Shown: positions 1 to 64,000 of the stretch, piece by piece
How the letters are laid out: each line of letters opens with the position of its first letter
Numbering within the stretch: the stretch's first letter is position 1
NCBI RefSeq assembly: GCF_012272835.1
Contig: NZ_JAAWWK010000001.1
Span: 1 to 64,000, forward strand
Reading direction: 5' to 3'
Length of the DNA: 64,000 nt
DNA from: Spongiibacter thalassae
GTDB lineage: Bacteria; Pseudomonadota; Gammaproteobacteria; Pseudomonadales; Spongiibacteraceae
The notes under the pieces: model-generated
What the model was told of the DNA's origin: nothing
What the model saw: the letters and a program-made list of their open reading frames with translations, nothing else
Database searches by the model: none
Position numbers and translations under genes: made by a program

Positions 1-164
1 AGATTCGTTTGAGTCTCGGGTTTTTTTATGGGTCTCTGGAAGTGGTATCCACTAGGCTCTGACCTACGGTCATGGCCAAAGCACTCGCTGCGCTCGCGGG
101 CCACACTGTCGCCAGGCTTCTAAGCCAATGGCCAAAGCACACACTGCGTGTGCGGGCCACACTG

Positions 165-196
165 AATGCCCCAGCCGAGTTCGGTTGGGGCATTTT
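165..196. terminator. Rho-independent terminator hairpin
   Basis: Twelve-bp arms AATGCCCCAGCC and GGTTGGGGCATT (one G-U pair) enclose a 6-nt loop and are followed by a T-rich stretch. The A-rich/T-rich flanks could let it work in both directions. Confidence 0.6.
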
Positions 197-299
197 ACTT
201 TGTGGAATCTAAATAGTTGGGCAACTGGCTATGCCCAACGGTCATGGCCAAAGCACTCGCTAACGCTCGCGGGCCACGCTGTCGCCAGGCTTCTAAACT

Positions 300-369
300 A
301 AAACGCCCAGATCGGAAACGGTACCCAATGCACTCCCTTCGGTCGTGGGGCAGGCTCTCTGGGCGTTTT
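300..369. repeat. Perfect 12-bp inverted repeat with a 46-nt loop
   Basis: AAAACGCCCAGA (300-311) is exactly complementary to TCTGGGCGTTTT (358-369), followed by A/T-rich sequence. The arms look like a terminator stem, but the loop is far longer than normal. A terminator whose loop has been expanded by inserted sequence would give this arrangement. Confidence 0.5.
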
Positions 370-579
370 ACTGTGTGCCAAAATGCCTTGGGCGTATTCG
401 TCCGGTGAACACACCTTCCACTGCCGAGCCAGAGCCAGAGCCAACATGATGGTGTCCACCTATCTTTAAGTGGACACCTAAAATGGATACTCAAGGATTA
501 CTCCCGCCTCGGTTAAGTGACAACGTTTGGTCCTGATCTTATATACTGCCTTCCAAAAAATACGATCAAGGTAGCAGCT

Positions 580-864
580 ATGCACACCGCAATGGCGAAA
601 CACATCCTCGTAAAAAATTTCGAACAGGCAAACAAGCTGTTGGAGCGTCTGCGCAAGGGGGAGTCATTTGAAGCTCTGGCCAAAAAATACTCTACCTGTC
701 CGTCGGGGAAGCGGGGTGGCGACCTGGGGGAGGTCAGGCCGGGACAAATGGTGCCGGTGATTGATAAATTGATTTTTAAAGGGGCGCTGCGTAAAACCCA
801 CGGGCCGATCAAATCGAAGTTTGGTTATCATCTGGTGCAGGTGTATTTTCGCAGTGGTGAATGA
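580..864 (+). CDS. ppiC: PpiC-type parvulin peptidyl-prolyl isomerase
   Basis: Single-domain cytoplasmic parvulin of 94 residues, which would catalyse cis-trans isomerisation of peptidyl-prolyl bonds. The sequence carries the family core: AKHILV near the N-terminus, CPSGKRGGDLG in the middle, GQMVP, and a C-terminal FGYHLVQV. Its length matches the ~93-residue E. coli PpiC and there is no signal peptide or SurA-like extension. The start at 580 is chosen because AAGG lies just upstream and because the longer reading from 517 adds 21 residues not expected in this family. It stands alone, convergent with the ectoine operon. Confidence 0.9.
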   Translation: MHTAMAKHILVKNFEQANKLLERLRKGESFEALAKKYSTCPSGKRGGDLGEVRPGQMVPVIDKLIFKGALRKTHGPIKSKFGYHLVQVYFRSGE

Positions 865-900
865 GGCCGAGCGACGCTGATGCCGCCCGGCGAAATCGCG

Positions 901-2262
901 CTACTTGATCCAGACCTGTTTGGCGTTAACAAACTCCTTGATGCCGTGGGGGCCGAGCTCCCGGCCGTAGCCTGAGCGTTTGATACCGCCGCTGGGGAGC
1001 CGAGGGTCGGTTTTGACTATGCCATTGATAGCGACCTGGCCGCTTTCAATGCGCATTGCCAATTCTTCCGCCAGTTGAGCATTGCTGGTCCATACCCCGG
1101 CGCCGAGGCCGTACTCGGTTTCGTTGGCCAGTTGCAGGGCTTCTTCAACATCTACCGCCGCGGTGACACTCATTACCGGGCCGAAGGTTTCCTCGTGAAA
1201 GGTGCACATGGATTCCTTAACATCACTGAGTAGGGTTACCGGGTAGAAGTAGCCGTCGCCTTCGGGAAGCTCCCCTCCGAGCAGGCATTGAGCCCCTGCG
1301 GCGATGGTTTCTGAAACCTGACGGTGCAGGTTTGTGCGCAAATCCTGGCGGGCGATAGGGCCGATGTCTGTGCTTTGCTCCAGTGGGTCACCGAGCTTCA
1401 GTTTAGCCAGGCGCTGTTGGAGTTTTTCCACAAAGCTACCGTATACACTTTCTTCGACGATAATGCGTTTGGCGGCGATGCAGCTCTGACCGGCATTAAT
1501 GGTTCGCGACAGGGTGGCCACGTCAGCGGCGGTGTCGAGGTCAGCATCTGCCAACACGATGAACGGGTCGGAACCGCCGAGCTCCAGCACCGCTGGTTTA
1601 AGTTCCGAGGCGGCCATGGCCGCTACTTTACGGCCCGCAACGTCAGAGCCGGTGAAGGACACACCACGAATACGCGGATCTCGGATGGCCTGCTCAACAT
1701 CGGCAGTCTCTATGGGGAGATTGACCATAATGTTTTCCGGTGCGCCAACCTCGGTAAAAATATCGGCGATAGCCTTTGCGGTTGCGGGCACATTGGGGTC
1801 GTGTTTCATCACACAGGTATTGCCTGCCATCAGCGCCGGCGCGAGATAACGAAAGGCGAGCCACGCCGGGGCATTCCACGGCAGTATGCCAAGCAGTGTG
1901 CCCAGTGGTTGGTAGCAAACATAACTCAGCGAGGCATCGGAGGGCAGTTCCTCTCTCGCCAAAAAACGCTCGGCGTTGTCCGCGTAAAACTCGCAGCATG
2001 TGGCGGCCTTTTCTACTTCGGGGCCGCCTTCCTTGATGGGTTTGCCCATCTCCAGAGCCATCAGCTCGGCGAGTTTTTGTTTGTTTTGACGAAGCCCCGC
2101 TGCAATAAGGTGCAACACTTTGCTGCGCTCGCCGATGGCGGTGCTCTGCCAGCCGTCGAAAGCGCGGTAAGCGTCGCCGATACGCTCATGCAGTTGTTCG
2201 TTGTTCAGCGGGGGGTATTCGCCGATGATGTTTCCGTTCAGGGGATTGCGTGCTATTAACAT
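901..2262 (-). CDS. doeC: NAD(P)-dependent semialdehyde dehydrogenase, probable DoeC (ectoine catabolism)
   Basis: Aldehyde dehydrogenase of the succinate-semialdehyde dehydrogenase type, 453 residues. Visible: FTGS at 203-206, catalytic general base Glu227 in VLELGG, and catalytic Cys261 in NAGQSC. It is the last gene of a minus-strand operon containing ectoine hydrolase and diaminobutyrate aminotransferase. In this context it would oxidise aspartate semialdehyde to aspartate, the final step of ectoine breakdown. The start is supported by GAGGT upstream, which overlaps the stop codon of doeA (7-bp gap), so the two are likely translationally coupled. By sequence alone succinate semialdehyde is an equally possible substrate. 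Confidence 0.8.
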   Translation of the reverse strand: MLIARNPLNGNIIGEYPPLNNEQLHERIGDAYRAFDGWQSTAIGERSKVLHLIAAGLRQNKQKLAELMALEMGKPIKEGGPEVEKAATCCEFYADNAERFLAREELPSDASLSYVCYQPLGTLLGILPWNAPAWLAFRYLAPALMAGNTCVMKHDPNVPATAKAIADIFTEVGAPENIMVNLPIETADVEQAIRDPRIRGVSFTGSDVAGRKVAAMAASELKPAVLELGGSDPFIVLADADLDTAADVATLSRTINAGQSCIAAKRIIVEESVYGSFVEKLQQRLAKLKLGDPLEQSTDIGPIARQDLRTNLHRQVSETIAAGAQCLLGGELPEGDGYFYPVTLLSDVKESMCTFHEETFGPVMSVTAAVDVEEALQLANETEYGLGAGVWTSNAQLAEELAMRIESGQVAINGIVKTDPRLPSGGIKRSGYGRELGPHGIKEFVNAKQVWIK

Positions 2263-2269
2263 AAGTACC

Positions 2270-3526
2270 TCACGCTTGAGTTGGGTCTGAGCTCGATTGG
2301 GCTTTGGCGGCTTCTTTCTTGCCTTTGACTTCGTCCAGTTTAATGGGGGCGTTTCGCTCCTTGGGTAGTTTGGTGGTCATGTCCTGATCCATGGTGAAGA
2401 ACGATGCGCAGCCGTTGTCGGTGATATAGACGGTGTCTGAAATACCTACGGTTTTGTCGCCATCGACACCCCACATCCAGGGAATGATGTGGAAAGTCAT
2501 TCCCTCTTTCAGCACCGTAGACTCACCCTGCTTCAAGCTCACGATATAGCCTTCGTCCCAGCTGGGCGGGAAGGCAATGCCAATAGAGTAGCCAGAGCGA
2601 GTGATAAGGCGGGCGCCGACATTGTTGTCGGAAATAATGTTGCGAATCATATTGTCGGCATCCGACACGGTCATTCCCGGCTGGAAATACTCATGCACCA
2701 TCTTCAGCGCGTATTTCATTCTTTCCTGGGCATGCAGCATGGAATCTGATTGAGGGCCGGTGAGAACGGTGCGCATCATCGCGGTGTGGTAGCGGCGGTA
2801 ACATCCGCCAACCTCCAGAAAGACATGGTCCCCTGGCTGGATGGTACGCCCCTCCCAGGTAGCGTGACCAATCATTGTCCGTGGGCCAGAGGTCACATAG
2901 GGCATGACTGCAGGGGCTTCACCCCCCGCGCGAAACATTGCGGCACTGATCGCTGCGCCGATTTCGTTTTCGTCCACACCCGCCTCACAGGCGTCGATGC
3001 CCGCCTGCATCCCTGCTTCGGTGGCCACCGCGGCCCGGTGCATTAATTCAATTTCCGCTGGGGATTTACAGATACGTCCCTCTTCGACGATACCGAAACA
3101 GTCGAGGAGTTTGGCTCCGGTGAGTGTGGTGTGGATGCGATCCTGTTGATAAGCAGGGAAAAAATAGCTATTGCGTTCATAGCCGATACGCTTGTCTGCC
3201 AGACCGAATTCCCGCAGGGCATCCACCAGCATTTGGATGGCGTCGCCGGTGTCCGGGTAGGGCCGGGTGCGCTCAATCCAGGTGCGGGCGTGGATATTGG
3301 ACTCCTCCATCGCTCGAGTAATCATGAAGGGCTCGTCGTCCAGGGGCACCACCAGCGCCTGGAAGAAGGAGTATCCCGTGGTCTGGTAATCGGTGAGATA
3401 CATAATGTTCTCGGGGTCAGAGATCACCACCGCGTCCAGCCGTCGCTCGGCGATGCGGCTGCGCAGCGCACTGAGGCGCTGCTGGTATTCCTCAATGGGA
3501 AATGTCATATCGTCGCGTTGCTTCAT
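2270..3526 (-). CDS. doeA: Ectoine hydrolase DoeA (M24 family)
   Basis: Protein of 418 residues with a creatinase/aminopeptidase P-like fold: N-terminal domain to about residue 140, then an M24 pita-bread domain. DoeA opens the ectoine ring to N-acetyl-diaminobutyrate, the first step of ectoine catabolism, in the cytoplasm. The assignment rests on M24 family membership together with the neighbours, a diaminobutyrate-type aminotransferase upstream and an aldehyde dehydrogenase downstream, the known doe gene set. ATG overlaps the doeD stop (ATGA) and is preceded by GGAGG, which supports this start over the internal Met seven codons later. A plain Xaa-Pro dipeptidase is the alternative and is unlikely here. 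Confidence 0.85.
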   Translation of the reverse strand: MKQRDDMTFPIEEYQQRLSALRSRIAERRLDAVVISDPENIMYLTDYQTTGYSFFQALVVPLDDEPFMITRAMEESNIHARTWIERTRPYPDTGDAIQMLVDALREFGLADKRIGYERNSYFFPAYQQDRIHTTLTGAKLLDCFGIVEEGRICKSPAEIELMHRAAVATEAGMQAGIDACEAGVDENEIGAAISAAMFRAGGEAPAVMPYVTSGPRTMIGHATWEGRTIQPGDHVFLEVGGCYRRYHTAMMRTVLTGPQSDSMLHAQERMKYALKMVHEYFQPGMTVSDADNMIRNIISDNNVGARLITRSGYSIGIAFPPSWDEGYIVSLKQGESTVLKEGMTFHIIPWMWGVDGDKTVGISDTVYITDNGCASFFTMDQDMTTKLPKERNAPIKLDEVKGKKEAAKAQSSSDPTQA

Positions 3527-4794
3527 GCCGCCTCCATCACCGCTTTAGTGGTTTGAATAAGTGTGGCCATGCCCTGTTTGAGATCTTCATCAGGTATGGT
3601 CAGCGGGGGGATCAGTTTGACTACGCGGCCGCCACTACCACAGGCGGAAACCAGCAAGCCTGCATGGAAGCATTGTTCAACAATGGCTTTTGCTGCCTCG
3701 CCAGTGCCGACATCAAGGCCGATAATCATGCCTTTGCCGCGCACGCTGACGCTATCGAACATGTCGGCCAGCGGTTTGAGAGCACCCTGCATGTACTTTG
3801 CCTTGCTATGGACCTCTTCCATAAAGGCACCGTCTTCAAAATAGCTCAGTGCCTCCTTGCCAGCGACAAAGGACAATCCTTGGCCGCGGAAGGTGCCGGT
3901 GTGCTCGCCGGGTGACCAGTGTTGGTCAATCTCCGGTTTAATCAGGTTCATGGCCATCGGCGTACCCATGCCGCCGATGCCTTTGGCAAGACAAACGACG
4001 TCAGGATCGAGACCCATATCGTCGAAGCTGAAATAGCTGCCGGTGCGGCCGCAGCCCACCTGAATCTCATCGAAGATCAACAGTGCGCCGACATCACGGG
4101 CGAGAGCTTGCAGGGCGTGGAGCCAGGCTTTGTCGGCGACATTAACACCGCCTTCAGCCTGGATGACTTCCACGATAAAGCCTGCCGGCGGTTTGACCCC
4201 ACTTGAACCGTCGGCGTAAAGGGCGCGCAGGCGATCGATGTTCTCCACGCCGCCGCCCATGCCGTCGGCATCGGTGGAAGAGTCGCAGCCAAAGGGCTGG
4301 TGGGACACAAATTCCAGTGGCACACCGGCGGCCCCGCGAAAATACTGGTTTGCCGTGCATGCCAATGAACCCAGGGTCATGCCGTGAAAGCCTCGGGCAA
4401 AGGCTACGATTTCGCTGCGGCCAGTGGCGCGCCGGGCGATTTTAAGTGCGGCCTCAACCGCGTTGGTGCCAGTGGGCCCCATAAATTGCATTTTGTGGGG
4501 CATATTGCGCGGTTCGAGAATTAACCGAGTGAACTTTTCCATAAAGTCCCGTTTGGCGGTGGTGTGCATATCCAGGCTGTGAGTCACGCCATCACTTTGC
4601 AGGTAGTCGATCATCGCCTGTTTCATGCGCTCGTTGTTATGGCCAAAATTCAGTACGCCGGCACCGGCGAAAAAGTCGATGTACTCCTTGCCGTTTTCAT
4701 CTGTCTGTCGCGCATTGGAGGCCTTGTCGAAAACCGCAGGATAGGTGCGGCAGTAGCCGCGGATCTCTGATTCTCGTTGCTCAAAAATACTCAT
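3523..4794 (-). CDS. doeD: Diaminobutyrate--2-oxoglutarate aminotransferase, DoeD-type
   Basis: Class III PLP-dependent aminotransferase, 423 residues, closely resembling EctB/DoeD proteins (HSLDMHTTAKRDF near residue 72). The PLP lysine is Lys271 in CLAKGIGG and the cofactor-binding Asp242 lies in FDEIQVGCGRTG. In the ectoine degradation pathway it converts 2,4-diaminobutyrate to aspartate semialdehyde. It follows the M20 deacetylase by 69 bp, has AAGGAG upstream, and overlaps doeA by 4 bp. A biosynthetic EctB role is less likely because no ectA or ectC is present and the partners are catabolic. Confidence 0.85.
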   Translation of the reverse strand: MSIFEQRESEIRGYCRTYPAVFDKASNARQTDENGKEYIDFFAGAGVLNFGHNNERMKQAMIDYLQSDGVTHSLDMHTTAKRDFMEKFTRLILEPRNMPHKMQFMGPTGTNAVEAALKIARRATGRSEIVAFARGFHGMTLGSLACTANQYFRGAAGVPLEFVSHQPFGCDSSTDADGMGGGVENIDRLRALYADGSSGVKPPAGFIVEVIQAEGGVNVADKAWLHALQALARDVGALLIFDEIQVGCGRTGSYFSFDDMGLDPDVVCLAKGIGGMGTPMAMNLIKPEIDQHWSPGEHTGTFRGQGLSFVAGKEALSYFEDGAFMEEVHSKAKYMQGALKPLADMFDSVSVRGKGMIIGLDVGTGEAAKAIVEQCFHAGLLVSACGSGGRVVKLIPPLTIPDEDLKQGMATLIQTTKAVMEAA

Positions 4795-4863
4795 GCTTAC
4801 TCCTTGCTTCGGGCTTGATGTACTCGAACGACCTGCAAAAATCCAGGTCGCAGCTGCCTGGTG

Positions 4864-6033
4864 TCAGGCAGTGGTGCTGGGTGCGTCGATACCCACCAAA
4901 GTGGCGTATAACGCGGTGACCAGAGGTATAAGTCGATCGTTGAAGTCGTAAAAAGGACTGTGGCAAGGACGGTGGTGATCGTTGCCATCATCGGCGCCGA
5001 TCAACGCGAAGGCGCCGGGGATTTCCCGCAGGTAATAGCTGAAATCCTCAGAGGCCATAATCGGGGTAGTCTGGTCGCTGCGCAGACCGCCCTCGCCGTG
5101 TAAGTGCTGCCAGCTGCGGCGAACCTGCTGTGCCGGTGCCGGGTGATTGATGGTCGCGTGGTAGCGAGGCTGAATGTCGACGGTGCACGCCACGCCATAG
5201 CTGGCTGCCGTGTGGGTCGCAATGTCGGTGATGAGTTGATTGATTTCCCGGCGGCTGTCGTCGTCGGAGACACGGATACTGCCGCCCATACGGGCTGACT
5301 GTGGGATCACTGTTGGTGCGCTGGGCGCTTCAATAGAGGTCACGCTCACCACGGCGGGGCGTTGCGGGGCGAGCCGACGGCTGAGGATCTGTTGCAGGGC
5401 AATATTGATCGCGCTGGCAGCAAGTACCGGGTCGCGACACAGCTCTGGTTGGCTGGCGTGACCGCCGACGCCGGTGAGTTCAATGGTAAAGCAACCGTTG
5501 CCGCACATCGCCAGTCCATCCGGGCACAACAGTTGGCCAAAGGGCAGGGCGGGCCAGTTGTGCCAGCCGAAAATCTCGTCGACCTTGTCCAGAGCGCCAT
5601 CGGCAATCATTTCACGAGCACCGTGACCGCCTTCTTCTGCGGGCTGAAAAATCAGTGTGACCGGGCCGGCTAATTGCGCTTCATGCTGTTTTAGCCAGGC
5701 TGCGGTGGCTAGCAGGCTGGCGGTATGGCCGTCGTGGCCACAGGCGTGCATACAACCCTCGTGACGAGAGGCCCAGTCGCGGCCGGACTGTTCGTGTATT
5801 GGTAGTGCGTCGATATCACCGCGCAGGGCAATGTGTTTGCCCTTGGCGCCGGCTGCCAGGTAGGCGACGGTGCCTGTGCCAGCGCAGGGCCGCCACGGAA
5901 TAGTCAGTTGGTCAAGTTCACGACGAATACGTTCGGCGGTGCGGTCTTCCTTCCAGCCGAGCTCGGGGTATTGGTGGAGCTCATGGCGCAGGCGCTGGGC
6001 CTCGACCATGATGTTTTGCCATTGATCCGGCAT
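4864..6033 (-). CDS. doeB2: M20 amidohydrolase, probable N-acetyl-diaminobutyrate deacetylase (DoeB2)
   Basis: Metal-dependent M20D amidohydrolase of 389 residues, first gene of the ectoine operon. Metal-site motifs are clear: ALRGDIDALP (69-78), MHACGHDGH (95-103, with the metal-binding Cys98) and QPAEEGGHG (130-138). Family members hydrolyse N-acyl amino acids. In this operon the expected reaction is deacetylation of N-acetyl-2,4-diaminobutyrate, the product of DoeA. The classical enzyme for this step, DoeB, belongs to a different fold (AstE/AspA-like) and is absent here. AGGAGG lies 5 bp before the ATG. An ectoine uptake system and a doeX-type regulator are not seen nearby. Confidence 0.75.
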   Translation of the reverse strand: MPDQWQNIMVEAQRLRHELHQYPELGWKEDRTAERIRRELDQLTIPWRPCAGTGTVAYLAAGAKGKHIALRGDIDALPIHEQSGRDWASRHEGCMHACGHDGHTASLLATAAWLKQHEAQLAGPVTLIFQPAEEGGHGAREMIADGALDKVDEIFGWHNWPALPFGQLLCPDGLAMCGNGCFTIELTGVGGHASQPELCRDPVLAASAINIALQQILSRRLAPQRPAVVSVTSIEAPSAPTVIPQSARMGGSIRVSDDDSRREINQLITDIATHTAASYGVACTVDIQPRYHATINHPAPAQQVRRSWQHLHGEGGLRSDQTTPIMASEDFSYYLREIPGAFALIGADDGNDHHRPCHSPFYDFNDRLIPLVTALYATLVGIDAPSTTA

Positions 6034-6247
6034 GATCCTCCTGGAGGTGTTTTGGTCTATGTAGCGCTGAGGACTGGTTCGGTGCTCCGCGCAGCCTTTT
6101 CATACTAGACCCAGTTTTCCTGCTCTGCCACCGCAGTGTTTATAAAACGTTGTATTGCCGTTCGACCCGTTTATGAGTGTTGTGTTCCTGCTGGTCTTAA
6201 TGGTGGCTATAGCGATATGCCAGCAATATGCGTGCCCACTTGTAATT

Positions 6248-6266
6248 GATAATGAATCTTAATTGC
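6248..6266 (+). promoter_or_regulatory. Candidate Fur box
   Basis: GATAATGAATCTTAATTGC matches the 19-bp Fur consensus at 12 positions, with a perfect left half (GATAATGA). It lies about 60 bp upstream of the DUF3649 gene, the first of an operon of the type that is iron-repressed in other proteobacteria. Confidence 0.5.
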
Positions 6267-6328
6267 GTTTGGCGGCGGGCTTTTGTATTCTCTTCATCCG
6301 GTTGGGTGCGGCGCATAGCGGGGAAATG

Positions 6329-6625
6329 ATGAAAGGTGAAAGCTCGATTGGTGGCTGCCGATGGTTGCGAGTCCTGCTGGCGGGGCCGTTGGTTGTGCTC
6401 TGCGCTTTGCTGACAATGGTTGGGGCATCGGTGTGGATGCCAGCGGGCGCGGCGCAATTGAATAATGTGGCGATTCCGCTGTTGTTGCTTCCACTGATAT
6501 GGGGCGCGCTGTTCTTTTATGCCTGCCTGACTTCCCGGCTCGGTCGCGCCTGCGGCGTGATAATGGTGTTGACGCTGCTTAATGGAGGGCTGGTGATATG
6601 GCCGCTCAATGTAGGGCAGGGCTAA
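6329..6625 (+). CDS. Small DUF3649-type inner-membrane protein
   Basis: About 98 residues with three hydrophobic segments (near residues 13-35, 43-62 and 70-90). It resembles the small DUF3649 proteins that precede PepSY-domain reductases in ferric-siderophore operons. The tandem ATG at 6326/6329 follows GCGGGGA; the second gives better spacing. A Fur-like site lies upstream. Its biochemical role is not known; the association with iron uptake is by context. No TonB receptor adjoins the operon here. Confidence 0.6.
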   Translation: MKGESSIGGCRWLRVLLAGPLVVLCALLTMVGASVWMPAGAAQLNNVAIPLLLLPLIWGALFFYACLTSRLGRACGVIMVLTLLNGGLVIWPLNVGQG

Positions 6626-6693
6626 TTCCCCGGCAGGATGTTCAGCAACAGCAATTCGGCAGAAGGATGGCCCAATGACGATGAAAAAGTACC

Positions 6694-8262
6694 ATGATTA
6701 AACTGCCCACGCAGAAAATGAGCACGCTGTTGGCGATCCACGGCTGGTCGGCGGTCGCCTTGGGGTTATTTCTCTACGTGGTGATTGTGACCGGCACTCT
6801 GGTGGTCTTTGACCGGGAGTTGGGGCAGTGGGCGAGCCCGACCAGTACAGCGCTCAATAGTCCTTTACCAGCAGGTACGGGGAAAGTGATTACTGACTTC
6901 GCAGGGGGGCTGAACCCTGACTATCTGGATGAAGTTTTCGTGTTTCCTGCGGCGGGGGATCACCTGCGCATGTTCTTTCACAACCACACCGATAGCGGGG
7001 AAGAGGTGGGTGTGCTGGCGTTGCTCGACCCGGCACAGGGCACGGTGATTGCCCAGTACGAGGGTGAGACCGCCGAAGTGTTTCGGCAACTGGAGCGGGG
7101 CATGCTGGTCGAGTTTTTGGTGCGTTTGCACGTGCGCCTGTTGATGCCGGGAAGCTGGGGATTGATTATCACCGGTACATTGGGTTTTGCCCTGCTGGTG
7201 GCGAGCATCAGCGGTCTGTTTATTCATCGCCACCTTATTCGCGAGCTATTTACCCTGCGCCACCGCAAAGGCGCATTGCTGACAGCCAGAGATGCCCACG
7301 CACTGGCGGGTAGCTGGAACCTGATTTTTGCCCTGATACTGTCGTTTACCGGCGCATTTTTCAGCGTCGGTTCGGCGCTTGGCTTGCCCGCTATCGCCTA
7401 TGTGGCCTTTGGCGGCGATGTGGAGACATTATCGGAGCAGCTATTGTCCCCGCCTATCGCAGAAAATGCTCGGCACCAGCCGCTGGCAGACCTCGAACAC
7501 ATGCTGGCTGATGCCGGCCTGCGCAGCGGTGTCGCTCCAGTGGGTTTTGCCATCAATCATTGGGGGCGTGCCGACGCCGCGTTGGAGGTGCTCGTGGCGC
7601 CGCGTGATGGCGAACTGTGGGGCGATAAATTGCTCTATGCCGCGGGAAGCGGCGAGTTTTTGGGCGTTCAGCCACCCCTGGGTAAGGCACCCTCACTCGG
7701 CGGCGATCTGGTGGCACTGATGTCGCCGCTGCATTTCGGTGATTTCGCCGGTCTGTGGTCGAAGATACTGTGGTTTGCTCTGGGCGCGAGCAGCGCCTAT
7801 GTTTGTGCCAGTGGCTTGAAGCTGTGGTTGAAACGCCGCGAAGATGCGCCGCGCTGGCGATTATTGGCGCGGTTAAATATTGCCGTGACCCAGGGCGTCG
7901 TACTGGCGATGATTGCCGACGCCCTGGTTTATTTTTTGGCCATGGGGCGTGGTCTACCCATGTATGAGCTGCTGTTGGGTACATTCATACTGGTGTTGTT
8001 GGCGAGCACCGTGGCTGCGCTATGTTTCGCCGGGAGTCGCGTTGCACAAGTTTTGCAGTGCCTGTCAGCTGCCGGGCTGGTGGCCCTGCCGTTGGTGCGA
8101 ATGGCGACCGGCGGCCCCGACTGGTTTGAGGCATTGGCCGGCGGTCACACCGTGGTGGTTTGTGTTGACGCCATTTTTGCTTTGGCAGGCTGTGCCTGGC
8201 TATGGCAGCAGCGGTGTAGTCACCTGCGCGCCACGGTGCCGATGATGGTGGGAGTCAAGTGA
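6694..8262 (+). CDS. PepSY-associated transmembrane protein, probable ferric-siderophore reductase
   Basis: Inner-membrane protein of 522 residues. An N-terminal helix (about 15-37) precedes a periplasmic PepSY-like region. A second helix near 150-172 is followed by the family segment HRHLIRELFTLRHRKG and by HALAGSWNLIFALILSFTGAF. Several further helices fill the C-terminal half (about 355-520). Proteins of this family (FoxB/FsrB/PiuB-like) reduce or process iron-siderophore complexes at the inner membrane. It is the middle gene of a three-gene operon behind a candidate Fur box. Conserved histidines in and next to the helices (HRH, HALAG) would suit haem or metal binding, but that is inference. 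Confidence 0.75.
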   Translation: MIKLPTQKMSTLLAIHGWSAVALGLFLYVVIVTGTLVVFDRELGQWASPTSTALNSPLPAGTGKVITDFAGGLNPDYLDEVFVFPAAGDHLRMFFHNHTDSGEEVGVLALLDPAQGTVIAQYEGETAEVFRQLERGMLVEFLVRLHVRLLMPGSWGLIITGTLGFALLVASISGLFIHRHLIRELFTLRHRKGALLTARDAHALAGSWNLIFALILSFTGAFFSVGSALGLPAIAYVAFGGDVETLSEQLLSPPIAENARHQPLADLEHMLADAGLRSGVAPVGFAINHWGRADAALEVLVAPRDGELWGDKLLYAAGSGEFLGVQPPLGKAPSLGGDLVALMSPLHFGDFAGLWSKILWFALGASSAYVCASGLKLWLKRREDAPRWRLLARLNIAVTQGVVLAMIADALVYFLAMGRGLPMYELLLGTFILVLLASTVAALCFAGSRVAQVLQCLSAAGLVALPLVRMATGGPDWFEALAGGHTVVVCVDAIFALAGCAWLWQQRCSHLRATVPMMVGVK

Positions 8263-8549
8263 TGAACAGTTTGTGGCTCGGTGTGTTCGCCGCACTATGT
8301 AGTCTGTTGTCACTGTTGGTTTTGGCCTATTCTGACCCCAAGCGTCGGCGCAGTCGTGGAATGCGGCAGTGGAGTTCCTCCCAGGTGCGGGCGTGGCGGC
8401 AGGGCGCACTGTGGGCTCTGGTGCTGGTGCCCATGATGCTTCTATTGTTTTTTGGGAAATTCGTTGCCCTGCTGCTGTGGCTGTCATCGGTCACGGTGGG
8501 AGGCTGGCTTATTGCCCAGGGTTTTAACTGGCGAGCGCCCGTCGAATAG
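8262..8549 (+). CDS. Small membrane protein, DUF3325-like
   Basis: Ninety-five residues with hydrophobic helices at roughly 3-22, 50-66 and 67-86. Its ATG shares one base with the TGA of the PepSY gene, so the two are probably translationally coupled. The trio of DUF3649, PepSY and DUF3325 proteins is a recurring iron-uptake operon, which is the basis for the name. No catalytic motif is visible and the function is unknown. Confidence 0.55.
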   Translation: MNSLWLGVFAALCSLLSLLVLAYSDPKRRRSRGMRQWSSSQVRAWRQGALWALVLVPMMLLLFFGKFVALLLWLSSVTVGGWLIAQGFNWRAPVE

Positions 8550-8787
8550 GTCGATAACAGGCATTATTCACCGGGATTTTGCTTCGCGGCCTTAAAAAAG
8601 CCCTTTACCTCACACCAGAGGCCCTATAGACTAGCTCGCAGCTAGAACGTAGCTCCTAATATTTATGCACACCATTTCGATGTTCTACCTTTAGTTCTCG
8701 TCCTGATTTCATAAGTAATAGAAACACTTCCAGCTCCAAACGCTCCATATGGGGCAACAGTTATTTTTGAATTCTCAGGATAGAAAT
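8550..8787 (+). promoter_or_regulatory. Long leader of the cold-shock gene
   Basis: A 238-bp gap between a convergently unrelated membrane operon and the cold-shock CDS contains no credible gene. Long 5' untranslated leaders are normal for cspA-type genes, where the leader folds differently at low temperature. I see no clear cold-box match, so the assignment rests on position. Confidence 0.35.
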
Positions 8788-8994
8788 ATGTCTACAGTTA
8801 CTGGCACAGTTAAATGGTTCAACGAAACTAAAGGTTTTGGTTTCATCGAGCAAGAAAATGGCCCCGACGTGTTCGCACACTTCAGCGCCATCTCTGGTTC
8901 AGGCTTCAAAACTCTGGTTGAAGGCCAGCGCGTTGAATTCTCTGTAAGCCAAGGCCAAAAAGGTCCTCAGGCTGACAACATCGTTGTACTGTAA
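8788..8994 (+). CDS. CspA-family cold-shock protein
   Basis: Single cold-shock domain of 68 residues that binds single-stranded RNA/DNA. RNP1 (KGFGFI) and RNP2 (VFAHF) are both intact, as is the opening [11 protein letters not shown]. The start at 8788 gives the standard family length and follows AGGA; the reading from 8749 adds 13 unrelated residues. A strong terminator follows. Its neighbour dbpA is a DEAD-box helicase, another RNA-structure protein, but lies beyond the terminator and is transcribed separately. Confidence 0.95.
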
Positions 8995-9050
8995 TTTGCT
9001 GGCTCGCCAGTCGAGCCACTGATTACCCGGCCCCCGGGCCGGATAACGAG

Positions 9051-9083
9051 AAAGGGCAGAACCGAAAGGTTCTGCCTTTTTTG
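9051..9083 (+). terminator. Rho-independent terminator after the cold-shock gene
   Basis: AAAGGGCAGAACC and GGTTCTGCCTTTTTT pair around a GAAA tetraloop and end in a six-T tract. A textbook terminator 57 bp after the cold-shock stop codon. Confidence 0.9.
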
Positions 9084-9151
9084 TTTGTGCGCCCCTTGCA
9101 CCCTGTGCCACTGGCGCTAAGCTCAAACCGTGACACTATCGGGGAAAACCC

Positions 9152-10537
9152 TTGAACGAATCAGATTTCAACAGCCTGTCGCTAAAGGACGGCCTGCGCG
9201 ATAACCTCGCCTCGCTGGGCTATGCGCAGATGACACCGGTGCAGGCCCAAAGCCTGCCGAGAATTCTCAGCGGTGTAGACCTCATCTGCCAGGCGAAAAC
9301 CGGCTCGGGGAAAACCGTCGCCTTTGGTCTTGGCTTGCTGGAAAAGCTCGACGTCAAACGATTTGCCGTCCAGTCGCTGGTGCTGTGCCCCACCCGCGAA
9401 CTCGCCGACCAGGTTGCCCGGGAACTACGCAAACTGGCGCGGGGAGTACACAATGTCAAAGTGCTGACCCTGTGTGGCGGCATGCCCTTTGGCCCCCAGA
9501 TCGGCTCTCTTGAGCACGGCGCTCATATTATTGTCGGCACCCCTGGCCGAGTTGAAGAGCATTTGCGCAAGGGCTATCTAAAGCTCGACGCGTTGTCGCT
9601 GCTGGTACTGGACGAAGCGGATCGCATGCTGGAAATGGGCTTTCAAGCGACCCTTGATGCCATTGTCGATAAAATGCCGAAGCAGCGGCAAACACTGCTG
9701 TTCAGTGCTACCTACCCGGATGAAATTCGCGCGATTGCCAAGCGGGTGATGGTAGAGCCAGAGGTATTACAGCTGCGCGAACAACACAGCAGTGCGTCGA
9801 TTCAACAACACTTTTACAAACTGCGGGATAACAGCGAGCGTATTGAGGCGGTCGCGCGGCTGTTGCTGGAACACCGGCCAGATTCCGCCGTGGTGTTCTG
9901 TAATACCCGCCGCGACACCGAGGAGGTGGCTTCGGCCCTGCGGGACTATAATTTGCAGGTGATCGCCCTGCACGGCGAGCTGGATCAGCGTGCCCGGGAT
10001 CAGGCGTTGGTGTGCTTTGCCAACAAAAGTATCTCGGTGCTGGTGGCCACCGATGTCGCGGCACGTGGACTGGATATCGAAGATCTGGATATGGTCATTA
10101 ACTACCATATTGCCCGGGATGCCGAGGTACACACCCACCGCATTGGCCGCACGGGGCGCGCCGGTAGCAGCGGTATGGCGTGCAGCCTCTATACTGATCG
10201 CGAAGCCCGTAAAATCGAGCGTCTGCAGGAATACGGAAATATCGATATTCAAAGTGGCGAGTTGCCTCATAGTGCGGTATTGACTTCTCCCGCCTACAAG
10301 TCGCCCATGTCCTGCTTGCAGCTCGATTCAGGCAAAAAGCAGAAAATCCGTCCTGGCGATATCCTCGGTGCGCTCACGCGGGAAGAGGGTGTTTCCGGTG
10401 ATGAGGTGGGCAAAATCCACATCTTCGATAACTGCGCCTATGTCGCGGTAAAGCGCAAGGTGTCGGCAGAGGCCCTGCGTACCCTGTCCCAGGGCAAGCT
10501 AAAAGGGCGCAGTGTGCGGGTGCGGAAAATCCGCTGA
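9152..10537 (+). CDS. dbpA: ATP-dependent RNA helicase DbpA
   Basis: DEAD-box helicase of 461 residues. Motifs in order: Q-motif, AKTGSGKT, PTRELA, TPGR, DEAD in LVLDEADRM, SAT, ARGLDI, and HRIGRTGRAG. The C-terminal ~75 residues (from about KIRPGDILGAL) form the DbpA RNA-binding domain, which targets 23S rRNA hairpin 92 during 50S subunit assembly. That domain separates DbpA from other DEAD-box proteins. The reading begins with TTG at 9152 behind a weak GGGG purine stretch; no in-frame ATG precedes the Q-motif, so TTG is likely the true start. Confidence 0.93.
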   Translation: MNESDFNSLSLKDGLRDNLASLGYAQMTPVQAQSLPRILSGVDLICQAKTGSGKTVAFGLGLLEKLDVKRFAVQSLVLCPTRELADQVARELRKLARGVHNVKVLTLCGGMPFGPQIGSLEHGAHIIVGTPGRVEEHLRKGYLKLDALSLLVLDEADRMLEMGFQATLDAIVDKMPKQRQTLLFSATYPDEIRAIAKRVMVEPEVLQLREQHSSASIQQHFYKLRDNSERIEAVARLLLEHRPDSAVVFCNTRRDTEEVASALRDYNLQVIALHGELDQRARDQALVCFANKSISVLVATDVAARGLDIEDLDMVINYHIARDAEVHTHRIGRTGRAGSSGMACSLYTDREARKIERLQEYGNIDIQSGELPHSAVLTSPAYKSPMSCLQLDSGKKQKIRPGDILGALTREEGVSGDEVGKIHIFDNCAYVAVKRKVSAEALRTLSQGKLKGRSVRVRKIR

Positions 10538-10676
10538 GCGAGTGAAAAATCAGCGGCCTGCCGGGTGGCCGGTGGTGGTCACGACCACGTTGATGTAGTG
10601 TCGATGCCAGGGCCTTTAACCCTTAATAGCGAGCAGGGCTGGTGTAGCCCCGATTAAATGTGAGGACACACAATCC

Positions 10677-11522
10677 ATGTCGAAATCAGATGTTTACGAA
10701 CCACCCACAGTTTGGCAATGGGATAGCCAGAACGGCGGTCGCTTCAGCAATATCAATCGGCCGATATCCGGTGCCACTCACGAGAAGGAGCTGCCAGTAG
10801 GCGAGCACCCCTTGCAATTGCACTCACTGGCAACCCCCAACGGGGTGAAAGTGACGGTCATGCTGGAGGAGTTGCTTGAGCTGGGTATCAGTGACGCTGA
10901 GTATGACGCTTATCCGGTTAATATCAGCGAAGGTGAGCAGTTTGGCAGCGGTTTTGTTGAGATAAACCCCAACTCAAAAATTCCCGCCTTGCTGGACCGC
11001 AGTGCCAATCCGCCTATTCGTGTGTTCGAATCCGGGGCGATTCTGCTCTATCTCGCGGAAAAATTTGATGCCTTTTACCCCAAGACCCCCGCTGACCGTG
11101 CGGCGTGCCAAAGCTGGCTGATGTGGCATATGGGGAGCGCACCCTTCCTCGGAGGTGGGTTTGGGCATTTTTATGCCTATGCGCCGGAAAAATACCGCTA
11201 TCCCATCGATCGCTACACTATGGAGGTCAAGCGTCAGCTGGATGTGCTCGATAAGCACCTCGCCGACAATACCTACCTCTGTGGCGATGAATACACCATT
11301 GCAGATATCGGAACCTACCCCTGGTATGGCGCGCTGGTTCAGGGTTACCTCTACGATGCGGCGGAATTTCTCGACGTCGCATCCTACACCCATGTACGGC
11401 GCTGGGCAGACCAGATAGCTGAGCGACCGGCGGTGCGGCGCGGTCGCCGGGTCAATCGGGTGTGGGGCGACGAAGACAAGCAGTTGGCCGAACGCCACAG
11501 TGCGGCGGATTTCGAGAAGTGA
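10677..11522 (+). CDS. yghU: YghU-type glutathione S-transferase family protein
   Basis: Cytosolic GST-fold protein of 281 residues. The N-terminal thioredoxin-like domain (about 45-130) contains the family ATPNGVKVTVMLEEL stretch with the Thr-Pro-Asn-Gly active-site region, and NPNSKIPAL. The helical domain follows from about residue 140. YghU-like proteins bind two glutathiones and reduce disulphides. A long N-terminal extension with a VWQWD stretch is typical of the subfamily. The ATG follows TGAGGA. It stands alone between dbpA and a RIO kinase; no operon partner is evident. Confidence 0.85.
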   Translation: MSKSDVYEPPTVWQWDSQNGGRFSNINRPISGATHEKELPVGEHPLQLHSLATPNGVKVTVMLEELLELGISDAEYDAYPVNISEGEQFGSGFVEINPNSKIPALLDRSANPPIRVFESGAILLYLAEKFDAFYPKTPADRAACQSWLMWHMGSAPFLGGGFGHFYAYAPEKYRYPIDRYTMEVKRQLDVLDKHLADNTYLCGDEYTIADIGTYPWYGALVQGYLYDAAEFLDVASYTHVRRWADQIAERPAVRRGRRVNRVWGDEDKQLAERHSAADFEK

Positions 11523-11621
11523 CAAGCAATGCCGCGCGGCTCAGAGCGCGGCTTCGACTCAACTGGCGAAACAGTTGGTGATGTTTCCGGGTGGCGCTGG
11601 CTCCCCTTTACCGAGGGCAAT

Positions 11622-12479
11622 ATGAAAACCCCGAAAGCTTTGCTGCCGTTGATTGAAGACGGCATTGTTGATGAAGTGGTGAGTCAGTTGATGAGTGGCA
11701 AGGAGGCTACCGTCTACGTGGTGCGCTGCGGCGACGATCTGCGCTGCGCGAAGGTATACAAGGAAGCGGCAAAACGCAGTTTCAAAAAAGCTGTGCAATA
11801 CCGCGAGGGGCGCAAGGAGCGGAGCACACGCCGCGCACGGGCGATGGAAAAGGGCTCCAGCTACGGCCGCAAGCAGGCGGAGGAAGTCTGGCAAAATGCT
11901 GAAGTCGATGCCCTCTACCGGCTCGCTCGCGCAGGGGTCAGAGTGCCCCAGCCGTATGGCTGTTTCGACGGTGTGCTGCTGATGGAGCTGGTGTCGGACG
12001 AGGAGGGCAATGTCGCGCCGCGCTTGAACGATGTGGCGATGTCGGCGGAGCAGGCGCGGGAGGATCACTACGATGTGATGCACCATATTATGCGTATGCT
12101 CTGCGCGGGCCTGGTTCACGGGGATCTGTCGGAGTTTAACGTTCTGGTGGATGACTATGGGCCGGTCATCATTGACCTGCCCCAGGCGGTCGATGCCGCA
12201 GCAAATAACAATGCCTTCGCCATGCTTAAACGCGATGTTGAGAATATGAATAACTACTACGGGCAATTTGCGCCGGAGTTAATTCATACCCGCTATGCCG
12301 ATGAAATGTGGGAGCTCTTCGAGAGTGGCGACCTGCACTCGGAGAGCAGCTTGACCGGTGAATTTGTCGACCCTGAAGAGGCTGCCAATGTCGATGCGGT
12401 GCTTGAGGAAATCAAGGCGGTCATGGCAGAGGAGGAAGACCGGCAGCGTCGTATTCGCGAAGCTGAAGATGAGCAGTGA
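11622..12479 (+). CDS. RIO-family serine kinase
   Basis: RIO1-like protein kinase of 285 residues. Visible: a P-loop-like SGKEATVYVV near residue 26, catalytic loop LVHGDLSEFNVL, and metal-binding IIDLPQAVD. The acidic C-terminal tail is rich in Glu and Asp. Bacterial RIO kinases are poorly characterised; substrates are unknown. The start at 11622 is chosen because GAGGGC precedes it; the open frame from 11529 adds 31 residues without family features. It overlaps nothing and appears monocistronic. Confidence 0.85.
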   Translation: MKTPKALLPLIEDGIVDEVVSQLMSGKEATVYVVRCGDDLRCAKVYKEAAKRSFKKAVQYREGRKERSTRRARAMEKGSSYGRKQAEEVWQNAEVDALYRLARAGVRVPQPYGCFDGVLLMELVSDEEGNVAPRLNDVAMSAEQAREDHYDVMHHIMRMLCAGLVHGDLSEFNVLVDDYGPVIIDLPQAVDAAANNNAFAMLKRDVENMNNYYGQFAPELIHTRYADEMWELFESGDLHSESSLTGEFVDPEEAANVDAVLEEIKAVMAEEEDRQRRIREAEDEQ

Positions 12480-12591
12480 GAGCAATTGCGCAACGGGAGT
12501 GTGCATAATTACGTTTCAGGGTAATCGCGGAACTGCGTTGCCAGGCCCCAGTCGGAGTAGTTGTCGTTAATGACATTATCAGGGGGAAACT

Positions 12592-12813
12592 ATGAAAAAA
12601 TTAAACCTGTTTTTACTGCCGTTCGCGGCCCTGTCTTTCGCGTTTCTCGTTGGCTGCAGCGATGATGGCAGTTCAGCGCCAACGCCGCAGCAAAAGCCGC
12701 AATCCACCTCGATGAGTATCGATACTGAGGACGGTGCGTTTAGCTATGAGGAGAGCAGTGGCGATGGGAGTACGTCGGTTAATATTGATACCGATGACAA
12801 CGACAAGAAGTAA
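12592..12813 (+). CDS. Small acidic lipoprotein
   Basis: Seventy-three residues with a classical lipoprotein signal: MKK, a hydrophobic stretch, then lipobox FLVGC with the acylated Cys at residue 22. The mature part is short, low-complexity and highly acidic, with SMSIDTEDG and SVNIDTDDND near-repeats. GGGGGAAA precedes the ATG. No function can be assigned. A bidirectional terminator follows. Confidence 0.7.
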   Translation: MKKLNLFLLPFAALSFAFLVGCSDDGSSAPTPQQKPQSTSMSIDTEDGAFSYEESSGDGSTSVNIDTDDNDKK

Positions 12814-12860
12814 TCTGCTGTAGCCAGAGCTAACAAGCGCGGTTGGCGACTGCGCAGAAC

Positions 12861-12893
12861 AAAAGCCCCGGTCTAAACACCGGGGCTTTTTTG
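12861..12893. terminator. Bidirectional rho-independent terminator
   Basis: AAAAGCCCCGG and CCGGGGCTTTTTT enclose a seven-nt loop. The A-tract and T-tract on opposite sides let it serve the lipoprotein gene on the plus strand and the nitronate monooxygenase operon on the minus strand. Confidence 0.9.
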
Positions 12894-12899
12894 CGTCAT

Positions 12900-15088
<2,189 letters not shown>

Positions 15089-15270
15089 GATTATCCCTCT
15101 GTCATATTTATGGTTGTGCGGTGCGCCACTACTGGCCAACCGCTGGAAGCACCTGCGCGGTATTGCAGGTCCGCTATGGTTGGTGTAAAAAACGAACAAG
15201 TAGTCAGTAATTGTACACGAGAGACGCCGTTGTGTTGACTGCTACCGGTGTTCCCTTGTCCTGTTCGCCC

Positions 15271-15702
15271 TTAATCGGGCATAACGGCAAGGATGGAAAC
15301 GGGAGAGTGGTTGCTGTGAAGTTCCAGTTCAAAGTGCCCGGCGTAGCGTGCTTCGAACTGTAGCTGGTGTTGCTGGCCCGCCACGAGTGCTTGCTTGATG
15401 TCGTAGCCGTGCAAGTGGAGTTCGTCGCCAAAATTGCTGCGTACACGGATAATGACATCGTCGCCTTTGTTCACGATCATTTGGCTTGGGCCGCTGGCCA
15501 GTTTGCCGCCCACAATATCCAATTCAAATATGGCGACTTTCGTGGCGCTGTACGACGCTGCGTATCCACTGTCTGCGGACACGGCAGGTGTATTGTCGGG
15601 CGCGATGGTGCCGGGCGTTGAATGCCTGGGGTTGAGTGCGACCCACAAGCCCAGCAAGATCAGTATTGATGCGACGAAAAAGACAAGCAGTCGTTGGTTC
15701 AT
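15271..15702 (-). CDS. Membrane-anchored cupredoxin-like protein
   Basis: Protein of 143 residues. One N-terminal hydrophobic helix (about 5-22) anchors it or acts as signal. The rest looks like a small beta-sandwich: KGDDVIIRVRSNFGDELHLHGYD, then a C-terminal GHFELELHSNHSPVSILAVMPD, resembling cupredoxin-1 domains of EfeO-like proteins. The HLHGYD and ELHS histidines could bind metal, but the usual blue-copper Cys is absent. Start at 15702 is taken from the MNQRLLVFF signal and AAGGG upstream. Function unknown. Confidence 0.6.
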   Translation of the reverse strand: MNQRLLVFFVASILILLGLWVALNPRHSTPGTIAPDNTPAVSADSGYAASYSATKVAIFELDIVGGKLASGPSQMIVNKGDDVIIRVRSNFGDELHLHGYDIKQALVAGQQHQLQFEARYAGHFELELHSNHSPVSILAVMPD

Positions 15703-15943
15703 TGGGGTGTACCCTTTATTGTGCTCGGCGGCAATGTTTCGATATCCGCCGAGATGTTCGTGGCAAAAACTGTGCGATCGTGAAAGGCCATTTCTGAGTG
15801 GGCGCCAATAGTAAAAATTACAGCAATTTCGGCGATAACGGAATAACGACGGCGAAAAATGACCGGCATCGGCTGGCTGGCGCTGTCTTGCAGTCAACTG
15901 AGAGTCTGCGCGGCACTGAAATTAACCAATGGAGAATAAAATA

Positions 15944-16684
15944 ATGCGAGATAACTCGGTAATGCTTCCCTGGCCTGAAGATGACTTTAGCGCATATGGG
16001 CCGGTCGATGAGCGGCCTATGGCCAATATCCAGCACTACGTCGGCCGGGTGATGCAGCGCAATTGGTCAACGATTCCTCACGTTACCCACAACGACGATG
16101 CCGACGTTACCGAGTTTGAGCGGCGTCGCAGGGCATGGAATAGTGATTACCCGGCAAACAAGCGCACCTTGCTGCCCGTATTGATGAAAGCGACAGTGGC
16201 GGCGTTGCAGGAGTACCCGCAGTTCAATTGTTCGCTAATTGCCGATGGCTCTCGGGTTATACAGAAAAAATACTTTCATATCGGATTTGCCGTGGATGTG
16301 CCCGCGGGGCTATTGGTGCCTGTTATTCGCGACTGCGACAGGAAAAGTATCGATGAAATAGCGGCAGAAATCGCCACGCTTTCAGAAAAAGCCCGCACCA
16401 AAGGCTTGGCGATGGCGGAAATGTCCGGCGGGTGTTTCAGCCTTTCGTCGCTGGGGCATATTGGCGGCACGTCATTCACGCCGATTATTAACGCCCCGGA
16501 AGTGGCCATTTTGGGTATCACCCGCACCCGTGCTCAGTTTTTACCGGGTGACAATGGGCAGCCCGAACTGCGCCATTTGTTGCCGCTTTCTTTAAGCTAC
16601 GATCATCGGCTTATCAACGGCGCCGATGCCGCGCGTTTTGTTCGCTATGTGGCCGATTGGCTGGCGAGCTATAGTTTTAGCTAA
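15944..16684 (+). CDS. Stand-alone 2-oxoacid dehydrogenase E2 acyltransferase catalytic domain
   Basis: Protein of 246 residues that is entirely an E2 catalytic (CAT) domain. It starts at the IPHVTHNDDAD strand, continues through KRTLLPVLMKA and FAVDVPAGLLVPVIRD, and ends with catalytic SYDHRLINGADAARF (DHR-x3-G). The lipoyl and E1/E3-binding domains that normally precede this domain are absent, and no E1 or E3 gene is nearby. The start at 15944 has GGAG at good spacing; an ATG at 15929 lacks one. It may acetylate something other than a lipoyl arm, or work with another complex's lipoyl domain. Function unknown. Confidence 0.75.
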   Translation: MRDNSVMLPWPEDDFSAYGPVDERPMANIQHYVGRVMQRNWSTIPHVTHNDDADVTEFERRRRAWNSDYPANKRTLLPVLMKATVAALQEYPQFNCSLIADGSRVIQKKYFHIGFAVDVPAGLLVPVIRDCDRKSIDEIAAEIATLSEKARTKGLAMAEMSGGCFSLSSLGHIGGTSFTPIINAPEVAILGITRTRAQFLPGDNGQPELRHLLPLSLSYDHRLINGADAARFVRYVADWLASYSFS

Positions 16685-16708
16685 GTTGTCCTTCTATGAG
16701 TACTACGC

Positions 16709-17320
16709 ATGGATCTCTTTCCCCACTTGCTGAGTCTTGATGAGAATTTGCTGCCTAAAGACGGAGTGGTGAATTACCTTGGGCCAGTGATTGAGCGAGC
16801 CGCGGCAGACCACTTTTTTCAGCGTTTGCGGACGGGGATAGATTGGCAGCCCGACGAGGCAGTGATAATGGGGCGGCATATTGCCACTCGACGACATGTC
16901 GCCTGGTATGGCGATCGCCCTTACGCGTATACCTATTCCAGGGTGACCAAAACGGCGCTGGGGTGGACGGAGGACCTGTTGGCGTTGAAGGCAGTGGTAG
17001 AGGAATGCTCAGGGGAGCACTTCAATTCCTGTCTGCTAAACCTGTACCACGATGGCTCTGAGGGTATGGCCTGGCACAGCGACGGCGAGAGGGATTTAAA
17101 GCGCCACGGTACGATCGCGTCGGTGAGTCTGGGTGCTGAGCGCCGTTTTGCCTTCAAGCACAAACGCGGTCCTGAACGGCTGTCTTTAAACCTTGCCCAC
17201 GGCAGCCTGTTATTGATGAAAGGGGAGACCCAATCCCACTGGCTGCATCGCTTGCCTCCCACAAAGACGGTAAGCGAGCCGCGTATCAACCTGACTTTCA
17301 GGACGATTGACCGGGCGTAG
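16709..17320 (+). CDS. AlkB-like 2-oxoglutarate/Fe(II) dioxygenase
   Basis: AlkB2/3-type dioxygenase of 203 residues. The iron ligands are visible as HSDGE (His and Asp) in MAWHSDGERDL, with a second His in SHWLHRLP. The 2-oxoglutarate-binding Arg is in PRINLTFR, and NLYHDGSEGMAWH is the hallmark loop. The family oxidatively removes N-alkyl lesions from DNA or RNA bases. It lies 24 bp after the E2-domain gene on the same strand, so the two may be co-transcribed. The Shine-Dalgarno is weak. Confidence 0.85.
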   Translation: MDLFPHLLSLDENLLPKDGVVNYLGPVIERAAADHFFQRLRTGIDWQPDEAVIMGRHIATRRHVAWYGDRPYAYTYSRVTKTALGWTEDLLALKAVVEECSGEHFNSCLLNLYHDGSEGMAWHSDGERDLKRHGTIASVSLGAERRFAFKHKRGPERLSLNLAHGSLLLMKGETQSHWLHRLPPTKTVSEPRINLTFRTIDRA

Positions 17321-17352
17321 GGCGGAACTGACTTGTGTCGTCTCAGGTCGCG

Positions 17353-18309
17353 CTAGGATAAAAACTCAGCGGCCTCGCTATCACTCTGGTGAGCGATGCG
17401 AACACAGTTGCGTCCTTCTCGCTTTGCACGATACAGGGCCTGATCGGCGCGCATGAGCGCTCGGTCTACGCCGTTGTCGCCGTGTTGAAATTCGGTGACG
17501 CCGCAGGATACGGTCAGCTTGATATTCAGGCCGGTTGCAGGGGTCAGCTGTAATTCAGACGCACTTTGTCGAAAACGTTCGGCAATCGCTGCAGACTGCT
17601 CTGCGCTACTGTCGGGCAACAGGCAGGCAAATTCCTCACCACCAATACGGGCAAGACAGTCCTTGCTGCGCATGAATTTACGCGCAAAAGCTGAAAATTC
17701 GGTCAGTACCGCGTCACCTGCAGCGTGGCCATAGTGGTCGTTGATAGACTTGAAATGATCGATGTCGATCACCATCAGGCTGAGTGGCTGGGCCTTTTCC
17801 CTGGCATCGGCGTGGGCGGCAATCGCCACTTCATAGAAATGCCTGCGATTGGCTAACTCGGTAAGGGGGTCACTTCGCGAAAGGTGCAGTAATGTGGCAT
17901 TTGCGGCTTGCAAGGCGCGGGTTTTCGACAGCAGCTCAAGGTGCAGGTGCACACGGGCCCTGACCACTTTGGGGTCGTAGGGTTTTGGCACAAAATCAAC
18001 CGCTCCGCCCTCCAGCGCACGAATCTCTGCGTCCAGGCTGTTGTCGCCGGTAATAAATATAATCGGAATGTCGGCCAGGTTCTCATGCCGCTTGATTTCC
18101 TTCAGCACTTGATAGCCGTCAAGACCCGGCATCATCGCGTCGAGTAAGACCAGATCAGGCTGTACTTCGCCCAGCATCGCCATTGCCTGTTCTCCGCTAT
18201 TGGCATGATGGGTTGTATAGAGATCAGCCAGCAATGTTGCCATCAACACCGCGCTGAGCTGGTCGTCTTCTACGATAAGAATGCTTTGTCGGTCTGTGGC
18301 ACTGGTCAT
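17353..18309 (-). CDS. Response regulator with GGDEF diguanylate cyclase domain
   Basis: PleD/WspR-like protein of 318 residues. Receiver domain (1-125) with phospho-acceptor Asp57 in LVLLDAMMPG and conserved Lys109. A short linker leads to a GGDEF domain with active-site GGEEF at 223-227. The RxxD product-inhibition site (214-217) lies five residues before it, so the enzyme should be both active and feedback-inhibited. It would make cyclic di-GMP on phosphorylation. It is the last of a minus-strand group with a CheY-like regulator and a histidine kinase, 57 bp downstream of the former; the kinase gene is broken. Confidence 0.92.
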   Translation of the reverse strand: MTSATDRQSILIVEDDQLSAVLMATLLADLYTTHHANSGEQAMAMLGEVQPDLVLLDAMMPGLDGYQVLKEIKRHENLADIPIIFITGDNSLDAEIRALEGGAVDFVPKPYDPKVVRARVHLHLELLSKTRALQAANATLLHLSRSDPLTELANRRHFYEVAIAAHADAREKAQPLSLMVIDIDHFKSINDHYGHAAGDAVLTEFSAFARKFMRSKDCLARIGGEEFACLLPDSSAEQSAAIAERFRQSASELQLTPATGLNIKLTVSCGVTEFQHGDNGVDRALMRADQALYRAKREGRNCVRIAHQSDSEAAEFLS

Positions 18310-18366
18310 GCTGCTTTCTCGTCTACTCGTGGGGCTGATGTGTACGGATGTATTGCGGGCTCTGGT

Positions 18367-18789
18367 TCATTTGTCCCTGACGCAGTCGGGAAAAGTCGCG
18401 GCTAGCAGAGCATCCAGTTTTTCTTCATCCAGGGGTTTGTTTTCATAGTGTTGCACACAGTTAAATTCCCGTGCCTTGTCCCGGTCGTCGGGGTTGAGCG
18501 AGGTCGTCAACATGGCGATAACGGCCCCACCCTTGCAAGCGCTTGGGAGCTGATTGTAAGCCTCGAGAAACTCCCAACCATCCATGCGCGGCATATTAAT
18601 ATCCAGAAAAATCATCTCCGGGCGGGGGTAAGCGCCGTCGACCTGAGTGGTCAGATAATCGATAGCCTCCTGACCGTCATAGGCTTCGTCGATACGCTCG
18701 GCAAAGCCGTAGTCGTCAATTACCATTCGATGAAGAAAATTGGTCGCAGCGTCGTCGTCGACCAATAGTACTGTGCTAAGTTTTTTCAT
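18367..18789 (-). CDS. CheY-like single-domain response regulator
   Basis: Receiver domain of 140 residues with acidic pocket VDDDAATN, phospho-acceptor Asp in MIFLDINMPRMDG, the conserved Thr in AMLTTS, and Lys in YENKPLD. No output domain, so it acts by protein contact or as a phosphorelay intermediate. The ATNFLHRMVI start is typical of regulators paired with phytochrome/PAS kinases (Rcp1-like). ATG at 18789 lies inside the end of the upstream kinase reading frame, a 14-nt overlap indicating translational coupling. Confidence 0.85.
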   Translation of the reverse strand: MKKLSTVLLVDDDAATNFLHRMVIDDYGFAERIDEAYDGQEAIDYLTTQVDGAYPRPEMIFLDINMPRMDGWEFLEAYNQLPSACKGGAVIAMLTTSLNPDDRDKAREFNCVQHYENKPLDEEKLDALLAATFPDCVRDK

Positions 18790-20745
18790 CTTCAGGTTCC
18801 TTAAGTATGAAGCCGATCTGGGTGCCGCCACTGCTGCTTTCTTCAGCCCAGATATGACCATTGTGGAGTTCGACGACTTTTTTGCAATGGGCCAGGCCTA
18901 TACCTGTGCCTGGGTACTCCTGCTTGGTATGCAGTCGTTTGAAAACACCGAATATTTTCTCCCGATGTTCCTTGGCGATGCCGATGCCATTGTCGCGGAC
19001 CGAAAACTTCCAACCGCCGGCCACAGGGGTTGCTGAGACATGAATCTCCGGGGGCGTGTCGGGTCGGGAGAATTTTAACGCATTGGACAGTAAATTCTGG
19101 AACAGCAGACGCAGTTCTGTTTCGTAACCGCGCAGGTTGGGCAAGTTTTCAATGGTCAGCTTCGCACTCTTGCTGCTAATAGCGGAGGCCAGGTCTTGTT
19201 GAACGTGCATGACCAACTGGTTGAGATCCAGGGGGCGGGTGAACTCTTCTCGCCAATTCTGCCGTAGTCCAGCAAGTCTTTGACCAAAACCTGCATACGC
19301 GCGCTGGCGTCTTCGACAAAGCCGAGCATCGTGCGGCCCTTGTTGTCGAGCTGGTCTTCGTATTGTTTGCTAATAACGCCAATAAAACTCCGTATAGTGC
19401 GCAGGGGCTCCTGTAAGTCGTGGGAGGCGATGTAAGTAAACTGACGCAGCTCCTGGTTGGCTTTGTTAAGTTGCTCGACCTTGCGTTCAAGGGTGCGCTG
19501 GGCTTGTTTCTTGGCGCTAATCTCTGCTTCAAGTTGATGTTGCTTTTCAGCGAGTCGGGCGTAGGCAGCGTCGAATGACTCAGCAAGATGATGCAGTTCA
19601 TTGGGTGCGTTGGCGGCCAAGCGGTATTTGAAATCTGTCTGGTCGCCGCGGCGTATGCGCTGGGAAAGCCCCGTTAGTGGTGTGGCTATACGCCGTGCGA
19701 TGGCAACACACAGCAGAACCGTCACCAGTAATACCGCCGAGAGGGTTAGTGTTGTGCGTTTGGCTACCGTGTCCCGAACACTGACAATATCCTCGTGTTC
19801 GCTGCTGACGGCAACATATACCGTGTTGTTGATGTTGCCGTCGCCGTACTCGAAGGGGGTCAGCGCGAGGTGGTTGTCTGCCTGCTCCTGGACATACAGC
19901 TCCCCGGCGACCAGCTCTCGGGGCTGCAGGGCGAAATCGCTGAACAGGTTATGGCTGCCGACGGGGTCGTCGGTTATGGCGAACGGTTTACTGGAATGGT
20001 AGAGGTAGTCGCCCCCGGCGTTGGCGACCATCACCGAGCGGTTACTGCCCACCAGATTGGGGATGCGGGCCAGAATCGAGTCCAGGTTAAGGTTCAGGAT
20101 CAACACGCCCTGTGGCGACTCGGCTCCGCGTGAATAGACTGTGGTGCCTGCACGAAGCACTAGTTCCAGAGGCTTGATGATCTGTCCGTTTTCCTGATTC
20201 AAATCCACCTTTGACAGGTATACCTGTCCCTCTGGCAAGCCCATGCTGGCTATGAAATAGGGGCGATCGCTTTTGTCCTGCAGGTCCTGCTCCAGTACCA
20301 CCTGTAGTGAGTTGTCCTGGCCGTAGCGATCTACCCGAACGATTTCCACCCCATCTGACTGGATATAGCGCATTTGCGACAGGGCTGGATTGGCGCGCAT
20401 CATACCGGAGAACAATTGCGCGAGACGGGCTTTCCACTCTTCCAGTTCGTGGTGGTAGCGAGTATCGGTTTGGGAGCGGATGACCCCTTCTAGAGCTGGA
20501 AAGTTGTGGGCTTGGCGTGCGTCGATCTGTAATTGCTCAAAGACTGAACTCAGGTATTCAGTTGCTTTCTCCGTGTCGGTCACCAGAAGGCTGTCGTCTT
20601 TGATACGCAGTTCGCGATCGAGGGCGAGATAGGTGGTGCCGAGGGTAAGCATATTGCTGAGCAGGATCAGTACCAGAATCGGCAACAGCAGCTGCGGAAA
20701 AATATTGCGTGACCTCGGGCCAGATTTGGTTTGTGGGTTGGTCAC
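18776..20745 (-). pseudogene. Sensor histidine kinase interrupted by a frameshift
   Basis: The N-terminal reading frame (GTG start at 20745, AGGA upstream) holds a transmembrane helix, a large periplasmic Cache-like sensor, a second helix near residue 335, a HAMP region, a coiled coil (about 390-425) and the HisKA phospho-acceptor in SHDLQEPLRTIRS. At about 19243-19255 the frame changes: after DYGRIGE the expected continuation EFTRPLDLNQLV is found in another frame, as if two bases (GA within GAGAAGAG) were added. The second frame then supplies the ATPase domain (NALKF, DNGIGIA, GTGIGLAHCKK) ending at 18776. Either a real inactivation or a sequencing error. Confidence 0.8.
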
Positions 20746-20822
20746 GGGGTTTCCTAAGCCAATGTTGCGCTAAAAAGGTGGGCAAGGCGTGATGTTGAGC
20801 CAAGAGCCGGACATAACATTGT

Positions 20823-21923
20823 TTAATTCCCGCCGTTTATGGATGTTTTAGGGATCGAAAAAGTAAAGGTGCTGCCTTCGCCAAGCCTGGACTCAACGGT
20901 CAGATTACCGCCCATTCGCGCTACGGCTTTCTTGCAGTAGCTCAGCCCCAACCCGAAGGTGGTTAACTGTCGATCTGCATAGCATTTTTTTAGTAGTTCG
21001 AAGATCTTTCCTTGGTTTTCCTCGGCGATACCGATGCCGTTGTCCGCCACGCTAATATACCACGCCTCCTGTGCATCGCTAATGCTGATAGAAATGGTGG
21101 GAGCGCGCCCGTCCTCGCAAAAAATAATACTGTTGTCGATCAGTTTGAGTAGCACGTTTGCTAGCAGACCAATATGGGCTGTCAGCTCCCCATCCTGCTC
21201 CAACACAATCTGTGCCTTGCTGTCGGTAATTTTTGCTGCAAGTTGGCTCCGGGCAAGCCGGATCTGATCCGAGAGCATTGTTGGCTCGGGCGGCGACAGA
21301 GGCGCATCCAGAGCCGCTATCTCATGGAGCTGCTCAACAATACCAACCAGCCGTTGCATGGACGTGGATAACTCCGCGAGAAGGGTGCTGGTGCCGGCGT
21401 CGATGACATCCTTGAGTTTGTTGTGAATGATTTTCAGGGCCAGTGCGGCGTTGCCAACCGGTGCCTTGATGTCGTGGGAAACCGCGTAGCTGTATTTTAA
21501 TAGCTCCTTGGTCTTCTCTTCCAATTGCTGTGATCGGTTGATTTCCGTGGTGATATCGGTGCAACTAATAATAATGTGATCGGCATTGCCATTGTCGCCG
21601 CGTATGAGATTGCCGCAGCATCGAAACCACGTGGTGGTGCCGCTGGGGTGGCGGTGGCACAGGTTGTGTGCCGAACTGGTTCCTGCCTGACCTGTTAACC
21701 AATCGTCCAGTGCCGTCGTCCAGCCATCCAGCTTGCACAGTACCTCTTCAATTGGCGTCTGGAGGTCAGAGCTGGCGTAACCGAGAGTCTCCAAAAATCG
21801 CGGCGAGCACCAAGTCTCACTCGAGTGGTGAGTACTGTAAATTATCAGGCCATCGAGGGCCTCCGCCAGAATGAAGTCGAGTGCTCCCTGGCGCTTCAAA
21901 ATCTCCTGGGGCGCTGGCTTCAA
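20823..21923 (-). CDS. PAS-domain histidine kinase
   Basis: Cytoplasmic kinase of 366 residues. A PAS domain (about 15-135) leads through a short coiled coil to HisKA with phospho-acceptor His in SYAVSHDIKAPVG. The HATPase follows with N-box LIDNSIIF, G1 DNGIGIAEEN and G2 FGLGLSYCKKAV. No membrane segment. The reading starts with TTG at 21923 behind a poor ribosome site, so the exact start is uncertain. It lies just upstream, on the same strand, of the frameshifted kinase and could signal to the same CheY-like regulator. Sensory ligand unknown. Confidence 0.85.
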   Translation of the reverse strand: MKPAPQEILKRQGALDFILAEALDGLIIYSTHHSSETWCSPRFLETLGYASSDLQTPIEEVLCKLDGWTTALDDWLTGQAGTSSAHNLCHRHPSGTTTWFRCCGNLIRGDNGNADHIIISCTDITTEINRSQQLEEKTKELLKYSYAVSHDIKAPVGNAALALKIIHNKLKDVIDAGTSTLLAELSTSMQRLVGIVEQLHEIAALDAPLSPPEPTMLSDQIRLARSQLAAKITDSKAQIVLEQDGELTAHIGLLANVLLKLIDNSIIFCEDGRAPTISISISDAQEAWYISVADNGIGIAEENQGKIFELLKKCYADRQLTTFGLGLSYCKKAVARMGGNLTVESRLGEGSTFTFSIPKTSINGGN

Positions 21924-22128
21924 TGGACTTGTTATGATGCTCCTCTTAGTGCTGGTGGGTTGAAACTCAATCGTCGAAGTTCTGCCGGGACAGAAATTTG
22001 CAGCCCCTGTGGTGATTGGAATACGAGGGACACGCTAAGGCCGTAACTGTGTATTAGTCACTGTAACGCTAGCGCGTAAGGAGGTACAGGTTGTGGCTGT
22101 AGGTGTTTTTACTTATTTGATCCCAGTG

Positions 22129-23238
22129 CTATGTTCCCAAGGAGCATTGCTGTGCGCGGGACTGGGCTGGTGGCGGCTGGACGGCCAGTTCAACATGCTG
22201 AATATTGCCGTATTCCTGTCGTTTGGCTTGGTAGCAGCCGTTGTCGGCAAGGCGCAGATAATCGTCAACGCCATACTGTCCGTTGACAATATCCACAATA
22301 CCGATACTCGCGCCGAGTCGAAAGTGACTGCCTTGCCACTCAAAGGGTTCGCGCTCGAGCGCACGGCAAATATTGGTTGCAATCTGGTCTGCATTAACTC
22401 GCTCGCACCCTCGAAGCAGTATGCAGAATTCATCGCCGCCCATGCGGGCAACCGCGTCGTCGCGGCGTACCTGCCGTCGTAGTATTCCGGCGACAAATCG
22501 CAAGGCGGCGTCCCCTGCCTGATGGCCGCCAGCGTCGTTAATTTGCTTGAATTTGTTTAAGTCGATAAACATTAAAACGGGCTGAATTCCTGACTCTGGT
22601 TTTTGTTCGAGCACGCGTGTAAGCAAGTTGTACATTGCCCTTCGGTTCATCAGGCCGGTCAGGGCGTCGTGGTTGGCCTGATGGGACAATTGTGAAAAGG
22701 CTTCTCGCAGTGAATAGCGGAAGGCCACAGCTACAGCAAACAGGGCAGCGATAAGCAAGGCAGTAAACTCGGTGACCAAACTGACCAGCCGTTGTTCCAG
22801 CGCCGAATCTATACGACGACTGCTCATCGTCAGGGCCAGAGTGCCAACGCGCTCAATGCCGTCGTTATCGGCAAAATTGATGGGCCAGGACTGGGTGTAG
22901 GTTTCGTGTTTGGCGTCTATATGGTTGATATTCTCGAAGGCCGTTTCGCCATTGGGAGTCAGAATGACTAACGACGATACGTCGAGATCGGTGAGCAAGG
23001 CGACAGTATATAAATCCCGCACATCGTCCCGGCCTTTGGCGATGGGTTCGGCGTAGAGCAAGGAGTAGGTCGCCCCGAGAGTATTGAGTTTCGACTGGAT
23101 TTCCCGCAGGTCACTGTTGTAGCGCGCCTGTTCGCCGGTAAAAAGTGTTGCGAAAAAAGAGAGCAGACAAATCGCCAATACGATAGAGAAAAACCGCAGA
23201 GAGGCGCGTCGTTGAACTTTGCAGCCAAGCCCTGTCAC
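22129..23238 (-). CDS. Membrane-bound GGDEF diguanylate cyclase
   Basis: Protein of 369 residues. Helix at about 14-34, a periplasmic sensor of ~115 residues, second helix near 157-175, then GGDEF. The active site GGDEF is canonical at 267-271 and preceded by an RxxD inhibitory site (RRDD). It should synthesise cyclic di-GMP. It begins with GTG five bases after the stop of the YHS gene, so the two are probably translationally coupled; the periplasmic part may sense something linked to that exported protein. Confidence 0.9.
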   Translation of the reverse strand: MTGLGCKVQRRASLRFFSIVLAICLLSFFATLFTGEQARYNSDLREIQSKLNTLGATYSLLYAEPIAKGRDDVRDLYTVALLTDLDVSSLVILTPNGETAFENINHIDAKHETYTQSWPINFADNDGIERVGTLALTMSSRRIDSALEQRLVSLVTEFTALLIAALFAVAVAFRYSLREAFSQLSHQANHDALTGLMNRRAMYNLLTRVLEQKPESGIQPVLMFIDLNKFKQINDAGGHQAGDAALRFVAGILRRQVRRDDAVARMGGDEFCILLRGCERVNADQIATNICRALEREPFEWQGSHFRLGASIGIVDIVNGQYGVDDYLRLADNGCYQAKRQEYGNIQHVELAVQPPPAQSRAQQCSLGT

Positions 23239-23243
23239 TGTTT

Positions 23244-23768
23244 TTAATCGCTATCTGCGCTGGCAGCGACGGCCATCTTTGACCAATTTTGCTCGGCGAT
23301 GGCAATGTTTTCCGCCAGATTCTGCCGCCAAAGTAAGCGGGTTGAGTCATCCAGCATCAGGTAGAGGCGGCCGTTAATAATGTCGAAGGCCTGAGGGTCG
23401 ATATTGAATCGCTTGCCCATGCGGATACCGTACGCGCAGTAGCCACCGAACTGCGGCAGGTAACGTTCGGGTGACTCTGAGAAGCGCTCACGGTTTTCGG
23501 CGTTGGTAAAGCGGATTGTCACATCCTGATATTCCAGCGTTAATGTTGATTTTCCACGCCGGGGGTGGCCGTCAAAGTAGGACACCGGGTCATAGCCGTC
23601 GAGCAGGCCACGGGATGTGCTGGCGTAGTCGCCTGGCTTGGCGTCGTCCTCAGGGTGGGTGGGGGAGGTTTCAGGGGAGGCAAACGACAGTGCTGCCCAG
23701 CCAAACAGGCAGGCCACAAAGAAAGGAAAGTGGGAATGCGGTGCGCGGTGTCTCTGGGGCATGACCAT
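23244..23768 (-). CDS. Exported YHS-domain protein
   Basis: Protein of 174 residues with an N-terminal signal peptide (hydrophobic 14-31, ASPETS after it) and one YHS domain: GYDPVSYFDGHPRRGK, then FTNAENRERFSESPERYLPQFGGYCAYGI. YHS domains are small and are found in metal-related proteins; no Cys pair typical of metal-binding YHS proteins other than Cys in YCAYG is visible. AAGGA lies before the start. It immediately precedes and is coupled to a membrane diguanylate cyclase, suggesting an envelope-sensing pair. Function unproven. Confidence 0.75.
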   Translation of the reverse strand: MVMPQRHRAPHSHFPFFVACLFGWAALSFASPETSPTHPEDDAKPGDYASTSRGLLDGYDPVSYFDGHPRRGKSTLTLEYQDVTIRFTNAENRERFSESPERYLPQFGGYCAYGIRMGKRFNIDPQAFDIINGRLYLMLDDSTRLLWRQNLAENIAIAEQNWSKMAVAASADSD

Positions 23769-24046
23769 CCATCCTTTGTAGTCTGTAGTGCCGTCGTATA
23801 CTCGCAGTAGCCTGTCGCCATTGGCTGGTTTTCCAAAGTTAGTGTAGCGGTAAGCGGGTCACGCTGCTGTAAGTGCTAACACTTATACCGAGTGGTCGTA
23901 ATCTTGCGGTTCTGGCAATTGGCAGAGGGTGAAGACATTGCGGTGGGAAAACGCGTGACATCCCACAATGGCTCAGGAGAAAGGGCATGTGGAGTGTATT
24001 GAGTCGCGTAACAAGCCTTGGTATGCTTTGTGCCCACAAAATTTAG

Positions 24047-24123
24047 CGGAATGTAGCTCAGCTTGGTAGAGCACTGCCTTCGGGAGGCAGGGGTCGGAGG
24101 TTCAAATCCTCTCATTCCGACCA
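24047..24123 (+). tRNA. tRNA-Pro (anticodon CGG)
   Basis: A 77-nt cloverleaf. The acceptor stem pairs CGGAATG with CATTCCG, a D-arm with AGCTCAGC...GAGC follows, anticodon stem CTGCC/GGCAG holds loop TTCGGGA (anticodon CGG, proline), and the T-arm contains GGTTCAAATCC. A discriminator A and encoded CCA end the gene. Integrase and excisionase remnants begin about 250 bp downstream, so its 3' end is the likely attachment site. Confidence 0.95.
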
Positions 24124-24213
24124 TTGCTAAAGTCGCTGAAAGCCATGATTTATAAGATTCTCAGACGATTTTACCTTCCTGCATTCCACCGCCATAACCC
24201 AGCGATTTTTCGA

Positions 24214-24245
24214 TTCGTGACCATTTCGTGACCAAATGGTGACCA
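24214..24245 (+). repeat. Three direct 10-bp repeats at 11-bp spacing next to the tRNA
   Basis: TTCGTGACCA at 24214, TTCGTGACCA at 24225 and ATGGTGACCA at 24236 start exactly 11 bp apart, one DNA helical turn. They lie 91 bp past the tRNA-Pro 3' end, inside the integration module. This pattern fits arm-type binding sites of a tyrosine recombinase or its accessory factor at an att site. The rest of 24124-24372 shows no gene. Confidence 0.55.
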
Positions 24246-24372
24246 CGGCCGGTTTGGCGGAGCTGAAATTTGTGCCATTTTGACTCCTGCCTTGGGTGAC
24301 AGACTAATATCGCCAGTCTGCATCATTATGATGGGGGTGTTTTTACTGGGCCGGGGGAGTCCATTCTTTAGC

Positions 24373-24603
24373 TTAATTTTCAGAAGGCTTCACATAAACC
24401 ATGAGGTCACCCACTTCACATTTAAAATACTCGCACAGCTGATCAATATTTGACGTTACCGTGCTGTAACCTTTCTCGTTTGCAATTTTTGACAGGGTCC
24501 CACGATTGATCCCAGTGACCCTGGCCACCTCAGTTATAGGTATTGATCTCCCTTCCTGAAACTCCTTCTCAGCCAGAAGTTCTTTGAATCGAAATCTAAT
24601 CAT
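24373..24603 (-). CDS. Small Cro/CI-type repressor
   Basis: Seventy-six residues with one helix-turn-helix: ITEVARVTGINRGTLSKIANEKG, followed by NIDQLCEYFKCEVGDLMVY. This is the XRE/YozG-like fold often encoded beside excisionase genes in mobile elements. The ATG at 24603 begins the conserved domain. It is divergent from the excisionase-like gene, and the 121-bp gap between them is full of CATATGTG/ACATGTG motifs that are likely its operators. Confidence 0.75.
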   Translation of the reverse strand: MIRFRFKELLAEKEFQEGRSIPITEVARVTGINRGTLSKIANEKGYSTVTSNIDQLCEYFKCEVGDLMVYVKPSEN

Positions 24604-24710
24604 ATGTGCAAATGTCCAAAAAAATGCGCATATGTGCTTGCGCAGGGTCATATGGGTGTTAACATGTGTACATGTGCTTATATTTTTAAGCATCTGTCTA
24701 CATGTTTGAG
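24601..24710. promoter_or_regulatory. Operator-like repeats in the repressor/excisionase divergent promoter
   Basis: Related motifs recur at 24601 (CATATGTGCA), 24628 (GCATATGTGC), 24648 (GTCATATGGG), 24662 (ACATGTGTACATGTGC, itself two copies) and 24699 (TACATGT). The density and near-palindromic CATATG/ACATGT cores fit multiple binding sites for the adjacent repressor. A spacing of roughly 20-30 bp separates most copies. Confidence 0.5.
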
Positions 24711-24724
24711 CAGGGGAATTTACC

Positions 24725-24940
24725 ATGAACAATACATATTTGACCACCGAAGAGCTGTCTGCACGTATCAAATACGATGCTCGTACTATCCGCAACTGCC
24801 TCAAGGACTCTGTGTTGCTTGAAGGTGTCCATTACATCCGTCCGTTTGGTGGGCGCAAAATTCTCTACATTTGGGAGCGTATTGAAAAGGATATGGCATC
24901 CCCTGTTGCAACAAGTGACTTAATCGCTGGATTGCAGTAG
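24725..24940 (+). CDS. Excisionase/AlpA-like DNA-binding protein
   Basis: Seventy-one residues beginning MNNTYLTTEELSARIKYDARTIRN, a winged-helix start typical of excisionases and AlpA-type regulators, followed by a basic wing (RPFGGRKILYIW). AGGGGAA precedes the ATG. It lies 11 bp upstream of the integrase remnant in the same direction. This small gene still appears intact while the integrase is not. Confidence 0.65.
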   Translation: MNNTYLTTEELSARIKYDARTIRNCLKDSVLLEGVHYIRPFGGRKILYIWERIEKDMASPVATSDLIAGLQ

Positions 24941-24951
24941 GAGCGTTTTCA

Positions 24952-25902
24952 ATGGCCTCGATTGGAACTAGATACGGCTACATTTATATCGATTTTCGCT
25001 ACCGCGGCCTCCGTTGCCGCGAGCAAACAAAGCTCGAGGACACGCCCGCCAATCGCAAGCGGGCAAAACAAATTCTGGAGCGGATTGAAGCGGAAATTGT
25101 TCTCGACACCTTCGAATACGGAAAGTACTTCCCAAAGTCGAAGAAAGTCACTCAGTTCGTTGAGCACGATCGCCGCAAAGAAAGTGTGCACTCCGGTTTA
25201 CCCTGCTTTCGGGAGTTTGCCGAGGTGTGGCTGTCGGAAAATGAAGTTGTCTGGCGGCAGGGTCACCGTGATATTGACTCTCAACAAGTACTTGATCTCA
25301 ATGTTTGGTGATCAACCACTAGATAGGATTTCAAAGGCCGAGATACTGGCGTCGCGTGTAAAAATGCCTCGTAAGAACGGCAGCGTAGGATTGTCGCCGT
25401 CCCGCATCAAAAAGATTCTGATGATTCTAGCACAGGTATTGGCTGAAGGCGGCAGTCGCTATGGCTTTCAATCGCCGTCCGCTCGGATTAAGCCGTTAAA
25501 ACTCAAAAAAACAACATATTGATCCCTTCTCACTGGACGAAGTGACCCGCCTTATCGAATTCATTCGCCCGGATTTCGCCAATTACCTTGTCATCCGCTT
25601 TTTTACTGGCTTGCAAACCGGGGAAATCGACGGGCTCTAGTGGGAATATGTCGATTTCGAGCGTCGGGAAATACGGGTCCGGGAGACCTGGGCACAGGAT
25701 GGAGTACACTAAAACCGATGGCTCCCAGCGGGAGGTGCAAATGTCCGTACCCGTCTACGAAGCCTTGCTTGCCCAGCGAGGGGTATCCGGTCACTACGAT
25801 TATGTTTTCTGTAATACCCAGGGAAAGCCCCTCTGTAATCGCAATTTCACCAATCGAGTGTGGTATCCGCTTCTACATTACCTAAATTTGAAGAGGCGGC
25901 GT
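24952..25902 (+). pseudogene. Tyrosine recombinase (integrase), multiply broken
   Basis: Phage/island integrase pieces are readable only across several frames. Lesions: frameshift at about 25265-25280 (after RQGHRD), another at about 25505-25515 beside a poly-A tract, an in-frame TAG at 25638-25640, and another frameshift near 25690-25715. The catalytic domain's FTGLRTGE box reads FTGLQTGE, so catalytic Arg-I is Gln (codon 25614-25616). The second half of the domain (HxxR and nucleophilic Tyr) is missing because sequence identity ends near YLNLKRRR at about 25900. It once inserted an element at tRNA-Pro; it cannot be active now. Confidence 0.85.
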
Positions 25903-26057
25903 TCTGGTTTACCTTTGCGTGGATGGTCGTGGGCGATGTCGACCCGCTGCCCGAGAGCTATCAAAGCCTGTTGCCGCTGGTGCGATTTGTGGTCGCTTGC
26001 GCGACCGTTGCGGTCATCGCCGCACCCAGCAGCACCGTGATTGGCCTCAGAGGATGA
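25877..26057 (+). pseudogene. C-terminal tail of an unrelated membrane protein
   Basis: An open frame with two hydrophobic segments (AAFWFTFAWMVV and LLPLVRFVVACATVAVIAA) ends in a stop at 26055-26057. It has no start, ribosome site or N-terminus. Its codons are GC-rich like the left-hand backbone, unlike the AT-rich DNA that follows. It looks like the last ~55 residues of a chromosomal membrane gene fused to the truncated integrase by deletion or recombination. The following 26058-26208 has no gene, only an imperfect duplication of GACTCC...CTGTACCGT. Confidence 0.45.
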
Positions 26058-26208
26058 TCAACTGGAACAAAAGACTCCAGCTGTACCGTTGTAAAAAACG
26101 ACTCCGGAAAAACATCTGTACCGTGCACTGAGCCAAAGCCAGAAAGGGTTTATCGCTATTCGCAGTATATCTGACACAGTATTTCCGGGCGACAAAATAA
26201 ACAGCTTG

Positions 26209-27150
26209 CTAGAGAATTCTGACCCATCGAGGTTCCTGATGATAATTTTCGACTATTTGCATAGTCTCGGTACGTATCATACCTTTTAGCTGTCGTAGCT
26301 CGCTATTAACTAACTTGAAAAGGGCAGATACGTCCTGAAGGGTGACTAGGCCAATAATTTCGAACCGACCGATAAAGCGTCCAACGAAGGCGAACTCTTC
26401 CCTGGATGATAGTCGCTCTGAAATACTTCTGGCGTGCTTAAGTTCGACCTTCATAAAGATGAGCGCCATAAGTGGAGGGCCTATTGTTTGGGGGTCTTTT
26501 ACCGCTGAAAAATGTAATAGTTTCTCCTTGACAAGGCGGTTTACCTTGTTTCGTATCTGTACTTCTGTATAGCCCAGTATTCTCGATGCTTGGCTATAAG
26601 ACATCCTGCCGTCCTCATAAAATAACTCCATAATTTGCCGCTCATCTTCTATGGCAGGATTTGGAGGTAATGAATGACCGGATTGATTGAGCAAGGCCCA
26701 CTCAGTGACAAACTTCAACACCTCCACAGACAGCCAGACTTCAGAGGAGACGATTGATCCGAGTTTAGATATCTCCTCGTCGACATATTTCTGTAGCTCA
26801 GTGACGTTTGTTGCAAGTAATACGACAATGAGGTCAAAGCGTCCGAGTGTGCCGCTTGCTACGTAAACGACGATGTCAGGGCAGGTTTTGCGAATCTGTT
26901 GGGCTACCTCTTGCGAAGAACCACGTATTTGGAAGCCGATTATAGCTAGTTCGTTGAAGCCGTACGCCTTCGCGTCAGTGACTGCACGCACGTGCATGAC
27001 TTGAAGGTCTCGCATCCGCTGAATTCGAGAAGCGATTGTTGTATGCGCGACACCAAATTGCTTTCCAAGGCTTTTTGTTGTGGCTCGGCCATCGTTTTTA
27101 AGCGCTGCAATGATAGATTCATCAAGAGAGTCAAGTTCAATAAAGGCCAT
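26209..27150 (-). CDS. Tandem-duplicated Lrp/AsnC-family regulator (HTH-RAM-HTH-RAM)
   Basis: Protein of 313 residues, twice the usual Lrp/AsnC length. First unit: HTH about 5-55 (LDESIIAALKNDGRATTKSLGKQFGVAHTTIASRI) and ligand-binding RAM domain to about 150 (GTLGRFDLIVVLLA). Second unit: HTH about 168-215 (DERQIMELFYEDGRMSYSQASRILGYTEVQIRNKV) and RAM to the end (GRFEIIGLVTL). The ATG at 27150 is preferred over TTG at 27153. It is transcribed away from the carotenoid-oxygenase operon, so it probably controls that operon through the shared 297-bp region. A second such gene and a remnant of a close paralogue also lie in the island. Confidence 0.85.
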   Translation of the reverse strand: MAFIELDSLDESIIAALKNDGRATTKSLGKQFGVAHTTIASRIQRMRDLQVMHVRAVTDAKAYGFNELAIIGFQIRGSSQEVAQQIRKTCPDIVVYVASGTLGRFDLIVVLLATNVTELQKYVDEEISKLGSIVSSEVWLSVEVLKFVTEWALLNQSGHSLPPNPAIEDERQIMELFYEDGRMSYSQASRILGYTEVQIRNKVNRLVKEKLLHFSAVKDPQTIGPPLMALIFMKVELKHARSISERLSSREEFAFVGRFIGRFEIIGLVTLQDVSALFKLVNSELRQLKGMIRTETMQIVENYHQEPRWVRIL

Positions 27151-27447
27151 CAATTTGATCCAAGTAAATTGCGATATTGCTTGCTGGTAAGTGCCAGGTC
27201 AGGCAAGAGCTGTGCGAGTTCCGATAAACAATAGCTGGTAATTCTATCTTATTTCTTGACTGGTTTGTGCTTAGTAGCTGCACGTTAAGTCACTACTGAA
27301 AGTCGCGCTTCCTGGTGTCAGCCGTCCGGTACTGAGATTTCCATGAATTACATGTATAGTCACTATATCGCACATATTGTGTTGACATTATCAATATAAT
27401 GTAATTATATGAGCGAAAATAAGAGATAAGTAGGAAAAGGTGAACTT
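27151..27447. promoter_or_regulatory. Divergent promoter region between regulator and oxygenase operon
   Basis: No gene. At 27382 there is a good -35 (TTGACA), with TTATAT at 27405 at 17-bp spacing as a possible -10 for the oxygenase operon. Overlapping the -35 is a perfect inverted repeat, ACATTAT-CAAT-ATAATGT (27385-27402), well placed for repression by the adjacent Lrp-type protein. AAGGTG precedes the oxygenase ATG. Confidence 0.5.
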
Positions 27448-28917
27448 ATGAGGCCGTATCCTGAGCAAGTCCTGTTTATGGGGCCGATGAAGCCCCAGAG
27501 ATTCGAGGCTACAGTCGAAGATTGTATTGTCGAAGGTGAGGTTCCTGCTGATCTTGTCGGTGGGTTTTACCGCTGCGGACCTACGTGGAAGCGCGAAACG
27601 ATACAAGGGGTGACCGGGTTTTCTTCTCGTGACGGGATGGTTCAGGGGTTGATTTTTGAGCAAGGCAAGGTTCGTTACCTCAATCGCTGGGTGCGTTCTC
27701 CCAAGTACTTGCTTGAAGAGAAGCATGGAAAAGCCCTTTTTGAATGGCACGACGCGTGGGCCGATTGGCGTGGATACGGGCAAATCCCGAAGAATGACTA
27801 TGGAACTGTTACCTACGGCATTCCGGGTGGGTCGCCAATTGTAAACGCAGTCCCTTATTACGCACATACAGGGGATGAGGTTCTTGCTTTGGCCGAGCAG
27901 TCGCTTGCGCCGATGTCCTTAAACCCCAAGACCCTTGAGACGAACGGAATGGTTGAATGGTCCGGGATGCTTTCTCCTGGGATGGATGGTAATGCGACAT
28001 TCACTGCGCATCCTAAGTGGGACCCTGACACCGGCGAGATTTTCGGGTGGACTTATCGAGACACCGCGCCCTACGTGACTATGCATTTTGTTCAGCCTGA
28101 TGGCACAGTTAAGACACGTGAGCTCGACGACGCACCCTACGCGACAAATGCTCATGACGCGTGGTTGACAGAAAAGTATCTGGTACTGCCGTTTCAGCCG
28201 TTTTACGCCAGTACTGACCGAGTGATGAATCAAGACCTTTCATTCCTCGGTTGGGACCCGGAATTGCCAACTATTCTGGCGTTTATTCCGCGTAGTCTTG
28301 AGGGCGATATTCGCTGGATTAAAGCTGACTTTCCAACCGAATATATTATGCACACCATGTCTGCAAATGAGATTGACGGCAAAATTATTTTAGACGGCCC
28401 AATATTTGATCGAGCGCCTTTTCCATTTGAAGACGAAGTTGATATCGGGGAGGATTTTGTGCCTTTTGGTGCGGGTGTAATAGGTCGTTGGATAGTCGAC
28501 CTAGAGGCAGGGCGTATTGAGACAGAGCGCTTTGATGATCGCCCCGTAGAGTTTCCCAAGATAGATGAACGTTACTACGGCAAGCCCTATACGTGCGGTT
28601 TTTTGGTTAGCGGTCCGAATTTATTCATGCTTGATACTTTAATCAAGAGAAATGTTATTACCGGCGACGAAGAAGTTTGCAAATTAGTTTACGAGCAAGA
28701 TTTCGCCATATTCGAGCCAACATTTGTACCCCGGACAGCTGATGCGCCTGAGGGGGACGGTTATCTCATAGCGCCAATATCCCTTTACATGGATAACCTG
28801 TCTGAGTACGTAATCATCGACACCGCTAATTTCGAGTCCGGCCCAGTAGCGCGCATAAAGCTACCATTCCAAATAGGGTGGACGCCTCATGGGCATTGGA
28901 TGAATTTCAGTGCCTGA
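27448..28917 (+). CDS. Carotenoid-cleavage-type dioxygenase
   Basis: Non-haem Fe(II) oxygenase of 489 residues in the carotenoid oxygenase/lignostilbene dioxygenase/RPE65 family. The beta-propeller's four iron-binding histidines can be placed: His188 (TAHPKWDP), His236 (NAHDAWLTEKY), His302 (IMHTMSANE) and His481 (TPHGHW). Length and order match active members. The family splits C=C bonds in apocarotenoids or stilbenes. It leads an operon with an SCP2-like protein, two seven-helix proteins and a TonB receptor, which suggests cleavage of an imported hydrophobic compound rather than synthesis. The substrate is unknown. Confidence 0.85.
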   Translation: MRPYPEQVLFMGPMKPQRFEATVEDCIVEGEVPADLVGGFYRCGPTWKRETIQGVTGFSSRDGMVQGLIFEQGKVRYLNRWVRSPKYLLEEKHGKALFEWHDAWADWRGYGQIPKNDYGTVTYGIPGGSPIVNAVPYYAHTGDEVLALAEQSLAPMSLNPKTLETNGMVEWSGMLSPGMDGNATFTAHPKWDPDTGEIFGWTYRDTAPYVTMHFVQPDGTVKTRELDDAPYATNAHDAWLTEKYLVLPFQPFYASTDRVMNQDLSFLGWDPELPTILAFIPRSLEGDIRWIKADFPTEYIMHTMSANEIDGKIILDGPIFDRAPFPFEDEVDIGEDFVPFGAGVIGRWIVDLEAGRIETERFDDRPVEFPKIDERYYGKPYTCGFLVSGPNLFMLDTLIKRNVITGDEEVCKLVYEQDFAIFEPTFVPRTADAPEGDGYLIAPISLYMDNLSEYVIIDTANFESGPVARIKLPFQIGWTPHGHWMNFSA

Positions 28918-28962
28918 TTGAATACGAAATCTGTATTGCTATTTCGGATATATGGAATTGTT

Positions 28963-29346
28963 ATGACATTTTTAAGTGATCATTGGTTCGATGAATACCG
29001 TCGTTTGGGCGTTGATGTTGAAGTGCCGACGGCATTCATGGGGCTTGGTATTAATTTGAATATAAAGATGAATAACGGAGAGATAACGGAAGCGAGTTAC
29101 GTTAATGGGTTGCTTCAGAAGGGGCATTCTGAAATTGCTGAAACAACGATTACGGCTAGCGAGTCACTGGTATATACCGCTGTCGTACTAGGTGAATTTA
29201 AATCAGCTCTTCCGGCATATTTCTCTAAAAAGATAAAAGTAGAGGGCGAACAGGCTGCTTTGGTTAAGCTCGCTTCGGTTCGACCTACTGAGTCTCAGAA
29301 AGAGTTTTACAAAAAACTTAGAAAACTTTCCCCGTCGATGGGATAA
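28963..29346 (+). CDS. SCP2 sterol-binding-like protein
   Basis: Protein of 127 residues resembling sterol carrier protein 2 domains: an early WFDEYRRLG, a central strand block (INLNIKMNNGEI), and the C-terminal KKIKVEGEQAALVKLASVRPT, comparable to the family KIKVEGD stretch. SCP2 domains bind hydrophobic molecules such as sterols and acyl-CoAs, so it may hand substrate to the oxygenase. The start at 28963 (GGAA upstream) is preferred; an upstream TTG adds 15 residues. Similarity is moderate and should be confirmed by profile search. Confidence 0.55.
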   Translation: MTFLSDHWFDEYRRLGVDVEVPTAFMGLGINLNIKMNNGEITEASYVNGLLQKGHSEIAETTITASESLVYTAVVLGEFKSALPAYFSKKIKVEGEQAALVKLASVRPTESQKEFYKKLRKLSPSMG

Positions 29347-29376
29347 GTGAAATGCATAAATAGAGGGCAGTAATTA

Positions 29377-30138
29377 ATGAGTGATGTTTTAGAAATACCC
29401 ATGGAGCCACTTGTGCTGGCACCGGTTCTTGAAGCCGCGCCCGAGGGAGGAATGTACGCATATTTGCTATTTGGTTTTTTAGGGCTGATTGCTGTACTTC
29501 ATGCGCTTTATACCGGGTTTAAGCATAAACAGTGGATTCCATTGCTACTTTGTTTTGGGGGAGTGTTAGCCGTAACTGTAGAGCCAATGTATGACGTGTT
29601 GGGGGGTATAATTTACCGCGATACCTTTTTTGGGTTCGAGGCATTTAACCTAAATACGCCGGGTTACTTGTTCCCCGGTTACTTGTTGTGGGTGGCAACC
29701 ATGCCGTGGTTGATGTATGAACAATTAAAAAAAGGCATGACTGGAATGCCTCTTTATGCATTGTCTATCGCTGTTTTTATTTCCGTTATGCTAACTGATT
29801 ACGTCGGTATAAGCAGTGGTCACTGGCAATACTATGGCGAGGGGCCGTTCTCACACGTTGCCGGTTCCTTCTCAATGGGGCCGTTTTTGGTGCTGTCTGG
29901 CTGGCTGCTATTTGTATTGGATAAAAAGGTTAGGGGTTTAGCAAAGTTGTACTATGTCTTACTTCCAGGGGTGTTGTTGAACTTGGCATTTTCATGCATA
30001 AGTTGGCCAATATTCTTCACGTTGCATTCCGATATGCCGCTGATTGGAGACCTCGTCGCCGTAGCTATTACCTTGTCCCTTGCGGTAGCCGCGGTGTGGT
30101 TTGTAGATTCCGATATAAAAGATAGGCGCGCGGCCTAA
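29377..30138 (+). CDS. Seven-helix membrane protein of unknown function, paralogue A
   Basis: Integral membrane protein of 253 residues with about seven hydrophobic helices (near 26-46, 53-72, 95-112, 123-145, 162-182, 190-212, 222-245). Notable polar positions inside helices: EPMYDVLGGIIY (about 69-80), SGHWQYYGEGPF and SCISWPIF. The next gene encodes a paralogue that keeps these motifs. A distant similarity to AveC-type spirocyclase/dehydratase membrane proteins, which share an acidic-Pro/Tyr helix motif and a W-x-Y pattern, is possible but only suggested by eye. Its place between an oxygenase and a TonB receptor suggests an enzyme or carrier for a hydrophobic intermediate. Confidence 0.6.
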   Translation: MSDVLEIPMEPLVLAPVLEAAPEGGMYAYLLFGFLGLIAVLHALYTGFKHKQWIPLLLCFGGVLAVTVEPMYDVLGGIIYRDTFFGFEAFNLNTPGYLFPGYLLWVATMPWLMYEQLKKGMTGMPLYALSIAVFISVMLTDYVGISSGHWQYYGEGPFSHVAGSFSMGPFLVLSGWLLFVLDKKVRGLAKLYYVLLPGVLLNLAFSCISWPIFFTLHSDMPLIGDLVAVAITLSLAVAAVWFVDSDIKDRRAA

Positions 30139-30217
30139 TTGGCCATTAAGGAAGGGCTATATATTTAAGTGCGTTTACCAAATAATAATTTTCGATATAT
30201 AAGAAAGAGGATTTAAA

Positions 30218-30967
30218 ATGGATATTTCTGAGATATTTCAACACCCACAGATTGTGTCAACTGTAGGCGGTAATTTACCGCTGTACTTGTTTGCGCCTGT
30301 TGTGCTGGGGTCGATATTGTGGTGCCTTTACTTGTCGGTTAAAGAAAGGGACTTACTGCCGATCTTCGTCTGTATCGGCGCTTTTATATGCTCTTTAAAC
30401 GAGCCAATTTACGATATCCTTGGAAAAATCGTTTACGCCGAAAATAACCCGATGGCGTTCTCTAATATGGGGCGGGATATTCCCTGGTTTCTCGTCATAG
30501 GCTATATACCGTGGGTAGGTGCCCTATCCGTGCAGATTGCGAGAATGATGGCCAACGGTGTAGAGCGCAAGGTTCTACACTATATTGCATTAGGGTCCTG
30601 TATATCTGTTGTCCTCATAGAAACATTGGGTAATATGTCGAATGCTTGGCTGTACTACGGCGAAGCGCCTTTGAAATATCTTGTTGTGGCCCCTCAAATG
30701 GCACCAGTTCCGATAGTTGGCGGCTTGTTACTATACGCTTTTGCTTTTCCCCTTAAGGGACTGAAACGTGCCTTGGTCGCAATGGCTGTCAGTACGCTCG
30801 CATTGCCCATGGTGTTTGCCTCAGCGTCGTGGCCTCTTTATTACGGTTTATACGCCGAGTTGCCAAAGGTGATGGAATGGGTGTTGGGCGGAGCGATGCT
30901 GACATTCACGGTTATGACGGTGCTAGGTGCGACGTCTATAGCGTCACGTTTACATAAGGCAAAGTAG
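30218..30967 (+). CDS. Seven-helix membrane protein of unknown function, paralogue B
   Basis: Protein of 249 residues, paralogous to the preceding gene product. It shares the helix motif as EPIYDILGKIVY (about 66-77), WLYYGEAPLKY, and ASWPLYYGLYAELP, with the same seven-helix layout. AAGAGG precedes the ATG and 79 bp separate the two genes. Two retained copies imply a heterodimer or two related substrates. The conserved Glu-Pro-x-Tyr-Asp and Tyr-Tyr-Gly-Glu residues inside a membrane protein look catalytic rather than structural. Function unknown. Confidence 0.6.
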   Translation: MDISEIFQHPQIVSTVGGNLPLYLFAPVVLGSILWCLYLSVKERDLLPIFVCIGAFICSLNEPIYDILGKIVYAENNPMAFSNMGRDIPWFLVIGYIPWVGALSVQIARMMANGVERKVLHYIALGSCISVVLIETLGNMSNAWLYYGEAPLKYLVVAPQMAPVPIVGGLLLYAFAFPLKGLKRALVAMAVSTLALPMVFASASWPLYYGLYAELPKVMEWVLGGAMLTFTVMTVLGATSIASRLHKAK

Positions 30968-30999
30968 CAGCATCGTATGACAGGAAATAGGATAAAAAT

Positions 31000-33267
31000 A
31001 TGAATAAGTTATTATTTACCTTGTCGCTTACATTTATAGCGTCTACTTCTGCAATAGCTGCGGAAGGACGACGCTCAGCTATAGAAGAGGTAGTGGTTAC
31101 AGCGACAAAGCGCGATGGGAATCTGCAGGATACGACAATTGCGATCTCCGCTATGGGAGCAGAGCAACTGGAATTCAGGGATGTAAGTAGCTTGTCTGAC
31201 ATGCAGAACTCGGTGCCGAACTTGCAGTACGGTGAAATTGGCGGAGTTCCCTTTATAGCCGTCCGAGGTATCGGCTTTAATTTACCCTTGGGCATCGGTG
31301 AACCAGGGGTGGCAGTGCATGTCGATAATGTCGCGTTACCTAGACTTGGTAGTATGAGTACGGCAGGTATGGACATGCGCCAAATAGAAGTACTTCGTGG
31401 ACCACAAGGCACGGTATATGGGCGAAATGCGACGGGTGGGGCGGCTAATTTTGTATCGACTCCACCGACTCAGGAGTTTGACGCTAAAATAACTATTGGT
31501 GCTGGTTCAGAAGGGCGTCAAACTGTAGAAGGGTATTTATCCGGTCCGCTTACTGATAGGTTTCGCGGTCGCTTCTTCTATATGAAAGATGAATTTGACG
31601 GGTTTGGGATTAATGAATTTAACGGAGACAAGGTAGGTGGGACTGCAACAGAGGGATTTCGCGCGGCCCTCTCTTTAGATTTGAGCGATAGTTTAATCAT
31701 CGACTTAAACATGTACAAACGAACCGATACCGGATCTGACCCAACCGCATCCCCAGTAAATATTGAAGAGTTAACCACTGTGCTGGGTACGCCGTTCTTG
31801 AAACCAGGTGTTGGTGTTAGCGGTGATCCAAATAATATTAATGACGATAGAACGCCTTTCACAGGTAAAGAAACAGAATTAGCGATCTTAACATTAAGTT
31901 GGGGGGCAGAAAATTTCGATCTAAAGTCAATTTCGGCCAAAATCCATCATAAGACAGATCAATACTACAGCGTCGATGCAACAAATTACTTCATTATAGA
32001 TGCGATAAGAGACGAGGACTCGGATACCTTTTCTCAGGAGTTTGATCTATCGGGTTCACTATTTGATGCGAGTGTAGATTGGCTGCTAGGTGCGTTTTAC
32101 TTCCAGGATAAGGGCAATACAAATTTCACACCCCTTTTAAATGCTGACGAACTCAGCGGCACAGCTACAACGCCAACTGGGGGTGTATTAGTATTAGATG
32201 CGCTGCTCGAAGATCAGATTAACATTGCTAAAGCTGTTTTTTCTGAAGTTTCATGGCACTTTCACGAAGAGTGGAAATTCCTGGTAGGTGCGAGGTATAG
32301 CGAAGAAACCAAGAAGGCTTTGCAAACATTTAATGCAATCATAGACTCATCAAATGTACCAGCTGCCTTACTGCCAGTCCTTAATACAGTAGTTTCGCCA
32401 GTTGCAGGTTCGGTCATAAGTGACAGTTGCAGCGAATTTTCGACTAAAGTCGGATTCACATCCTTTGACCCAAAGTTAGAACTGTCATGGCAGCCTAATG
32501 ATGAGATATTAGTTTATGTTCAAAACCAGCGTGGATTCAAAGCGGGAGGAATAAGCAGCACTGAATGTGGCGAAAGCTATATTCCGGAAAAAGTAAATTC
32601 TTCTGAGGTCGGGCTGAAAGCGCAATTTTTTGACAATCAGCTAACGATTAACTCTGCGATATTTCATTACGAATACACGGATTATCAGGTGCTCGAATAC
32701 AATGGTATTGGGTTGCGAGTTATCAGCGCACCAAAGGCATCCGGCGTAGGTGTGGAATCAGAAATCATGTATGCGCCAAAAAATTGGTTGAATATTGATC
32801 TGGCCTTATCCTACCTCGACGCGAAATACGATGAGTTTATTGATGAGGATGGTTTTGAAAACCCCAACTTCTTTACTGATGTCGCCGAGCCTCAGGACTT
32901 GTCAGGAATGCCATTGAATCGTGCGCCTAAATATACCGGGAACCTTGGGCTTAATTTATTTATTCCTTTTGATTCACGTTTTGTAAATGAATCACAGATT
33001 CGTCTGGAAGCATATACTACGGATTCAGTAGCGTTTACTCAGTTCTCGTACAAGGATTCGGATCGGCAAGAGGGTTATTCGTTATATAATGCCTACTTTG
33101 GGTTGAGTATGCTTGATAGTAAGTTGAATGTACGAGCTTTTGTAAAAAATATAACAAATAAAGATTATATTATCGGCGTCTTTACCGCCGATATTATTCA
33201 TCTAACGTCGCAAATTCATGCCGATCCGCGGAGCTATGGATTGCAGTTGAGTTATCAGTTTGACTAA
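31000..33267 (+). CDS. TonB-dependent outer-membrane receptor 1
   Basis: Receptor of 755 residues. Signal peptide 1-20, TonB box IEEVVVTATKR (about 28-38), plug domain with VRGIGFNLP and IEVLRGPQGTVYGRNATGG, then a 22-strand-type barrel ending LQLSYQFD with a terminal aromatic residue. The VVTATKR and SIP/NLQ plug features place it in the large group of catabolic receptors of marine gammaproteobacteria and sphingomonads, which import hydrophobic organic substrates, rather than clear siderophore receptors. It follows the two membrane-protein genes by 32 bp and is probably in their operon. Confidence 0.9.
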   Translation: MNKLLFTLSLTFIASTSAIAAEGRRSAIEEVVVTATKRDGNLQDTTIAISAMGAEQLEFRDVSSLSDMQNSVPNLQYGEIGGVPFIAVRGIGFNLPLGIGEPGVAVHVDNVALPRLGSMSTAGMDMRQIEVLRGPQGTVYGRNATGGAANFVSTPPTQEFDAKITIGAGSEGRQTVEGYLSGPLTDRFRGRFFYMKDEFDGFGINEFNGDKVGGTATEGFRAALSLDLSDSLIIDLNMYKRTDTGSDPTASPVNIEELTTVLGTPFLKPGVGVSGDPNNINDDRTPFTGKETELAILTLSWGAENFDLKSISAKIHHKTDQYYSVDATNYFIIDAIRDEDSDTFSQEFDLSGSLFDASVDWLLGAFYFQDKGNTNFTPLLNADELSGTATTPTGGVLVLDALLEDQINIAKAVFSEVSWHFHEEWKFLVGARYSEETKKALQTFNAIIDSSNVPAALLPVLNTVVSPVAGSVISDSCSEFSTKVGFTSFDPKLELSWQPNDEILVYVQNQRGFKAGGISSTECGESYIPEKVNSSEVGLKAQFFDNQLTINSAIFHYEYTDYQVLEYNGIGLRVISAPKASGVGVESEIMYAPKNWLNIDLALSYLDAKYDEFIDEDGFENPNFFTDVAEPQDLSGMPLNRAPKYTGNLGLNLFIPFDSRFVNESQIRLEAYTTDSVAFTQFSYKDSDRQEGYSLYNAYFGLSMLDSKLNVRAFVKNITNKDYIIGVFTADIIHLTSQIHADPRSYGLQLSYQFD

Positions 33268-33403
33268 CTCGGCGTTCTTCGCTGCAAAGTATTGATATAG
33301 ATAATTTGCGATAAAGCGTGCGCAAATTTCTCTCGCATTGGTATTGCTCGCTAAATGGATGTCTACTGGTAAATAGTTTGCCAACGTATAGGGATTAATC
33401 ATT

Positions 33404-34480
33404 TTGACCAAGAGAGTCTGCTCGGGCAGTCTACTTTTCATGCTGTTGTACTTCGGCTTGGCGTGTCTAGCTAATGACACGCAGGCCGGAGTCTATAATG
33501 CAACGAAAACTAGCACAGGCCACGCCATAACGAAGCAAATCACCAACCGATTACAGGTTTTCGGTGTTATAGAGTCGACTGAAAAGCCGACTATTACTGC
33601 GGAGGTTCCGGGGGTCGTTGCGGAAGTTTATGTGGACGAGGGGCAAGAGGTCGTTGAAGGACAGTTACTGGCTACATTAGATTTGAGCAATTACTTAATT
33701 GCTGAAAGCTTGTCAAGGTATGAGTTGCTTAAAAAAAAGGAAGAATTAGCGAAACGAGTTGACCATTACAAGCGAATTAGTGCTTTATCAGCGACGGACA
33801 ATATTAGCCAGGAAGCTTTAGCGTCTACGAATAGAGACATAGCAATTGATAGACTATCTGTCGAGGTCATGCGCCGACATCATGAAATTGCATTACAAGA
33901 CATAAAAAGGGCAAATATTGTATCGCCTATTAATGGGGTGGTTACCAAGCGTCACGCTTCCAAAGGTGACTATCTTGGCGTATCTATGCCAATTCTGTCC
34001 ATTATAGACGATAAATTATTGAGGGTACGATTGAAAGTGTCTCCCAGTGATGCAAGCCGTATGGTACCAGGTCAGCGTATCGCGATTTCTTCGGTTAACT
34101 TGCCCGATAAGCTATTCGAAACTACCGTCGAAGCGATTGTTCCGGTGATTGATGCTAAAAGTAACTCTTTAGATGTGCTGGCTTCAATTCAGGATCCGCT
34201 TCTAATATCAGGGATGAGGATAGAAGCAAGTGTATATATAAGAGAAGCGTACGACGCTTTGTTGGTGCCTGAGCGAGCGCTATTTCGTCGCGAAGATAAA
34301 TACTACCTGTATGTTTTAAAAGACGGGCGCGCACATGAACAGTATGTTGAGGTTGGACTCCGTCATGCTGATTTAGTCGAAATCATAAAGGGGATTACAA
34401 GCCAGACTGTTATTTTACTCGATGTTTATCAAGGAATTAGCGATGGCGCTTTAGCTAATGAATTGGGTGTGTTTGAGTGA
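33404..34480 (+). CDS. RND efflux periplasmic adaptor
   Basis: Membrane-fusion protein of 358 residues. N-terminal signal (residues 1-29), lipoyl/barrel-sandwich halves (TAEVPGVVAEVYVDEGQEVVEGQLLATLD and ANIVSPINGVVTKRHASKGDYL), a short hairpin between, then beta-barrel and membrane-proximal domains (SGMRIEASVYIREAYDALLVPERALF). The start is TTG at 33404 with a weak ribosome site; a Met at residue 13 would spoil the signal's basic N-terminus. It overlaps the RND pump gene by 4 bp. No outer-membrane TolC-type gene is adjacent. Confidence 0.85.
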   Translation: MTKRVCSGSLLFMLLYFGLACLANDTQAGVYNATKTSTGHAITKQITNRLQVFGVIESTEKPTITAEVPGVVAEVYVDEGQEVVEGQLLATLDLSNYLIAESLSRYELLKKKEELAKRVDHYKRISALSATDNISQEALASTNRDIAIDRLSVEVMRRHHEIALQDIKRANIVSPINGVVTKRHASKGDYLGVSMPILSIIDDKLLRVRLKVSPSDASRMVPGQRIAISSVNLPDKLFETTVEAIVPVIDAKSNSLDVLASIQDPLLISGMRIEASVYIREAYDALLVPERALFRREDKYYLYVLKDGRAHEQYVEVGLRHADLVEIIKGITSQTVILLDVYQGISDGALANELGVFE

Positions 34481-37400
34481 GTCTCATCGATGTATTTGTG
34501 AAATATCGTATATTCGCGATTATGCTCAATGTCGCGGTTGTGTTATTCGGCGTTATAGGTTTAGTAGCATTAGGTGTTGACCGAATGCCAGACGTCAACG
34601 CTCCATACCTGGTGGTGGAAACGCCCTTTCCAGGTGCTCCGCCTTCAACCATTGATTCTAATGTAACGTCTATTATTGAATCTTCAGTTAATTCAATCGC
34701 TGGTGTGGAGAGAATAAACTCCTCGTCCTTAGCAGGTAATTCCAGAGTCTTTATCCAGTTTTCACGATCGGTTGACATGCAGATGGCATTTAACGAGGTG
34801 CAAAGTAAAATAAATAAAATTGCTAATCTTCTGCCAGATGAATCTGAGTTACCTGTTGTTTCGAAAGTCGACCCAAATGCACTCCCAGTAATGTGGATAT
34901 TTATGAGTGGAAACAGGTCAATTGATGAGCTGACCTTCATAGCAAATCGATCAGTTAAGCGAAAAATTGAAAATATCGATGGCGTTGGAAAAGTTTTAGT
35001 CAATGGTGGAAAGGGTAATGAAATTCAAGTAGAAATTGATGAGTCGAAGCTCTTAAAGCATGGGCTGGGGTTAAACCAAGTCTACGCGGCAATTCATGCC
35101 CAACAAAGACAATTTCCCGGGGGGCATGTTACGTCAGGTGATTTAAGGAAATCGCTTAATTTAGATTTCGAGTTTCATAGCATAGCGGAATTAAAGTCTC
35201 TTGTTGTGGCCAATTATGGAGATTCCTATCAAGTAACGCTTGGCGATATCGCTGATGTCTATTTTGGATTAAGTCACAATATTGGTGTGTCTCGATTAAA
35301 TGGCAAGAAAGGCGTGGCGATTGCAATAATAAAGGTTGAGGGAGCCAATACGATCGATGTGGTGAGGCGCATCACCAGTTTAATAAATGATAATAATGGC
35401 ATACCCGATGGTGTTGATATAGAAATAGTGAGTAGTGAAAATGAAGTAATTGAGAGAATTATCGATTCCCTTCGGTCGCATTTGATTGAGGGCAGTATTC
35501 TAGCGGCTTTTGTTGTTTGGCTATTCCTGTTAAATACTACGTCAACGCTGGTTGTCCTTGCCTCGATACCTATTTCTCTTGCAGGTGCGGTCATCGCGAT
35601 GTACTACTTCGACTTTACTCTTAATGTAATGACGATGTCTGGGTTGTTGATACTTATTGGTGTCGTGGTTGATGATGCGATTGTAGTGATTGAAAATATA
35701 GATCGTCATCTAAGACAGGAAGTTTTTGGTACGGCCGAGGTTATCGCGCGTGCAACTAAGGAAGTAGTGTTTAGTGTTTTTGCTGCGTCATTAACGTTAG
35801 TATGTATTTTTGGGGCGGTTGTTTTTATAGACGCTGCTATTGGTGAGTTTTTGAAAGCGTTCGCTATTGTTATTGTAGCAGGCGTCGCTACTTCGCTAAT
35901 GGTATCACTCAGTTTGACGCCGGCCTTGTCATCTATTTTTATGTTAAAAGCTAGTGAAAAACCTTCACGAAAAATATATAAAATAATTAACAGCGGGCAC
36001 GCGATTATAGATAACTGGTATGGCGTGATTTTAAATTATGTTCTATTACATAGGATTTCATTTATAGGCTGCACCGCGCTATTAGTGATTGGCTCGGGTT
36101 TTATTGCAGTAGATCTTCCAATAGAATTTTTCCCGAAAGACGACGAATCTCGCTTAATAATTGAGTTAAAAGCACCACCTGGAGTGTCGACTGGGTATAT
36201 GCTCAGTCGAGTCCGTGAAGCTGAACAGCTAATATCGCAGCGCGGCGATATTAGCCGTGTATTTTCTACGATAGGGTACGATGAAGCGATTTCCGTCAAT
36301 AAGGCTGAAATACGCGTATATTTGATTCCAAAAAGCAAGCGTAATTTGTCGCAGAAGGAGATCGCTAGCGAATTGCGGTCGAAATTAAGGAATGTCACAG
36401 GTGTCGAGGTGACAATAGGTGCCTTTCCTGCTTGGGCCGGAGGTAGTAATGCACCATTTGAAGTGTATATTACTGGCGAAGATTTAAATAAGCTTGCTGA
36501 ATACACCGAACAAATATATGGAATAGCTAAATACCGGCCTGAACTAGGCGATGTGACAATTGATCTTTCATTGGATCAACCGAACTATAATTTTATCATA
36601 AATCGACGGGCGGCTATTCTGGCCGATGTTAGCATAAACGAAATTGCCAGTGTGTTGTCTGCATTTGGTGAGGGCTATCGTATATCTATGTTCAACGACC
36701 CGAATATATCCAGCGACCGATACGATATTGTCGTTTCACTTGGAGATAAGGGCAATGCGAACGTCGATGATTTTCGAAAGTTGTATTTTACTAATGCCAA
36801 GGGAGAAAGAGTGCCTTTCAATTCTATCATGAGCGTTAATGAAGGTTTCGGCGCGTCTTCCATAAATCGGCTAAATATGAACTTCTCAGTTGGCTTTTTC
36901 TCCTATCCGTCTATTTCGTTGGATCAAGCTGTGGCATTGTTTAAAAGTATCTCCGACGATGTTCTTCCATCCGGTTATAATATTGTGCTTGGCGGCCAAA
37001 CGGAAGAGATGCAAAAAAGTAGTGGGGTTGGCGTAGTGGTTTTCGTCATAGCAATGGTGCTTGTTTATATGGTCTTGGCAAGTCAGTTTAATTCGATTTT
37101 TCAGCCCTTATTAATTATGACAGCGCAACCCTTGGCTGTAGTTGGTGGTGTCGCGGGTTTATGGATCGCGGAAGCGTCGTTAAATATATATTCAATGATT
37201 GGTATGATTTTGTTAGTCGGCTTAGTGTCGAAAAACTCAATTCTATTAGTTGATCTTATTAATCGGTATAAGCGGGATGGTATATGTACTAACCAGGCTA
37301 TTTTGAAGGCATGCCCAGAGCGTATGCGGCCAATACTGATGACTTCCTTGACGGTTATACTGGCTATGACACCAGCTGCTTTCGGTGTCGGCGATGGCGC

Positions 37401-37548
37401 AGGAGAGTACGGTCCTTTATCGATAGCCGTGCTGGGGGGAACGATCAGTTCAACGCTGCTTACACTCCTCGTAGTCCCGGTTTGTTACTCACTTTTTGAC
37501 AATTTAGCAGGGACTACGAAGCTATGTTACTTACGGCAGGAAAGTTGA
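34477..37548 (+). CDS. RND (HAE1-type) proton-driven efflux pump
   Basis: AcrB-like inner-membrane transporter of 1023 residues, GTG start overlapping the adaptor stop (GTGA). Twelve-helix architecture: helix 1 at about 10-30, a large periplasmic loop, then helices 2-6 (about 335-560). The proton-relay Asp pair is visible in GVVVDDAIVVIEN. After the second periplasmic loop, helices 8-12 follow, with GLVSKNSILLVDLIN. It probably exports substrate, toxic intermediates or products of the island pathway. Its location between the TonB receptor and a regulator suggests a detoxification role. Confidence 0.9.
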   Translation: MSLIDVFVKYRIFAIMLNVAVVLFGVIGLVALGVDRMPDVNAPYLVVETPFPGAPPSTIDSNVTSIIESSVNSIAGVERINSSSLAGNSRVFIQFSRSVDMQMAFNEVQSKINKIANLLPDESELPVVSKVDPNALPVMWIFMSGNRSIDELTFIANRSVKRKIENIDGVGKVLVNGGKGNEIQVEIDESKLLKHGLGLNQVYAAIHAQQRQFPGGHVTSGDLRKSLNLDFEFHSIAELKSLVVANYGDSYQVTLGDIADVYFGLSHNIGVSRLNGKKGVAIAIIKVEGANTIDVVRRITSLINDNNGIPDGVDIEIVSSENEVIERIIDSLRSHLIEGSILAAFVVWLFLLNTTSTLVVLASIPISLAGAVIAMYYFDFTLNVMTMSGLLILIGVVVDDAIVVIENIDRHLRQEVFGTAEVIARATKEVVFSVFAASLTLVCIFGAVVFIDAAIGEFLKAFAIVIVAGVATSLMVSLSLTPALSSIFMLKASEKPSRKIYKIINSGHAIIDNWYGVILNYVLLHRISFIGCTALLVIGSGFIAVDLPIEFFPKDDESRLIIELKAPPGVSTGYMLSRVREAEQLISQRGDISRVFSTIGYDEAISVNKAEIRVYLIPKSKRNLSQKEIASELRSKLRNVTGVEVTIGAFPAWAGGSNAPFEVYITGEDLNKLAEYTEQIYGIAKYRPELGDVTIDLSLDQPNYNFIINRRAAILADVSINEIASVLSAFGEGYRISMFNDPNISSDRYDIVVSLGDKGNANVDDFRKLYFTNAKGERVPFNSIMSVNEGFGASSINRLNMNFSVGFFSYPSISLDQAVALFKSISDDVLPSGYNIVLGGQTEEMQKSSGVGVVVFVIAMVLVYMVLASQFNSIFQPLLIMTAQPLAVVGGVAGLWIAEASLNIYSMIGMILLVGLVSKNSILLVDLINRYKRDGICTNQAILKACPERMRPILMTSLTVILAMTPAAFGVGDGAGEYGPLSIAVLGGTISSTLLTLLVVPVCYSLFDNLAGTTKLCYLRQES

Positions 37549-37600
37549 ATTTGCTTGATTCCTGTTTTTAGTGGGGCAGCGGCGGGTAAGATTAATATGG

Positions 37601-38563
37601 CTATTTGCTCGATCTTGATAAAGAAACTAGACGATGCCTATGTTTGTAAGTCTTAATTACCGGAAGAATGGTGTATTCGCCGACTTCTGAAAAACCCGAA
37701 AAACTGTCATAGACTTCGTCAGTAATGGTCTGAAGATTTTCACCTAGCACTAGCATTGTCACATTGTAGTGCCCAACCACTTTCATTACTGCGACGAAAT
37801 GCTCTTGCGTCGAGACCTTCAGACAGTATTCAGACGCTTGTCCCATACCTATTCGTGCACGAACTATGGCGCCCGCGCCATAATCAAATACAAAAGGGTT
37901 TACTACGACCACTTTTCGCAGCGCGGACTGTTGCTGGAGTTTTTTTAGTCGTTGCCTCACCATTGTTTCAGAGACATTGAACTGCCGAGCGATTTCTCTG
38001 TTAGAAATTCTGGCATTTTTCTGCAACAGCGACACAATGTCTAAATCAAAGTCGTCTAGTTTAATGCGGGGGTTTAATTTCTTAATTGACGGCGTCCATG
38101 TGTCTCTCGCGATGCCACTACCATAGTCTGATCGGTATTTGACCGTTTCGCAGGCTACTTCGGTTTCAATTAGCCTAATGCCAGGTATGCGCGCTGGTAA
38201 GCTATCTGCTATAGCATAGAACTCTTGAATATTTGTGACGACAATAAGAACGTGCAGGGCGGGCCAGCCGGTGACTTCGGCAACCGACTGAACCTCATCG
38301 ATTTCTGCGATTTTTTCCGAGACACTCTGAATGGAGTTCGATCCTGGATGTATATAGACGTGACCTGCAATATCGAGCCCTAAAGAGTGCATATCCCACT
38401 GTGCAGTAACTTTCAATCGATCGTCTTCGCAAAGTGCGCTAAGCCTGCTTAAAACATTTTTTTCGGAAATACCTAATTTCTCAGTTAAGGTTCTGTTTGT
38501 AATACTGGGATTGGCCCTGAGCAATTTTGTTAAATTGCGGTCGATGTCGTCTAATTCTTTCAT
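37601..38563 (-). CDS. Second tandem-duplicated Lrp/AsnC-family regulator
   Basis: Protein of 320 residues with two Lrp/AsnC units. HTH-1 about 3-50 (LDDIDRNLTKLLRANPSITNRTLTEKLGISEKNV), RAM-1 to about 145 (VTGWPALHVLIVVTN); HTH-2 about 165-210 (LDDFDLDIVSLLQKNARISNREIARQFNVSETMVRQRL), RAM-2 to about 300 (VVGHYNVTMLVLGEN). It shares layout but little sequence with the regulator at 26.2 kb. GGGTGG precedes the ATG at 38563; a GTG nine bases earlier is less likely. It is convergent with the RND operon and divergent, across 1 kb, from the amidohydrolase gene. Confidence 0.85.
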   Translation of the reverse strand: MKELDDIDRNLTKLLRANPSITNRTLTEKLGISEKNVLSRLSALCEDDRLKVTAQWDMHSLGLDIAGHVYIHPGSNSIQSVSEKIAEIDEVQSVAEVTGWPALHVLIVVTNIQEFYAIADSLPARIPGIRLIETEVACETVKYRSDYGSGIARDTWTPSIKKLNPRIKLDDFDLDIVSLLQKNARISNREIARQFNVSETMVRQRLKKLQQQSALRKVVVVNPFVFDYGAGAIVRARIGMGQASEYCLKVSTQEHFVAVMKVVGHYNVTMLVLGENLQTITDEVYDSFSGFSEVGEYTILPVIKTYKHRHRLVSLSRSSK

Positions 38564-39601
38564 AATAGCCACCCAGTTTGATTTGTTGACACTAAACTCA
38601 GCCCTTTATCTGAAAAAAATTGTGGAGGATCTGTGAGATCTCCAGCATCCTTCGCTATTAGCCAAGGCCCTAGTCACTGACGTAGCAATCTGCCGTTCGC
38701 TGCTCTCAATGGCTGATGAGCACCGTGCGTACACAGACTGCCAGTGCATTTCGCTCACGTAACGCCGACAAGCTCTCCCGTAACGACAATGCTGTCTGAT
38801 CATTCGCAGCAGATGCGCAGTAGGGGTGTTTACTATCATCTCCTGCATATCTTGGTTTTGCCCGTCCCGGTCGTATGCGGGGAATTCCTATATTCACTTC
38901 TGGGGTCGTACCTGTAGACCTTCCCTGCCGGTTCAGCTTCGAAATTCGGGCCATCTATTTCCCTTGAGGAAGCTCCTGTCTTGGTTTGCCGCTCGTGTTA
39001 TCCAGCTTCGCCCTGATAAAAGTTAGTATCAATGTTAAGTTTCTATTTATATAGGTGCACTCCAATTGCCGCAGTATCTAAAAAATATCTATATTTTTCA
39101 ATATCTTAAATTTTATTAATAGCCTTTCTGAAATACGCAGGACGCTCACTGCATTGCGGGCATTTAACGCGAAATTACCTGTATGGGTCAACTTTCATTG
39201 CTTTTTTGGGCTTTTTTGCGTGTCGTCAGTGCTGCCTTTCGAGCCATATTTCGCTAATCAACCCTGCTACTACGGTACGCCGTAAGCTGAAGAGCAAGAT
39301 CTAAGGGCGTTGCTGGGCGGGTGGACCTATTTCGGTTTATGTGCATTCTATAATGTTAAAAAATGGTTGCATATAAATAGAAAAATAATAAATAATGACG
39401 ACATGCGTTCTTCGTGTTAGTGTTAAGTCTGTTTGGGCCTTGTTGTGGAGCGGTTGCTTGGTCGTCAACCCAAGTGCCTGCTTCGCGCTATATCGTCTGC
39501 GCGTAGGGCTCTATTTGAGATCGTGATAGCGCTAGTTAGGTAGGAAATTTGCGGTTTCAACGTGCTTAAGCTGGGCAGGTATCACATTGTTGGAGGTAAT
39601 T
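38564..39601. other. One-kilobase gap without a supported gene
   Basis: Short open frames here have no ribosome sites, recognisable domains or consistent composition, and I leave them out. The right half is very AT-rich. A perfect 18-bp palindrome, AAAAATAT-CT-ATATTTTT, lies at 39081-39098 and is a candidate operator. A TATAAT at 39349 has no clear -35. The length and lack of genes suggest decayed insertion DNA or an extended regulatory region. Confidence 0.5.
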
Positions 39602-41347
39602 ATGAACTCATATGACCTAATCATAAAAAACGGTACGATTATTGATGGTACTCAAGCGCCAAGGTTTATGGCTGACATTGGCATCAAAAATGGGTGTATT
39701 GAAAAAATAGGTAGTTTAACGGGTGAATCTGCTTTAAGGACCATAGATGCAGAGGGAAAAATTGTCGCGCCTGGGGTGATTGACACCCATACACACTACG
39801 ACGCTCAAATGTTCTGGGACCCCTATTTAACCAACTCCAGCTGGCACGGCACTACGTCTGTAACGGTCGGTAATTGTGGCTTTGGCTTCATGCCGTGCCG
39901 CGAAAGCGATCGCGAGCGCTATATGAAAATGATGGAGGCGACAGAGCAAGTTCCGTTGAATGCAATGCAGAGCGCCTTGCCCTGGACGTGGGAATCCTTT
40001 CCTGAGTGGATGGCCGCAGTGCGAGCAATTCCAAAGGGAATTAATGTGTCGGCGTACTTGCCGCTGAACTCGCTCATGATGTACGTCATGGGTGTTGAAG
40101 CTGCCAAAACACGTCCCGCAACTGCCTCGGAACGCGCCGAGATGCGCAGGCTATTACACGAAGCAATGGATGCGGGAGCGGTAGGTTTTGGATTCTCATT
40201 TTTGCAAAACTATAACTCCCATAAAGATTTCGATGGCTCACCTATGCCGACAGATTCTATGCAGATAGAAGAAGCGTACAATTTATGTCGCGTGCTAAAA
40301 GAGCGCGGGGAGGGCGTCGTGCAGGCATTGATGGAAATTCCCGGAATGCCTGAAAGTAATCGAGCACAATGCGAGGAGCTGGCGAGGCTTTCAGGTCGCC
40401 CAGTGTTATTCAATGTTGTGGTTGCGCTCGATGTAATGCCCGACTTCCACCGAGATACGCTCGCATGGCTTGATGAAGTGCGAGCAAAGCAGTTACCTAT
40501 TTACGCGCAAGCTCTGTGTTGCAGGATTTGGGTGCAGTCCAGCGCTGAAGACTTCACAGTATGGGATGCTCACCCGTTGTTTGCCGCTTTTACCGCAGCA
40601 GACCGCGAAGGGAAAATTGCAATGGCATCAGACCCTGATTACCGCTCTAAGGTAAGAGAGTGGTATCAGCCGGAGAAATTTTATGCAGGTGGAGGGCCTT
40701 TGGAGAATTGGGTTATCACAGATGCCTGTGGTTCGAGTTACGCGAAATATGAAGGCCAAACGATTGCGGCAATTGCCGAGCAACATAGCGCCTGTGTGAC
40801 GGACACCTTCTGGGATATGGTGGTGGCGACGGAAGCCAAATTAGGATTTAAAAATCCGCCCTCCCTGAGTGTGGATCCGGTAAAAGTCACTGAATTGCTT
40901 TCGCACCCTCAGGTTATTCCTGGTACTTCGGATGGGGGCGCTCACGTGAAGATATCAGTAAGCGGGCACTATCAAACTGACTTTATAGATTGGTTGGTCC
41001 GAGAGCAAAATATGATGAGTCTGGAGCAGATGCATTATAAATCCAGCTACCTACCAGCCCGCCTGCTGGGCTTCGAGAAACGCGGAGCGCTTCTGGAAGG
41101 CTACGCCGCTGACATAATGGTGTACGATTTCGAAAAAATAAATTACAACCAGGAGCGCTATGACCGTGTTGAGGACTTGCCGGGCGGCGACTGGCGTTGG
41201 GTAGTTTACGCCGAAGGGATAGATAACGTGATTGTCAATGGAGAGGTTATCTTTACCTCCAATGGGGCGTGTACGGGAGCTCACCCTGGACGAATGCTGA
41301 ATTGCAGTGGCGCCATGCTCGAGCAAATCGATGATAAAGCTGCATAA
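39602..41347 (+). CDS. N-acyl-D-amino-acid deacylase-type amidohydrolase
   Basis: Metal-dependent hydrolase of 581 residues. The metal-binding HxH appears at His63 and His65 in DTHTHYDAQ, and the terminal catalytic Asp in TSDGGAHV. The layout (small beta domain at both ends, LIIKNGTIIDG start, EGYAADIMVYD near the end) is that of D-aminoacylase/dihydroorotase-like proteins. GGAGGT lies 4 bp before the ATG at 39602, excluding the reading from 39587. In catabolic islands of this type such proteins may hydrolyse cyclic amides, lactones or ring-fission products. The real substrate is unknown. It appears monocistronic or first in a rightward unit. Confidence 0.85.
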   Translation: MNSYDLIIKNGTIIDGTQAPRFMADIGIKNGCIEKIGSLTGESALRTIDAEGKIVAPGVIDTHTHYDAQMFWDPYLTNSSWHGTTSVTVGNCGFGFMPCRESDRERYMKMMEATEQVPLNAMQSALPWTWESFPEWMAAVRAIPKGINVSAYLPLNSLMMYVMGVEAAKTRPATASERAEMRRLLHEAMDAGAVGFGFSFLQNYNSHKDFDGSPMPTDSMQIEEAYNLCRVLKERGEGVVQALMEIPGMPESNRAQCEELARLSGRPVLFNVVVALDVMPDFHRDTLAWLDEVRAKQLPIYAQALCCRIWVQSSAEDFTVWDAHPLFAAFTAADREGKIAMASDPDYRSKVREWYQPEKFYAGGGPLENWVITDACGSSYAKYEGQTIAAIAEQHSACVTDTFWDMVVATEAKLGFKNPPSLSVDPVKVTELLSHPQVIPGTSDGGAHVKISVSGHYQTDFIDWLVREQNMMSLEQMHYKSSYLPARLLGFEKRGALLEGYAADIMVYDFEKINYNQERYDRVEDLPGGDWRWVVYAEGIDNVIVNGEVIFTSNGACTGAHPGRMLNCSGAMLEQIDDKAA

Positions 41348-41505
41348 GCGTTCGTAGGCGGGGCGATAATTAAAGAACGAATTAAAGCATTTTTCTGCAC
41401 TGTTTCGAGGTTGCGTGTAATGATAATTCACGTCAGCTTATTGCCTGTAAAAGGATGTCTTATGCTTGTCGTTAAACTTAATAAAAAAGTGATCAGGCAT
41501 ACATA

Positions 41506-41709
41506 ATGCAGAAAGTTGACACGGAAAATACAGTTAAATCGCCATGCGTTAGAGTATGCAAGTTTAATGCGGACGGACATTGTCTCGGTTGTTTCCGGCA
41601 TTTAGGTGAAGTAGAAAAGTGGATGGTGCTGAAAGATCACGAGAAGATCGGCATTTTGAAAGAAACAAAAAAACGGCGTGAAAATTATTGGGACTCATTT
41701 AAAAAATGA
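41506..41709 (+). CDS. DUF1289 small cysteine-rich protein
   Basis: Sixty-seven residues containing SPCVRVCKFNADGHCLGCFRH, the four-Cys signature (Cys14, Cys18, Cys26, Cys29) of DUF1289 proteins. The cysteines probably bind a metal or iron-sulphur cluster. Such proteins often occur beside oxidoreductase genes, but no function is established. A weak hairpin with T-tract follows at 41719-41739. Confidence 0.75.
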   Translation: MQKVDTENTVKSPCVRVCKFNADGHCLGCFRHLGEVEKWMVLKDHEKIGILKETKKRRENYWDSFKK

Positions 41710-41718
41710 TAACTAAAT

Positions 41719-41739
41719 AAAGGTTATCTAAACCTTTTA
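41719..41739 (+). terminator. Possible weak terminator
   Basis: AAAGGTT and AACCTTT arms around a 5-nt loop, followed by TTAT, directly after the DUF1289 gene. The stem is AT-rich and only 7 bp. Confidence 0.3.
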
Positions 41740-41799
41740 TACGTGATCGGCAGGCTCAGTCTAACTATAAAAATCTAATTATCAATAAATGAGGTTGGT

Positions 41800-42606
41800 A
41801 TGAAAAAATTCGATTTAAGCGGGAAGGTCATTATTATCACGGGTGCGGCGAATGGTATTGGACAACGTTGCGCTTATGATTTGGCGGCAATGGGAGCTAC
41901 TATCGTAGCCACGGATATAGATGTCGAAGGAGCAAAATCCACAGTCGAAAAAATTGTTACTGAAAATGGTAAGGCTATTTCCATTAAGCATGACGTAACT
42001 AGCGAAGAAGATTGGAGCACTGTTGTAAACGTGTGTGAACAACAGTTCTCCCGGCTTGATGTATTAATTAATAACGCGGGGATTATGATGCATATTCCGT
42101 TTTCAATTTGCACATATGAAGACTTTAAAAAGCAGCAAGTTATTAATGTTGATAGTGTTTTTATGGGTTGTAAAGCGGCTTGCAAGCTGCTAGCAGAGTC
42201 AGGGGCCGATGGCGCGGGAAGCTCGATCATAAATTTATCCTCCGTGTATGGCCAAATAGCCGGACCAATGCACTCTGCGTATTGCGCATCTAAAGGAGCC
42301 GTGCGAATGCTGAGTAAATCACTAGCAACAGAATTTGGGCGAATGGGTACGAAGATTCGTGTCAATTCAGTGCATCCTGGGCCAGTTAATACAGAGTTAG
42401 GAAGAGGAGCACTATCGGCGGCTGCAAAGCTCGGTGTAATTGCCGATGAGGAGCAGGCGTACGAAGCCGTAGGCGCGTTGTTTCCGATGGGCCGCTGGGG
42501 AGAGGCAGAAGATGTTGCTGGCGTAATCGCATTCTTGGCCAGCGATGCCTCGAGCTTTGTGACCGGAGCAGAACTCGTAGTAGATGGAGGTTACTCGATC
42601 GTCTGA
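41800..42606 (+). CDS. Short-chain dehydrogenase/reductase (SDR) A
   Basis: Classical NAD(P)-dependent SDR of 268 residues. Cofactor motif TGAANGIG (14-21), NNAG (91-94), catalytic Ser near 148, Tyr161 and Lys165 in YCASKGA, and the C-terminal GAELVVDGG. Asp39 after the second strand (ATDID) points to NAD(H). It resembles 3-alpha/20-beta-hydroxysteroid and secondary-alcohol dehydrogenases, but substrate cannot be inferred. AATGAGG precedes the ATG. It lies upstream of an APH-type kinase in the same direction. Confidence 0.88.
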   Translation: MKKFDLSGKVIIITGAANGIGQRCAYDLAAMGATIVATDIDVEGAKSTVEKIVTENGKAISIKHDVTSEEDWSTVVNVCEQQFSRLDVLINNAGIMMHIPFSICTYEDFKKQQVINVDSVFMGCKAACKLLAESGADGAGSSIINLSSVYGQIAGPMHSAYCASKGAVRMLSKSLATEFGRMGTKIRVNSVHPGPVNTELGRGALSAAAKLGVIADEEQAYEAVGALFPMGRWGEAEDVAGVIAFLASDASSFVTGAELVVDGGYSIV

Positions 42607-42733
42607 TGTCGACCTACATAATCTCTGTTGACATAAGCGATTTCCAAAGGCATTCAGTAGTGACAGTGAACAAAGATCACACCATGCTACTACGGTTGTA
42701 GATAGTTTTACCAATTATAGAAGGAATTTGGCG

Positions 42734-43861
42734 GTGGGTGATTCAAGTAAAGTTACAAGAATTGATGACAATGAACTCGGCGCTCAAATTGTATCACATT
42801 CTCGGCAAGCTAGATTTTTGGGGACTAGCCCTGAAGAGTGGCAAGTTCGCCTTAAGGCACTTATAGCTGCTCAAGAAGAAGTAGTGGGCGATGTTAGTGT
42901 CGAAAATGTTCGACAAGTCGGCGAAGCGGCCGGCGGCTCCAATGGCACATTGCTTTTCGACGCCGCTTTTGTAACTAAAGACGGTTTGGTGAGTGGAAAA
43001 TTTGTACTGCGATTTTTGCCAACTGAAGGCTTATTTCACGAGTACAAGCTAGAAGCCCAGTTTGGTTTGCAAAAAGCACTTGAATCGACATCAGTACCTG
43101 TGCCAGCGCAGCGGTGGTTAGATGCTGAAGGAGCCTATCTAGTTCGGCCAGGCTATGTAATGGAGCAGGTAGAAGGTGTTAGTCCGCCTATGGTCTGGAA
43201 GGTGGCGGGACTTATCGCTGAGGCGTCTGTTGAAGATCGACGATCGATGACCACTGAATTAATTCGCGCGGTTGCCGATATCCATAAGGTGAATTGGCGC
43301 GAGGCGGGATTAGAGTGGCTTGAAGATCGCGCTGCGGGGAAAAATCCCATAGAGCGTGAAGTAAATTGGTATTGGGATGCACTGAGTTGGTCAGGCAATA
43401 ATGAGTATATTGAAAGCTTGGGCCCGGTTAGAGAATGGCTGATTGCGAATGAGCCACTAGATATGGACCTGGTTCTGTGTCACGGCGATTGTAATTTTGG
43501 CAATTACATGTTCAGTAATAATAAAGTAACGGCGGTAATTGATTGGGAGATGTCTTTTTTAGGCGCCCCAGAATGCGACCTATCTTTTTTGGTAACCGGC
43601 CATGATGTATTGGGTGCTGAATTACCGTGGCCTGAAGGTGCGCTCAGTTTCGAAGAGATGTTTGCCGAATACGAGCGTGTAAGTGGCAGGAAACTTCGGA
43701 ATATGGATTACTTCTATCTTTTCTCAGCCTACCGGATTGCAGTGATTAATGTGCTTGCGATGAAGCATTTTCCGGAAGAAGCGCTTGAAAGTATTATGCC
43801 AATATTAAAGCGCGGGCCTGAACTCTGTATAGCAAGATCCAAAAAAATAGCTGGTATCTGA
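42734..43861 (+). CDS. APH-family phosphotransferase (ACAD10/LvaA kinase type) A
   Basis: Aminoglycoside-phosphotransferase-fold kinase of about 375 residues. Catalytic loop LCHGDCNFGNYMF and metal-binding VIDWEMSFLGAPECDL are intact. This subgroup, related to the kinase half of human ACAD10/11 and to LvaA of levulinate catabolism, phosphorylates the 4-hydroxyl of hydroxyacyl-CoAs so that phosphate can be eliminated. The GTG at 42734 is chosen because AGAAGGA lies 8 bp before it. A second such kinase and an ACAD10/11-like dehydrogenase are in the island. Drug-resistance activity is unlikely. Confidence 0.75.
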   Translation: MGDSSKVTRIDDNELGAQIVSHSRQARFLGTSPEEWQVRLKALIAAQEEVVGDVSVENVRQVGEAAGGSNGTLLFDAAFVTKDGLVSGKFVLRFLPTEGLFHEYKLEAQFGLQKALESTSVPVPAQRWLDAEGAYLVRPGYVMEQVEGVSPPMVWKVAGLIAEASVEDRRSMTTELIRAVADIHKVNWREAGLEWLEDRAAGKNPIEREVNWYWDALSWSGNNEYIESLGPVREWLIANEPLDMDLVLCHGDCNFGNYMFSNNKVTAVIDWEMSFLGAPECDLSFLVTGHDVLGAELPWPEGALSFEEMFAEYERVSGRKLRNMDYFYLFSAYRIAVINVLAMKHFPEEALESIMPILKRGPELCIARSKKIAGI

Positions 43862-43872
43862 ATGCTTAATAA

Positions 43873-43899
43873 GAAAACGTCTTTTTATCACGACGTTTT
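43873..43899 (+). terminator. Hairpin after the first APH-type kinase
   Basis: AAAACGTC and GACGTTTT arms around a 10-nt loop, followed by GTTATTTT. Position just past the stop codon suits a rho-independent terminator, though the stem is short. Confidence 0.4.
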
Positions 43900-43972
43900 G
43901 TTATTTTAAAAATACATAAAAATTTGAAGGCGCCCGCCGAGTAATGTTAATAAATAGAATATAGGTCTTATT

Positions 43973-45019
43973 ATGTCTTTATACTCAGAAATAGATCTTC
44001 CCCATAAAGTTGGCGCTCATATTGATTGGCAGGAGTCGTGGGTGCTGATTTTTCGTGACAGAAAATCAGGTTGTGTCGGTTTTTTACGCACTGGTGCCTA
44101 TCCTAATCAGGGCATAACCCAAACCCATTGGGGTATGGCGCTGCCAGATGGAACGAGGTTCCGGAGCCATTTACTAGATCGTAAGATGGAGCCGAATGAT
44201 CGTACTGAAACATCCGCGAGCTCCGGCACAATGAAGTTTTCAATCCCCAATATGGAATATGTGCGCTTTGAAGCGCATCACAAAGACGCGGAAGCCGATT
44301 TACGATTGTATGATTTCTATTCTTCTCAGCAGTGGGAAATGATCGGAGCTAGTCAGTCACACGACGGTGGTGGCGGTGAGGCTCATGGCCACCCTGAAAG
44401 TGCTGGCCGAGTCGAAGGTCGCGTTCGCATAGGCGATAGAGTCATCGATATTGAAAACGGAATAGGCTACCGGGAGCACGGTTTCGGTCCACGTGTTATC
44501 GGACAAAAACCTGAAGAGCTATTCCGTAGCGCTCGGGCACATTTCGGCACAGTCGGGCCGGAACTATCGTACTCTGTCATTACAATGCATGACGCGCGTG
44601 GTGGTTTTCACAAAATGGGCTACGTAATGTGCGATGGTGTGCGTAAAAAAATCAAAGATTTGCACACCATAAACTACACTTTGGGCGATGGTTTCTCTGT
44701 GGTTGGCGGAATGACAATCGTTAAACTAGAGAATGATGAGTTAATACGCATTAACGTCGAAACCGTTGATGGTGTTGTAACCTCCACTCACCTCAATAAT
44801 GGCGGTATTGGTTCATCATCCGCAGGAATTGAAGCGCTATCTATCCCGACGTGGAATGGCCTGGATGGAATTTGTGATTTTAATATGATAGACAATGCGC
44901 ATCGTGGCCAGCTACCGGTTTCACACTTGCTTAGGGCGAATGCTGAAGACGGCCTTTCACAGCGCGCTACGGATATGGAATGGGTAATGAAGGAATCTGG
45001 CCTTACGCGCCTGATCTGA
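43973..45019 (+). CDS. AttH/CrtC-like (DUF7064-type) protein
   Basis: Soluble protein of 348 residues without signal or membrane helices. Two beta-rich halves are suggested: an early HIDWQESWVLIFRDRKSG and a later GRVRIGDRVIDIENGIGYREHGFGPR, the pattern seen in AttH/CrtC-like tandem lipocalin-fold proteins that occur in catabolic clusters of sphingomonads and marine gammaproteobacteria. CrtC members hydrate carotenoid double bonds; whether this one is an enzyme or a binder is unknown. Gly/His-rich segment DGGGGEAHGH near residue 135 may be a flexible loop. Lies between a kinase and the second TonB receptor. Confidence 0.6.
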   Translation: MSLYSEIDLPHKVGAHIDWQESWVLIFRDRKSGCVGFLRTGAYPNQGITQTHWGMALPDGTRFRSHLLDRKMEPNDRTETSASSGTMKFSIPNMEYVRFEAHHKDAEADLRLYDFYSSQQWEMIGASQSHDGGGGEAHGHPESAGRVEGRVRIGDRVIDIENGIGYREHGFGPRVIGQKPEELFRSARAHFGTVGPELSYSVITMHDARGGFHKMGYVMCDGVRKKIKDLHTINYTLGDGFSVVGGMTIVKLENDELIRINVETVDGVVTSTHLNNGGIGSSSAGIEALSIPTWNGLDGICDFNMIDNAHRGQLPVSHLLRANAEDGLSQRATDMEWVMKESGLTRLI

Positions 45020-45085
45020 TTTTCACAGGATTTTGAATTTTCAATGTAACGATAAAAACGAAACCTAATGGGTTTTGAGGACGAT

Positions 45086-47329
45086 ATGCACTCCAAGAAA
45101 TACGGAATTAATTCTCTGTTAAAGAATTCTATTCAAGCCGTGGCCGTAGCAGCGGTAGGCATGCAGAGTTTAGCTTTATCCGCGCAAGAGCTTAATAGTG
45201 AGGCAAATCGTCCTCAAGAATCGAAAAAAAATAGAAATGTAATAGAAGAAGTGCTGGTAACGGCTCAGAAACGATCTGAGAACTTGCAGGACGTTCCTAT
45301 TTCAATCAGTGCCCTAGGCGAAGAGAGTATCAAAGATCGTCAGGTTGAGGGCATGGAGGATTTGGCGATGCAGATCCCCAGCTTGCAGTATGCGCAATTC
45401 TCAGGGGTCGGCGTGCTGAGTATCCGGGGCGTAGGCTTTGGCTTTGTGAGTGGCGGCGGCGAGAACTCTATTGCCGTGCATTATGACGGCGTATATGTTT
45501 CTGCGCCTGGCGCAGTGACCATGCTGCAAGAAGACATGGCAGGTATAGAGGTATTGCGGGGGCCACAAGGCACCCTGTACGGCCGCAACGCGACTGGCGG
45601 CGTTATAAACATGATCTCGCCAAAACCCGCGGAAGAATTTGGTGCCGGGGTGTCGGCCTTGACGGGAAGTTTCTCTCATGAATCATACTCCGCATATGTA
45701 TCTGGGCCTTTATTGGATTCGGTAAGGGCGAGGCTCAGTGTGTCTAAAAATCAAAAAGACGGCCATATCAAAAACCTGCTTCGCAATGAATATGTGGGCG
45801 GTGTTGATAATGAGAGTATTCGACTAGGTGTTGATATTGATTTGTCTGAGGCACTTAGGGTTGAAATAAAGGGCTTTAAATCCGATGAGGATTTTGAAGG
45901 CCCTGTAAGCGAGCCAATTTATAATTCAACCACAATGATGCCAGCAGAAGATAGCGATGACGCAAAGCCTTGGCGGATCCGCTCAGATGCCGATTACATG
46001 TCTACGCGATCATTGGAAGGTGGTTTAGTGAAGTTCATGTACGATATATCTGATACTTTAACACTGACGTCTTTAACCGGCTACAACGTGTTTGAAAGTA
46101 GCATGAACTGGGACGGTGACGGTACCAGCTCACCGGTATTTACCGGCGATGTAGATAATAAGAAAGTGCAGTGGACGGAAGAACTTAATTTAAGTGGAGA
46201 CACTGAGAATAGTAAATGGATTATTGGTCTTTACTATTACCAGGACAAATATGATTTGTCGAATATAGTCCATGTGGCGCAATCCACAGAATTTAGCGTG
46301 GTTGAATTTCCGGATTTACTCGCGCTTTCCAGTGCACGGGTAGATTATCCGTCTAATGAAAAGACGGTCAGCAAGGCAATATACGGAGATATTACCTATG
46401 ACTTTAGTAGTGACTTTAGGCTTTATACTGGGCTTCGCTACACCGAAGACAATAAAGAGTTTGTTCAAACCGTATCGACTGTTCTTCCGGGCGATGTAAC
46501 GAGCGATTCCTGTCGAGACCTGTATCAGGAAAGCGAAGAAACAGCATATACAGGACGCCTAGGTTTGCAGCTTGACTTTAACGATACTACAACAAGTTAT
46601 GTTCAGGTGGCATCTGGTTATAAGGGCGGCGGTTTTGCGATTGATGCCTGTGGCCAAAAATACCTCCCCGAGGAGATTTATTCTGCAGAAGCTGGAATAA
46701 AAACGACAGTATTGGACGATAAATTGCGCTTGAATAGTTCTATTTATAGTTACGACTATAAAGATCTGCAGTATGAAGAAGTGGTTGTTCCGGTTGTTAA
46801 TGTTCATAACGCAGACGCGGAAATCATTGGGGTGGAATTTGAGCTTATAGCACTTCCATTTGGTGGTTTACAAATTGACTCCCAAATATCACTGGCCAAG
46901 GCTGAATATACAGAATTAAACAGCGCCGACTCTGCGAATAATGATCCAAATCAAGATACCGATCAAAGTGGCAATCCAGTGATGAGAACGCCTGATTGGC
47001 AGGGTACCTTGGGCCTGCAATACGAATTCTTTTTGGAAGGCAGCGAAATCTACATAACGCCACGATTTGAAGGCCTATGGAGCGCAGGCTACCAAATGCG
47101 CGTTTACAATGACCCTGTGGATGAGCAAGGCGAATATAGGCTTTACAATGCTTATTTAAATATTGCGGCGCCAAACTTAAGCAAATCTGGGGCACTGACT
47201 TTCCGCGCGTTTACTAAAAACATTGGCAATACCGTCGTGCGTGGCGCGATCATTGATGCGCAAACCTATCGTATGGTGTCACTCGCTTCGCCAAGAACCT
47301 ATGGATTTGAAATTTCGTATGATTTCTAG
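45086..47329 (+). CDS. TonB-dependent outer-membrane receptor 2
   Basis: Receptor of 747 residues. A long N-terminal signal region (hydrophobic about 14-33), TonB box VIEEVLVTAQKR, plug with SIRGVGFGFVSGG and IEVLRGPQGTLYGRNATGG, and a barrel ending GFEISYDF with terminal Phe. It is similar in type to receptor 1 but clearly diverged, suggesting a second substrate or ligand form. GAGGA lies 6 bp before the ATG at 45086, favouring it over 45068. The downstream catabolic operon follows a perfect hairpin. Confidence 0.9.
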   Translation: MHSKKYGINSLLKNSIQAVAVAAVGMQSLALSAQELNSEANRPQESKKNRNVIEEVLVTAQKRSENLQDVPISISALGEESIKDRQVEGMEDLAMQIPSLQYAQFSGVGVLSIRGVGFGFVSGGGENSIAVHYDGVYVSAPGAVTMLQEDMAGIEVLRGPQGTLYGRNATGGVINMISPKPAEEFGAGVSALTGSFSHESYSAYVSGPLLDSVRARLSVSKNQKDGHIKNLLRNEYVGGVDNESIRLGVDIDLSEALRVEIKGFKSDEDFEGPVSEPIYNSTTMMPAEDSDDAKPWRIRSDADYMSTRSLEGGLVKFMYDISDTLTLTSLTGYNVFESSMNWDGDGTSSPVFTGDVDNKKVQWTEELNLSGDTENSKWIIGLYYYQDKYDLSNIVHVAQSTEFSVVEFPDLLALSSARVDYPSNEKTVSKAIYGDITYDFSSDFRLYTGLRYTEDNKEFVQTVSTVLPGDVTSDSCRDLYQESEETAYTGRLGLQLDFNDTTTSYVQVASGYKGGGFAIDACGQKYLPEEIYSAEAGIKTTVLDDKLRLNSSIYSYDYKDLQYEEVVVPVVNVHNADAEIIGVEFELIALPFGGLQIDSQISLAKAEYTELNSADSANNDPNQDTDQSGNPVMRTPDWQGTLGLQYEFFLEGSEIYITPRFEGLWSAGYQMRVYNDPVDEQGEYRLYNAYLNIAAPNLSKSGALTFRAFTKNIGNTVVRGAIIDAQTYRMVSLASPRTYGFEISYDF

Positions 47330-47381
47330 TACGGCGTTTCATTGACTTAACATCGACGCCATTAGTGCGCTTGGTATGAAC

Positions 47382-47415
47382 ACACTATAGCTAAGCGCAT
47401 TAGCTATAGTGTTTT
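47382..47415 (+). terminator. Perfect 12-bp hairpin between receptor 2 and the catabolic operon
   Basis: ACACTATAGCTA (47382-47393) and TAGCTATAGTGT (47401-47412) pair perfectly around a 7-nt loop and are followed by TTTTC. It fits a terminator for the receptor gene. The AT-rich, fully symmetric stem 37 bp before the next ATG could also be an operator. Confidence 0.55.
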
Positions 47416-47449
47416 CTAGACCTTATTACCTTGAAAAAAGGGAGTATTC

Positions 47450-48220
47450 ATGACTGACTTAGTTATTGTGGAGAAACGATCTTCGGTTGCCACCGTTACA
47501 TTAAACCGCCCAGATTCTATGAATGCCTTATCGCAAGCGATGATGAAGGCATTAACTGCTGCGTTTCGGTCGCTACAGCAAGACCAAGATATCGCTGCTG
47601 TAATTCTTACTGGTGCAGGTAAGGCATTTTGCGCCGGTTTGGACCTAAAGGAATTGAGCGAGAAAAGCTTAGAGGGATTTAAGCTGGAGGGTGATCACGA
47701 TATCGAATCGGCGATATTAGAATTTGACCGCCCGGTTATTGGCGCCATTAACGGCGTCGCCGCAACCGGAGGCTTTGAATTGGCTTTATGGTGCGACATG
47801 TTAGTTGCGACTAATACCGCGCGCTTTGTCGACACCCATGCCCGCGTAGGCCTCGTCCCAGGTTGGGGCTTGTCCCAGCGTTTGTCCCGGATGATCGGTA
47901 TTAATCGTGCGCGCGAGTTGTCGTTTACCGGGAATTTTTTGCCTGCTCAGCAGGCGGAGTCCTGGGGTTTAGTCAACCGCGTTGTGGACGCCGCGGATTT
48001 ACTGCCTACCTGTGAGTCGATTGCCAAAGATATTAGTAGTTGTCATCGCACTACCTTGGTTCGCTACAAGCGTGTGATTAACGAAGGCGCCGGCATGTCG
48101 CTACAAAATGCGCTGACGTATGAAAAGCTGGCAATGGATCTGCACTCAGCCACACAGGGCAGTAGTGATATTAGTGAACGCAGAGAGAGTGTAATCAATA
48201 GAGGGCGTACGCAGACTTGA
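47450..48220 (+). CDS. Enoyl-CoA hydratase family protein with one catalytic Glu replaced
   Basis: Crotonase-fold protein of 256 residues. The oxyanion region AFCAGLDLKEL and GVAATGGFELALWCDM are present, with the first catalytic Glu at residue 110. The second catalytic Glu, normally in a QPEI motif, is replaced: the aligned segment reads FVDTHARVGLVPGWG with His130 at that position. This variant is seen in a subgroup of bacterial ECH homologues and implies a reaction other than simple hydration, or catalysis by one Glu. First gene of a ~15-kb rightward catabolic series; GGGAG precedes the ATG. Confidence 0.82.
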   Translation: MTDLVIVEKRSSVATVTLNRPDSMNALSQAMMKALTAAFRSLQQDQDIAAVILTGAGKAFCAGLDLKELSEKSLEGFKLEGDHDIESAILEFDRPVIGAINGVAATGGFELALWCDMLVATNTARFVDTHARVGLVPGWGLSQRLSRMIGINRARELSFTGNFLPAQQAESWGLVNRVVDAADLLPTCESIAKDISSCHRTTLVRYKRVINEGAGMSLQNALTYEKLAMDLHSATQGSSDISERRESVINRGRTQT

Positions 48221-48227
48221 GCGCCCT

Positions 48228-48620
48228 ATGAAACTGATTAAATTAGTGTATTGCATACACCGAAACCCCAGCCTCACCCGAGACCAATTTCACGCCTATT
48301 GGCTAGATAAGCATGCTCAATTGGTAAAACAGTATGCTGAGTTCCTTGGTGCATTTCGTTATGTGCAAAGTCATGCCATCAATTCTAGGGCTGCGGACGC
48401 GATGCGTAAGCAACGCGGAATCGAAAGTAAATCCTATGACGGTATTACAGAATTTTGGTTTCGCGTTGATAAGCAGGCAGCGAAGAATGCTTCACCAATA
48501 GACCAAGATAAAATTGACCATATTCAACAGCGCCTAATCGATGACGAACGCAATTTCATCGATTTCTCTTCCTCAAGTTTGTTTATTACAGAAGAGCATG
48601 AAATATACCGTCTTGATTAA
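48228..48620 (+). CDS. EthD-domain protein
   Basis: Small ferredoxin-like (dimeric alpha/beta barrel) protein of 130 residues. The EthD signature is clear: an N-terminal strand KLVYCIHRNPSLTRDQFHAYWLDKHAQLV with Trp-x4-His. EthD-like proteins support cytochrome P450 oxidation of ethers in Rhodococcus, or act as small cyclases or decarboxylases. No P450 is present in this window. It starts 7 bp after the hydratase stop and lacks its own ribosome site, implying translational coupling. Confidence 0.8.
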   Translation: MKLIKLVYCIHRNPSLTRDQFHAYWLDKHAQLVKQYAEFLGAFRYVQSHAINSRAADAMRKQRGIESKSYDGITEFWFRVDKQAAKNASPIDQDKIDHIQQRLIDDERNFIDFSSSSLFITEEHEIYRLD

Positions 48621-48651
48621 TGCGTTTAAAAATTAAAAGAAAGGTTTTCTT

Positions 48652-49671
48652 ATGGAAATGAACCAGCAGTGGCGTTTAGCCAAACGTCCAGTCACTGATT
48701 TAAGTGAGGACGACTTTGAGTGGTCTGAGCAGGCTATACCCCCATTACAAGCTGGTGAGGTGTTGATCAAACATTTGTACCTGTCTTTAGATCCGACAAA
48801 TCGCTTATGGGTAAATGAAGAGGATAGTTATTTTCCCGCCGTCGTCATCGGCGATGTTATGCGCGGTGGTGGCGTTGGTGTTGTGGAGCAATCGCTCAAT
48901 CCCCGTTACAAGCAAGGTGATTTCGTACAGGGTATGTTGAACTGGCAGCGCTACGCTATTGATGATGGTAGCGGTATTTCAAAAATACGAGTAACAGAAG
49001 ATCTTCCCATTACCGCCTATCATGGGATATTTGGCCCGATTGGGATGACAGCTTATTTTGGTCTTATGGATATTGGTAAGCCTCGCGCAGGTGAAACCTT
49101 AGTGGTTTCAGCGGCAGCGGGCGCAGTTGGGTCACTTGTTGGGCAAATGGGTAAACAGGCAGGCTGCCGGGTTGTCGGTTTGGCCGGTAGCGACGAGAAA
49201 TGCCGCTGGCTCACCGAGACCCTGGGTTTTGATGCCGCGATTAACTACAAAACCGCGAATATCCGTGAAAGCCTGCTTGCGACCTGCCCAAAGGGTATCG
49301 ATATTTACTTTGATAACGTCGCCGGTGAAATTTTGGAAACGGTATTGGAACAAATCAATATTGGTGCGCGTATCCCGCTGTGCGGAATGATTTCGCAATA
49401 CAATAATGAAGGGGCTATTACCGGGCCTAAAAATTTCGCAAATATATTAATGAAGCGGGCAACATTAAAGGGCTTTATTGTTATTGATTACTTTCAGCGG
49501 GAAAAAGAGGCATTTGACTACCTTGAAAAGGGCTTGCGCTCAGGCCAATTGCAATATCGAGTTGACGTTGTTGATGGTTTGCAGTCTGCGCCAAAGGCGC
49601 TAGCTAGACTGTTTAATGGCAGCAATACAGGCAAGTTAATTGTGAAAGTTGACCCGAGCTGGCAGGACTAA
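48652..49671 (+). CDS. NADP-dependent medium-chain reductase (CurA/leukotriene-dehydrogenase type)
   Basis: Zinc-independent MDR of 339 residues. N-terminal QQWRLAKRPV, DPTNRLWVNEEDSYFPAV, and cofactor motif SAAAGAVGSLVGQMGK followed by NYKTANI. C-terminal LIVKVDPSWQD. Related enzymes reduce the alpha,beta double bond of enones and enals (CurA, prostaglandin reductase). It follows the EthD gene with a 31-bp gap and AAAGG upstream. A double-bond reduction on a ring or side chain of the substrate is likely. Confidence 0.85.
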   Translation: MEMNQQWRLAKRPVTDLSEDDFEWSEQAIPPLQAGEVLIKHLYLSLDPTNRLWVNEEDSYFPAVVIGDVMRGGGVGVVEQSLNPRYKQGDFVQGMLNWQRYAIDDGSGISKIRVTEDLPITAYHGIFGPIGMTAYFGLMDIGKPRAGETLVVSAAAGAVGSLVGQMGKQAGCRVVGLAGSDEKCRWLTETLGFDAAINYKTANIRESLLATCPKGIDIYFDNVAGEILETVLEQINIGARIPLCGMISQYNNEGAITGPKNFANILMKRATLKGFIVIDYFQREKEAFDYLEKGLRSGQLQYRVDVVDGLQSAPKALARLFNGSNTGKLIVKVDPSWQD

Positions 49672-49676
49672 CCGCA

Positions 49677-50141
49677 ATGGAATTAAAACCGCTGTTTTCT
49701 TATCGAGCCGATCTCGATAAACCTATTCATATTGGCAGCGCTGCATTTGGTGTGCGCGATATTTTGCGGATTAAAGGCGGTGAGGTATGGGGAGATGCCT
49801 TGTCGGGGAAATTACTTCCTGCTGGCGGTGAATTCCAGTTAACCGACGTCAATGGTTACTTTCGTATAAATGTTCGTTTGGTCATCGAATCAAGCGAGGG
49901 CATCCCTATTTATATGCACTATACCGGGGTCGCAGATATGCCTCCGGCCTTTAAAGCAGAAGTATACCGAAAGGGCTATAGCGATTTTGGTGATTGTTAT
50001 TTTATGACGCAACCGCGCTTTGAATGTGGTCATGAAAAGTATCAGTGGTTAAACAATATTGTCACCGTGGCAGAAGGCCGGGTTGCCGGTGCATCTGCTG
50101 TTGAATATCGCGTATTTGAATGCGTTCATTCCTTAGCCTGA
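49677..50141 (+). CDS. DUF3237 protein
   Basis: Protein of 154 residues matching DUF3237 by eye: YFRINVRLVIESSEGIPIYMHYTGVADMP, then YFMTQPRFECGHEKYQWLNNIVTVAEGRV and a C-terminal VEYRVFE. Beta-rich, probably barrel-shaped. Members recur in aromatic and terpenoid catabolic clusters without a proven reaction. It begins 5 bp after the reductase stop and 15 bp before a hydratase gene, so it is embedded in an operon. Confidence 0.8.
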   Translation: MELKPLFSYRADLDKPIHIGSAAFGVRDILRIKGGEVWGDALSGKLLPAGGEFQLTDVNGYFRINVRLVIESSEGIPIYMHYTGVADMPPAFKAEVYRKGYSDFGDCYFMTQPRFECGHEKYQWLNNIVTVAEGRVAGASAVEYRVFECVHSLA

Positions 50142-50156
50142 GCGAGATGCCACGCA

Positions 50157-50993
50157 ATGACATATGACGAGATAGAATGCTTTAAGGTAACGGTAAACGA
50201 TCATATCGCAACGGTCACCATTGATTATCCGCCAATTAATCTGATGGATTTAAGGATGATTAAGGCGTTATACGCACTAGCGAAATTGCTTTCGGTGGAT
50301 GAGGCGCTGCGCGTTATTATTTTTCGTAGCGCAGATCCAGATTTTTTCATTGCCCACGCAGACCTCAATTTATTGCTTCATACCCAAGATAATCCCCTCG
50401 ATCCAGAGCGCTTAAATTTAATTAATAAGACTTTCGAGATGTTCCGAACCATGCCAAAGGTGTCTATTGCGCAAATAGAAGGCCAGGCTTATGGCGGCGG
50501 AAGTGAGTTTGCATTGGCACTTGATATGCGTTTCGCGGCCATTGGCAAAACGCGTTTGGGTCAACCAGAGGTGGCCTTAGGTATTATTCCTGGCGGTGGC
50601 GGCTGTACACGATTGCCGGAATTGGTTGGCCGAGGTCGGGCTTTGGAAATTCTATTAGGCTGTGAAACTTATAGTGCAGAAAAAGCCGAGCGCTATGGCT
50701 ATATTAATCAGGCCCTACCCGCAGATTCCATTAGTGAAACCGTTGACGCATTAGCGCGGCGTATTGCGTCTTTCCCCAGTGAGGCGATTGCTGCCGTTAA
50801 GCGTTCGATTAATATAAAACCAGAATGGACAATTGAAAAACGTTTAATTGAAGAACAGAAGCATTATACCGCTGCAGCAAGTAGCAACGAAGCGAGGCAG
50901 CGAATACTGCTGGCACTCGCCGCGGGACTTCAGCAGCGGGATATTGAACTGGTTAATTTCGACGCGATACTGTTGCAAAAAAGTGGCGAATAA
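50157..50993 (+). CDS. Enoyl-CoA hydratase/isomerase family protein
   Basis: Crotonase-fold protein of 278 residues with both catalytic glutamates: Glu117 in GGGSEFALALDM and Glu138 in GQPEVALGIIPGGGGCTRL. The first oxyanion segment is atypical (RSADPDFFIAHADL, in place of the usual FCAG). It would hydrate an enoyl-CoA produced by the acyl-CoA dehydrogenase immediately downstream. The contrast with the His130 variant at 47.5 kb suggests two different steps. Confidence 0.87.
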   Translation: MTYDEIECFKVTVNDHIATVTIDYPPINLMDLRMIKALYALAKLLSVDEALRVIIFRSADPDFFIAHADLNLLLHTQDNPLDPERLNLINKTFEMFRTMPKVSIAQIEGQAYGGGSEFALALDMRFAAIGKTRLGQPEVALGIIPGGGGCTRLPELVGRGRALEILLGCETYSAEKAERYGYINQALPADSISETVDALARRIASFPSEAIAAVKRSINIKPEWTIEKRLIEEQKHYTAAASSNEARQRILLALAAGLQQRDIELVNFDAILLQKSGE

Positions 50994-51080
50994 TCACTGC
51001 GGCGACGACTTAGATTTTTCATATTGATTGCGCGTTTGTAGTGATAAAAAGCAGATAAAAAGTATATAGGGACTATAGCA

Positions 51081-52292
51081 ATGAACTTTGAATTTACACC
51101 CAAAATGCAAGATCTCTACGATCGCGCAAAACGCTTCATAGAGACTGAAATACGGCCCCTAGAGAACGATTGGTGGCAGTGGAATCACAAACCTGAGAAT
51201 TTATGGAAAGTGTGGCCAGAAATGGAGGGCCTTAAAGATAAGGCACGCGCTGAAGGTTTGTGGAATTTATTCTTGCCGCATGCGTATGGGGACTACGCAC
51301 AAGGATTCTCCAATTTAGAGTATGCACCAGTTGCTGAGCTGACCGGCGCATGTACACCTGCCAGTGAAATTTTTAATTGCATGGCGCCCGATACCGGCAA
51401 TATGGAAGTTTTAAAGATGTTTGGCACGCCAGCGCAGCAGGAGCAATGGTTGATACCGCTGCTAGAAGGCAAGATCCGCTCGGCCTTCCTCATGACCGAG
51501 CCTCAGGTAGCCTCTTCTGACGCGACGAATATTGAAACGTCGATTGTCGCAGATGGTGACGATTATGTGATTAATGGTCGGAAATGGTGGATCTCCGGCA
51601 TTATGGATCCGCGCTGTGAAATATTGATTGTGATGGGCAAAACCAATCCTGATGCGCCAAAACACCAGCAGCAATCAATGATATTAATTCCTCGTAATAC
51701 CCCCGGGGTGAAAATAGAACGCTGTCTCACCGTATTTCATAGTATGAACTCGCCAGGTGGTGAGGCCGAAGTGTCGCTGAGCAATGTTCGGGTGCCGAGA
51801 GATAATTTGTTGCTCGGCGAGGGCCGGGGTTTTGAAATCGCGCAGGGTCGGCTTGGGCCAGGCCGAATCCACCATAGTATGCGTATGGTCGGCGCCGCTC
51901 AGCGCTGCTTGGAATTGATGATAGAGCGTGCAGATAGCCGCGTTGCCTTCGGTAAAAAATTGAGTGAGCAAAGCTCTGTTCGACAAGATATCGCACGATC
52001 TTTTTGTGAAATTCAACAGGCACGCCTCCTCACTATGCAAGCGGCGGATAAAATGGATCGGGAGGGAAATCGCGCCGCTATGGATTTAATCACGGCAATT
52101 ACCATTGTTGGCCCAAGCATGTGTCAGCAAGTGGCGGATAGGGCGATTCAAATTCACGGGGGAATGGGCGTTAGTGATGATACCCCTATTGCCTATTACT
52201 GGACCTTGGCAAGATATATCCGCATTGCAGATGGCCCTGACGAGGTCCATATGGATCAGTTAGGGCGCCGTTTGATCAAGCAATACCAATAA
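51081..52292 (+). CDS. ACAD10/11-type acyl-CoA dehydrogenase
   Basis: FAD-dependent dehydrogenase of 403 residues. The FAD/substrate region reads FLMTEPQVASSDATNIETSI and INGRKWWISGIMDPRCEILIVMGKT, wording specific to ACAD10/11. C-terminal ADGPDEVHMDQLGR also matches that group; the usual YEGT active-site stretch is absent. In levulinate catabolism the equivalent LvaC works on a 4-phospho-acyl-CoA made by a kinase. Two APH-type kinases of the right subgroup are in this island. GGGAC precedes the ATG at 51081. Cytoplasmic. Confidence 0.85.
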   Translation: MNFEFTPKMQDLYDRAKRFIETEIRPLENDWWQWNHKPENLWKVWPEMEGLKDKARAEGLWNLFLPHAYGDYAQGFSNLEYAPVAELTGACTPASEIFNCMAPDTGNMEVLKMFGTPAQQEQWLIPLLEGKIRSAFLMTEPQVASSDATNIETSIVADGDDYVINGRKWWISGIMDPRCEILIVMGKTNPDAPKHQQQSMILIPRNTPGVKIERCLTVFHSMNSPGGEAEVSLSNVRVPRDNLLLGEGRGFEIAQGRLGPGRIHHSMRMVGAAQRCLELMIERADSRVAFGKKLSEQSSVRQDIARSFCEIQQARLLTMQAADKMDREGNRAAMDLITAITIVGPSMCQQVADRAIQIHGGMGVSDDTPIAYYWTLARYIRIADGPDEVHMDQLGRRLIKQYQ

Positions 52293-52308
52293 ATAAGCGG
52301 CAATTATA

Positions 52309-53364
52309 ATGAAAGCGTTGGTTTTTAAGGGATCGAGAAACATTGTTTACGACAGTTTCCCCGATCCCACCCTTGAAGCAGCTAGTGATATTCTGATTGC
52401 GGTAAAAGCGTGCTCGATATGCGGTTCGGATTTGCATATTTACCATGGCGACCGTATTGGCCCTCATGATTATAGCAAGGCGATGCCAGCGTTTTGCGTT
52501 GGCCATGAAACCATAGGCGAAGTGCTTGAAGTAGGTGCTGCTGTAAAACAGCACCGGGTTGGCGACCGGGTAATGGTGTCACCTGGGGTCGGCTGTGGTC
52601 ATTGCCCGCCGTGCTTGCGCGGGCAAATAGCGCATTGCCATCAACCGCGCATGGCCGGGGCATTCGGAACCCATCTCGGTTTAAATGGCGGGCAGGCAGA
52701 CTATTTCAGGGTGCCCCACGCGGATCTTATCGCTAGAACAATTCCCGACGGGGTCAGTAATGATCAAGCATTGCTACTTACCGATGCGCTTAGCACCGCC
52801 TATTTTGGTGTTAAAGGCGCGCAATTAGCACCCGGCGAAATCGCGGTGGTCATTGGTTTAGGCCCCGTTGGCCTATTGGCGGTGGAGTGTTGCTACGCCC
52901 TTGGTGCTGAGCGTGTTTACGGTATAGACCCTGTTGCCCACCGTCGTGATCTTGCGCAAGCGCTGGGCGCCATTAGCCTATCGCCAGATGAAGCAATGCC
53001 CATAATTAAGCAGCAAACTCAGGGCTTAGGCGCAGATTGTGTTATTGAGGCCGTTGGGCTTGAGGCGACCATTTCTCAGGCATTTAAGTTGGTTCGTGTT
53101 GGCGGGCGCGTTTCGGTATTGGGTATTGCCCAGCAGGGTGCAGTCTTACCAATGGCTTATGTGCAAATGAAAAACATTAGTTTGTTTACCGGCGTTGCCA
53201 GCGTCGTTAATACGTGGTCAGAACTCATCCCCCTTTTACAGCAAGGGCGAATTAAGGCTGGAAATATGTTTTCACACCGTTATTCATTGGCGGATGGTGC
53301 CCAAGCCTACGCCAAGTTTGATGCCCGTGGCGACGATACCTTAAAAATGATGATGATCCCTTGA
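52309..53364 (+). CDS. Zinc-dependent alcohol dehydrogenase
   Basis: MDR-family dehydrogenase of 351 residues. Catalytic zinc ligands Cys and His are seen in CSICGSDLHIYHGD and VGHETIGEVLEVG, structural zinc cysteines in GVGCGHCPPCLRGQIAHC, and the cofactor motif in VIGLGPVGLLAVE. GIDPVAHRRDLA after the third strand (Asp) suggests NAD(H). It would oxidise an alcohol group in the pathway. It starts 16 bp after the ACAD gene, in the same operon. Confidence 0.87.
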   Translation: MKALVFKGSRNIVYDSFPDPTLEAASDILIAVKACSICGSDLHIYHGDRIGPHDYSKAMPAFCVGHETIGEVLEVGAAVKQHRVGDRVMVSPGVGCGHCPPCLRGQIAHCHQPRMAGAFGTHLGLNGGQADYFRVPHADLIARTIPDGVSNDQALLLTDALSTAYFGVKGAQLAPGEIAVVIGLGPVGLLAVECCYALGAERVYGIDPVAHRRDLAQALGAISLSPDEAMPIIKQQTQGLGADCVIEAVGLEATISQAFKLVRVGGRVSVLGIAQQGAVLPMAYVQMKNISLFTGVASVVNTWSELIPLLQQGRIKAGNMFSHRYSLADGAQAYAKFDARGDDTLKMMMIP

Positions 53365-53377
53365 GCGAGAATCTACT

Positions 53378-54121
53378 ATGACGACCAAGTTTGCGAACGC
53401 GCTGGATTTTACCGGGAAAACGGTTTTGGTTACCGGTGGCTCTGATGGTATTGGCTACGGCATCGCCAAGGTCTTTAGGGCGGCTGGCGCCGAGGTCAGT
53501 ATTACTGGCACTCGCTCAGCAAATGACTACGAACAAGATTTTTCAGACTTGCGATTTTTACAATTAAATGTGGTCGATCATGCCAGTGTTGCAGCGCTCG
53601 TTAGGGAGTTTAGTCAGCTAGATGTATTGGTTAATGCCGTAGGAACGGTACTGTACAGCAGCAAGGAATTTGATCGCGACGGCTTTGATCACGTTATGAC
53701 CGTTAACCTGAATGGCGTCATGGATGTCTGCAATAGTTTTAAGGATCTATTGGCGGCAAGCCAGGGCTGTATTGTAAATCTGGATTCGGTTGTGGCATAT
53801 CAGGTGGCGCGTAATAACCCCGCTTATTCCGCGAGCAAAGCGGGCTTAAAGCATTTGAATAAAGTACTTGCCTGGAAGTGGGGGAAGTTAGGCATTCGGG
53901 TTAATGGCGTTGGCCCTGGCGCAGTACCAACCAAGCTTACTGCTAAGCAAATGAATACCGACGCAGAGGCCGTGTTTGCCGCAAAAGTACCCGTCGGGCG
54001 TTATGGGACGCCAGAAGACATCGCTGGGCCGGTGCTATTTTTGGCTTCACCCTTGGCAGCCTATGTAACGGGTACGTCGGTGTTAGTTGATGGCGGCTTA
54101 ACACTGCTCTCGGGCCTATGA
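53378..54121 (+). CDS. Short-chain dehydrogenase/reductase B
   Basis: SDR of 247 residues. Cofactor motif TGGSDGIGYG (19-28), catalytic Ser137, Tyr150 and Lys154 in YSASKAG. The usual NNAG is VNAVG (85-89), a small deviation. TGTR after strand two suggests NADP(H). C-terminal TGTSVLVDGGLTLL is normal. The stop overlaps the next gene's ATG (ATGA), so translation is coupled to the APH-type kinase. Confidence 0.87.
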   Translation: MTTKFANALDFTGKTVLVTGGSDGIGYGIAKVFRAAGAEVSITGTRSANDYEQDFSDLRFLQLNVVDHASVAALVREFSQLDVLVNAVGTVLYSSKEFDRDGFDHVMTVNLNGVMDVCNSFKDLLAASQGCIVNLDSVVAYQVARNNPAYSASKAGLKHLNKVLAWKWGKLGIRVNGVGPGAVPTKLTAKQMNTDAEAVFAAKVPVGRYGTPEDIAGPVLFLASPLAAYVTGTSVLVDGGLTLLSGL

Positions 54122-55227
54122 TGAAAACGAATAAGGTGTTTAGTATGTTTTTCAATGAGGAACAGCAAGCTCCGCAAAGCTGGGAGCGTGTTAAGCAGTA
54201 TTTGGCTGGCCACGATTTGGCACTGGATCTTGATGCTGGTATTCGGCAGTTCTCTTCGGGCGCGGCAAATATGAATTATCTCATTCATATTAACGGCCAA
54301 AAGGCGGTGATGCGTTGTCCGCCTAAAGGCTCGTCGCCAGGCGCGAATGATGTGGCTCGGGAATACAAGGTCTTGTCAGGTTTGGCTAGCCAGTATTCCT
54401 ATGCACCAAATGCCATTCACCTGTGCGAAGACAGCAGCATTACGGGTGTTCCTTTCTGTATCAGTGAATTCAGAGAAGGGACGCCGATTACCACGGTATT
54501 GCCAGAGAGTTTGGCTGAGCAGCCAAATATAGGTCGTAAGCTAGGCGAGCTATCACTCAGCGCCTTGGCAGAATTACATCGTGTCGATGTTGATGTGGCG
54601 GGCTTATCGGCACTTGGAAAAAAGGACGGGTTTCTTGAACGCCAAGTCGAGGGCTGGGGGAAGCGCGCTAAACGGGTATTGCCGCCGGACGATTTAGAAC
54701 GTGCCGAACGGGTCGTCAATATGCTGAGAGCAAGTTTGCCTACGTTCCGCCCAAATAGCTTAGTACATAATGATTTCAAGCTAGACAATATGTTGATCGA
54801 TCCCGAGAGACTGACGCTAAATGCGGTACTGGATTGGGATATGTGTACCCTCGGTGACCCACTGTTTGACTTGATGGTGACCATTTTGTACTGGGGTAGT
54901 ACGGACGATAGCGAATTATTCAAGCATTTAGCCAGAATGCCCTATGAGGCCGATGGATGGATGAGCCGAAGTGAGGCAATTGATTATTATCTCGCCTTAT
55001 CAGATTACCCACGAGACACCGAGGCCTTGGTCTTTTATTGGACTTTGGCCCTGTTTCGCTTTGCAATCATCATCGCCCAGCTAATAGCGATTTACGAGGC
55101 TGACGCCATGGAAACGGTGCATGTGAATAAAAATAATCTACTGGAGGTGAAAGAGCGAGTAAGTCTTATTCTAAATGAACTCGTAGCCCCTAGTGTGGAC
55201 AACCATACGATTCTATTTTCACGCTAG
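54118..55227 (+). CDS. APH-family phosphotransferase (ACAD10/LvaA kinase type) B
   Basis: Kinase of 369 residues. SSGAANMNYLI and AVMRCPP resemble the nucleotide-binding lobe; catalytic loop SLVHNDFKLDNMLI and metal-binding VLDWDMCTLGDPLFDL follow the acyl-CoA-linked subgroup closely (HNDFKLDNM is typical of ACAD10/11 and LvaA kinases). It is closer to them than kinase A. The start may be 54118 (overlapping the SDR) or 54145, which has AAGGTG at good spacing. It sits two genes downstream of the ACAD10/11-like enzyme, supporting a joint phosphorylation/elimination step. Confidence 0.82.
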   Translation: MMKTNKVFSMFFNEEQQAPQSWERVKQYLAGHDLALDLDAGIRQFSSGAANMNYLIHINGQKAVMRCPPKGSSPGANDVAREYKVLSGLASQYSYAPNAIHLCEDSSITGVPFCISEFREGTPITTVLPESLAEQPNIGRKLGELSLSALAELHRVDVDVAGLSALGKKDGFLERQVEGWGKRAKRVLPPDDLERAERVVNMLRASLPTFRPNSLVHNDFKLDNMLIDPERLTLNAVLDWDMCTLGDPLFDLMVTILYWGSTDDSELFKHLARMPYEADGWMSRSEAIDYYLALSDYPRDTEALVFYWTLALFRFAIIIAQLIAIYEADAMETVHVNKNNLLEVKERVSLILNELVAPSVDNHTILFSR

Positions 55228-55361
55228 TTAAAATTCTAGTTTTTTGATAAAAATTATTTTTTAAACCGAGAATGAGGAGGCTATGATGTCAACGAAACCG
55301 CGGTCGTTTATAGCGTGACGTTAAGTCGAATTTTTAGTGTTTAGTATTAAAGGAGTGGTCT

Positions 55362-56552
55362 GTGGATCTTAATTTCTCAGCAGAGGATGAATTGTTTCGG
55401 CTGCAAGTTCGTGACTATTTTAAAAATGATTATCCTAAAGACATTATTGCTAAAGTTAGCGCTGGAAAATCAATGGTTAAAGCCGATTATCAGCGTTCTG
55501 AGCAGGCACTGGCTAAAAAGGGCTGGCTGGCGGTTAACTGGCCTAAGGAGCACGGCGGTCCCGGCTGGTCGGTAGTGCAACGTTATATATTTGATGAAGA
55601 GTTAGAGATAGCTGGGGCACTAAATGTTATTCCCATGGGCTTGTTGTATTTTGGCCCGGTGTTATACACCTTTGGGAGTGAAGCGCAGCGCGAGCGTTGG
55701 CTCCCCGGCATTTTAAACAGCACTACTTTTTGGGCGCAGGGTTATTCTGAACCGGGGGCAGGCTCGGATCTGGCTTCATTAACATGCCGGGCAGATCGCC
55801 AGGGGGATGAGTACTGCATTAATGGCAGCAAAATTTGGACTAGTTATGCCCATTTTGCTGATTGGATATTCTGTTTAGTACGTACCGACCCAGCATCTAC
55901 TCGTCACGACGGTATTAGCTTTATTTGTGTTGATATCCGCAGCCCCGGTGTTGAGGTAATACCAATTCGCTCAATAGATGGCGAACATCACCTGAATCGT
56001 GTCGAGTTTAATAATGTCAGAGTGCCGATAGAAAACCGGATCGGCGACGAAGGCAAGGGCTGGCATTACGCTCAATATTTGCTCGGCCATGAGCGCACTT
56101 CTTATGCGCATGTCGGGGCGCGAAAAGCAGAGCTTGCGCTTATAAAAAATGCCGCTAGAACCGCAGGCGTTGGCGGTAGCTCCCTACTTAAAGACCCTTT
56201 ATTTGCCAGTAAACTAGCGCGCACTGAAATAGCAGTAAAAACCCTCGAGTACACGACATTACGTATTTTGTCTGCCACCCAAGTGGGCGCTGCACCAGGA
56301 AATGAATCTTCTATTCTAAAAATATTGGCGACGGAATGCGCCCAGGCAGTGAGTACCTTAATGCTTGAATTAGCCGGGGCTGATGGACTGACTGAAAAAG
56401 CAGTTTCATTGCCACTAAGTGAACGCCAAGGTCTTAGTGGCGCAATGTGTACCGAAAAATATTTGTTTGATCGTGCCCAAACGATCTACGGCGGTACTAC
56501 TGAGATTCAAAAAAATGTAATCGCTAAACAAGTATTGGGGCTGCGCTCATGA
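55362..56552 (+). CDS. Acyl-CoA dehydrogenase, alpha-type subunit
   Basis: ACAD of 396 residues. FAD/substrate region WAQGYSEPGAGSDLASLTCRA and NGSKIWTSYAHFADW; C-terminal FDRAQTIYGGTTEIQKNVIAKQVLGLRS, with Gly where medium-chain ACADs have the catalytic Glu. GTG start at 55362 with AGGAG upstream. The stop overlaps the next ACAD gene (ATGA). This arrangement is that of heteromeric dehydrogenases that handle steroid-ring or branched side-chain CoA esters. Confidence 0.88.
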   Translation: MDLNFSAEDELFRLQVRDYFKNDYPKDIIAKVSAGKSMVKADYQRSEQALAKKGWLAVNWPKEHGGPGWSVVQRYIFDEELEIAGALNVIPMGLLYFGPVLYTFGSEAQRERWLPGILNSTTFWAQGYSEPGAGSDLASLTCRADRQGDEYCINGSKIWTSYAHFADWIFCLVRTDPASTRHDGISFICVDIRSPGVEVIPIRSIDGEHHLNRVEFNNVRVPIENRIGDEGKGWHYAQYLLGHERTSYAHVGARKAELALIKNAARTAGVGGSSLLKDPLFASKLARTEIAVKTLEYTTLRILSATQVGAAPGNESSILKILATECAQAVSTLMLELAGADGLTEKAVSLPLSERQGLSGAMCTEKYLFDRAQTIYGGTTEIQKNVIAKQVLGLRS

Positions 56553-57670
56553 ATTTTGATTTAAGCTCAGAACAAATCATGTTGCGTGACTCGGCAAATC
56601 GTTATGTTAAAGAGTGTGGCGCAAGTCCTAAAAGCACCGATGCCGAAGTCTCGCTTATTCAAGATTTTGCCAAATTGGGGTGGTTGGGACTGTCGCTACC
56701 AGAAAAATGCGGCGGCGTTGGTGGCTCAGCTATCGATGTCATGGTGCTATGCGAAGAACTGGGTCGTGGCCTTCTGCTTGAGCCTTATTTGTCGGTGCTG
56801 TTGGCGGGGGAGTTATTGCTTGCAAGTGAGGTAGATGCGAAGGCTGCGCAGGGAGGCGTCGTCTCTAGTTTACTTGCAAATATTGTCAGCGGTAATACTT
56901 CTATTGCCACTGCCTTGTATGAGGCTGACAGTCGATTTGAATTAGCGCGGCAATCATGCGTGGCGCAAGTCTGTGAGCAGGGCTATACACTCAATGGCAC
57001 AAAATCATTTGTACTCAATGGCGCTCAGGCTGATCAGCTACTTATTTCTGCCCGCACACAAGGGCAGTTTAATGATGCGAGTGGAATTTCTTTATTTTTA
57101 CTTGATCGTAAAACACCAGGATTAGCGCTTGACCCCTATTACAGTTTTGACGGCTTGCCGATGGCAACGCTTAGCCTAAGCAATGTTGTGCTCAGGAAAG
57201 AAGCCTGCTTAGTTTCCAATACCGCCTTGCCAATAATGGAAGCTGCTATTGAGAAGGTCATTATTGCCCTTTCAGCGCAGGCTTTAGGTGCAATGGAGAC
57301 CTTGCTGTATAGCAGTATTGAATACTGCCAATTACGGCAGCAATTCGGAAAAAAAATAACTCAGTTTCAAGCTGTTCAACATCGCTTTGTTGATATGTAT
57401 ATGGCCTGCGAAGAAGTGCGTTCGCTATTGTATGCAGCGGCGATAAAGCAGGTCGAATCTGCACCCGATGCAAAACTAATTACGGCGATGCTAAAGGTGA
57501 AGGTGGGGGAAGCCGGGCGGTTTCTTGGCGAACAGTCTGTGCAATTGCACGGCGCCATGGGTTTTACAGAAGATCTCTTGGTGGGGCGGCTCTATAAACG
57601 TTTACTGGCTATAGATACCCTATTTGGGAATGCAGATTATCATTTAAAGCGCGTTATTAAACTGTCGTAG
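56549..57670 (+). CDS. Acyl-CoA dehydrogenase, beta-type subunit
   Basis: ACAD of 373 residues, more diverged than its partner. N-terminal LRDSANRYVKE and LGWLGLSLPEKCGGVGGSA; C-terminal QLHGAMGFTEDLLVGRLYKRLL, followed by FGNADYHL instead of an active-site YEGT. Glu and FAD-loop motifs are degenerate: the central FAD segment reads TALYEADSRF and lacks the TEP/SEP box. That fits a subunit of a heterotetramer with the preceding gene product, as in ChsE-type enzymes. Four-bp overlap supports equal expression. Confidence 0.8.
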   Translation: MNFDLSSEQIMLRDSANRYVKECGASPKSTDAEVSLIQDFAKLGWLGLSLPEKCGGVGGSAIDVMVLCEELGRGLLLEPYLSVLLAGELLLASEVDAKAAQGGVVSSLLANIVSGNTSIATALYEADSRFELARQSCVAQVCEQGYTLNGTKSFVLNGAQADQLLISARTQGQFNDASGISLFLLDRKTPGLALDPYYSFDGLPMATLSLSNVVLRKEACLVSNTALPIMEAAIEKVIIALSAQALGAMETLLYSSIEYCQLRQQFGKKITQFQAVQHRFVDMYMACEEVRSLLYAAAIKQVESAPDAKLITAMLKVKVGEAGRFLGEQSVQLHGAMGFTEDLLVGRLYKRLLAIDTLFGNADYHLKRVIKLS

Positions 57671-57760
57671 GTTTTGATGTAGCCAATTGAGCGGTGTCGC
57701 GGTCGGGGCTAGGTTTGATTGTCAGGGCAATTCCCACTTACTGAGGTTAAAGGATATAGT

Positions 57761-59890
57761 ATGGAAAATAATAGTCGCAAAGTTCCTACCTTCTGCCGTA
57801 TTTGTGAGCCGGGTTGTGGTTTACTCGCAAACGTCGAAAATGGCAAAGTCCTTAAATTAGAGCCAGATAAAAACCATCCGGTACATAAAGGCTTCGCCTG
57901 CCACAAGGGCTTAACGTTTACCCAAGTGCATAATGACCCCGACCGCTTAGATAGACCCCTGCGTCGTTTGAATCAACGGCAAGACGATAAGGGCGATTTT
58001 CAGGCGGTAAGCTGGGACGAAGCGATGGCCGATATTGCTACCCGTATACAGGCTATTCAGGCCAAATATGGCGATACGGCGGTAGCTGGGTTTTACGGCA
58101 ATCCAACGGCATTTAATAGCACTTCAACGACGGCATTGCCGCAGACACTAGCGAAACTCGGTTCGCGGCGAGTGTTTAGTTCTGCGACGCAAGATTGCTC
58201 TAATAAGATGGCCGGTAGTGAGGCGGTCTTTGGCACGAGCCTACTTCACCCGATTCCAGATTTATTACATAGCGATTATTTTTTGTGTATTGGTGGTAAT
58301 CCAAAGGTATCGCACATGAGTTTTGTGCATACCACTGCACCTATGGATAAAATTCGCGATATTAAAAAGCGCGGCGGCAAAGTTGTTTTTCTTAACCCGA
58401 GAAATATAGAATCATCGACCCCGGCAACCGGTGAGGTATTACTCATAAAACCAGACACCGACGTCTATTTTTTAGCTGCGGTGATACATCACGTCTTAGC
58501 TATTAATGCCGTCGATCGTCTTCATGTTGAACAGTATGGTAAAAATGTTGAAGGCCTGTTCGATTTTGTCAATCGCTATTCACCTGAACGAGCGGCAGCG
58601 GTAACCGGTATCGATGCTGTTGACATTTGCCAAGTAGCCAAGGATTTCTCACAAGCTAAGGCGGCCAGTATCCATATGTCTACGGGCGTTAATATGGGCC
58701 GCCAGGGCACCTTGGCTTATTGGCTATTGAATATGCTCAGTTTTATTACCGGCAATCTCGGCCGAAAAGGTGGGAATATATATTCTCCGGGCTTCTTTTC
58801 GATATCCGCTTTAGGAAAGTCCTCGGTATCTGACCATTATATGGATAGCCCACTGGGTAAGATCAGGGCGATTTCTGGTGTGTTACCCGGTAATTTGTTG
58901 GCCGACTTTATTGACGCTGAACATGAGCCGATTCGCGCCTTAATCATTAATTCCGGCAATCCTTTATTGTCAATGGCGGGCGAGTCGCGACTTAGGCAGG
59001 CTTTCAACAAGCTCGAGCTTATTGTGGTGATCGATATCTATCGTAATGCCACTGGTGAACTTGCTGACTACGTGTTGCCAGCGACTGATTGGCTTGAGCG
59101 TGCGGACGTTAACAGTCTAGGTTTGGGATTTCAGCTCGAACCCTTTGCTCAATATAGCGATGCAGTGGTAGCAGCTAAAGCCGAACGCAAAAACGAATGG
59201 TGGATACTTGCGCGTTTGCTGCACGAGTTGGGCATGGCGGAAATGCCAGAAAGTGACTCCCCTAAAGCATTTTCTGGAATGGAGCGGATGTTGTCTGCGA
59301 GTGGCCTAAGCATTGCGAAGTTAAAGGCTATGCCTAGCCAAACCAAAGTGCTAGCTCAAACGGCACCTGCGTCGGTATTCGAACAGGGCGTTCAACATGA
59401 CGATGGCAGGGTTGATTGTTGCCCGGCTATTTTTGCTGAGGCCATCGAAAACGCGTCCCGAATATACGATGAGTTGGTCGTAGAGCAAAGTGGCCAATTG
59501 AAGCTGATTAATTTGCGGACCAACTATATGCACAATAGTTGGTTGCAGAATTTGCCAGCCCTGAAAAGAGGTATACACGCCAGCAACCCTTTATGGATGA
59601 ATCCTCGCGACGCTGCATTGCGGCAGTTACAAGAGGGCGACACGGTAGTCGTTAGCAATGTTAATGGCGAGATAACTGCGCAACTTGGCCTAGATCCAAA
59701 ACTCAGAGTGGGTGTGGTTGCCATGACCCATGGTTTAGGAAATGTTCAGAGCCATGGTATGAAAGTCGCTCAGGCGTCTCCCGGGGTGAACGTTAATCAA
59801 CTGCTTCCAATGGGGTTGAACAGTTATGAAAAGCTCAGTAATCAGTCACATATGACCGGTATTCAAGTTGAGGTGAGAGGGCTTGCCTAG
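57761..59890 (+). CDS. Molybdopterin (bis-MGD) oxidoreductase
   Basis: DMSO-reductase-family catalytic subunit of 709 residues. An N-terminal [4Fe-4S] motif CRICEPGCG...C has Cys12, Cys15, Cys19 and Cys47 (C-x2-C-x3-C-x27-C). Cys146 in TQDCSNKMAG aligns with the Mo-coordinating residue of Nap/FDH-type enzymes. C-terminal guanine-dinucleotide domain from about residue 600 (WMNPRDAALRQLQEGDTVVV). No signal or Tat motif, so cytoplasmic. No electron-transfer subunit gene is beside it. ATG at 57761 has AAGGA. It may act as a hydroxylase or reductase on the pathway substrate; the reaction is unknown. Confidence 0.85.
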   Translation: MENNSRKVPTFCRICEPGCGLLANVENGKVLKLEPDKNHPVHKGFACHKGLTFTQVHNDPDRLDRPLRRLNQRQDDKGDFQAVSWDEAMADIATRIQAIQAKYGDTAVAGFYGNPTAFNSTSTTALPQTLAKLGSRRVFSSATQDCSNKMAGSEAVFGTSLLHPIPDLLHSDYFLCIGGNPKVSHMSFVHTTAPMDKIRDIKKRGGKVVFLNPRNIESSTPATGEVLLIKPDTDVYFLAAVIHHVLAINAVDRLHVEQYGKNVEGLFDFVNRYSPERAAAVTGIDAVDICQVAKDFSQAKAASIHMSTGVNMGRQGTLAYWLLNMLSFITGNLGRKGGNIYSPGFFSISALGKSSVSDHYMDSPLGKIRAISGVLPGNLLADFIDAEHEPIRALIINSGNPLLSMAGESRLRQAFNKLELIVVIDIYRNATGELADYVLPATDWLERADVNSLGLGFQLEPFAQYSDAVVAAKAERKNEWWILARLLHELGMAEMPESDSPKAFSGMERMLSASGLSIAKLKAMPSQTKVLAQTAPASVFEQGVQHDDGRVDCCPAIFAEAIENASRIYDELVVEQSGQLKLINLRTNYMHNSWLQNLPALKRGIHASNPLWMNPRDAALRQLQEGDTVVVSNVNGEITAQLGLDPKLRVGVVAMTHGLGNVQSHGMKVAQASPGVNVNQLLPMGLNSYEKLSNQSHMTGIQVEVRGLA

Positions 59891-59937
59891 GATAGGGTGA
59901 AGCATGTGTGCTATTCATTGATCTAAGAGCTTAAGCG

Positions 59938-60768
59938 ATGAAAAATTTTAATAATAAAGTCGTAGCGATTACTGGTGCAGGCTCGGGTATAGGGCAGGCG
60001 CTAGCAATTAATTTGTCACAGCTAGGTGCTTGCTTGGCGTTGGCTGATATTAACGAAGCGGGACTGGCGAAGACTCAGGCATTATTGAATATTGGGCTAC
60101 GGGTCTGTAGTCATAACGTGGATGTTGCAAATAAAGATGCTGTGTATCAATGGGCTGATGATGTCGTAGCCTACCATGGTCATGTGGATGTGCTGATTAA
60201 TAATGCTGGGGTAGCCGCTAATGCGCCTATTGAATCGTTAGATTACGATGATTTTAACTGGGCGTTTAACATTGTATTTTACGGTGTCTTGTATGGTTGC
60301 AAAGCATTCTTACCGTATTTAAAGCAACGCCCAGATGCACATATTATAAATCTGTCGAGTTTAGTGGGGTTTATTCCGTTTCCTAATAGTGCGGCCTACA
60401 ATTGTTCCAAGCACGCGGTAAAGGCCTTTAGTCAGACACTTATGCAAGAACTGCGGGGCAGTAATATTCATGTGACGTCGGTGCATCCCGGCGGTATTAA
60501 AACCAATATGATGCGTAATAGTCGCTACGAAACCATGCCCAGTGGACTTGACCATAAAGGCATGATTAAGGCCTTTGATAGCATTGCGCTGACCTCCTCA
60601 GATAAAGCCGCAAAAATTATTATTAGGGGTGCCTTGAAAAATAGGCCGCGCCAACTGGTCGGTGTTGATGCAGTAATAGCAGAGTTTTTGAGCCGCGTAT
60701 TTCCAAATTCTTTTGTACGCTGGATGGGGATGTTGATGCTGCATATGGAAAAAAAGTGGCAGCAGTAA
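59938..60768 (+). CDS. Short-chain dehydrogenase/reductase C
   Basis: SDR of 276 residues. TGAGSGIGQ (12-20), ADIN giving an NAD-type Asp after strand two, NNAG (88-91), Ser near 140, Tyr154 and Lys158 in YNCSKHAVK. The C-terminal tail (from about 220) is longer than usual and ends with an amphipathic or hydrophobic helix (RWMGMLMLHMEKKW), which may associate with the membrane. It lies 47 bp after the molybdoenzyme and 26 bp before an MDR gene. Confidence 0.87.
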   Translation: MKNFNNKVVAITGAGSGIGQALAINLSQLGACLALADINEAGLAKTQALLNIGLRVCSHNVDVANKDAVYQWADDVVAYHGHVDVLINNAGVAANAPIESLDYDDFNWAFNIVFYGVLYGCKAFLPYLKQRPDAHIINLSSLVGFIPFPNSAAYNCSKHAVKAFSQTLMQELRGSNIHVTSVHPGGIKTNMMRNSRYETMPSGLDHKGMIKAFDSIALTSSDKAAKIIIRGALKNRPRQLVGVDAVIAEFLSRVFPNSFVRWMGMLMLHMEKKWQQ

Positions 60769-60794
60769 ACTAAGCCAAACCAAACGAGGATATT

Positions 60795-61811
60795 ATGAGT
60801 AAACAGGCTCAACACAAACACGTAATGTTAACTGGCTATGGTGGGGTAGATCAGCTCAATGTAGTAGATGCAGATATTCCGACACCCCAGAAGGGCGAGC
60901 TGCTTATTCGCGTTGAGTTTGCCGGTGTGGCATTTGCAGATGTCATGATGCGCTACGGTAAGTATCCGGGGGCGCCCAAACTGCCCTTTACTCCTGGTTA
61001 TGATGTGGTTGGCATTGTTGAACAAGCACCAATCGACTCAGCGTTTAGCGAAGGGACTCGGGTTGTGGCGCTGACGCAATTTGGCGGCTATGCGCAATAC
61101 GTGGTAGCAGATCAGCGCGGAGTGGTTGCTGTACCGGACTCAGTTGCCCCCGAGAAAGCGGTGTGCCTGGGTTTGAATTACTTAACCGCATATCAAATGC
61201 TATACCGCACTTGCCATTTAAAACCCAATGACACTCTGCTGATTCACAGTGCCGCTGGCGGCGTGGGAAGTGCGGTTTTACAGTTGGGGCGCCACCTAGA
61301 ATTAAAGCTGTATGGTACGGCCTCTAGCCCTAAGCATAACTTATTGAAGCAATACGCTTGTGTGCCGATCGACTACCGCAACGACGACTTTGTCCAAGTA
61401 TGCTCAGCACTGGAACCCAAGGGTTTTGATGTTATTTTAGACCCTATCGGGCCATCTAACTGGAAGCGCTCAAAGCAATTGCTGAAAAAGGGTGGGCAGT
61501 TGGTTGGTTATGGTAATTTGGGTCTGCATGATAAAGAGCGCAATACAATGTCGGGTGGTCTTTTAGCGTTATTAGTTGGCGCATTGTCGGTGAAAATGAC
61601 CATGTTACGGTCACGGTTTTCATTTTACGGCGTGTCGGTTGGTAATCTCGTTAAAACGCAGACGGATTTAAAGGCTTTACTTAGCTTGGCAGCCGCACAA
61701 AAAATTGATCCTGTGATAGCCGAAATTTTACCGCTAGCACAGGTGCAACTAGCCCACGAAAAATTAGCGTCGGGTGCGGTGGCGGGAAAAATTATTTTGG
61801 ATTGTCGCTGA
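60795..61811 (+). CDS. Quinone-oxidoreductase-like MDR
   Basis: Zinc-independent medium-chain reductase of 338 residues (quinone oxidoreductase/VAT-1 type). Motifs: GVAFADVMMRYGKYPGAPKLPFTPGYDVVG and cofactor loop HSAAGGVGSAVLQLGR. The later segment LLKKGGQLVGYGNLG is also typical. NADPH is the usual cofactor. GAGGA precedes the ATG at 60795. It probably reduces an enone or quinone-like intermediate. Part of a three-gene tail of reductases that closes the operon. Confidence 0.85.
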   Translation: MSKQAQHKHVMLTGYGGVDQLNVVDADIPTPQKGELLIRVEFAGVAFADVMMRYGKYPGAPKLPFTPGYDVVGIVEQAPIDSAFSEGTRVVALTQFGGYAQYVVADQRGVVAVPDSVAPEKAVCLGLNYLTAYQMLYRTCHLKPNDTLLIHSAAGGVGSAVLQLGRHLELKLYGTASSPKHNLLKQYACVPIDYRNDDFVQVCSALEPKGFDVILDPIGPSNWKRSKQLLKKGGQLVGYGNLGLHDKERNTMSGGLLALLVGALSVKMTMLRSRFSFYGVSVGNLVKTQTDLKALLSLAAAQKIDPVIAEILPLAQVQLAHEKLASGAVAGKIILDCR

Positions 61812-61868
61812 GCAGTAATTCAAAGCCAAGTATTTACCCCCTGCGTTCAATACAATTAAGAGAATAAT

Positions 61869-62663
61869 ATGAGTGAAAAATTAGCATTAATTACGGGGGC
61901 GTCTGCGGGAATAGGGCGAGAGTTTGCGCGGATACTTGCCAGCAAAGGTCTTGATTTGCTCATTGTGGCTCGTCGTGAAGCGCGGCTATTGGCGCTAAAA
62001 GCCGAATTGGAGCAAAAGTACGCCATCACTGTACATTGCCTGGCGATAGATTTAGCCGCCGAAGGAGTTGAACAGCAGATAAGCGACAAGGTGCGTGAAA
62101 TCGGCACACCTCTAGGTTGGTTGGTAAATAATGCGGGTTATGGCATTACCGGCAGGCTAGACGAAACTGCGCTGAGTGAGTATGAACGCTTTCTCAAAAT
62201 CATGTTAACTGGCCCAGTCGCACTTACCCAGCTGCTCTTGCCAGATTTAAAGAAGGCCGCGCCAGCGCATATTATTAATGTGGCCTCCGTCGCGGCATTT
62301 TTACCGGGTACGCCGGGAGCCGGTGTATACCCAGCGTGTAAGGCTTTTATTAAATCTTATACTGAAACATTGGCGGGGGAGTTACGCAACAGCCAAGTCT
62401 ATGCTACCGCATCGTGTCCGGGTATGACTAAAACCGAAATATTTGATGTTATGCCTGAATCTGCTGATGTCGAAAAAATGAAACAACGCCCCGGCATGTC
62501 CGCAGCCGTTGTTGCACAGCAAGCGGTTAATGCTGTTGAGTCTGGCAAAGTAGTGATTGTTCATGGCTTGGTAAATAAAATTATTGCTGCAATATTTAGC
62601 TTAATGCCTTTGCGCTTATCGATGTATATCGTCGCTAAGGCGTATCCACTAGAAGAGAATTAA
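61869..62663 (+). CDS. Short-chain dehydrogenase/reductase D (DltE-like)
   Basis: SDR of 264 residues. TGASAGIGREFA (9-20), ARRE after strand two (NADP preference), NNAG (87-90), Ser140, Tyr154 and Lys158 in YPACKAF. The RLLALKAELEQKY helix and C-terminal IFSLMPLRLSMYIVAKAY are characteristic of the DltE/YqjQ-like group. It is the last intact gene on the plus strand before the regulator remnant. Confidence 0.87.
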   Translation: MSEKLALITGASAGIGREFARILASKGLDLLIVARREARLLALKAELEQKYAITVHCLAIDLAAEGVEQQISDKVREIGTPLGWLVNNAGYGITGRLDETALSEYERFLKIMLTGPVALTQLLLPDLKKAAPAHIINVASVAAFLPGTPGAGVYPACKAFIKSYTETLAGELRNSQVYATASCPGMTKTEIFDVMPESADVEKMKQRPGMSAAVVAQQAVNAVESGKVVIVHGLVNKIIAAIFSLMPLRLSMYIVAKAYPLEEN

Positions 62664-62707
62664 GCCGTCGAATTTGTATTCTGCGGTTTTGCTGTTGAGT
62701 TTTTTGT

Positions 62708-62956
62708 ATGCGTGTTTGTCAGTGTGTTGAAGAGGTGTGGAAGTTTTCGACTGAATTAGCTTTCTTCGAGCAGGTCGGTAGTGCTTTGCTTCTGAACGCC
62801 TGCTTAGAGGACGAGCGGAAAATCATGGAGCTTTTTTATCAAGAATTCAGATTGTATAGAATCATCACCAAGAGCCACGTTGGGTCCGAATTATATAAGT
62901 CAGTTGAACGCCTCATAAACCGTATTTTGGCAAAATTGTATCCATTAGTCGGCTAA
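62708..62956 (+). pseudogene. Remnant of a tandem Lrp/AsnC regulator
   Basis: The 82-residue reading aligns with the middle of the regulator encoded at 26209-27150. VEEVWKFSTELAFFEQVG matches VEVLKFVTEWALLNQSG. EDERKIMELFYQEFR matches EDERQIMELFYEDGR. The order and spacing (end of RAM-1, linker, HTH-2) are the same. DNA similarity is also visible between the two stretches. HTH-2 itself decays (IITKSHVGSELYKSVERLI) and both RAM domains are missing. It overlaps the 3' end of the patatin gene on the other strand. Confidence 0.7.
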
Positions 62957-64000
62957 TACGGGTATTGCTATGAATACGGGGTATTTTGGGCCAAGTGGAT
63001 TTTTCACCTGCTTCCATCAGCGTGAGTACCTCTTTTACAGAGGGTTTACTTAATAGCCTTAACGCGGGAATCAGTAGCTTCTCTGGAATAATTTTAATAT
63101 CTGCGTCATAGCTTTGTTCAAATACGCTGTAAAGTACATCTACCGCTGCTGTGGCTGACTTGGGCAGGGGAAACGCAAGGTGGGTGCGGAGTTTCACTGC
63201 GCTTCTTAAGCTTTCCGTTAGAAATGACTTCATTGGCTTAAATAGTAAACTCACAACTTCATTGTCGTCGGGGTTCGCTAAGAAAGGCCGTGTTAGCGGG
63301 TTGATCAGGCTAACAATGTAATGGTTTACTCCGTAAAGTCTAGCCAGTCTTTTGGTGGGTAAATCATCAGTTACTGAGCCGTCGACCCATTTTCTTGAAG
63401 GTAAATAATCTTGTAACTCGCCGTTAAAGTTTTTTGCCTTTAAGACAACAGGCGGGAAAACGCCAGGCACCGTGCAGGAGGCTTGTACGGCTGACCGAAT
63501 CAACACATTTGGCGTAGTGATGGCATTCAATAATCTGGACGTTTGGTGTAGCTCGGCCGGGGCTACCGAGATATTGATATATCGGCCTGTTTTTTCATAA
63601 GCCTCTTCAAATGTCATGTCTGGTATTAGTCGCGCTATAAGCGCAAGCAAGTATTCCAGTGAAACGCTATTGCTCCTGAAGCGGAAAATACTGTCGAGAA
63701 AGCTCACTTCGTACTCGGCGTCCTCTGCTAAATGTGTCGGGGAGAATAATTTATAAAGTTCTGCGTCGGTATGGGTGCCCAGCATACCTGCTGTTATTGA
63801 TCCCGCGCTGGAGCCAGAGATGATTTTAGGTAGCAGCTTTTGTTCCGCAAGTGCTTTTACTACGCCATAATGAAAATAGCCAAGTGTGCCGCCACCGCTA
63901 AGCATTAGTGCGGAGCGGCCATAGCACTGGTTCGCACGATTGAAAAAAGCCTTTTTTTCTTCGTAGCTAATTTGGGTTTCTGGGGTATTATCGATAGCCT
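62913..64000 (-). CDS. Patatin-like phospholipase, 5' end beyond the window
   Basis: Serine lipid hydrolase; 362 residues are visible and the frame remains open to the window edge (upstream reading ends with YEEKKAFFNRANQCYGRSAL before MLSGGG). Patatin motifs: oxyanion loop LSGGGTLGYFHYG, nucleophile elbow GSSAGS, and catalytic Asp in VDGSVTDDLP. The upstream piece is typical of DUF3336-patatin proteins, which are membrane-associated lipases. It is transcribed toward the island. A role in releasing fatty acids from storage or membrane lipid is likely. Confidence 0.87.
   Translation of the reverse strand, partial: AIDNTPETQISYEEKKAFFNRANQCYGRSALMLSGGGTLGYFHYGVVKALAEQKLLPKIISGSSAGSITAGMLGTHTDAELYKLFSPTHLAEDAEYEVSFLDSIFRFRSNSVSLEYLLALIARLIPDMTFEEAYEKTGRYINISVAPAELHQTSRLLNAITTPNVLIRSAVQASCTVPGVFPPVVLKAKNFNGELQDYLPSRKWVDGSVTDDLPTKRLARLYGVNHYIVSLINPLTRPFLANPDDNEVVSLLFKPMKSFLTESLRSAVKLRTHLAFPLPKSATAAVDVLYSVFEQSYDADIKIIPEKLLIPALRLLSKPSVKEVLTLMEAGEKSTWPKIPRIHSNTRISRLMDTILPKYGL

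Follow-up and report, generated by a model that had tools for sequence, protein, structure and literature searches.

A probable tRNA-Pro-associated catabolic island in Spongiibacter thalassae with a candidate kinase-lyase module for dehydration of sterol- or terpenoid-like alcohols

The window analyzed here is the first 64,000 nucleotides of contig NZ_JAAWWK010000001.1 of Spongiibacter thalassae. ARAGORN and Rfam placed a tRNA-Pro gene (CGG) at 24047 to 24123 on the + strand, and at its 3' end (about position 24124) the G+C content drops from ~55% to ~45%, making this gene the likely insertion site and left edge of the unit. It adjoins an apparently broken phage-type integrase (24952 to 25900, + strand), which we read as a remnant spread over ORFs in several frames, and two small ORFs labeled in the same way from the ORF list, one HTH-like (24373 to 24804, − strand) and one excisionase/HTH-like (24725 to 24940, + strand). 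The sequence following tRNA-Pro differs from the present genome in all six relatives compared. A genome search for the 25-mer of the tRNA-Pro end, allowing up to 3 mismatches, found no repeat that could serve as an att site. Of the traits of a tRNA-borne island, the edge tRNA and the G+C shift are thus present and the integrase just as an apparent remnant; as judged from sequence, the stretch is probably part of a large, horizontally acquired catabolic block inserted at tRNA-Pro. The initial annotation had proposed a catabolic island of ~35 kb at 27448 to 62663, and although its gene content was largely confirmed, its limits were not: the island starts at about 24124, and the low-G+C segment continues past the window, the right side of the unit reaching ~106 kb or further. 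As also proposed, nearly all genes between 27448 and 62663 share one strand (27 of 28 counted on +, the sole exception being a tandem AsnC regulator gene at 37601 to 38572). The next, opposite-strand block opens with a patatin-like gene (62913 to 64000, − strand; its ORF of 471 aa runs to contig position 64328).

Unless stated otherwise, the genes below lie on the + strand and were assigned with Pfam. Two tandem-HTH Lrp/AsnC regulators, which the initial annotation had not named, are encoded on the − strand, ahead of and divergent from unit A (26209 to 27153) and unit B (37601 to 38572), respectively; the latter has a 28% relative on an alphaproteobacterial contig (L014). Unit A comprises a carotenoid-oxygenase-family (RPE65) protein (27448 to 28917), a 142-aa protein (28918 to 29346), two membrane proteins (29377 to 30138 and 30218 to 30967), TonB-dependent receptor 1 (31000 to 33267), an RND periplasmic adaptor of the HlyD type (33404 to 34480), and an RND permease (ACR_tran; 34477 to 37548), the last two also identified with NCBIfam. 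The membrane proteins, likewise absent from the initial annotation, are paralogues by sequence comparison (29%), the first having no Pfam match. No family could be assigned to the 142-aa protein, which matched nothing in Pfam at 1e-3 or in NCBIfam at 0.01; its earlier SCP2-like label is therefore unsupported.

Unit B begins with an Amidohydro_3 protein (39602 to 41347), previously described as a D-aminoacylase-type hydrolase and indeed having D-aminoacylases as its best solved relatives; its start was set at the ATG at 39602, which is preceded by GGAGG, rather than at the mechanical ORF start (39587). SDR 1 (41800 to 42606), a kinase (42728 to 43861), and a DUF7065/DUF7064 protein (43973 to 45019) come next, followed by TonB-dependent receptor 2 (45068 to 47329), an enoyl-CoA hydratase (ECH) family protein (47450 to 48220), an EthD-domain protein (48228 to 48620), MDR 1, which resembles curcumin-reductase-like double-bond reductases (48652 to 49671; 381 bits, below the 440 cut-off), a DUF3237 protein (49677 to 50141), a second ECH-family protein (50157 to 50993), acyl-CoA dehydrogenase (ACAD) 1 (51081 to 52292), MDR 2 of the zinc alcohol dehydrogenase type (52309 to 53364), SDR 2 (53378 to 54121), and a second kinase (54118 to 55227). 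ACAD2 (55362 to 56552), ACAD3 (56549 to 57670), a molybdopterin oxidoreductase of 723 aa (57719 to 59890), SDR 3 (59938 to 60768), MDR 3 of the quinone-oxidoreductase type (60795 to 61811), and SDR 4 (61869 to 62663) complete the series. The EthD and DUF3237 proteins are additions to the initial annotation; the carotenoid-cleavage-type oxygenase, both TonB receptors, RND adaptor and pump, both kinases (APH), both ECH-family proteins, and the three ACADs, four SDRs, three MDRs, and single molybdoenzyme that it listed were all recovered with Pfam. In steroid C25 dehydrogenase (S25DH), partner subunits accompany a large alpha subunit of the ethylbenzene-dehydrogenase type, and we rejected the molybdoenzyme as a candidate for such an enzyme, given its 723 aa and its score of 44.9 bits to EthbenzDh_ebdA against a cut-off of 2000. 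Its neighbors are ACAD and SDR genes.

The first kinase, of the APH/EcKL type (PF01636, 5e-26), is proposed to act on a hydroxysteroid- or terpenol-type substrate. Residues D254, N259, and D272-W273-E274, which we take to be catalytic, are invariant in 12 sequences, and a profile of 12 such kinases matched, from nearest to farthest, 3dxp (1e-85), ACAD11 (8e-68), and 9fsg (9e-60), the last being possibly 25-hydroxysteroid kinase (25-HSK), a guess from the entry codes. All six DUF7064 genes found in the genome lie beside, or one gene from, a kinase of this kind, including further pairs outside the island. In a non-random sample of 33 DUF7064 genes, a phosphotransferase gene was located within 300 bp in 23 cases and within 8 kb in 31, the other 2 having no detected partner, and this proximity was far commoner than for other gene families. 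The linkage is not universal: the 2021 paper on 25-HSK, in which the lyase gene was not yet known, reports no candidate for it in the vicinity of the kinase gene (PMC8449060).

The DUF7065/DUF7064 protein was characterized with Pfam, a profile, and a structure model, and is proposed to be a phospho-alcohol lyase of the 25-phosphosteroid lyase (25-PSL) family. A profile of 16 DUF7064 proteins matched 25-PSL (PDB 9fzn, 9g2i, and 9g4c, released January 2026) with E values of 6.2e-19 and 9e-18, the alignment covering chiefly the N-terminal half, with a single short stretch added near the C terminus; as a single query, the window protein did not find 25-PSL at E 5. A weak structure model (mean pLDDT 51.9, pTM 0.57) predicts a two-domain beta fold as in 25-PSL, in keeping with the AttH/CrtC-like protein noted previously. 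The RDxSWGxR motif reads REHGFGPR in the window copy, where its Asp is replaced by Glu, unlike in 25-PSL, and its Trp by Phe, whereas the second island copy carries the canonical RDRSWGVR; the Asn variant 9g4c suggests that the motif Asp is catalytic.

ACAD2 has as its nearest solved relatives 4x28 of M. tuberculosis and Tcur3483 (6wy8/6wy9), and we take 4x28 and Tcur3481/Tcur3483 to be steroid side-chain heteromeric acyl-CoA dehydrogenases. Like these, ACAD2 and ACAD3 are encoded by an overlapping gene pair, and we propose that they form a steroid-type heteromeric enzyme with ACAD3 as the partner subunit, although 6wy8_A and 4x28_D match this small subunit less well than other ACADs do. The genes beyond the window include a second kinase/DUF7064 pair (79636 to 83868), as well as P450s, a START protein, and an oxygenase of the MpaB/Lcp type.

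With the gene content, the island edge, the homology of DUF7064 proteins to 25-PSL, and the kinase linkage established, we infer as follows every reaction, what class of substrate is used, and in which order the steps occur, and put the probability of this reading at about 0.62: the core of the acquired island is a kinase-lyase module for ATP-dependent dehydration in sterol or terpenoid catabolism. A sterol- or terpene-like compound, probably the growth substrate, would be imported by the TonB receptors; the APH-type kinase would phosphorylate a hydroxyl group, probably a tertiary one, and the DUF7065/DUF7064 protein would eliminate the phosphate to give an alkene, as 25-PSL does after 25-HSK in Sterolibacterium, both pairs (42728 to 45019 and 79636 to 83868) serving a single pathway. 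The P450s and the carotenoid-type and MpaB/Lcp-type oxygenases may oxidize or cleave the carbon skeleton, and dehydration would lead to alkene cleavage or to beta-oxidation by aldehyde dehydrogenases, a CoA ligase or CoA transferase, the steroid-type ACADs, ECH, and SDR proteins, with toxic intermediates expelled by the RND pump. The precedent is the anaerobic cholesterol pathway of Sterolibacterium denitrificans, which also uses Mo hydroxylases (PMC8449060); there, according to the paper, the kinase gene has no lyase candidate close by, whereas here a phosphotransferase-type kinase and a lyase found by profile are adjoining genes, in several copies, accompanied by P450s and oxygenases of alkene-cleaving families. 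The earlier statement that this gene set belongs to none of the described pathways agrees with our findings for the whole set, but the kinase-lyase step does have a biochemical precedent. As first suggested, breakdown of a hydrophobic compound of isoprenoid or steroid-like type is still the best reading, now with independent support from the kinase/DUF7064 pair, ACAD2, and the genes beyond the window; its original basis was partly wrong, the SCP2 label being unsupported and the oxygenase being nearest to the lignostilbene dioxygenases yet devoid of their phenol-binding lysine.

A lignostilbene or aromatic-dimer pathway, in which the oxygenase would cleave a phenolic stilbene and the other genes process the resulting acids, would be expected to need aromatic-ring cleavage enzymes, and none is among the Pfam matches for 27448 to 62663. 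The oxygenase does branch nearest to lignostilbene dioxygenases, which provide its best NCBIfam match and, with the "dioxygenase" 5v2d, its best solved matches, and it keeps the four Fe-ligand histidines of the family; that match, however, reaches 262.8 bits against a curated cut-off of 800, and the phenol-binding lysine (Lys-134 in PMC8191317) is Ala here (LALAEQ versus YAMKED) and Gly in the two Rhodococcus relatives, so that we regard this pathway as very improbable. Among plasmid records, the closest proteins are from Rhodococcus plasmids (45 to 48%). It is also rather improbable that the DUF7065/DUF7064 protein is a hydratase, isomerase, or cyclase whose neighboring kinase feeds some other step: its modeled fold also serves hydratases and pericyclases, and CrtC, kievitone hydratase, and Diels-Alderases share it or are thought to, but the strong sequence match is to 25-PSL only (6e-19 versus 0.021 for AttH, and no match up to E 10 for Diels-Alderases or kievitone hydratase), and linkage to phosphotransferases is what a phospho-lyase requires. 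Somewhat less unlikely is that the kinases act with ACADs as in LvaA/LvaC and ACAD10/11, where, in the breakdown of levulinate and 4-hydroxy acids (PMC11342911), a 4-hydroxyacyl-CoA is phosphorylated and the ACAD performs the elimination. Kinase 2 adjoins no DUF7064 gene, sits directly 5' of the ACAD pair (the three genes spanning 54118 to 57670), and has the kinase part of ACAD11 among its solved relatives, and ACAD11 is matched by the 12-kinase profile as well. Against this, the match of ACAD2 to 4x28 (182 bits) is much closer than its match to ACAD11 (78 bits), ACAD11 does not occur among the 60 relatives (of 85) listed for ACAD3, kinase 1 and the other paired kinases, including that at 79636, adjoin DUF7064 genes, and an ACAD gene lies within 300 bp of just 1 of the 33 DUF7064 genes sampled. 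Such a role for kinase 2 would be compatible with the main kinase-lyase reading.

More speculatively, and with the odds against us, we suggest that DUF7065/DUF7064 is a broad family of phospho-alcohol lyases partnered by APH/EcKL kinases or, in some lineages, PEP-dependent phosphotransferases, and that Proteobacteria and Actinobacteria may therefore generally use ATP or PEP to dehydrate unactivated alcohols as a strategy of catabolism, the island's alkenes being cleaved by non-stilbene carotenoid-type and MpaB/Lcp-type oxygenases. If true, two Pfam domains of unknown function would acquire an activity open to testing, and a reaction that we found described in a single anaerobic degrader of cholesterol would become a two-gene signature readable from genomes; in several bacterial lineages, that signature occurs in uncharacterized clusters carried by plasmids and islands, and these may belong to sterol, triterpenoid, or terpenoid degraders.

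The strongest competitor to a single pathway, though still the less probable account, is that units A and B, like the blocks outside the window, are separate catabolic cassettes that accumulated at a hotspot for insertion and serve several pathways. The two separate regulators, the opposite-strand blocks, the differing content after tRNA-Pro in all six relatives, and the additional kinase/DUF7064 pairs elsewhere in the genome are consistent with such accretion. Contig L014, however, joins the window pair with the 79 to 84 kb pair, and in two further lineages relatives of the unit A membrane proteins adjoin kinase/DUF7064 genes, those of the protein at 29377 to 30138 doing so in a Diaphorobacter and on an M. 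avium plasmid. A region of Novosphingobium sp. EMRT-2 (plasmid pABRDHK22) likewise has eight gene families in common with unit B and the genes past it; the 30.6 kb compared contained no match to the carotenoid oxygenase or to MpaB/Lcp, but kinase, DUF7064, EthD, and TonB genes occur within ~17 kb, along with a P450 (47%), a molybdoenzyme (30%), an Amidohydro_3 protein (45%), and a CoA transferase (51%).

The most informative feature of this region is a kinase-lyase pair in which the gene for an APH-type kinase (kinase 1; 42728-43861) lies directly before the gene for a DUF7065/DUF7064 protein (43973-45019), a putative phospho-alcohol lyase. According to one paper, 25-hydroxysteroid kinase is a phosphotransferase that phosphorylates the tertiary alcohols of sterols, after which a lyase removes the phosphate, and the gene for this phosphosteroid lyase was not known in 2021 (PMC8449060); a 2024 paper still terms the lyase putative (PMC11061730). 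A fold search with a weak model of the DUF7064 protein returned AttH, Diels-Alderases, kievitone hydratase, and three PDB entries for 25-phosphosteroid lyase, which were released in January 2026. A profile built from 16 DUF7064 proteins matched 25-phosphosteroid lyase in the PDB at 6e-19 and 9e-18 and AttH at 0.021, with no other match up to E 10; the window protein alone did not find the lyase, so the profile was needed. The two lyase sequences in the PDB differ by Asp/Asn within the most conserved motif of the family, and we read the Asn form, from its sequence, as a probable active-site variant engineered to capture ligand. The Asp position is Glu in the window copy and Asp in the second island copy, which belongs to a kinase/DUF7064 pair at 79636-83868, beyond the window. 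By homology, the pair would act on a tertiary alcohol, first phosphorylating it and then removing the phosphate. None of 5.39 million open-licence papers mentions DUF7064 or DUF7065, and two contain the term phosphosteroid lyase or a related one; among the other papers listed, none names the lyase gene in its title or at the start of its abstract, though 9fzn may have been published outside this set. The kinases have the usual APH residues in common when aligned, and among solved structures kinase 1 is closest to the APH-like protein 9fsg, which may, as a guess, be the 25-hydroxysteroid kinase; a 12-kinase profile was closer to 3dxp and ACAD11 than to 9fsg. Kinase 2 (54118-55227) may serve an LvaA-like step instead.

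DUF7064 genes are linked to phosphotransferase genes. Among 33 DUF7064 genes scoring at least 50 bits in fetched loci, which were picked by DUF7064 rather than by kinase and are not a random sample, 23 have a phosphotransferase gene within 300 bp (APH/EcKL in 18, PEP-utilising in 5), 26 within 3 kb, and 31 within 8 kb. The control set comprised the 294 other ORFs with a length of 250 aa or more in phosphotransferase-bearing loci, and 32 of these lie within 300 bp of a phosphotransferase gene, as do 31 of 262 when the control is confined to 10 kb around DUF7064 genes. ACAD (1), SDR (1), ECH (7), CoA ligase (3), and P450 (0) genes were also counted within 300 bp of the 33, and 13, 14, 16, 12, and 5, respectively, within 8 kb, using single-sequence queries, whose sensitivity is lower than that of the kinase profile. 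The linkage profiles were built from 13 kinases and 14 DUF7064 proteins, all drawn from the sampled loci themselves. The sample holds every PF23212 (DUF7064) place from the genome searches (phylum set and the family of genome G649) and, from plasmid records, 8 of the 18 records of one search and both of another, hand-picked to spread genera; excluded were L041 and L042 (from G496 and G387; below the family cut-off), L055 (a duplicate of L023), and DUF matches below 50 bits. No phosphotransferase partner was detected at locus L059, L049 was counted as partnerless although a phosphotransferase is annotated about 7 kb off, at the edge of its record, and L060 was scored as adjacent on weak values (51 and 34 bits). 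In several loci, the nearest phosphotransferase is a PEP-utilising enzyme, not an APH kinase: an M. avium plasmid (L024; three genes), Rhodococcus sp. 008 (L052; two genes), L056 (G683; one of two genes), L057 (G709), and L058 (G723). In these loci, the same dehydration may be driven by PEP. An M. branderi plasmid (L051, L078) carries two kinase/DUF7064 pairs, one of them with a CoA ligase and two ACADs after it; the L078 pair (adjacent, 59.7 bits) lies outside the 33.

All six DUF7064 copies in the S. thalassae genome, which has 24 APH-family matches, adjoin an APH kinase or sit one gene away from one; besides the two island pairs, these are at C1:272840-274752, C1:381763-383063, C9:398615-399936, and C1:123874-126320. 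The sole relative from one scan of genome contigs was L014, an alphaproteobacterial MAG contig of 10.9 kb, which carries a counterpart of the window pair (69% and 76%) and, tail to tail with it, a counterpart of the 79636-83868 pair (65% and 58%), along with a TonB receptor (50% to the one at 83968) and a tandem AsnC regulator (28%). Since both pairs stand side by side on this contig, the two island pairs belong together, though they are about 35 kb apart here.

The initial annotation had described 27448-62663 as a catabolic island for a hydrophobic substrate. We counted 28 genes in this stretch, 27 of them on the + strand, and Pfam recovered nearly all of the gene families named; the protein labeled SCP2-like is a 142-aa protein without an HMM match in Pfam or NCBIfam. 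Overlooked were an EthD protein, a DUF3237 protein, two paralogous membrane proteins, and two tandem-HTH Lrp/AsnC regulators. These regulators, each divergent to the genes after it, divide the stretch into unit A (27448-37548; carotenoid-type oxygenase, the 142-aa protein, the two membrane proteins, a TonB receptor, and an RND pump) and unit B (39602-62663; enzymes and one TonB receptor). No repeats are shared between the two regulator gaps, and no Rfam family other than tRNA was found in 23000-64000. The membrane proteins (29377-30967) share 29% identity and have no Pfam family; a structure model from the two sequences was too poor to use (mean pLDDT, 42.6). Their relatives adjoin kinase/DUF7064 genes in a Diaphorobacter (two copies) and on the M. 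avium plasmid (120 bits), which links the two units. A terpenoid- or steroid-like substrate, as first proposed, is plausible and now has a firmer basis. Gene content, the island edge, homology, and linkage are observed, and from them we infer the reactions, the tertiary alcohol, a sterol or terpenoid as substrate, and alkene cleavage.

The limits first drawn were wrong, as the island is larger, with its left edge at a tRNA-Pro gene (24047-24123; also detected by Rfam) and low G+C continuing beyond the window. In 2-kb steps, G+C is 0.54-0.60 up to 24 kb, shifts at this gene, and is 0.41-0.51 to the window end; farther along the contig it does not exceed about 0.50 as far as ~106 kb, and values from there to 140 kb are mixed (0.47-0.55). 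After the tRNA gene, the ORF list alone suggests small HTH-like ORFs and an apparent phage-type integrase (24725-25900) split between several reading frames. The terminal 25 bases of tRNA-Pro occur once in the genome with up to 3 mismatches allowed, so no att repeat marks the right end of the island. An 880-base probe matched 17 of 18 genus genomes, including the host's own, with the relatives matching in its tRNA end only, and in all six relatives fetched the sequence 3' of the gene is unlike that of S. thalassae, so the genus offers no clean empty site.

The island appears foreign to the host lineage. At 1e-20, the host genome is the only one with a match to the window DUF7064 protein, both among 293 genomes of the order and among 398 of the phylum. 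PF23212 is rare, occurring in 4 of the 398 phylum genomes at 1e-3 and above the cut-off in 2, one being the host genome with its six copies; it occurs in 7 of 120 genomes from the family of G649. Of 21 family genomes, 11 have a match to the carotenoid-type (RPE65) oxygenase (27448-28917); one of these is the host genome, and in the rest identity across matched pieces is 28-38%. In the plasmid collection, Rhodococcus proteins are closest to this oxygenase (45-48%). A plasmid region of Novosphingobium EMRT-2 (L025) has eight families in common with the island. A tomato Sphingobium plasmid cluster was dropped as a counterpart, with an amidohydrolase at 41.6%, a kinase scoring 21 bits to the kinase profile, and DUF7064 absent; a term search of the paper on that cluster found no mention of a kinase, phosphotransferase, or amidohydrolase.

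The carotenoid-type oxygenase keeps the four Fe ligands and lacks the lysine that, according to PMC8191317, binds the phenol in lignostilbene dioxygenases; as its score is also below the lignostilbene family cut-off, a stilbene substrate was set aside. An MpaB/Lcp-type oxygenase of the rubber-oxygenase family (contig 94510-95601; L018:12510-13601) sits within the same island. In the loci outside the host genome that were compared with all island proteins (L014, L023-L025, L039-L042, L047, and L057-L060), neither type was a best match; this counts against the putative alkene-cleavage step, which is drawn from this island only. The genes for ACAD2 (55362-56552) and ACAD3 (56549-57670) overlap, and the larger is nearest 4x28 and Tcur3483, which are steroid-type heteromeric ACADs.

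By Pfam, with some labels (e.g., IS3) our own, 62.9-106 kb holds, besides the MpaB/Lcp-type oxygenase, patatin, abhydrolase, WS/DGAT in two frames, a START protein, an ACAD pair, a large ACAD, ECH, a thiolase-like protein, CoA transferase, AMP ligase, three P450s, an FAD oxidoreductase, SDRs, two aldehyde dehydrogenases, a GMC oxidoreductase, and a nitronate-monooxygenase-like protein, together with the third kinase, the second DUF7064 gene, two TonB receptors, and a transposase. ACAD5/ACAD4 from this block are paralogues of ACAD2/ACAD3 (37-39%). The WS/DGAT acyltransferase (contig 65372-66861; L017:2372-3861) appears as two overlapping ORFs that separate the catalytic from the C-terminal part, perhaps a broken gene or a sequencing frameshift.
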